Shown here piece by piece: positions 1 through 27,502 of a stretch of DNA of 27,502 bases (the first letter of the stretch is position 1; the number at the start of each line of letters is the position of its first letter). The notes beneath the pieces are model-generated. The model saw only the letters and a list, made by a program, of their open reading frames with translations, was not told where the DNA came from and did not search any database. This DNA comes from Candidatus Hydrogenedentes bacterium CG07_land_8_20_14_0_80_42_17 (GTDB taxonomy: Bacteria > UBA8481): the NCBI GenBank assembly GCA_002780065.1, contig PEWQ01000107.1, positions 1 through 27,502 of the forward strand, in the 5' to 3' direction. Position numbers and translations under genes: made by a program.

Positions 1-95
1 GTTATGTGTCCCCAGATTAGATTAAATGAATTAAGTTATGTGTCCCCAGATTAGACCAGATTACCAGATTACCAGATTACCACCCAGATTACCCC
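1..95. repeat. Direct repeats at left edge of window
   Basis: A perfect 21-bp direct repeat occupies 1-21 and 35-55; its core reads GTTATGTGTCCCC followed by AGATTAGA. It runs into an 8-bp unit, CCAGATTA, present at 12-19, 46-53, 56-63, 64-71, 72-79 and 84-91. The block ends where the reading frame of the gamma-carbonic anhydrase gene breaks (about position 97). It could be the end of a mobile or dispersed repeat, or an assembly artefact at a contig end. No transposase gene is visible here. Confidence 0.8.
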
Positions 96-253
96 GCGAT
101 TCTGATTCGATTCACGTCTCCTCTAACAACACAATTAAACCAAACTGACGATTCGCTTTCTATTTCAACATCACCGATTATAACTGCCGGCTCAAAGATT
201 CTTGCGCTGGGATTAATTTTAGGAGTAACTCCCTTGTAAGAAATTATAGGCAT
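89..253 (-). pseudogene. Truncated gamma-class carbonic anhydrase-like gene (N-terminal part)
   Basis: About 54 residues match the start of the gamma-carbonic anhydrase / left-handed beta-helix family (YrdA/CaiE/PaaY type): an N-terminal segment with NPSARIFEPAVIIGDV, then SVWFNCVVRGDVNRIRI. In the family this continues as IGxxTNIQDxxxxH with the metal-binding histidines. Here the frame runs into the edge repeats and stops, so all histidine ligands and most of the helix are absent. The ATG at 251-253 is chosen because it matches the family start and lies 2 nt after the sppA stop, which implies translational coupling. It is either a gene cut by a repeat or a mis-join at a contig end. Homology is clear; the broken state may not be biological. 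Confidence 0.75.
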
Positions 254-255
254 AG

Positions 256-1185
256 TCAGCGATATAAATACCAAAGCCCGCCGGTCGAGACAAACATAGT
301 CGAAGGGTTTGAAAATACCTTTCCGGCCATTCCAAAAGCATTTTTGAATTCTTTCCAAGCACTTTTAGGATTATCATTTATAACATTTATTTCGCCTTTT
401 ATGCCGGCTTTTTTAGATGCGATTTCAATTGCATCATCGATATCACCGATTTCATCTGCTAATCCGAATTCGACTGCCTGAGCTCCGGTAAAAATTCTTC
501 CATCAGCAATTCTTTTTAAAGCTGACTCAACAGCCGCAGTATCATCAGCCGGAACTCCCACAGAGTTTGCAATTGCTTCTCGACGGCCATCTATTACAGT
601 TTCAAAAAATTGCCTGTAAGCGTCTTTGATTACGAGTTCCAGCACTGCTCGCTCTTCAGGTTTCATTGGTCTGGTATAAGTTCCGGCGTCTTTCATGGGT
701 CCGGAGGTAATTGCATCGAACCTGATGCCGAGCTTATCCGCAAGCTGTTTAATATCAAAGTGTTCCATAAGAACACCAATAGAACCGGTAATGCTTCCTG
801 CATTAGCCACAATGATATCGGATTGACTTGCAACATAATATCCGCCTGACGCGCCGACATTTCCAATCGAGCTCACAACAATCTTGCCTTTTTCCCTTAA
901 TCGAATTACAGCAGAAGTTAGCTCTTGCGATGCGGCGACAGTTCCGCCTGGAGTCTCAATTCTGAGAACGACAGCTTTGACATCATCACGGTCTTTATAG
1001 AGATCAATCCTATCAGTGAATTTTTTTGCGTCGTAAATAACATCATCAATCCGAATTACTACTACAGAATTTTCACCGGTTGTTAAATTCAGTTTTGAAG
1101 CGCCGAGAAACAGAATTACTATGAATTCAACCGCCGCCGCGAGAAAAAGAATTACAGCTAAAATAATTACTAATTTTTTACTCAT
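256..1185 (-). CDS. sppA: Signal peptide peptidase SppA (short, 36K type)
   Basis: 309 residues from the chosen start. One N-terminal membrane segment (residues about 5-27) anchors a periplasmic S49 serine protease domain. The nucleophile is Ser113 in GNVGASGGYY and the general-base lysine is Lys165 in SGPMKDAGT, the Ser-Lys dyad of SppA. The family degrades signal peptides left in the membrane. The length fits the single-domain form, not the 618-residue E. coli form. The ATG at 1183-1185 is preferred because AAAGGA lies 5 nt upstream; an earlier in-frame ATG at 1189-1191 lacks this spacing. It overlaps the upstream TPR gene by 8 bp and lies 2 nt before the gamma-carbonic anhydrase fragment, so it is mid-operon. 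Confidence 0.93.
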   Translation of the reverse strand: MSKKLVIILAVILFLAAAVEFIVILFLGASKLNLTTGENSVVVIRIDDVIYDAKKFTDRIDLYKDRDDVKAVVLRIETPGGTVAASQELTSAVIRLREKGKIVVSSIGNVGASGGYYVASQSDIIVANAGSITGSIGVLMEHFDIKQLADKLGIRFDAITSGPMKDAGTYTRPMKPEERAVLELVIKDAYRQFFETVIDGRREAIANSVGVPADDTAAVESALKRIADGRIFTGAQAVEFGLADEIGDIDDAIEIASKKAGIKGEINVINDNPKSAWKEFKNAFGMAGKVFSNPSTMFVSTGGLWYLYR

Positions 1186-1786
1186 TATCATCCTTTCTTT
1201 CTGCTCTCTTTTTAGACTCAGTCCTGATGACTTTTCGGTGTTCAAGAATGGTTCTATTATCAGGATCGATCTCTACCGCTTTTTCTAATTGCTTCGTCGC
1301 TTCATCAATATCACCCATCTTATAGAGCGCCCAACCTAAAGAATCAAGAATTGCCGCCGAATTAGGTTCTATTCTCAAAGCCTCCTGAATCTGATACAGA
1401 GCCTCATCGAGGTCTTTGCCTATTTCCAAAAGAGCCCAACCGAGCCCGTGGTGAGCCTGAGCGGAATTAGGCGCAAGTTGAACCGCAGTTCGAAAAGCCT
1501 CAAGCGCATCATCATATCTTTTCGTCATAATATATGAATGCCCCAGAGCAGTTCTCGCCGGAAGGCATTCGATGTCATTCAGCATAGCAGTCTTAAAATA
1601 TTCGATTGATTTATCCCACTGTTGCAGATCGCTGTAAGCATAACCGATCAGCATGCGAGCATGCTCACGGCGCGCAAAATCTATAGCGGAATTTAGAAGA
1701 GGTTCCAGCAAAGCAATTCCGCCTTTCAGATCTTTTGCGCGGATTACCTCTACTCCTTCTTCATATTTGGCTATAAGTTCTTCCAT
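1178..1786 (-). CDS. TPR-repeat protein
   Basis: 202 residues made almost entirely of tetratricopeptide repeats, for example A-x-x-x-L-G-x-x-x at residues about 90-170 (ALGHSYIMTKRYDDALEAF, GLGWALLEIGKDLDEALYQI, SLGWALYKMGDIDEATKQL). There is no signal peptide or membrane segment, so it is probably a cytoplasmic scaffold. Its partner cannot be read from sequence. It overlaps surE by 16 bp upstream and sppA by 8 bp downstream, so the three are translated together. No specific function is claimed. Confidence 0.85.
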   Translation of the reverse strand: MEELIAKYEEGVEVIRAKDLKGGIALLEPLLNSAIDFARREHARMLIGYAYSDLQQWDKSIEYFKTAMLNDIECLPARTALGHSYIMTKRYDDALEAFRTAVQLAPNSAQAHHGLGWALLEIGKDLDEALYQIQEALRIEPNSAAILDSLGWALYKMGDIDEATKQLEKAVEIDPDNRTILEHRKVIRTESKKRAERKDDNE

Positions 1787-2526
1787 AATTCCAGTTCAGT
1801 ATATGACGCAAAACAATTAGAGTCGAGAGGTGAAATTGAAATACAGTTGGAATTAAGCGCTTCAAAATCCGTTCCAGGATCATTTACTCCTGAAAGAGTT
1901 CCGTCGCCGGCCATCCAATAATAATTTTTTCCGAACGGATCTTTTCTAACTTCGATACGGTCAGAATAAATTCTTCTGCCGGGCTTTGTTATTTTTATTC
2001 CTTTAATTTTTCCTTGAGGAATATTTGCCGATATTGCAACACCTTTTTGAGGAGGATTAGATATCATTAGTTCCGCCGCTTTTATTCCGAACTCTACAGC
2101 GTTCGAAAAATCTGGAATTTCTTTTTTATCGAAAACAAGCGAAAGCGCTAAGGAAGGAATTCCCATGCGCGCAGCTTCGAGCGCCGCGCCAACTGTTCCT
2201 GAATACGCAATATCATCTCCAAGATTAGGTCCGTTATTTATTCCTGAAATAAGAAATGTGACTTCGGATTTAAGCAAAAGCTTTAATGCAAAATGAACAC
2301 AATCGACAGGTGTGCCGTCGATCTGAAATCTATCCTTTTCAATCTCATTACAGCGTAGAGGGCGATAAACGGTCAGTGCTCGAGAAGCCCCGCTTTGAGG
2401 AAATTGCGGAGCAACTGTCACTATTCGCGCTCTCCCCTTTTTTTCATAATCTTGGCGCAAACGCGCTTCCAGAAGCATAAGGCCTTTTGCGCTTATGCCG
2501 TCATCATTCGTAAGAAGGAATAACAT
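1771..2526 (-). CDS. surE: 5'/3'-nucleotidase SurE
   Basis: 251 residues, the usual SurE length. The metal-binding start LLTNDDG (Asp8, Asp9) is followed by the QSGAS serine loop and the second metal/active-site block SGINNGPNLGDDIAYSGTV. SurE is a divalent-metal-dependent nucleoside monophosphate phosphatase active on survival and stress metabolites. It starts 6 nt after the stop of the GT5-like gene, with no strong Shine-Dalgarno sequence, and overlaps the TPR gene downstream. Identification is secure; the in vivo substrate is not shown by sequence. Confidence 0.95.
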   Translation of the reverse strand: MLFLLTNDDGISAKGLMLLEARLRQDYEKKGRARIVTVAPQFPQSGASRALTVYRPLRCNEIEKDRFQIDGTPVDCVHFALKLLLKSEVTFLISGINNGPNLGDDIAYSGTVGAALEAARMGIPSLALSLVFDKKEIPDFSNAVEFGIKAAELMISNPPQKGVAISANIPQGKIKGIKITKPGRRIYSDRIEVRKDPFGKNYYWMAGDGTLSGVNDPGTDFEALNSNCISISPLDSNCFASYTELELWKNL

Positions 2527-2532
2527 TCTTTG

Positions 2533-3357
2533 TCAATCGTTCAGCAATTTTGTAAATAATTTGATATATCTTTTGGCAACATCAGATGGATTTTTCTGTA
2601 AGTCACTCGGCAGAGTCGGAATACCTGCAAAGCGATTTCCAAGCAGTCTCAAAGTTTCGTCAAGCCCACAGCCTTTTTCTTTCGTTAAAATTTCTTCAGC
2701 ATACGACTCTGAAATTGTAGTCACAGCATCAGCATGCACTATGCCGCCCTTCAAAAGGTTAAGTTTGCCGTGAAACTCGAGCTTATCAAATGTAAAGAGC
2801 GACCATGGAAGACACGTCAAATGCATATCGCAATGCCAGAACAAGCCTTGATACTCGATGTTGTGAATTGTCATCACACTTTTGACTTTCTGAATTGTAT
2901 CGGAGTATAAGGTCTTCAAATATACCGGAGATAATCCTGTGAACCAATCATTGCATTGAAGAATATCCGGTTTGAATATATCTTTGCTTACGAATTCGAC
3001 AACAGCGCGCGAAAAGAAAATGAAACGCTCGGCATTGTCCGAATAATTTTTTAGGTTTTCAACGTATAATTCTGAACGGTCGAAATATTCCGGCTGGTCA
3101 ACAAAATAAACCGGGATTTTGTCGAGAAGCTTTCCTTCATAGATTCTTCCGTAAACTGTTTTGGAAGATACTTGGACCGGAAGCCCTCCCAAAATATCTG
3201 CAAGACCTTCAGTAGATATTCTTCGATAGCGCGGTATAATTATTCGTACATCGACGCCTTCATTGTAAAGTGCCTTTGCAAGAAGCGAAATAGTCTCTCC
3301 TAGAATGCCGGTTGATGCAAACGGCTGGCACTCGGTAGTTGCAATTAATACTCGCAT
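2533..3357 (-). CDS. Stand-alone GT5 (starch/glycogen synthase) N-terminal domain protein
   Basis: 274 residues matching only the N-terminal half of glycogen synthase (starch synthase catalytic domain): MRVLIATTEC, RIIIPRYRRI, PDILQCNDWFTGL, TIHNIEYQGLF, DAVTTISESYAEEI. It ends at LRLLGNRFAGIPT, where full GlgA (about 480 residues) continues into the second Rossmann domain with the catalytic Lys and Glu. The ADP-glucose loop KTGGLGD is changed to STGILGE (Ser15, Ile18, Glu21). SurE follows 6 nt downstream, so the second domain is not simply frame-shifted. From memory, similar one-domain proteins of about 270 residues exist in Bacteroidetes. The ATG at 3355-3357 matches the family start; a TTG at 3385-3387 is an alternative. 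Catalytic activity as a glycogen synthase is doubtful. Confidence 0.85.
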   Translation of the reverse strand: MRVLIATTECQPFASTGILGETISLLAKALYNEGVDVRIIIPRYRRISTEGLADILGGLPVQVSSKTVYGRIYEGKLLDKIPVYFVDQPEYFDRSELYVENLKNYSDNAERFIFFSRAVVEFVSKDIFKPDILQCNDWFTGLSPVYLKTLYSDTIQKVKSVMTIHNIEYQGLFWHCDMHLTCLPWSLFTFDKLEFHGKLNLLKGGIVHADAVTTISESYAEEILTKEKGCGLDETLRLLGNRFAGIPTLPSDLQKNPSDVAKRYIKLFTKLLND

Positions 3358-3366
3358 AATAATGTA

Positions 3367-3394
3367 ATTATTATGAAAAAGAAGCAACCTTCAA
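3367..3394 (-). promoter_or_regulatory. Putative promoter of the GT5-surE-sppA operon
   Basis: On the minus strand TTGAAG and AATAAT are separated by 16 nt. The -10-like box lies 9 nt before the chosen ATG, the same distance as at the ExeA-like and cyclic-nucleotide-binding genes. There is no Shine-Dalgarno sequence at this start. Both boxes are moderate matches in AT-rich DNA. Confidence 0.4.
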
Positions 3395-3426
3395 GAAATA
3401 ATTTCCTATGTTGATGCAGAAGACAA

Positions 3427-3455
3427 TTGACAAAATGCAAAAAAATAAATCTAAT
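3427..3455 (+). promoter_or_regulatory. Promoter of tRNA-Thr
   Basis: A perfect -35 TTGACA (3427-3432), a 17-nt spacer and a -10 TCTAAT (3450-3455, 5 of 6 to TATAAT). The predicted start falls within a few bases of the tRNA 5' end, giving almost no leader to trim. Confidence 0.7.
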
Positions 3456-3464
3456 TTCCACATC

Positions 3465-3536
3465 GCCGATGTAGCTCAGTGGTAGAGCAGTGGTTTTGTA
3501 AACCACTGGTCGGGGGTTCAAATCCCTCCATCGGCT
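3465..3536 (+). tRNA. tRNA-Thr (anticodon TGT)
   Basis: A 72-nt cloverleaf. The acceptor GCCGATG pairs with CATCGGC, the D-stem is GCTC/GAGC, and the anticodon stem GTGGT/ACCAC closes the loop TTTGTAA with anticodon TGT (reads ACA). The T-arm has GGGGG with TTCAAAT and one G-U pair. The discriminator is T, and CCA is not encoded. It is convergent with glnA, which ends 18 nt downstream on the other strand. Confidence 0.95.
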
Positions 3537-3554
3537 GAGAAACTGTGATAGAAA

Positions 3555-4970
3555 TCAGAGATCGAAGTAGAGAGCGAACTCGTACGGATGAGGCCTTAGT
3601 CGAAGCTCATTCACTTCAGCATTCATCTTATATTCAATCCATGCCTTAATTACGTCTTCAGTGAAGACATCTCCTTTTGCCAAATAATCATGGTCCTTAT
3701 CGAGCGCTTCCAGCGCTTCATCGAGACTGCCTGGAGTTGATGGAACATTTTTCTTTTCTTCAGGTGATAGATCGTAAATATTTTTATCCAGAGGCTCGCC
3801 AGGATGAATTTTTTTCTCGATTCCGTCCATCCCAGCCATAAGCATTGCTGAAAATGCTAGATAGGCGTTGCAGCTAGGATCAGGGCATCTAAACTCGATT
3901 CTCTTTGTTTTAGGGTTTGAGGAATACATTGGGATTCGTATCGCCGCTGAACGGTTCATCTGACTGTATGCAAGATTTACCGGAGCCTCAAAACCCGGCA
4001 CGAGGCGTTTGTATGAATTCGTTGTGGGATTTGTCAAAGCTATCAAGCTGTCAGCATGCTTCAATATTCCACCGATAAAGAAAAGAGCAAGTTCAGAAAC
4101 TCCTGCATAACCGTTGCCCGCAAATAGATTCTTGCCTGCTTTCCAAATCGAAATGTGAGTATGCATTCCTGAACCGTTATCTTGAAACAACGGTTTAGGC
4201 ATAAACGTAACTGTCTTACCATTTTTGTACGCGACGTTTTTAATTATGTATTTGAAGAGCATCAGCTTATCAGCAGTATTGACGAGCGAATCGAATCTGA
4301 TATCAATTTCAGCCTGGCCCGCTGTTGCAACTTCATGGTGCTGTTTTTCGATCTTAATTCCGCACTCTATCATTGTCTTTACCATTTCATCTCTGAGGTC
4401 GTGGAGCTTGTCAGTAGGCGGAGCAGGGAAATATCCCTCTTTATACCTTGGCTTGTAGCCTAGGTTAGGGCTTTCTTCTCTGCCTGTATTCCACTGACCC
4501 TCGATGGAATCTATGTGATAAAAACCTTCCCGCTGATTTTGACCGTATCGTATATCGTCAAAGATGAAAAATTCCGCTTCAGGTCCCATGAAGCATGTGT
4601 CTCCAATACCGGACGCTTTGAGATATTGTTCAGCTTTTTGAGCAATCGATCTAGGATCTCTTTCATATCTTTCTTTCGTCTGAGGAATTACCACATTGCA
4701 AATCATAGAAAGAGTGGGCCAGGCAAAAAACGGATCGATAAACGCAGTTGAAGGATCGGGAATAACAAGCATGTCCGACTCATTTATTTTTTTCCATCCT
4801 CTGATCGATGAACCATCAAATCCCAATCCTTCTTCAAATATTTCTTCCGAATATTCTTCATGCACAGGAATGGAAAAATGCTGCCATAGCCCTGGAAAAT
4901 CTTGAAACTTGAAGTCAATAGACTGAATATTCTTTTCCTTAATTAGCTTTGTAATCTCTGCCGGTGTCAT
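3555..4970 (-). CDS. glnA: Glutamine synthetase, type I (GlnA)
   Basis: 471 residues from the chosen start, close to the 469 of E. coli GlnA. It condenses ammonia and glutamate to glutamine using ATP, as a cytoplasmic dodecamer. Visible signatures: FDGSSIRGW near the N-terminus, MGPEAEFF with metal-binding glutamates, the ATP-binding [19 protein letters not shown], and the [24 protein letters not shown] block. [11 protein letters not shown] carries the tyrosine that is adenylylated in GSI-beta enzymes, so control by GlnE is possible, although glnE is not in the window. The ATG at 4968-4970 is chosen because GGAGG lies 6 nt upstream; the in-frame ATG nine codons earlier lacks a ribosome site. 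The gene stands alone behind its own sigma-54-type promoter. Confidence 0.97.
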
Positions 4971-5033
4971 ACCATTCCTCCAAAATTTATTATCCATTTA
5001 TTCGACGGACTATTTATTACTCGTTCAATATTG

Positions 5034-5049
5034 AGCAAACTCCATGCCA
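5034..5049 (-). promoter_or_regulatory. Sigma-54 (RpoN) promoter upstream of glnA
   Basis: On the minus strand the site reads TGGCATG, GAGT, TTGCT. This matches the sigma-54 consensus TGGCACG-N4-TTGCW at every fixed position but one (T for C), with the GG and GC elements correctly spaced. The predicted start near 5023 leaves a leader of about 50 nt before glnA, which has a strong Shine-Dalgarno sequence. Nitrogen control of glnA through sigma-54 is well known in other bacteria. The activator is not in the window. Confidence 0.8.
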
Positions 5050-5095
5050 AATTGTAAAAGCAAGAATTCGATTCTCAATAAAATAAAAAATGTTC

Positions 5096-5133
5096 ATTAG
5101 TGATCGATAAAAACATCAAAATTGATCACTAAT
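5096..5133 (-). terminator. Inverted repeat between the ExeA-like gene and glnA; terminator or activator site
   Basis: Arms at 5096-5108 and 5121-5133 pair at 12 of 13 positions (ATTAGTGATC core) around a 12-nt loop. The stop codon of the ExeA-like gene lies inside the right arm. Read on the minus strand the stem is followed after 5 nt by TTTTTT and further U-rich sequence, as in an intrinsic terminator, but the stem is AU-rich. Its centre is also about 90 bp upstream of the predicted sigma-54 start, so it could be an enhancer-type activator site. It does not match the NtrC consensus I know. Confidence 0.5.
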
Positions 5134-6652
5134 AATTTTGCCACAATCCCTTGCTTATAAATGAGCCGACCGTCCAAGGACCTACCAAACCATCGATTGG
5201 CAGTCTATTCTCAACTTGGAATTTTATCACAGCGTCTCGAGTAGCATAATCGAAAATTCCATTGAGCTCGCCATTGTAACATCCGGCAGAAGTTAATGCC
5301 TGCTGCAATTTTGAAATTGCCTCTCCTTGATCGCCAATCATGAAGTAAGGGAGTTTGATATCAAGAGGCAGTAGAATTGAAGAAGACGCGCCGGTATCTA
5401 ATGCAATCTCGTCAGCATAAAGAAGAAGACTGCCTTCTGCCCGAACGAGTTTGGCAATACCCTGAGTATCCGTCCAAGTTAAAACAGCAAAGGATCTTTT
5501 TCCTTCTCGACCGATCGGAACTAGAGCCGGAAGTCCAACAGCATTCAAAAGTTTCATATCGGAAGGTATTTCTACCCACTCCCGCCCGTATGAACGAGCA
5601 AGAGCAGATTCACGAATAGAATCAAGCACCGAAGTATCATGCTTCAAGGCGATTCCATTTTCATTTAAAAAGAGCGCTATAACCTTTGAGGTTTCGGAAG
5701 CAGCAACTGCGATTTGATGACTTTGAACCTGAACAAAAGTTTCAGGTTTTCTAAATCTCAATCCAATCATTACAATCACTGCAACAACTAGAATCCATGC
5801 AATGACAGTCAAGAAACGAAACGGTTTTTTATCTACTGCGGCAGGAGGTTCAAGATACTTGAATTCATCTTCTGCTATTCTCACATGTTCAGCTTCAACA
5901 GAAGAAACATCTTCTTCTGAAGCCGCATCTAATGCTATACCGGCGAGAATATTAATTACGCGAGGAACTCCTCCCGAAGCCCTCTGTAACCGCTTAATTG
6001 AGGCATCGGTGAAGTTGATAGGAATAGAAGGCTGAGCAACTGAAAGGCGGTGAATAATATAATTCTTTGTTTCATTAAGCTCGAGCGGCTTGAGATGCTT
6101 GTGCACAGCAATTCTGGAACGTAGTTGAAGCAGTTCAGGCTTAGCAAGTGTATCTCTCAAATCGTTTTGCCCGAAGAGAACTATCTGCAAAAGTTTATCA
6201 GTTTCAGTTTCGAGATTAGAAAGCATTCGAAGAACCTCTAACGATTCAAAATTAAGATTCTGAGCTTCATCGATGAATATCGCAGTTTGTTTCCCTTTCG
6301 AGAACGTATCGAGTAGATGAGAGTTTAACGCATCGATGATCTTTTTCCTATCAAAAGTTTCTTTGATTTTAATTCCAAGGTCCTCGGCAATGGCTCGTAA
6401 AAGTCCGTCGGCATCGAGCTCGGTATTCAATATAACAGCAGTTTCTAGGTCAGGATGCTCGTCAGCAAGAAAGCTTCTAAGAAGAGTAGTTTTGCCTGCG
6501 CCAATTTCACCGGTTACAACGATGAATCCTTTTCCAGATAAGATTCCATCTTCCAGAGCAGAATAAGCATCGGCAAATTGCTTATGCAGAAAAACCATTC
6601 TTCGGTCAGGGGTAACGCCAAAAGGCGGTATTTCAAAACCAAAATCCAACAT
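5129..6652 (-). CDS. ExeA/GspA-like AAA ATPase with peptidoglycan-binding domain
   Basis: 507 residues. The cytoplasmic AAA domain (about 1-265) has Walker A GEIGAGKTT (48-56) and Walker B AIFIDEAQN (124-132). A single membrane segment lies at about 278-298. The periplasmic part has a region like the degenerate C39-type domain of GspA (about 310-430) and a C-terminal peptidoglycan-binding module (about 437-500, QGEAISKLQQAL, FDYATRDAVIKFQ, DGLVGPWT). ExeA with ExeB helps the type II secretin pass the cell wall; related ATPases also serve type IV pili. No exeB/gspB is beside it, but a GspC-like gene lies just across rpmB. The start is the first ATG; there is no Shine-Dalgarno sequence, and TATACT sits 9 nt upstream. 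Confidence 0.88.
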   Translation of the reverse strand: MLDFGFEIPPFGVTPDRRMVFLHKQFADAYSALEDGILSGKGFIVVTGEIGAGKTTLLRSFLADEHPDLETAVILNTELDADGLLRAIAEDLGIKIKETFDRKKIIDALNSHLLDTFSKGKQTAIFIDEAQNLNFESLEVLRMLSNLETETDKLLQIVLFGQNDLRDTLAKPELLQLRSRIAVHKHLKPLELNETKNYIIHRLSVAQPSIPINFTDASIKRLQRASGGVPRVINILAGIALDAASEEDVSSVEAEHVRIAEDEFKYLEPPAAVDKKPFRFLTVIAWILVVAVIVMIGLRFRKPETFVQVQSHQIAVAASETSKVIALFLNENGIALKHDTSVLDSIRESALARSYGREWVEIPSDMKLLNAVGLPALVPIGREGKRSFAVLTWTDTQGIAKLVRAEGSLLLYADEIALDTGASSSILLPLDIKLPYFMIGDQGEAISKLQQALTSAGCYNGELNGIFDYATRDAVIKFQVENRLPIDGLVGPWTVGSFISKGLWQNY

Positions 6653-6661
6653 ATCTTGAGG

Positions 6662-6689
6662 AGTATATCTAAAGTTAAATAAAATTCAA
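6662..6689 (-). promoter_or_regulatory. Putative promoter of the ExeA-like gene
   Basis: On the minus strand TTGAAT, a 16-nt spacer and TATACT (5 of 6 to TATAAT). The -10 box ends 9 nt before the ATG, which predicts a leader of only a few nucleotides. The gene has no Shine-Dalgarno sequence. Confidence 0.55.
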
Positions 6690-6714
6690 AGATAAATAGA
6701 AAATAATACTTTAA

Positions 6715-6739
6715 AATTTACAGTTTGGTATTGTAAATT
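6715..6739 (-). terminator. AU-rich hairpin at the end of rpmB
   Basis: Perfect 8-bp arms AATTTACA (6715-6722) and TGTAAATT (6732-6739) around a 9-nt loop overlap the rpmB stop codon (6738-6740). A U-rich stretch follows on the minus strand. The low GC of the stem makes it a weak terminator at best. It resembles the stop-codon-overlapping hairpin at the end of the ExeA-like gene. Confidence 0.4.
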
Positions 6740-6932
6740 AAGCTTTAGCAATACGATTAGATTTAATACATCTCGTGCAGACTTTAGCCGATACAACTCC
6801 GCCATTAGCGAGTTTAACTTGGATTTTTTGCAAATTTGCTCTCCACTGTCGATGCGTCTTATGGTTCGAGTGGCTTACATTATTCCCAGTTCCATATTTT
6901 TTACCGCATATTTCACAAATTGCTGTTGCCAT
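6738..6932 (-). CDS. rpmB: 50S ribosomal protein L28
   Basis: 64 residues of L28, a large-subunit component. It carries two CxxC pairs (Cys6/Cys9 in CEICGKKYG and Cys52/Cys55 in VCTRC), so it is the zinc-binding form. The core SHSNHKTHRQWRANLQKI and the VKLANGGVVSAKVC segment are typical. It has one of the clearest ribosome sites in the window, GAAAGGAG 6 nt before the ATG. It is a single-gene transcription unit with its own consensus-like promoter, divergent from the GspC-like gene. Confidence 0.97.
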   Translation of the reverse strand: MATAICEICGKKYGTGNNVSHSNHKTHRQWRANLQKIQVKLANGGVVSAKVCTRCIKSNRIAKA

Positions 6933-6956
6933 AATTGACTCCTTTCAGAATTCGAA

Positions 6957-6984
6957 AATTTATCAGACACAAATTTGATGTCAA
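6957..6984 (-). promoter_or_regulatory. Promoter of rpmB
   Basis: On the minus strand a perfect TTGACA (6979-6984), a 16-nt spacer and TAAATT (6957-6962). This leaves a leader of about 20 nt containing the AAAGGAG site. It is back-to-back with the GspC-gene promoter, their -35 boxes being 7 bp apart. Confidence 0.6.
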
Positions 6985-6991
6985 GAGCCTT

Positions 6992-7019
6992 TTGACTTAA
7001 AAAAATATTCCTCTATTCT
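6992..7019 (+). promoter_or_regulatory. Promoter of the GspC-like gene
   Basis: TTGACT (6992-6997), a 16-nt spacer and TATTCT (7014-7019). The -10 box ends 6 nt before the ATG at 7026, so transcription would start at or next to the start codon. There is no Shine-Dalgarno sequence, in keeping with a leaderless mRNA. Confidence 0.55.
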
Positions 7020-7025
7020 TTTACC

Positions 7026-7847
7026 ATGAAAAAGTTTGAAACATTATTTTCAGCGGCATTTATGGGAATTGCAATTGCTGTTCTTATTTCTGCGGTGATT
7101 GCATTCAAACTTACACGAAAAATATTTATTGATTCAAAATTTCAGCCTTCTATCTTTTCAATAAATCCTTTCGAGCATACGCTGAAAGGCGATATCAATC
7201 TCTTCAAGGTCCAAGAAGAAAATGATGCTGTTGGAAAAATTGTTCCTATAAACACTGCGGCAGAGCCGCTCGGAAAGTATCTTTTAACTGGAGTAATAAA
7301 CTCAGGCCGGCAATCCGCGGCAATAATTAAGAACGAAGCCGGTGATTCTGCAGTTCTGGTTCGGCTTGGTGATAGAATTTTCGGCTCTTCTGAACATTTA
7401 GCAAGAGTTGAAAACGATGCGGTAATTTTAATCGGAGCTCATGGAAAACGTCGGCTTTATCTTGGAGTAATGTCTAACGAAGGGCCTGCAATTCAGGAGG
7501 TAAAAACAGCTCCAAATGGAACTGAAACTGGAATCGCATTATCACGTTCCGAAATTAATGCTTCAGTAAGTGTTGCGGAGGAACTGCTCGGGCAGACGCA
7601 GATACTGCCTGAAGTTCGAGAAAGCAAAATCATTGGGTTTAGAGTTATGAAAGTAGCTGACAACACTATTGTAAAAAAGATGGGCATACAGCCAGGCGAC
7701 ATAATAAAGGCAGTAAACGGGCAACAGCTCGATTCACTTGAACGAAGCACAGAGGTGTGGAATAAGATGAAGAGCGCTACCGAAATACACATGTTAGTGG
7801 AACGGAACGGTGCCGACAGTGTTATGTCATTTTATCTTAAACCTTAA
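7026..7847 (+). CDS. GspC-like type II secretion protein with PDZ domain
   Basis: 273 residues. A short cytoplasmic start is followed by one membrane helix (about 8-29), a linker, and a GspC homology-region-like beta domain at about 80-150 (KYLLTGVINSGRQSAAIIKN, VLVRLGDRI, RRLYLGV). A C-terminal PDZ domain spans about 200-273 (IIGFRVMKVADNTIVKKMGIQPGDIIKAVNG). GspC links the inner-membrane platform of the type II system to the secretin GspD. No other gsp genes are adjacent; only an ExeA/GspA-like gene lies nearby on the other strand. It is the only protein gene on the plus strand. A general PDZ-containing membrane protein is the alternative. Confidence 0.8.
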   Translation: MKKFETLFSAAFMGIAIAVLISAVIAFKLTRKIFIDSKFQPSIFSINPFEHTLKGDINLFKVQEENDAVGKIVPINTAAEPLGKYLLTGVINSGRQSAAIIKNEAGDSAVLVRLGDRIFGSSEHLARVENDAVILIGAHGKRRLYLGVMSNEGPAIQEVKTAPNGTETGIALSRSEINASVSVAEELLGQTQILPEVRESKIIGFRVMKVADNTIVKKMGIQPGDIIKAVNGQQLDSLERSTEVWNKMKSATEIHMLVERNGADSVMSFYLKP

Positions 7848-7881
7848 TATGAGCATAAGCATTTTAAAAAATAGGAAACTA

Positions 7882-7910
7882 TTGCATAGAACAGAAAAAT
7901 TTTAGATAAT
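7882..7910 (+). promoter_or_regulatory. Promoter of tRNA-Tyr
   Basis: TTGCAT (7882-7887), a 17-nt spacer and GATAAT (7905-7910, 5 of 6 to TATAAT). The expected start is near 7917, about 20 nt before the tRNA. Confidence 0.6.
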
Positions 7911-7938
7911 TCAACCTCATCTTTTTTTGAAATGCTCT

Positions 7939-8021
7939 GGAGGGATACCAAAGTGGCTAAATGGGGCGGGCTGTAAACCCGCTGGCTTACGCCTTCGATG
8001 GTTCGAATCCATCTCCCTCCA
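7939..8021 (+). tRNA. tRNA-Tyr (anticodon GTA)
   Basis: An 83-nt class II tRNA. The acceptor GGAGGGA pairs with TCCCTCC, the anticodon stem GCGGG/CCCGC closes the loop CTGTAAA with anticodon GTA, a long variable arm follows, and the T-loop is TTCGAAT. The discriminator is A; CCA is not encoded, as for tRNA-Thr in this window. It is convergent with apgM, which ends 29 nt downstream. Confidence 0.95.
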
Positions 8022-8050
8022 CGTTAATTATGTAAATCCTTAAATAATAG

Positions 8051-9214
8051 TTACGCATTCATCAGTCTGTCGAAAAGAATTGATCCTTTTATCGGTTTGA
8101 CCAAAGAGGTTCTTTCGCAATAGAGCTCGGGGCCGCGGACCGGTTTTGTAGTATCAGCAAATAAGAATGGCACAGGTGAAGAACCGTGTTTGCCGGTCTT
8201 CAAGTAAGTGGGATGATCAGGCGTAATCGCAATTGCAAGGTCGGATATCTCTTCTAGCAGTTTGCCTACGATCTCCTTATCTACGGCTTCGATAGCTTTA
8301 ACTTTCTCATCAATTTCACCCTCGTGACCAGCTTCATCCGTAGCTTCGACATGAATGACAACTACATCGTCGCCGGATTTTAAAGCGTCAACTGCAAATT
8401 CACCTTTGCCGCGATAATTTGTGTCGAAATATCCTGTAATTCCCGGAACTTTCAAAATGCGAAAACCTGCAAGAACTCCGATTCCTCGAATCAAATCCAC
8501 TGCGGAGATCAAAGAGCCTTTTGCCTCATAGCGTTCTCTAAGCGTCGGAAGTTTTACCGCTCTCCCCTGCCCCCACGGCCAAAGCGCGTCTGCAGTATTC
8601 TTTCCATTTTCTCTGCGCCTAATATTTACAGGATGATTAATTAAAAGTTTTCTGGACTCATTGACAATTTCTCCAATAACACCGCCGGGCATAAGTTCCG
8701 CTATTGGAGTACCGATGAAATCATGAGGAGGGAATGTTCTAATTTCAAAACCATCTCTGCGTCTCATCAAATGTCGATACTGCACTCCGGGATAAAGCAT
8801 TCCTCCGAGCGAATCAACTAAAGGTTTCATGGATTCTATAATTTTTCGAGACTCTTCAGTTGAGATATGTCCTGCAGAATAATCTTTCATTCTGTTGTCG
8901 TCAGAGATCGATACTGTATTAACTCGAAAGGCGATATCGCCTTCGCAAAGCTCAATATTCATCGAAGCAGCTTCGAGCGGTCCTCTGCCTGTATAAAACT
9001 CGGTAGGATCATAACCAAGAAGCATGAGGTTGGCGACGTCGCTTCCAGGAATCAAACCATCGGGGATTGTCCATAATTGTCCCGCTTCACCAATTTTTGC
9101 TAGTCTATCGATATTGGGCTTATACGCGGCTTCGAGAGGAGTTTTGCCATGAAGTTGATCTATAGGATCGTCCGATGCTCCATCGATAATGAGGAAAACT
9201 TTTCTGCCTGACAT
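8051..9214 (-). CDS. apgM: 2,3-bisphosphoglycerate-independent phosphoglycerate mutase, ApgM type
   Basis: 387 residues of the archaeal-type mutase, a branch of the alkaline-phosphatase superfamily that converts 3- and 2-phosphoglycerate in glycolysis. Metal ligand Asp11 lies in FLIIDGASD and the phosphorylated Ser58 in PGSDVANLMLLGYDP. The distal metal block is HVEATDEAGHEG, then ITPDHPTY and KHGSSPVPF. It follows hom after 4 nt, an arrangement I recall from deltaproteobacteria, where an ApgM paralogue has been suggested to act as homoserine kinase. No thrB is seen here, so that role is worth considering. TAAAAT lies 6 nt before the ATG, inside the end of hom, so it may also have its own leaderless transcript. 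Confidence 0.92.
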   Translation of the reverse strand: MSGRKVFLIIDGASDDPIDQLHGKTPLEAAYKPNIDRLAKIGEAGQLWTIPDGLIPGSDVANLMLLGYDPTEFYTGRGPLEAASMNIELCEGDIAFRVNTVSISDDNRMKDYSAGHISTEESRKIIESMKPLVDSLGGMLYPGVQYRHLMRRRDGFEIRTFPPHDFIGTPIAELMPGGVIGEIVNESRKLLINHPVNIRRRENGKNTADALWPWGQGRAVKLPTLRERYEAKGSLISAVDLIRGIGVLAGFRILKVPGITGYFDTNYRGKGEFAVDALKSGDDVVVIHVEATDEAGHEGEIDEKVKAIEAVDKEIVGKLLEEISDLAIAITPDHPTYLKTGKHGSSPVPFLFADTTKPVRGPELYCERTSLVKPIKGSILFDRLMNA

Positions 9215-9218
9215 TGAT

Positions 9219-10532
9219 TTATTTTATCACTGAGAAGAAGACGGTTTTAGCTTTAATAACAGAAAGCTCATCGATGCGTTTTTTTACCGCTTCAATTTTT
9301 GATAGAGAAGTGTTGTGAGTCATCAACGCAATAGGGACCGGAGCTCCAACTTCATTCGACTCGAGCTGAACGCAAGATTTAATCGAGATGCCTTCTTTGC
9401 CTAATACTCCGGTTACAGTTCCTAAAACCCCGGGTTTATCGGATGCAGAAATTCTCAGATAAAATTCTGAAACATATTTTTCCTTTGGAACAGTGAGCAT
9501 TGATTTCGCATTATTCATGCAATCAACATATTTTCTGCCGCCGCCTGAAGCTAATTCGAGACAATCAGATATTACAGCCGAAGCGGTAGGATATCTTCCT
9601 GCTCCCTTTCCGACAAAAATCTGCTGGCCGACCATATTGCCTTCGACAAAAACAGCGTTGATTTCATTATTAACCGACGCGAGTTGATGCGCGTTTGAAA
9701 TTAAAGTCGGAGCAACTTCAATCTCGATTCCTGCTCGAGTAATTTTTGCGCTTGCGATTAATTTTATCTTACAGCCCAACTGTTTTGCGTAACTGATATC
9801 TATATCGCTCACATCTTGAATTCCTCTAACGGGAATATTTTTCATATCCACGTTTATTCCTAATGCAAGCGCAGTAAGGAGTTGAATCTTGTGCGCGGCG
9901 TCGTAGCCTTGAATATCCAAAGTAGGATCTGCCTCGGCAAAACCAAGCCTTTGCGCTTCAAGCAGAGCAGAGCTAAAAGTGCATCCTGTCTCAGTCATTC
10001 TTGTGAGGATGAAATTGGTTGTTCCATTCAGAATTCCGTAAATTGTTTCTATTTTGTTCGCTGAAAGTCCCGCTCGAATTGCAGACAGAATGGGAATTCC
10101 TCCGGCTACAGCGGCTTCAAACGCGATTTCTCTTTTTGCGCGGCCTGCTAAGAGAAAAAGCTTTTTGCCGTGTTTTGCAAGAAGCGCTTTATTCGCAGTG
10201 ACTACATTCTTCCCCGCTTTTATTGCTCGGATTATTACATCCTGCGCAATGCCGGTTCCGCCAATAAGCTCAATAACAGTATCGATTGTCGGGTCCGAAA
10301 TTATATCGTCTATTGAAGATGTTCTTAGAGACTTTGGAACAACGATTCCATTTCCGAGTTTTGCGGACGCTGGCCAATTGATATCAGCAACACGCACCAA
10401 TTCCAGATTCGGACTGTCAGGCACATTATTCCACGGTTTATCTTTAGAGAGCAGAGCTTCAGCTACACCACCGCCTACAACTCCGCAACCTACCAAACCA
10501 ATTCGAAGCGATTTATTTTTTGTTTTGCTCAT
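9219..10532 (-). CDS. hom: Homoserine dehydrogenase
   Basis: 437 residues. The NAD(P)-binding Rossmann fold starts at RIGLVGCGVVGGGVAEAL (10-27). VVTANKALLAKHG carries the catalytic-site Lys115, and the family signature AEADPTLDIQGYDAAHKIQLL (199-219) carries Lys215. A C-terminal ACT domain (about 355-435, DKPGVLGTVTGVLGKEGISI) points to feedback control, usually by threonine. The enzyme reduces aspartate semialdehyde to homoserine. It has a GAGG ribosome site 11 nt upstream of the ATG and lies 18 nt after the PfkB gene. With apgM directly behind, it forms the end of the coaE-pfkB-hom run. Confidence 0.96.
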   Translation of the reverse strand: MSKTKNKSLRIGLVGCGVVGGGVAEALLSKDKPWNNVPDSPNLELVRVADINWPASAKLGNGIVVPKSLRTSSIDDIISDPTIDTVIELIGGTGIAQDVIIRAIKAGKNVVTANKALLAKHGKKLFLLAGRAKREIAFEAAVAGGIPILSAIRAGLSANKIETIYGILNGTTNFILTRMTETGCTFSSALLEAQRLGFAEADPTLDIQGYDAAHKIQLLTALALGINVDMKNIPVRGIQDVSDIDISYAKQLGCKIKLIASAKITRAGIEIEVAPTLISNAHQLASVNNEINAVFVEGNMVGQQIFVGKGAGRYPTASAVISDCLELASGGGRKYVDCMNNAKSMLTVPKEKYVSEFYLRISASDKPGVLGTVTGVLGKEGISIKSCVQLESNEVGAPVPIALMTHNTSLSKIEAVKKRIDELSVIKAKTVFFSVIK

Positions 10533-10550
10533 GCGTAAATTAACCTCTAT

Positions 10551-11459
10551 TTAAAAACTTGAATATTCTCTGAGAATTTTCAACCGCTCATCGAATTCTT
10601 TCATAGTCACAGTTTTAATCCGCTCGATCGAAAAAGATTCGCAGTTAAAGGATGCAATTACAGTTGCGTTTGCAACGGCTTTTCGAATAGCAGGGAAATC
10701 AGTATGATCAGTTTCAGCTTTCGCTAGTGACGCCATAAGTCCGCCGCCAAAAGAATCTCCGGCTCCAGTTGGATCCATAACAGTTTCCAATGGAAATGCA
10801 GGAACATGCGCCATATGTGAACTGTCAACTATCATTGCTCCGTCAGCGCCTTTCTTGATGATGACGACTTTCGGCCCCATGTGAATCACCTCGCGCGCCG
10901 CAGATATCAAATTAGATTTACCCGTCAGCATTTCAGCTTCGCCTTCGTTCAAAACCATCAAGTCAATTTCCGCCATCAATTTCTTCAGAGAATCAAGCTT
11001 TGAACTAATCCAAAAATTCATCGTATCAGCCGCAACAGTTCGAGGCCTTTTTACCTGTCTTAGAACATCGAGCTGAATATCAGGGTCAATATTAGCGAGA
11101 AAAAGATAATCCGGCTTTTTGAATTCTTCAGGAACTTTCGGCTGAAATTGACCGAAGACATTCAAACAAGTCTCTTCAGTCACAGCCGTATTCATATTTC
11201 CCTCATAGCGGCCCTTCCATCTGAAAGTGCTTCCCTTTGCCTTTTCAAGGCCTCTGCAGTCGATACCGCGTTTTTCGAGCAACTTGACTATCTCATCAGG
11301 AAAATCATCGCCAACGACTCCGATTAAATGAATTGGTTTGTAAAGCAGAGAAGCCGCAACGCTGAAAAAAGTTGCGGCGCCGCCGAGCGCCTCATCAGCC
11401 TCGCCGTGCGGAGTTTTAACAGAATCAAATGCAACAGAACCTACAACAAGCAAACTCAT
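10551..11459 (-). CDS. PfkB-family carbohydrate/nucleoside kinase
   Basis: 302 residues of the ribokinase superfamily. The N-terminal GGAATFFSVAASLL is the substrate-side glycine pair, NEGEAEMLTG (171-180) is the usual N-x-x-E motif, and DPTGAGDSFGGGL (229-241) holds catalytic Asp235 and the anion hole. FFSVAASLL and the TMNFWI block resemble a subgroup often annotated as adenosine/sugar kinase, but the substrate cannot be read from the sequence. GGAGG lies 7 nt before the ATG. The start overlaps the SPOR gene stop as ATGA, so the two are translationally coupled. Hom lies 18 nt downstream. Confidence 0.9.
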   Translation of the reverse strand: MSLLVVGSVAFDSVKTPHGEADEALGGAATFFSVAASLLYKPIHLIGVVGDDFPDEIVKLLEKRGIDCRGLEKAKGSTFRWKGRYEGNMNTAVTEETCLNVFGQFQPKVPEEFKKPDYLFLANIDPDIQLDVLRQVKRPRTVAADTMNFWISSKLDSLKKLMAEIDLMVLNEGEAEMLTGKSNLISAAREVIHMGPKVVIIKKGADGAMIVDSSHMAHVPAFPLETVMDPTGAGDSFGGGLMASLAKAETDHTDFPAIRKAVANATVIASFNCESFSIERIKTVTMKEFDERLKILREYSSF

Positions 11460-12076
11460 TTTTTAACCTCCAGTAAAAATGCCGATGCTAATTCACCTCT
11501 GCGTATCATCGCTTTAATATCGTTTTGAGCAACAGTGGCGGAAGGATAATCTGCCTCCATTGCAATGATTCGAAAGAATTTTCCTTTGTTTGGAATTTCT
11601 ACCTCTTCTATTCTTGCGTTTTTGAAACCTTTAACTTTAAGAGCATTCAGTTTGCGTTCGGCTTCAGCGCGGGCAAGAGCAGGAGTATCTCCGATTGGAA
11701 TCGAGCCTGCAACAATTGCATAATGCTTTTGCGGATTTGGCGAAGAGATTTGATTCGTATGCGGGCTAGGAGGAGGCGCCGGCTTTGTGGAAGTGACTGT
11801 CGGCTGAATCGGTATTACTTTTTCAGAAGAAGTTGAAGGAAGATTTGATTCAGCAGGCTGAGAAGGTTTTGCCGGAGTTTCTTCGATTGATTGAGGCACC
11901 TCTACAATTTCCGTTGTGACCGGCGGAGAAGGAAAAAACCAGCGTCCAACTGCAAAGCCTATGAGAAGCGTAATGATTTCCAAACTGAATAAAGCTATTG
12001 CAATTACAATAATTCTTTCTTTATTCAAGGCAATCATCATGTCGCCTCTCGATCTTTTTGGCGTTCTAATAATCAT
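11456..12076 (-). CDS. Membrane-anchored SPOR-domain-like protein
   Basis: 206 residues. A positively charged start is followed by one membrane helix (about 22-46), a proline- and serine-rich linker (about 50-115), and a compact C-terminal domain. That domain (about 118-206, HYAIVAGSIPIGDTPALARAEAERKLNALKVKG then KGKFFRIIAM) has the spacing of a SPOR peptidoglycan-binding repeat. Such proteins collect at septal, stem-peptide-poor peptidoglycan. The first ATG has GGAG 4 nt upstream; ATGs at 12038-12040 and 12035-12037 follow an AGAGG and are good alternatives. It overlaps the PfkB kinase gene by 4 bp. Function beyond cell-wall association is inference. Confidence 0.75.
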   Translation of the reverse strand: MIIRTPKRSRGDMMIALNKERIIVIAIALFSLEIITLLIGFAVGRWFFPSPPVTTEIVEVPQSIEETPAKPSQPAESNLPSTSSEKVIPIQPTVTSTKPAPPPSPHTNQISSPNPQKHYAIVAGSIPIGDTPALARAEAERKLNALKVKGFKNARIEEVEIPNKGKFFRIIAMEADYPSATVAQNDIKAMIRRGELASAFLLEVKK

Positions 12077-12117
12077 AGTTCTCCATCATACTAGAATATG
12101 TTATCAATTCATTCAGC

Positions 12118-12732
12118 TTATTTCACAATTTTTTTTGCAATTTCCACAGCAAGAATTTCCAGTTCTTTTAGGGACCCGTTATTTACAGCTACATAATCGG
12201 AAAGCATTGATTTTTTTTCACTGCGCCATTGTCTTGAATCTCGCGTATCAAAGTCTTTAAAACGGCCGGAACGCTCTTTTCGCAAGAAATCTTCTGATGT
12301 GACGGTTATAGTTTTATCACATTCTTTATTCAATCCGCTTTCGAAAAGCAACGGCACATCAAGGATATAAAAACCTGTATCAGAGGTCATAGACAAGATT
12401 TTTTCAATAACTGCAGGATGAACTATTTTGTTCAAAGCCTGAGCAGAAACGTCAGTATCAAATGCGCGTTTAGCAAGTTCAGTGCGATTAAGAGTTCCAT
12501 TCGGCATTCTAATTTCCGCACCGAATGTTTCAATTAATTTGACCGCAATAGAATTTGAATCGTGTTTTTCTTTATCTATTTTCTGCATCGAATTACTTAT
12601 TAAGTTCTTTGCAACCTCATCTGCATCAATGAGTAAAATATTTTCATTAGTCAAAGTTCTGATGGCGTTATTGAGGAATTTCGAAAAAGTTGTTTTTCCG
12701 GCTCCAATAGAGCCTGTGACGCCAATTATCAT
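12118..12732 (-). CDS. coaE: Dephospho-CoA kinase
   Basis: 204 residues. The P-loop GSIGAGKTT lies at 7-15, followed by ILLIDADEVAKNLI, HPAVIEKI, and the YILDVPLLFESGLN block typical of CoaE. It phosphorylates the 3' hydroxyl of dephospho-CoA in the last step of CoA synthesis. The start overlaps the stop of the WecA-like gene as ATGA, with AAAGG 11 nt upstream. A 41-nt gap separates it from the SPOR-like gene. Confidence 0.95.
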   Translation of the reverse strand: MIIGVTGSIGAGKTTFSKFLNNAIRTLTNENILLIDADEVAKNLISNSMQKIDKEKHDSNSIAVKLIETFGAEIRMPNGTLNRTELAKRAFDTDVSAQALNKIVHPAVIEKILSMTSDTGFYILDVPLLFESGLNKECDKTITVTSEDFLRKERSGRFKDFDTRDSRQWRSEKKSMLSDYVAVNNGSLKELEILAVEIAKKIVK

Positions 12733-13739
12733 TCTACTTTTACCTTTGCAATATAAATTGCTCCTATAACAGCGGCAAAAAATACAATCGAATAAAGAAT
12801 CACTGCCGGGATAAACTCCAGCATGGTAGCGGCGGCGGCGGAAACAGAAAGAAGAAAAGAAATTGCGACTAGAACTCTGACTGTATTCTGAACTGAAAAA
12901 CCAAGTTTGACCATTCTTAAAGCTATGTGATCAGGACTGCCGTGAAACGGAGACTTGCCTTTCTTTATTCTAAAAAAGGAGACGAGGATTGTGTCGTAAA
13001 TGGGTATCCCCAGAATTAGAATCGGAGCGAAGATCGCAATATTATTGAACGTCGTATAAGCGCCTTTAATCGTTGCGGCGGCAAGAACGAATCCTATGAA
13101 CTGAGCTCCGGCATCTCCCATAAATATTTTTGCGGGATGCAAATTGAAGAAGAGAAATCCGGTTATTGAGCCTGCAAGAGAAATGCAGAGAACGGCGAGA
13201 GTGATATCTCCGGTCATCAATCCAATAATTCCAAGAGTCAGTGAAGCTACGCCGCAAATTCCACCGCAGAGCCCGTCCATGATATCAATAATGTTAACTG
13301 CGTTCGTTATTCCCACTATCCATAGCAAAGACAGAGCTATATTTATTGAAGGCGAAAGGTATTTAATATTGAGATGAAGGTTCATGCCGACAAGAATTAT
13401 TGCGGCTAGAGTCTGAATAAGAAATTTCGGAAGAATGCGCATAGGCTTCCAATCATCTATGCCTCCTGCAACAGCAATTAATAGGGAAGCGATAATTATG
13501 GCGATGCCTTCGGAATAATTTTGGCTGGAAAGATTGCTCAGAAAAAATGCCGAAAGCATACCGAGAATAATTGCAATGCCGCCGCCGTAAGGAATTGGAT
13601 TTTTGTGTCGTTTCAAGCCGCCGGGAAGATCAATCCACCCGATCTTTTCCGAAAGTATAGCGATAGCCGGAACAAAAAGCGAAGAAAGCCCAAGCGAAAT
13701 AAAAAAAGAGACTAATGCTATAACGTAGAAATTATTCAT
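12729..13739 (-). CDS. WecA/TagO-like undecaprenyl-phosphate sugar-1-phosphate transferase
   Basis: 336 residues of an MraY/WecA-type integral membrane enzyme with around ten hydrophobic segments. It moves an N-acetylhexosamine-1-phosphate from UDP-sugar to undecaprenyl phosphate, starting O-antigen or wall-glycan synthesis. Key residues: GLKRHKNPIPYGGG after helix 1, Asp95-Asp96 in GGIDDWKPM, NAVNIIDIMDGL (146-157), and KIFMGDAGAQFIG. The cytoplasmic HGSPDHIALRM replaces the HxHHR loop that separates WecA/TagO from MraY. The exact sugar is not determined. TACAAT lies 7 nt before the ATG without a Shine-Dalgarno sequence. It appears to be the first gene of the run to apgM. Confidence 0.9.
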   Translation of the reverse strand: MNNFYVIALVSFFISLGLSSLFVPAIAILSEKIGWIDLPGGLKRHKNPIPYGGGIAIILGMLSAFFLSNLSSQNYSEGIAIIIASLLIAVAGGIDDWKPMRILPKFLIQTLAAIILVGMNLHLNIKYLSPSINIALSLLWIVGITNAVNIIDIMDGLCGGICGVASLTLGIIGLMTGDITLAVLCISLAGSITGFLFFNLHPAKIFMGDAGAQFIGFVLAAATIKGAYTTFNNIAIFAPILILGIPIYDTILVSFFRIKKGKSPFHGSPDHIALRMVKLGFSVQNTVRVLVAISFLLSVSAAAATMLEFIPAVILYSIVFFAAVIGAIYIAKVKVE

Positions 13740-13885
13740 TGCAGTAATTGTATGGGAAAATAAGTAAAAAATAAAAAGGAAAAGGGGGCAGGCATTAGGT
13801 TATGACTTTAGCAAACAAAATATATTGTGATAGATTCATTCAAGCTCATATAAAGTTAATGTAACATGGAAAAATAATTCTACAT

Positions 13886-14224
13886 TTACGACTGAGCTTT
13901 TTTCTTAATGTCTCTTATCGCGCTCTTGTCAAAATCAATTTCAACTTTTCCACCAAGACGTAAAGTGACGGTATCTTTATCGACCGAGTAAACCTGACCG
14001 TGCATGCCTCCAACTGTCACTACTTCATCGCCTTTCTGAAGCTTGTTACGCATATTCTCGCGAGCTTTTGCTTCTTTTCTCTGAGGAGAAATGACAATGA
14101 AATAAAAGACAAGAATAATTAATCCCATCATCCATATTGAAGGCCAGATGCTTGCTTCCTGCGGCTCAGCTTGAGCGACGAGCGCAGATACTAGAATAGA
14201 ATTTGAAAATAAAGTTATCATCAT
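13886..14224 (-). CDS. yajC: Preprotein translocase subunit YajC
   Basis: 112 residues. One membrane helix (about 29-45, WMMGLIILVFYFIVI) is followed by the family signature SPQRKEAKARENMRNKLQKGDEVVTVGGMHGQV and a small basic C-terminal domain. YajC joins SecDF at the Sec translocon. It lies 82 nt after tgt, the usual tgt-yajC order, but no secD or secF follows; the next gene is the WecA-like gene, 146 nt on. TAATAT lies 6 nt before the ATG. Confidence 0.94.
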   Translation of the reverse strand: MMITLFSNSILVSALVAQAEPQEASIWPSIWMMGLIILVFYFIVISPQRKEAKARENMRNKLQKGDEVVTVGGMHGQVYSVDKDTVTLRLGGKVEIDFDKSAIRDIKKKAQS

Positions 14225-14230
14225 AAAATA

Positions 14231-14258
14231 ATATTATTCGTTAAAATAAAGAAAGCAA
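14231..14258 (-). promoter_or_regulatory. Putative promoter of yajC
   Basis: On the minus strand TTGCTT, a 16-nt spacer and TAATAT, ending 6 nt before the ATG. A second candidate further upstream has a perfect TTGACA (14297-14302) with an 18-nt spacer to CTTAAT (14273-14278), which would give a leader of about 40 nt. Confidence 0.4.
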
Positions 14259-14306
14259 TTTTTAAAATTCAAATTAAGATTACACATTCTCGAAAGTGTC
14301 AAAGCG

Positions 14307-15356
14307 TTAATATGAAGCCTTTAACTTTTCCATCATATTGAGCATATAAGTCAGGTTGTGAAGGCTCGCCAGCCTGATATAAAGAGGTTCGCCGATACGG
14401 TAGATATGCCGTAGATACGCCTTAGAATAGGTTCTGCATAGAAGGCAAGAGCACGAGGAATCTACAGGCGTATCGTCCTCCTCATATTCTTTTCGCGCAA
14501 TTCTTATCTTGCCGTTTGAGCTCCACAATGTCCCGTGTCTCGCAATTCTCGTCGGCTCTACGCAATCGAACATGTCGATTCCCAATTCAACTGCTCGTTG
14601 AATTTGTTCCGGCTTTCCAACTCCCATAAGATAGCGGGGTTTGTCCTCAGGCAAAAGCGGCAGAACAACTTCAAGCATTTTGAACATAACATCTTCAGGT
14701 TCTCCGACAGATAATCCTCCGATTGCAAATCCATCAAAAGGAAGTTGAGTAATGAACTTTGCGGATTCAATGCGAGTCTTTTCATCGAATCCGCCTTGCA
14801 CTATTCCGAATCTGAGAATGCCTGAAGGCTTTTCAAAGTCCACGGATCTTTCCGCCCATTTATGAGACAGATTTATTGAATGCCTGATTTCATCTTCAGT
14901 TGCATCTGATTTTGGGCAGACATCCAGCACCATTTGAATATCGCAGGCGAACAAATTCTGAGCATGCAATGCCTCTTCAGGCGAAAGAAAAATTTTATTT
15001 CCGTCCAGATGACTGGTAAAGGTCACGCCCTTTTCTTCCAGTTTTCTAAAAGAAGAAAGCGACATCACTTGAAATCCGCCTGAATCAGTAAGTATGGGTC
15101 TATCCCATCCTATAAAATTATGCAGACCTCCCCTACGAGAAATCATTTCTGCGCCAGGCCTCAAAATGAGATGATATGTATTGCATAAAATAATTTCAGC
15201 ATTAGCAGATTTCAAATCCGACGAGTCAACGCCTTTTACGGCTCCAATTGTGCCTACAGGCATAAAAGCGGGGGTTTGAACCTCACCGTGTTTTGTCCGC
15301 AATACTCCGCGGCGCGCTCTTCCCTTCCTTGCAATTATCGAAAACGACTCGGTCAT
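14307..15356 (-). CDS. tgt: tRNA-guanine transglycosylase
   Basis: 349 residues. It exchanges guanine 34 of GUN-anticodon tRNAs, such as the tRNA-Tyr(GTA) in this window, for a queuosine precursor. Asp91 lies in ILTDSGGFQ, nucleophile Asp264 in DMFDCVEPTR, and the zinc site uses Cys302, Cys304, Cys307 and His333. The base-recognition segment reads LDVC (144-147): Asp and Cys are kept, but the usual intervening Glu is Val. The ATG at 15354-15356 overlaps the uvrB stop as ATGA and follows GGAAGAG, so it is preferred to the GTG three codons earlier. Confidence 0.96.
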   Translation of the reverse strand: MTESFSIIARKGRARRGVLRTKHGEVQTPAFMPVGTIGAVKGVDSSDLKSANAEIILCNTYHLILRPGAEMISRRGGLHNFIGWDRPILTDSGGFQVMSLSSFRKLEEKGVTFTSHLDGNKIFLSPEEALHAQNLFACDIQMVLDVCPKSDATEDEIRHSINLSHKWAERSVDFEKPSGILRFGIVQGGFDEKTRIESAKFITQLPFDGFAIGGLSVGEPEDVMFKMLEVVLPLLPEDKPRYLMGVGKPEQIQRAVELGIDMFDCVEPTRIARHGTLWSSNGKIRIARKEYEEDDTPVDSSCSCLLCRTYSKAYLRHIYRIGEPLYIRLASLHNLTYMLNMMEKLKASY

Positions 15357-17332
15357 CTCTTCCACTTCTTTTTAGTTTTTTTTCCTTTGAGCGATTCTAT
15401 TTTATCTCTCAAATATGCCGCGCGTTCAAAATTTAATGTCTCAGCCGCATTCTGCATCTCCTCTTCCAAAGACTGAATCAAAAGAAGCTTTGCCTCGCGC
15501 GGGAGCAAATCGGCGTCATCGATAAGTTCTTTTTCAAGCGGATCCACCGAAAAGACATCGAGCGACTCAATCGGTTTGGAAATACTCTGCGGAGTAATGC
15601 CCATCCGTTCGTTATATTCGAGTTGAATTTGTCGACGCCTGCGAGTCTCCTCGACAGCGCGCGTAATTGAACCTGTAATGTTGTCGGCATAAAGTAGAAC
15701 CCTGCCGGTCCTATTTCTTGCGGCTCTGCCCATTGTCTGAATTAAACTTTTTTCAGATCGTAAAAAGCCTTCTCTGTCCGCATCGAGAATTGCAACTAGC
15801 GCCACCTCAGGAAGATCAAGTCCTTCTCTCAATAAATTGATTCCGACAAGAACCTGAATCTCACCTGTCCTCAATGCTTTCAGCTTCTCGATACGTTCCA
15901 TAGTTTTTATTTCCGAATGCAGATATTCGACCTTGAACCCTTTGTCTTCGATAAAACCCGCCAGCTCTTCCGCCGTTCTCTTAGTCAAAGTCGTCACCAG
16001 CACGCGCTCGTTCTTTTCAACTGCCAACGTCAATTCCTTCAAGAGATCATCAACTTGGCCGGTTGCCGGACGAATTTCAATTTCAGGGTCCACGAGTCCT
16101 GTCGGCCTTATCAACTGTTCAACTACTCTTTTAGATATTTTCAGTTCGTAATTGCCGGGTGTTGCAGAAGTGAAGACGGCTTGTTTGACTCTTGAATAAA
16201 ACTCGTCAGCCTTCAAAGGCCTATTGTCAAGCGCAGAAGGAAGCCTGAATCCAAAATCAACCAGCGTGAGTTTCCGCGATCTATCCCCAGCATACATCCC
16301 CTCGATCTGGCCTGTTGCAACGTGAGACTCATCGATAAAGACAAGGAAATCTTCAGGAAAATAGTCGAGCAAAGTGTATGGAGGCTCACCCTTTTTTCTG
16401 CCTGTGAGATGCCTGGCATAATTCTCGATTCCTTTGCAATATCCCATCTCACGGATCATGTCCAGATCGTAATTTGTCCGCTGTTTCAAACGCTCAGCCT
16501 CGAGTATCTTTTTTTGCGACTGAAGTTCGAGGTATCTTTCATTGAGTTCCGCTTCAATTCTTTCGACAGCAGACTTCAACGAATCATCGGATTGAACAAA
16601 ATGCTTAGCCGGATAGATCGTAACATTTTCAAATTCACCTGTGGCATTTCCATTCAGCGGAGAGATCGACTGAATCGATTCGATTGAATCTCCGAAAAAG
16701 ATAATTCGAAAAGCATCCTCGCGATATGAAGGATGGAGTTCGAGTATTTCACCTCGAAGCCGCATAGTGCCTCTCGAAAGATCTTCTCCTCTTGAATACT
16801 GCATCGTGACAAGTTTCTTAATTGCTCTGGATCTGGAAATTTCCTCACCTCGCTTCAAGATCAACGTCATCTTAGAATATTCCGTCGGAGCTCCGAGCCC
16901 GTATATGCAAGAAATAGAAGATACAACTATCACATCACGCCTTGTCATAAGTGAAGTTGTAGCGGAAAGCCGCAGGCGGTCTATTCGCTCATTTATCATT
17001 GCATCTTTGTCAATGTAAGTATCAGTTTGAGGAATGTAGGCTTCAGGCTGGTAATAATCATAATAGCTGACAAAAAACTCGACTGCATTTTCAGGGAAAA
17101 AGTTTTTAAATTCCGCATAAAGTTGCGCGGCAAGGGTTTTATTCGGAGAAAGAATTAATGCGGAGCGATTTAATTGTTCGATTACTTTTGCCATAGTAAA
17201 TGTTTTTCCGCTTCCGGTTACACCAAGCAAAGTCAGTCTGTCTTCTCCGTTATTCAGCCCTTCAAGAAGTGAATCTACAGCTTTAGCTTGGTTGCCTGAC
17301 GCTTCGAATGAAGATGTAAGTTTGAAATTCAT
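15353..17332 (-). CDS. uvrB: Excinuclease ABC subunit B
   Basis: 659 residues, full length. The P-loop GVTGSGKTF (37-45) is followed by the beta-hairpin region YYQPEAYIPQTDTYIDKD, the DESH box (VFIDESHV), helicase motifs V-VI (GINLLREGLDLPEV, QTMGRAARN), and a C-terminal UVR motif (about 620-650) for contact with UvrC. It loads damaged DNA in nucleotide excision repair. Coupled to tgt by a 4-bp overlap. It begins 37 nt after the MFS gene, without a Shine-Dalgarno sequence; TATCTT lies 6 nt upstream of the ATG. Confidence 0.98.
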   Translation of the reverse strand: MNFKLTSSFEASGNQAKAVDSLLEGLNNGEDRLTLLGVTGSGKTFTMAKVIEQLNRSALILSPNKTLAAQLYAEFKNFFPENAVEFFVSYYDYYQPEAYIPQTDTYIDKDAMINERIDRLRLSATTSLMTRRDVIVVSSISCIYGLGAPTEYSKMTLILKRGEEISRSRAIKKLVTMQYSRGEDLSRGTMRLRGEILELHPSYREDAFRIIFFGDSIESIQSISPLNGNATGEFENVTIYPAKHFVQSDDSLKSAVERIEAELNERYLELQSQKKILEAERLKQRTNYDLDMIREMGYCKGIENYARHLTGRKKGEPPYTLLDYFPEDFLVFIDESHVATGQIEGMYAGDRSRKLTLVDFGFRLPSALDNRPLKADEFYSRVKQAVFTSATPGNYELKISKRVVEQLIRPTGLVDPEIEIRPATGQVDDLLKELTLAVEKNERVLVTTLTKRTAEELAGFIEDKGFKVEYLHSEIKTMERIEKLKALRTGEIQVLVGINLLREGLDLPEVALVAILDADREGFLRSEKSLIQTMGRAARNRTGRVLLYADNITGSITRAVEETRRRRQIQLEYNERMGITPQSISKPIESLDVFSVDPLEKELIDDADLLPREAKLLLIQSLEEEMQNAAETLNFERAAYLRDKIESLKGKKTKKKWKR

Positions 17333-17369
17333 TGAAAGAAGATATCATAAACGCGAAAAAAAATCATCC

Positions 17370-18602
17370 TTACAAAATAGCAGGTTCTTGCGATTCGATA
17401 ATTTGATTTTTTGTATGAGGATCGAACATAAAGAGAACGAAGAATGCCGAGCAGAAATTAAGAATTCCGCCAATAATTGCGAGAGACGGCATACCTCTGG
17501 ATTCAAAGAAGAGACTTCCGAGATATGAGCCGGCTGAAACTCCTAGAAGTATAATAGAGTGATTTGCGAGGAGAAGCGGTCCTCTAATATTGGAAGGCAC
17601 AGCTTCGCCCAGCATTGAAATCATCGAAGGGAATCTAGATGAACCTGTGAAATGCATTCCGACAACAATTATTACAGCTAAATAAAGTACCTCAACTTTT
17701 GCAATGCTCATGACCAATACAGCCATAACAACATTTGCAATAAAGGCGACGCGTTTTTTTCCGACCGAATCACTGACTTTGCCGCCGAAAGGTCCTCCGA
17801 AGAGAGCCGCGATACCGGCGATCATATAGACGAGTCCAACCTGACTTGGAGTCAAACCAAAGTCGAGTTCGAGCCATGCTCCGATATAAGTAGTAACGCA
17901 AGAAATACCTGCAAGCATAGTTCCGAATGCCATGAATGCAGGAATGACACCTTTTGCTTTAATTATTTTGCTGTAATCTTTAATTTTAAAGTCGTCACCG
18001 CATGGAGCGGGAGGAATTTTTCTGATGTATGGCAGAACGATAAGAGTCACGAGCGATAATATTCCAAATGTCCAGCGCCAACCGACATGTTCAGCAAGAA
18101 ATGCGCCGATAGGAATGCCGATTATTACTGAAACGAAGAAGCCGGATCCGAGCCAACCGACCGCTTGAGCACGTTTTTCATAAGGGACTTTTTGAGCCAC
18201 GTAGACGTGGCACATTGTCATAGCAAGCCCTCCGCCAATTCCGGCAACTATTCTTCCCAATAGCAATACAAAGAAGTTTGGAGAGGCAGCACATATTGTG
18301 GTGCCGCTGAAGAGAATCCAAATACCTGCGACTAAAAGCGGCAGCGCTCCGAACCGCGCCGAGAGCGGAGCAAGAAACGGAGATGCCAAAGCAGAAGCGA
18401 TAGAATAAGAAGTCACCAGTAATCCTGCAGTTCCGACTCCGACATCAATATCCTTTGCGATGGAATTTAGGAGAGGAGCAACAACCATTGTATCAATAGC
18501 ACCAAGCCCGAGCGCAAGAATTAAAGGCAGGAGTTTAAACTCGCCGGTAGAATCTTTTTGTTTTGAGAGTTCGTTGATAGATATTGAAGATGAATTATTC
18601 AT
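17370..18602 (-). CDS. Major facilitator superfamily transporter (drug:H+ antiporter-like)
   Basis: 410 residues with twelve expected membrane helices. The loop 2-3 motif is degenerate (APLSARFGALPLLV), and its repeat in the second half is well kept (GGKVSDSVGKKRVAF). LGRIVAGIGGGLAMTMCHVYVA is the conserved helix-4 region. Overall it resembles DHA1-type exporters such as AraJ/Bcr relatives; the substrate is unknown. It lies 66 nt after the AIM24 triplet and 37 nt before uvrB. No clear promoter or ribosome site is seen, so read-through from the AIM24 genes is possible. Confidence 0.88.
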   Translation of the reverse strand: MNNSSSISINELSKQKDSTGEFKLLPLILALGLGAIDTMVVAPLLNSIAKDIDVGVGTAGLLVTSYSIASALASPFLAPLSARFGALPLLVAGIWILFSGTTICAASPNFFVLLLGRIVAGIGGGLAMTMCHVYVAQKVPYEKRAQAVGWLGSGFFVSVIIGIPIGAFLAEHVGWRWTFGILSLVTLIVLPYIRKIPPAPCGDDFKIKDYSKIIKAKGVIPAFMAFGTMLAGISCVTTYIGAWLELDFGLTPSQVGLVYMIAGIAALFGGPFGGKVSDSVGKKRVAFIANVVMAVLVMSIAKVEVLYLAVIIVVGMHFTGSSRFPSMISMLGEAVPSNIRGPLLLANHSIILLGVSAGSYLGSLFFESRGMPSLAIIGGILNFCSAFFVLFMFDPHTKNQIIESQEPAIL

Positions 18603-18668
18603 GATTATTTTTATTCAATAAAAAATAAATACGCATTAATAAAATTTGCCCTTGCCAATTAAATATTT

Positions 18669-19343
18669 TTAATCGTTTTTGGATTTTACACGCCGAAACG
18701 GATGAATCCAATGTGCAAACGGTCTTACTGCTCTGCTCTGAATGTAAACTTTTCCGTGCCCGCTAAATCTGCATACAAAAAATTCTCCGCTCAATATAGT
18801 TGCCTTCCAATTCCCTAACTTCTCGACTGAATAATTCAAAGTAGAATCGAATGCGACAATATGCCCTGTATCGACGATATATTCTCCGTTCACTTCAATC
18901 TCTTCTATTGCACCGTAAGATGATAAGAGCAAAACTCCGGACCCGGAACATTTCAAAATAAAAAAACCTTCACCTGAAAGCAGTCCTTTACCCAGTCCCT
19001 GAAATTTAGTTTCAATTTTTATGCTAGGAGAACCGGCAAGATAGCCGTCCTTTTGAACAAATATTTCGCCATTCAAAGGTAGATTAATTATGTCTCCAGG
19101 AGCTCCAGGAGCCAACAGCACCATTCCGCCGTTCCTAGCGGTAAACGTATTCATGAAGAAACTTTCGCCGCCGAGCAATGATCTCTTTGCCGCTTCGAAT
19201 ATTCCACCGCGCATTCCGGTATCTATCTCAATTCCTGAACTCATTGCAACCATAGCGCCGCTCTCTGCAGAGATGCTTTCTCCGGAAATAAGGAGAACCT
19301 TTGCAAGCGAGAAGTCAGGCTTGCCGATAATTTCTATATTCAT
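18669..19343 (-). CDS. AIM24 / TIGR00266 family protein, third copy
   Basis: 224 residues with the family pattern: SAESGAMVAMS, GDIINLPLNGEIFVQKDGYLAG, GEGFFILKCSGSG, then the conserved end YIVDTGHIVAFDSTLNYSVEKLG with LSGEFFVCRFSGHGKVYIQSR. The fold is a beta-rich pseudo-symmetric unit with no known catalytic residues; the mitochondrial relative AIM24 affects inner-membrane organisation. There is no signal peptide or membrane segment. It overlaps copy 2 by 4 bp (ATGA). The C-terminus ends in a basic tail (FRRVKSKND). Confidence 0.88.
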   Translation of the reverse strand: MNIEIIGKPDFSLAKVLLISGESISAESGAMVAMSSGIEIDTGMRGGIFEAAKRSLLGGESFFMNTFTARNGGMVLLAPGAPGDIINLPLNGEIFVQKDGYLAGSPSIKIETKFQGLGKGLLSGEGFFILKCSGSGVLLLSSYGAIEEIEVNGEYIVDTGHIVAFDSTLNYSVEKLGNWKATILSGEFFVCRFSGHGKVYIQSRAVRPFAHWIHPFRRVKSKND

Positions 19344-20023
19344 GATGACCTCGGAGGTAAAAGCGAACCAACAAATTTTCCGAACGCATTGAGATTATGG
19401 CTTTGAGTGTAAAGCCGTCCCTTTCCGCTGAAACGTGCAACTAAACCTTCTCCGGAAAAGAATGCTCCGAGCCAAGACGAACCGAATTTTGTAATTGAGT
19501 AAGAAAGAGACGGTTCGAATGCGACAATGTGACCGGTATCGACTATAAATTCTCCATCTAAATCGAGTGCATCAATCGCACCGAAAGAATTCATGAGGAC
19601 CGAGCCTTGTCCGCGTGCGTGCATCATGAATAGCGATTCGCCGGCAAAAAAAGAACGCGCGCCTTGCCACTCGCCATCAAGAGAAATTTCGTCATCACAC
19701 CCTAAAAATGAACCTGACTGAATTATCAAGCCGCCTTTCAATGTGTGCTCGATGATGTCTCCGATTTGAGTAGGAGCTACAAGAATGTGCCCATTCAAAT
19801 TTGAATAAGCTTTGTTGATGAGAAAAAATTCTCCGGAAAGCATAGACTTTACCGCACCCAATAACCCTCCGGAACGTGCTCTCTTCACCTTTTGAGGGGT
19901 AAGAGAAACTTCTGCGCTCTTTGAGACCATCGAGCCTGCTTCGACAAGAAATGATTCTCCTTGTGAAAGCTCTATTCTAGCCATCGCGTAGGCCGGCTTA
20001 TGCAGAATTGAAATCTTTCTCAT
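19340..20023 (-). CDS. AIM24 / TIGR00266 family protein, second copy
   Basis: 227 residues. It has EAGSMVSKS near the start, LLGAVKSMLSGEFFLI, GDIIEHTLKGGLIIQSGSFLG, and the end block FIVDTGHIVAFEPSLSYSITKFGSSW with FFSGEGLVARFSGKGRLYTQS. It is clearly paralogous to its two neighbours but diverged in the first half (an extra charged stretch near residues 40-50). It begins 4 nt after copy 1 and overlaps copy 3 by 4 bp, so the three are probably made in fixed proportion. Confidence 0.88.
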   Translation of the reverse strand: MRKISILHKPAYAMARIELSQGESFLVEAGSMVSKSAEVSLTPQKVKRARSGGLLGAVKSMLSGEFFLINKAYSNLNGHILVAPTQIGDIIEHTLKGGLIIQSGSFLGCDDEISLDGEWQGARSFFAGESLFMMHARGQGSVLMNSFGAIDALDLDGEFIVDTGHIVAFEPSLSYSITKFGSSWLGAFFSGEGLVARFSGKGRLYTQSHNLNAFGKFVGSLLPPRSS

Positions 20024-20027
20024 CGCA

Positions 20028-20711
20028 TCACGCCGGGAGCCATGGAGAAATCCATGAAACTAATGAAGAAACATTTCTTGAGCAGATCAATATTTTCCCC
20101 ATTCCAGAAAATTCAACTACAAGTCCTTCGCCGGATAATAAAGTTGATTTCCAACTTCCGACTCTTTTTATTCTATAAGTTAGAGAAGGTTCCCATGCCA
20201 CAAGATGTCCAGTATCCACAGTCATAGAGCCTTTCACTGTTTCTTCGGAAATGATTCCATAGCCGGAAGCGAAGAGATCACCTGTTCCTGAAGCTTCTAA
20301 AATAAAAAGACCACTGCGTCCAAAAAGACTTTTGCATCCGCCGTAAACTGTCGAAATTGTTATTCCTTCAGAAGCGGCAAGAAACGCACTGGCAGAAAGT
20401 CTCATAGTATTTCCAATTAAAGGTATGTGAGCAATGTCACCGGGCATAGTAGGAGATAGACCGAGCTTAGCCGGCGAGGTGGCTCGATATTGCGAAATAA
20501 ATAAACTTTCTTTTGAGAGCATCTTACCGAGCGCTCCAAAAAAACCTCCATGCAGTTTTGTTTCAATCGATAGGCCATTCGAGTAATAAACCATGGAGCC
20601 TGCTTCAGAATAGATTGAGCCATCAGAAGTAAAATCGACTTGCAATGTGCTGAAAGAAGGTCTATTCGCAATTTTCCATGAATAACCTTTTCCTATTCCT
20701 TGATCTGACAT
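20028..20711 (-). CDS. AIM24 / TIGR00266 family protein, first copy
   Basis: 227 residues. It has YSEAGSMVYYSNGLSIETKLHGGFFGALGKML, GDIAHIPLIGNTMRLSASAFLA, and the end block MTVDTGHLVAWEPSLTYRIKRVGSWKSTLLSGEGLVVEFSGMGKI. It leads the triplet; the gap to folC upstream is 51 nt. There is no Shine-Dalgarno sequence, but TAATCT lies 6 nt before the ATG. Molecular function is unknown for the family in bacteria. Confidence 0.88.
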   Translation of the reverse strand: MSDQGIGKGYSWKIANRPSFSTLQVDFTSDGSIYSEAGSMVYYSNGLSIETKLHGGFFGALGKMLSKESLFISQYRATSPAKLGLSPTMPGDIAHIPLIGNTMRLSASAFLAASEGITISTVYGGCKSLFGRSGLFILEASGTGDLFASGYGIISEETVKGSMTVDTGHLVAWEPSLTYRIKRVGSWKSTLLSGEGLVVEFSGMGKILICSRNVSSLVSWISPWLPA

Positions 20712-20717
20712 ATTGAA

Positions 20718-20745
20718 AGATTACATGATGATAACTCAAATACAA
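20718..20745 (-). promoter_or_regulatory. Putative promoter of the AIM24 triplet
   Basis: On the minus strand TTGTAT, a 16-nt spacer and TAATCT, ending 6 nt before the ATG of copy 1. It lies in the short gap after folC, so the triplet may be transcribed separately from accD-folC. Confidence 0.45.
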
Positions 20746-20762
20746 AATTATTTTTTCGGACT

Positions 20763-21953
20763 TTATATCTTTCCTTCAGGCGGGAAAGGGCCGCAGTTCT
20801 CGCCGTATTTCAATTTCAAAAATTCTCCGAGTAAATAAATCGAACCGGTCACTAAAAGTATGCTTTCATTATCAACTAAAGATAAAGCTTTTTCATAAGC
20901 TTTAAAAAGATTAGAAATTTTTATCGCGGAGCTTGGCGCTTTTACTTCTTCAGCGTTCAAGCCTCGCTTATTACTTACCTCAGTAATCACCCATTGATTC
21001 ACACGGTCGTCAAGAATTCGGATAAAATTTTGATGGTCTTTATCATTTAAGAATGCGGCAAGCGCCACTATTTTTTTTTCAGAAAACTGCAGAAGCAATT
21101 TATGCAAAGCCTCTGCGGCGTGAGGATTGTGCGCGGCATCGAGTATAACAGTCGGATTCGATTGAATAATCTGAAACCTACCTGGCCAATTTGCCCTGCT
21201 GCATGCCTCTCGGCAGAAGTCTTCTTCAAATTTTAAATTCTGAGTTCTGCAAAAAAGCTCTGCAGATTTGACAGCAATTTCTATATTCAAATTTCGGAAA
21301 GAGTCAAAATTGTATTTCACAATATGAGATTCAGCTCCGATTCTATTGCACTCATTTTTCAAAGCAGGCAGGTTTGTTCCCAAAATTGCCGGTCTTCCCT
21401 TCCTGACTATTCCAGCCTTCTCCACGGCAATCTTCTCCAATGTATCTCCGAGCCATTGAGTATGTTCAAGCCCGACAGATGTAATAACGCTGAGAACAGG
21501 ATCGAGCACATTGAATGCGTCTAATCGGCCGCCAAGCCCTACCTCTACAATCGCAACATCAACTTTCTCTTCTTTGAAGTATTCTATCGCCATAGCAGAA
21601 AGAGTCTCGAAATAAGTCGCCTGCTGATCGTCGAGAGATTCTATCTTTTCGTATATTCTTTCAAAGTCGGGTTGAGAAATGGGCGCGCCGTTTATTACAA
21701 TTCTTTCTTTGATATCGCAAAGGTGAGGCGAAGTAGTCAAGCCTGTTTTGAAACCTCGCTCCCGAAAATAATTATGTAAAGCTGAACAGACCGATCCCTT
21801 TCCATTTGTGCCTGCAACAAGTATTACAGGGAATTCAGGCCTACCGAGTTTATCGAGCAAAGCCCGCATTCCATTAAGTCCGAGTCTCCAGCCCCGCTCG
21901 ATTCTTTGCTCAAGCCTAAGAAGAGAGTTCAAAGTTAATTTTTCAATCAACAA
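20763..21953 (-). CDS. folC: Folylpolyglutamate synthase / dihydrofolate synthase
   Basis: 396 residues of the Mur-ligase family. The ATP loop VAGTNGKGSVCSAL spans 46-59, followed by SPHLCDIKERI, VEVGLGGRLDAFNV, SVGLEHTQWLGDTLEKIAVEKAGI, and ILDAAHNPHAAEAL in the C-terminal half. It adds glutamates to (dihydro)folate. The start codon is TTG (21951-21953), with a second TTG right behind it; no ATG fits the family start. It overlaps accD by 11 bp, the common accD-folC pair. Confidence 0.95.
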   Translation of the reverse strand: MLIEKLTLNSLLRLEQRIERGWRLGLNGMRALLDKLGRPEFPVILVAGTNGKGSVCSALHNYFRERGFKTGLTTSPHLCDIKERIVINGAPISQPDFERIYEKIESLDDQQATYFETLSAMAIEYFKEEKVDVAIVEVGLGGRLDAFNVLDPVLSVITSVGLEHTQWLGDTLEKIAVEKAGIVRKGRPAILGTNLPALKNECNRIGAESHIVKYNFDSFRNLNIEIAVKSAELFCRTQNLKFEEDFCREACSRANWPGRFQIIQSNPTVILDAAHNPHAAEALHKLLLQFSEKKIVALAAFLNDKDHQNFIRILDDRVNQWVITEVSNKRGLNAEEVKAPSSAIKISNLFKAYEKALSLVDNESILLVTGSIYLLGEFLKLKYGENCGPFPPEGKI

Positions 21954-22779
21954 ATTTAAAGATTCGGATGAGAGTCTTTCGCATCTCGTTTCGCTTTACG
22001 ACCATATCAAGCTGACCGTGCCCGAGAAGAAATTCCGAACGCTGAAAACCTTGAGGCAATTTTTGTCTTATGGTTTGTTCGATGACACGCGGGCCAGCAA
22101 AAGCAATCAAAGCCCCAGGCTCAGCTATAATTAAATTTGTTGCGGTTGCAAAGGACGCCGTAGTTCCTCCTGTTGTCGGATCAGTTAAAATCGAAATCGA
22201 CAGAAGTCCCGAATCTTTGTGCTTCGAGATGGCTCCGACAGTCTTAGCCATCTGCATAAGAGAAAGAATTCCCTCCTGCATACGTGCTCCGCCGGAGGTT
22301 GCCACAATTACGAGATGTCTTCGATCTCGAGTTGCGTTTTCTGTAAGCCGAGCAATTTTTTCTCCGACAACAGAACCCATCGAGCCGCCCATGAACTCAA
22401 AGTTCATAATAGATATTGCAATCTTTCTTCCGTCTATATCTCCATATCCGGTAATAACTGCATCGCGTTCCTGAGCCTTAGCTCTGGATTCGTCCAACCT
22501 TATCTTGTAAGGCTTCTCATCAACAAATTCCAACGGATCGCATGAAATCATCCTTACATCGTGCTCCTCAAATGTATTCGGGTCTAATAAAAGTTTTATC
22601 CATTGCCGAGCGGGAATGCGGTGGTGATATCCGCATACGGTGCAGACGAAGAGGTTGTCCTTCAGTTCATTTTTCGGAAGCATTGTTTCGCAGCCGAGAC
22701 ATTTAGTCCATAGCCCGGTCACCGCTTCCTCTTTCGCTATTCTGCGAGAACGATATCTAACTCTCTGAAACCAATTCAT
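21943..22779 (-). CDS. accD: Acetyl-CoA carboxylase carboxyltransferase subunit beta
   Basis: 278 residues. The N-terminal zinc ribbon uses Cys27, Cys30, Cys46 and Cys49. The crotonase-like carboxyltransferase domain follows (MNFEFMGGSMGSVVGEKIARL, SGGARMQEGILSLMQMAKT, TDPTTGGTTASFA, EPGALIAFAGPRVIEQT). With AccA it transfers the carboxyl group from biotin to acetyl-CoA, committing carbon to fatty acids. TAATAT lies 6 nt before the ATG and there is no ribosome site. Confidence 0.97.
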   Translation of the reverse strand: MNWFQRVRYRSRRIAKEEAVTGLWTKCLGCETMLPKNELKDNLFVCTVCGYHHRIPARQWIKLLLDPNTFEEHDVRMISCDPLEFVDEKPYKIRLDESRAKAQERDAVITGYGDIDGRKIAISIMNFEFMGGSMGSVVGEKIARLTENATRDRRHLVIVATSGGARMQEGILSLMQMAKTVGAISKHKDSGLLSISILTDPTTGGTTASFATATNLIIAEPGALIAFAGPRVIEQTIRQKLPQGFQRSEFLLGHGQLDMVVKRNEMRKTLIRIFKFVD

Positions 22780-22785
22780 ATTAAG

Positions 22786-22813
22786 ATATTATCAGAAAAA
22801 ATATTAATGGCAA
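22786..22813 (-). promoter_or_regulatory. Putative promoter of accD-folC
   Basis: On the minus strand TTGCCA (5 of 6 to TTGACA), a 16-nt spacer and TAATAT, ending 6 nt before the ATG. The predicted transcript would start at the accD start codon. The rest of the 123-nt gap to the TPR lipoprotein gene shows no other structure that I can support. Confidence 0.5.
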
Positions 22814-22902
22814 ATAATGTGCAATAGAAGTTTTTCTCAGAGAGCGCACAGAGAAGACCAAATCAATGCCCTCCAACTTAATTTCTTAACTGCTGCTTGT
22901 GC

Positions 22903-24849
22903 TTATCTGCTCGGTTTATATGTACGCATGCGGTCAATCGATTCTCTTACGATTCTCGAAGCAACAGTCGGTTCTTCTGAAAGGTTGATTTTGTAACTAT
23001 ATTCGAATGGAAAAATCTTTTCATAATCGACACGCAATAATCTTAAATCGAGAATCAAAATGTTCGTATCATATTCATCTCCGGTAATTCTTCCATGAAC
23101 AATCCAGTCAGCTCCAATGCTTGAGCGCAGCGGATACCATGTGTCGGGGATGTTATCGAAATCGTGCATGCGAACCATTTCATCGATATAATTCGTCAAA
23201 CTTTTCGGAGCATATTCAAAATCTTGATTAGCTTGAGTTGACGATGCAAAAGTCATGAACAATGAATTGGAAAGTTTCATAGCAGAGATATCGCCGAGTT
23301 TCCACTCAAAGCCTTCAACATTGACTTTCTGCTTTTCTTCACTGAATTGACTTCGTTCGCGCATTTGAGGCGTAATTCTGTTCTCACGATAGAATTGCTC
23401 TTCCATATCATCCCAAAATACTTTTTCGGAAACTGTGACATAATTTTCTGAAATAGATTTCAGCCGCCACCACGACTCGACAGCTTTAGCAGAATTGCCC
23501 AATAGATTATTAAGTATCATCGAGTGATAAAGCCCTGAAAGAATCGAAGGCGTATCTCCGGCTCGCTCGGAGCGTTTCAAACCTTCAGCAACATTTCGCA
23601 TCGCCGAATTGTAATCTTTCAAATCGATGTATGAAGAAGCAAGCCGATAGAAATCTTTAGGTGCAGCAGTAGACCATTCTCGTTTCAAAAGCGTTTCCAA
23701 GTTCGCCGCGCCGTCTGCAGTCCTGCCGGCAGAAAAATATACATCTATGATAATTCTGTCTATTTTTTCATATTCGGGATTCGACGGATAAAGCGAGAGA
23801 AAGCGTTCGCCGAAAGCTAGAGCTTCTTCACGATTGCCTCGCGACATCTCATCGATAGTCAGCCAGAAAAGTGCGTATGCGTGTTTTGCGGAATCAAAGT
23901 CCATTCGCTCTGCAATTCTTCGAAAATAATTTCTTGCTACAGATGTATCGCCTCGAGCCGCATGATACTGAGCCAATCTAAATACAAGCTTTGCCGCTTC
24001 GGTATCATTTCGCGGATCGATGAGACCGAGAAGATTTCTAGCAATATTCGCCGCGTCATCGATTTTTCGTTCGGCATCGTAAATATCCAAAAGCATTTTC
24101 TGAGCGGAAAGAGTCAAGTCAGGCATTGAGTAGACATTAATTAGTTCAAGCAAAAGATTTTCGGCTGAACTGTAATCAGCATACGCCATTTTATACCGCG
24201 CAAGATCGAGCATAGCTTGCGGCCGCTCGAGATGTTTCGGGAATCGCTTAATAAACTCTTCTAATGTCTCCGCAGCCTCCTGCCACTTTGCAGACTTTTC
24301 GAGCGCTTTTGCTCGCCCAATCAAAGCCGCAGGCACGTAAGGCCCGTTTCCGTAGCGTTCAAGATATATTTTATATTCATCTGCCGCTTCAGCAAAACGT
24401 AATTGAGCCGCCGCAGAACGCGCCAATAAAACTCTGACGTCAGGCACTAAAGAATTATCAGGAAACTTCAATAAAAAGTCTTCGAGTTCTTCCGAGCATT
24501 CAACAAATTTTCTTTGAGCAAAAAGAATATGCGCCTTTAGATATCTTGCCTGAGGCTCCAGATAATGTCCAGGATAGCGAGTCATTAGAATTGCCACAGC
24601 TCCTTCAGCTTCAGGATAATTTCCTAATTGATATTCGCTCCACGCAAGTCCCAAATACGCATTCGGAAGAGACAAAAGTTTCGGGTTGTCTTTTATGAAT
24701 TGCCTGTATTCCTCAGCAGCGCGGTCATAGCGCTTAGCGGCATAATAGTCGTCCGCAGTTCGAACCGTTTCACGGCAAGAAAGTGCGAATACAGCAAAAA
24801 GGCAAAGAAAGAAAGAATAAAAAAATAAACTATTTTTTCGCAAATTCAT
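22903..24849 (-). CDS. Large TPR lipoprotein with CsgG/TolB-N-like C-terminal domain
   Basis: 648 residues. A signal peptide with a lipobox-like ALSC at its end (Cys25) suggests lipidation. From about 30 to 470 there are many TPR/Sel1-like helical repeats of the kind found in BamD and YbgF (AAEEYRQFIKDNP, AEGAVAILMTRYPGHYLEPQARYLKAHILF, YKIYLERYGNGPYVPAALIGRA). The end (about 520-648), with the segment GADWIVHGRITGDEYDTNI followed by LILDLRLLRVDYEKI, resembles the ADYVLxGxV...LRLVD pattern of CsgG/TolB-N-like outer-envelope domains. Role unknown; envelope assembly is a guess. It overlaps the upstream cyclic-nucleotide-binding gene as ATGA. Confidence 0.8.
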   Translation of the reverse strand: MNLRKNSLFFYSFFLCLFAVFALSCRETVRTADDYYAAKRYDRAAEEYRQFIKDNPKLLSLPNAYLGLAWSEYQLGNYPEAEGAVAILMTRYPGHYLEPQARYLKAHILFAQRKFVECSEELEDFLLKFPDNSLVPDVRVLLARSAAAQLRFAEAADEYKIYLERYGNGPYVPAALIGRAKALEKSAKWQEAAETLEEFIKRFPKHLERPQAMLDLARYKMAYADYSSAENLLLELINVYSMPDLTLSAQKMLLDIYDAERKIDDAANIARNLLGLIDPRNDTEAAKLVFRLAQYHAARGDTSVARNYFRRIAERMDFDSAKHAYALFWLTIDEMSRGNREEALAFGERFLSLYPSNPEYEKIDRIIIDVYFSAGRTADGAANLETLLKREWSTAAPKDFYRLASSYIDLKDYNSAMRNVAEGLKRSERAGDTPSILSGLYHSMILNNLLGNSAKAVESWWRLKSISENYVTVSEKVFWDDMEEQFYRENRITPQMRERSQFSEEKQKVNVEGFEWKLGDISAMKLSNSLFMTFASSTQANQDFEYAPKSLTNYIDEMVRMHDFDNIPDTWYPLRSSIGADWIVHGRITGDEYDTNILILDLRLLRVDYEKIFPFEYSYKINLSEEPTVASRIVRESIDRMRTYKPSR

Positions 24850-25313
24850 TTTCTCAACAATTTCTCGTTTTCAAGTTCCGCGAGTTTCAGGTTTGTGGTT
24901 CGCAGGCGAATAGAGAGATGACATGCTATTTGGCTAATTATCTTCAATGCGGCAAACGACGATTTATTCATCAATTGCCGGAAATTGTCGAAACCAATCT
25001 TCAAGATTACCGATCTTCTTGTCACCACCGCGCCGGCAGAACGAGGCTGTCCGTCGAGAAGAGCAAGTTCTCCGAAAAAATCACCTTCAGAAAATGTTCC
25101 AACAACTTTTCCTTTATTATCATCAATGCTTTTAATTATCTTTACCGCGCCGACAGCAACAATAAACATAGCATCGCCCGGATCTCCTTCCTCAAAAAGA
25201 ACAGAATTTTCCTGAAGCAGTTTCTTCTCGATGAATGGTTTTACACTAGCTAATTCCTCGGGCTCAAGCGTGCTAAAAATAGGAACTGTTGGAAGAAAAT
25301 CGTTAATATTCAT
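24846..25313 (-). CDS. Cyclic-nucleotide-binding domain protein without DNA-binding domain
   Basis: 155 residues, essentially one cNMP-binding beta-roll: IFSTLEPEELASVKPFI, VLFEEGDPGDAMFIVAVGAVKI, and the phosphate-binding cassette GDFFGELALLDGQPRSAGAVV with the Glu and Arg that hold the cyclic phosphate. It ends in a helix (LSIRLRTTNLKLAELENEKLL) and lacks the Crp helix-turn-helix. It should sense a cyclic nucleotide and act through protein contacts. It is coupled to the TPR lipoprotein gene by a 4-bp overlap. There is no Shine-Dalgarno sequence; TAAAAT lies 9 nt upstream. Confidence 0.88.
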   Translation of the reverse strand: MNINDFLPTVPIFSTLEPEELASVKPFIEKKLLQENSVLFEEGDPGDAMFIVAVGAVKIIKSIDDNKGKVVGTFSEGDFFGELALLDGQPRSAGAVVTRRSVILKIGFDNFRQLMNKSSFAALKIISQIACHLSIRLRTTNLKLAELENEKLLRK

Positions 25314-25322
25314 AATTGCTTT

Positions 25323-25351
25323 ATTTTATTTCGAAAATTAATTGTATGCAA
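25323..25351 (-). promoter_or_regulatory. Putative promoter of the cNMP-binding/TPR-lipoprotein pair
   Basis: On the minus strand TTGCAT, a 17-nt spacer and TAAAAT, ending 9 nt before the ATG. It lies in the 55-nt gap after trpA and would uncouple this pair from trpBA. Confidence 0.45.
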
Positions 25352-25368
25352 AGACTTAGGTTTTATTT

Positions 25369-26175
25369 TCATCTTCTTAACTCTTCGATAAATTCCCGAA
25401 CAGCCTGGGGAGAAGATTCCGCTCTTCGAACAACAGCCGACCCTACAATTACGCCGTCAGCTATCGCAGAGAGCATTTTAAAATGTTCAGGCTTCGATAC
25501 TCCAAATCCAATTCCTACTCTGTGAGCCTTTTTGTTTTCAGATTTATCAATTGAGCGAATATTTTCTACGAACGTCGAAAGCTTATCGCTCATTTTATCT
25601 CTCTCGCCGGTAACGCCTTCAAGACCGAGGGCATAAATAAATCCTGACGAGCTCTTTGATATCAAACGCAGTCTTTTTTCAGAGCTATTCGGCGCAGCCA
25701 AAAAAACTGTTGCGAAATTTTTCTTTCGAGCTGATTCAATAAGAAGTTCAGCTTCGTCAGGAACAAGATCCGGAACGATTACTCCATCTACACCGGATTC
25801 CAAAGCAGAATCAACAAACCGTTCAATTCCGAAATGCAGAATAGGATTGTAATAGCACATGAGAATAAGCGGCTTTGACACGGTTTTTTTTTGGTCGGCC
25901 GCTAGGTCGGCCGCTAGTCTTAAAGTTTTACGAAGTGTCATTCCATTGCGGAGAGCTCTGTCCTGAGCATGTTGAATAACGGCTCCATCCGCAATAGGAT
26001 CCGAAAATGGAACTCCGATTTCCAGCATGTCAGCTCCTGCATTGAACGCGGCTTTCATGCACTCTAAAGAACTCTTTTCGTCAGGAAAACCTGCAACAAG
26101 ATAGGGGATTAAAATTTTTCCTCGTTCAAATGCAGACTCTATCGCGCTAACGCCGCGGTTATTAATGACCGTCAT
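25369..26175 (-). CDS. trpA: Tryptophan synthase alpha subunit
   Basis: 268 residues, full length. Catalytic Glu52 lies in [11 protein letters not shown] and Asp63 in IADGAVIQ, followed by [46 protein letters not shown] and GVIVGSAVV. It cleaves indole-3-glycerol phosphate and channels indole to TrpB. Residues 87-94 are a doubled LAAD encoded by an exact 12-bp tandem duplication in the loop before LMCYY. It overlaps trpB by 4 bp (ATGA). Confidence 0.97.
25893..25916. repeat. 12-bp tandem duplication inside trpA
   Basis: The unit GGTCGGCCGCTA occurs twice in a row (25893-25904, 25905-25916), just after a run of nine T. It is in frame and adds one LAAD tetrapeptide. Both copies are identical at every base, so the duplication is recent or selected. 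Confidence 0.9.
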
Positions 26176-27353
26176 AACTCACCATGTCCCTTCATCCAAT
26201 CTTCTACAATCGAAAGGTCTTTGTCACCACGACCGGAGCAATTAATAAGTATGAACTCATTTGAGCCTTTCATTTCTCGAATCACGTAAGCAATGGCATG
26301 CGAAGATTCAAGCGCAGGCATTATTCCTTCCGTCTGCGTCAGCATTTTGAAAGCGGATATTGCCAGGTCATCGGAAATGCTGCTGTAACTTGCGCGTTTT
26401 GTTTCGAATAGAAAAGCATGTTCAGGCCCTACTGCGGGATAGTCGAGTCCTGCAGAGACTGAATACGTCGGGAGAATATTTCCATCCTCGTCTTGTAAGA
26501 GAAAAGTTTCCGTTCCATGCAAAACTCCAATATGATTAAGCGGATCTGAATCGAACATAAACCGAGCGGCATGTTCTCCCCTGCCGGTTCCGCGACCGCC
26601 GGCTTCGACTCCAATCAGCTTCACCGAATCATTAAGAAATGCAGTAAAGATCCCAATCGCATTCGAGCCGCCTCCAACGCATGCTACGACAGTATCAGGC
26701 AATCTTCCCGTCATTTCTCGAAACTGAATCTTCGCTTCGTCACCAATCACACGTTGAAATTCTCTAACCATTGTTGGATATGGATGAGGACCAAGCGCGG
26801 AACCGAGGCAATAATGCGTAGACGCAAGATTCGAAACCCAATCGCGCAGTGCCTCATTAATTGCGTCCTTCAATGTTCTGGAGCCTGCAGATACGGGGCG
26901 CACTTCGGCGCCTAAAAGACGCATACGAACAACATTGTGCGCCTGCCGCTTCATATCAGTAGTGCCCATATAAACAACACATTCCATTCCAAGCCGAGCC
27001 GCAGCAGTCGCAGTCGCGACTCCGTGCTGACCTGCTCCTGTTTCAGCAATCAGTCGGCGCTTGCCCATCCGCTTTGCAAGAAGCGCCTGCCCGAGCGAAT
27101 TATTGAGTTTATGCGCGCCTGTGTGTAAAAGATCTTCTCGCTTGAGATAAACTTTTGCTTGAACCTTGTCAGAAAAAGTCGGCACAAATGTTATAGGTGT
27201 GGGTCTTCCAGCATAAGTACTCAGCAATTCATTAAGCTCTTTTTGGAATAAAGGATTTGCCCTGAAATATTCGAATGCCTCTGTCAATTCCTCAATAGGA
27301 ACCATGAGAGTTTCCGGAACATAAATTCCACCGTATCTTCCAAATCGTGTCAT
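26172..27353 (-). CDS. trpB: Tryptophan synthase beta subunit
   Basis: 393 residues of the standard TrpB1 form. PLP-binding Lys82 lies in [15 protein letters not shown], followed by [36 protein letters not shown], the phosphate-binding GGGSNAIG, and the C-terminal [11 protein letters not shown]. It condenses indole and serine to tryptophan. It leads trpBA; trpF and the rest of the pathway are not in the window. There is no Shine-Dalgarno sequence; TACCCT lies 6 nt before the ATG. Confidence 0.98.
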
Positions 27354-27359
27354 AGATGG

Positions 27360-27388
27360 AGGGTATCATCTGAAGAAGCGATAGGCAA
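27360..27388 (-). promoter_or_regulatory. Putative promoter of trpBA
   Basis: On the minus strand TTGCCT, a 17-nt spacer and TACCCT, ending 6 nt before the ATG. A start here leaves no room for a tryptophan leader peptide or attenuator. Confidence 0.4.
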
Positions 27389-27452
27389 GAGACGATACTT
27401 AAGAGGCTATAGGCGAAAAAGCAATTTTTCTTTCTTGGAGGCACAGGCGCTC

Positions 27453-27494
27453 CGCGTCAATGGACGCCACGCGTCAATGGACGCCACGCGTCAA
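27453..27494. repeat. 17-bp tandem repeats with hairpin potential at right edge
   Basis: Unit CGCGTCAATGGACGCCA at 27453-27469 and 27470-27486, then the first 8 bases again at 27487-27494. Each full unit can fold as GCGTC-4 nt-GACGC. The block from about 27438 is visibly more GC-rich than the rest of the window and runs to its end, so the full array length is unknown. No coding function is apparent. Confidence 0.85.
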
Positions 27495-27502
27495 AGAACG
27501 TG

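Follow-up and report, generated by a model that had tools for sequence, protein, structure and literature searches.

TANNNT boxes at a fixed distance from the start codon predict leaderless transcripts for a minority of transcription units in a Hydrogenedentes lineage

In a minority of the transcription units of the Candidatus Hydrogenedentes genome studied here, a sigma-70-type promoter very probably abuts the start codon, and the predicted product is a leaderless mRNA whose first base is the A of the ATG. The −10 box (TANNNT) stands at a fixed position, is accompanied by the other parts of a promoter, is excluded from genes that have a Shine–Dalgarno (SD) sequence, and recurs in a genome from a second family of the phylum; no other reading of these boxes fits nearly as well as leaderless transcription. 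Most of the remaining genes, and almost all of those inside operons, lie outside the leaderless class, and the commonest recognizable signal among them is the SD sequence.

The window, that is, the whole stretch of 27,502 nt that was analyzed, corresponds to contig C125 in a genome bin of 2.39 Mb (G000; 87% complete, 207 contigs, 42% GC). Our sample of this genome is 634 kb including the window; the 606 kb outside the window comprise 60 further stretches with 426 genes. For comparison, 855 kb were sampled from a second genome (G001; 55% GC) that belongs to the same phylum and the same order but to a different family; each sample is approximately one quarter of its genome. Genes were called with a script that is blind to upstream motifs and takes the 5′-most ATG as the start unless this is clearly non-coding; the calls were not curated. 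An earlier choice of starts by the maximum of the coding score gave wrong starts and smeared the peak described below over −12 and −13, so it was dropped in favor of the 5′-most ATG. We then tallied TANNNT at each offset from the start, with −12 denoting a box that ends 6 nt before the start codon. Genes in which the stretch between the upstream stop codon and +60 offers no alternative in-frame start are referred to as start-certain. As a positive control for the gene caller we used small, GC-rich plasmid stretches of Deinococcus, in which the (small) numbers show a modest peak at −12 to −14.

The original prediction, made from the window, listed ten genes with a TANNNT box 6, 7, or 9 nt before the ATG, and all ten boxes are present in the sequence at the distances claimed. 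Seven of the 27 window genes carry the box at −12, compared with a genome background of ~2.8% per position (P = 7e-6; P = 2e-4 after correction for 30 positions). As had also been claimed for several of the genes, a TTG is located 16–17 nt above the box; this holds for five of the seven (gspC, yajC, AIM24 copy 1, accD, and trpB) and for the exeA-like and cNMP-binding genes. On the plus strand, the −10 of the gspC-like gene (TATTCT, 7014–7019) ends 6 nt before the ATG at 7026 and is preceded by a −35 (TTGACT, 6992–6997) 16 nt upstream. On the minus strand, the same 6 nt separate the ATG from the −10 boxes of yajC (TAATAT, 14231–14236; −35 TTGCTT, 14253–14258), AIM24 copy 1 (TAATCT, 20718–20723; −35 TTGTAT, 20740–20745), and accD (TAATAT, 22786–22791; −35 TTGCCA, 22808–22813), each with a 16-nt spacer, as well as that of trpB (TACCCT, 27360–27365; −35 TTGCCT, 27383–27388), with a 17-nt spacer. 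The boxes of uvrB (TATCTT, 17339–17344, minus strand; 6 nt) and the WecA-like gene (TACAAT, 13747–13752, minus strand; 7 nt, that is, −13) have no TTG −35. Two further boxes on the minus strand end 9 nt before the ATG (−15), those of the exeA-like gene (TATACT, 6662–6667; −35 TTGAAT, 6684–6689), for which a leader of about 2–3 nt is predicted, and of the cNMP-binding gene (TAAAAT, 25323–25328; −35 TTGCAT, 25345–25350). The remaining gene with a box at −12, apgM, should probably be removed from the list: its box (TAAAAT, 9221–9226, minus strand) is probably a chance occurrence, because it covers the last codons and the stop codon of hom, the preceding gene of the operon (4 nt upstream), and because it lacks a −35.

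The divergent neighbors rpmB and gspC provide a contrast within the window. The rpmB promoter on the minus strand (−35 TTGACA, 6979–6984; N16; −10 TAAATT, 6957–6962) has its −10 24 nt from the ATG, with an SD sequence (AAAGGAG) within the leader, whereas TTGACT-N16-TATTCT of gspC, a gene predicted to be leaderless, stands at 6 nt without an SD sequence; the two promoters are arranged back-to-back (6932–7026), with their −35 hexamers 7 bp apart. Elsewhere in the window, three AIM24-family genes occur in tandem (18669–20711), the first led by a TANNNT box and the third with an SD-like string in front of it, and short direct repeats (gttatgtgtccccagattag..., ccagattac) are found at the contig end, beyond sppA (1–100).

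The original prediction had named a positional peak of TANNNT across the genome as its test. Such a peak is found, and it is sharp: of the 426 genes in the 606 kb beyond the window, 33 carry TANNNT at −12 compared with 10.7 expected per position, and no other offset near the start peaks comparably. The same measure applied elsewhere gives no peak; non-start ATGs of the same genome (n = 19,964) are flat at ~1.5%, and 382 genes of Clostridia put through the same pipeline are depleted at −12 (3/382).

The start-certain genes have the strongest peak (15 of 73 at −12 outside the window, 2.3 expected; P = 3e-8), and this observation bears on the alternative that the promoters are real but the starts are miscalled, translation beginning at a downstream codon that is preceded by an SD sequence. 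Among the 43 unit-leading genes without an SD sequence that have TANNNT at −12 or −13 (hereafter TA-led genes), seven, accD included, do have an SD-preceded in-frame start within 30 codons, and a small number of the starts may thus have been miscalled; however, such codons are not clearly rarer in other genes (12/126). In the window, glnA has an in-frame ATG 27 nt inside its first ATG (4968–4997; first ATG at 4997), and GGAGG is located 6 nt before the internal ATG; glnA had been cited as an SD gene, and the SD sequence is indeed there, but it precedes the internal ATG, which is probably the true start, and not the ATG at 4997. Against miscalled starts as the explanation for the peak, residue 1 aligns with residue 1 in several orthologues from the second genome (uvrB and two others), and a gap of exactly 6 nt is not what a promoter positioned independently of the ATG would show. 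We therefore regard this alternative as very unlikely.

The boxes belong to promoters that have a −35 hexamer 16–18 nt above the −10, as is characteristic of the sigma-70 type. In the first genome, TTG is found 16–18 nt above the box in 23 of the 43 TA-led genes but in only 17 of the 126 other unit-leading genes without an SD sequence (P = 5e-7). The complete arrangement, TTG-N16–18-TANNNT ending exactly 6 nt before the start, occurs in 17 genes, compared with 0.4 in block shuffles; the complete promoters of SD genes are mostly at least 30 nt from the start. A pyrimidine is favored at −1 (26/31 vs 56/126; P = 6e-5), and the start codon of the TA-led genes is ATG in 41 of 43 cases, although the gene caller favors ATG. 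The canonical −10 element spans −12 to −7 relative to the start of transcription, and by this spacing +1 should fall on the A of the ATG. At an ordinary sigma-70-type promoter so placed (TTG −35, spacer of 16–18 nt, TANNNT −10 ending 6–7 nt before the start codon), RNA polymerase would initiate at this A; the mRNA would have neither a leader nor an SD sequence, and ribosomes, either as 70S particles or as 30S subunits with IF2 and initiator tRNA, would have to initiate on the 5′-terminal AUG.

The distribution of the boxes among gene classes is also that of a promoter. TANNNT occurs at −12 in two of 92 SD genes (3.2 expected) and in 31 of 169 unit-leading genes without an SD sequence, that is, the two classes are mutually exclusive. 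In the first genome, 33 of 261 unit-leading genes have the box at −12 compared with seven of 191 operon-internal genes (background 3.4, a marginal excess), and six of these seven operon-internal boxes are TA[AG], as the stop codon of the preceding gene would give. A non-SD ribosome-binding element in the style of Bacteroidota or Cyanobacteria (AU-rich, S1-type), with no role in transcription, has a precedent in the non-SD genes with AU-rich upstream regions already on record (PMC5397173). Yet operon-internal genes also need ribosomes and have at most the marginal peak just described; moreover, such an element would not account for a TTG at promoter spacing above the box, a position fixed to the single nucleotide, or the pyrimidine favored at −1, and loci of Bacteroidota and Ignavibacteria analyzed with the same script have no peak at −12 (3/106). 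This alternative is highly improbable.

The promoter reading extends to the second genome. There, TANNNT occurs 17 times at −12 and 17 times at −13, each compared with 3.7 expected (chance occurrences are rarer because the genome is 55% GC); the boxes at −12 are found in 17 of 392 unit-leading genes and in none of 160 operon-internal genes. The TTG −35 is enriched in the TA-led genes (8/29 vs 4/187), which have the same preference for a pyrimidine at −1. With this second peak, the idea that the boxes merely reflect a high AT content around starts, or in-frame stop codons picked up by the choice of the longest reading frame, may be dismissed as scarcely tenable: the upstream regions are AT-rich, TAA, in frame at −12, opens four of the seven boxes in the window, and apgM is a probable stop-codon case, but TA[CT]NNT, which is never an in-frame stop codon, peaks equally at −12 in the first genome (16 vs 2.5; P = 9e-9), offsets −9 and −15 lack a comparable peak (6 and 9 boxes, respectively, vs 31 at −12), and the −35 and −1 signals are coupled to the box, so that the TA[CT]NNT peak and the coupled −35 refute such an artefact as a general account.

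Orthologous genes allow the two families to be compared gene by gene. In reciprocal-best pairs, four of nine TA-led genes of the first genome are also TA-led in the second, compared with two of 39 other genes (P = 0.008, although there are only nine TA-led pairs); one shared TA-led pair has a GTG start in both genomes. It could well be, although we would stop short of expecting it, that leaderless initiation is ancestral in this deep phylum, so far represented by a handful of genomes, and conserved gene by gene, kept through the drift in GC content (42% and 55%) and the divergence of the families, with particular genes leaderless since the common ancestor. In the second genome, uvrB (69% identical) has an SD-like GAGG in place of the box, and accD has TTGTCT-N16-TAGAAT 9 nt before the ATG; this switch to an SD-like leader and the promoter at 9 nt indicate that the trait also turns over. 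Neither yajC nor trpB of the second genome has a clear box at the corresponding place, and AIM24 copy 1 has no sequence match there.

We estimated the number of genes involved from the excess occupancy at −12 and −13. In the first genome this excess is 6.4% of all genes (CI 3.5–9.5), ~11% of unit-leading genes (95% CI 6–16%), and about 16–17% of start-certain genes [(15 + 2 − 4.7)/73]; in the second genome it is 4.8% of all genes and 6.8% of unit-leading genes. These percentages are lower bounds because the count is limited to TANNNT at two offsets. The predicted leaderless share is thus between about one ninth and one sixth of unit-leading genes. SD-led initiation is commoner: 41% of the genes in the first genome have an SD-like string, and the 3′ end of its 16S rRNA retains an intact anti-SD (CCTCC), so the SD sequence is not depleted and replaced genome-wide as in the Bacteroidota type. 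Furthermore, TANNNT is absent from both −12 and −13 in 126 of the 169 unit-leading genes without an SD sequence, too many for leaderless initiation to be claimed as the general mechanism of non-SD genes. The original statement, that transcription units of this lineage begin at the start codon, was, therefore, too general; it is the best reading of the boxes for a minority of units.

As a separate observation on the translation machinery, the assembly of the first genome, 87% complete, yielded no multi-domain ribosomal protein S1, but only single S1 domains in frames of 796 and 540 aa; the second genome encodes a six-domain rpsA (contig C3, 15157–16680). The absence of rpsA from the first genome, if true, would bear on leaderless translation; we claim no cause.

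The arrangement itself is already known from tuberculosis bacteria and Deinococcus; what is new is its occurrence in a poorly sampled phylum. Leaderless transcripts have been mapped in Mycobacterium tuberculosis, in which approximately one quarter of the genes that have a primary start site belong to this class (Cortes et al., 2013; PMC3898074). As in M. tuberculosis (PMC3898074), we find a TANNNT −10 centered 7–12 nt upstream of the start site, a predicted start of transcription at the start codon, a pyrimidine at −1, and a mixture with SD-led genes; unlike M. tuberculosis, in which no −35 is conserved and GTG and ATG serve as start codons to a similar extent, the present lineage commonly has a TTG −35 and its starts are nearly all ATG, and the leaderless share estimated here is lower. 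In Deinococcus, TANNNT ~6–7 nt before the reading frame is an alternative to a GGAG motif and has been shown to act as the −10 of a promoter (Zhong et al., 2025; PMC12340547). The boxes described here have the same short distance and the same relation to SD-type motifs as those of Deinococcus-Thermus, but, counted as the excess over background, they lead only ~6% of all genes, compared with approximately one third of the genes in D. radiodurans (PMC12340547). More broadly, TA-led genes, with a TA-like signal ~10 nt upstream of the start codon that was read as leaderless, as is ours, have been reported from 207 of 953 bacterial genomes, chiefly in Actinobacteria and Deinococcus-Thermus (Zheng et al., 2011; PMC3160421); none of the groups listed in that study could be matched to the present lineage. 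The StartLink authors (PMC9581028), citing GeneMarkS-2, give 21.6% as the share of bacterial species in which leaderless transcription is predicted. Our literature search found no earlier report of leaderless genes for such a lineage.

These results extend to a further bacterial branch the expectation that many transcription units begin translation without a leader. Gene callers that expect an SD sequence may misplace starts in such genomes. Zheng et al. (PMC3160421) argued that leaderless initiation is ancestral, and its patchy but recurrent use bears on this question.
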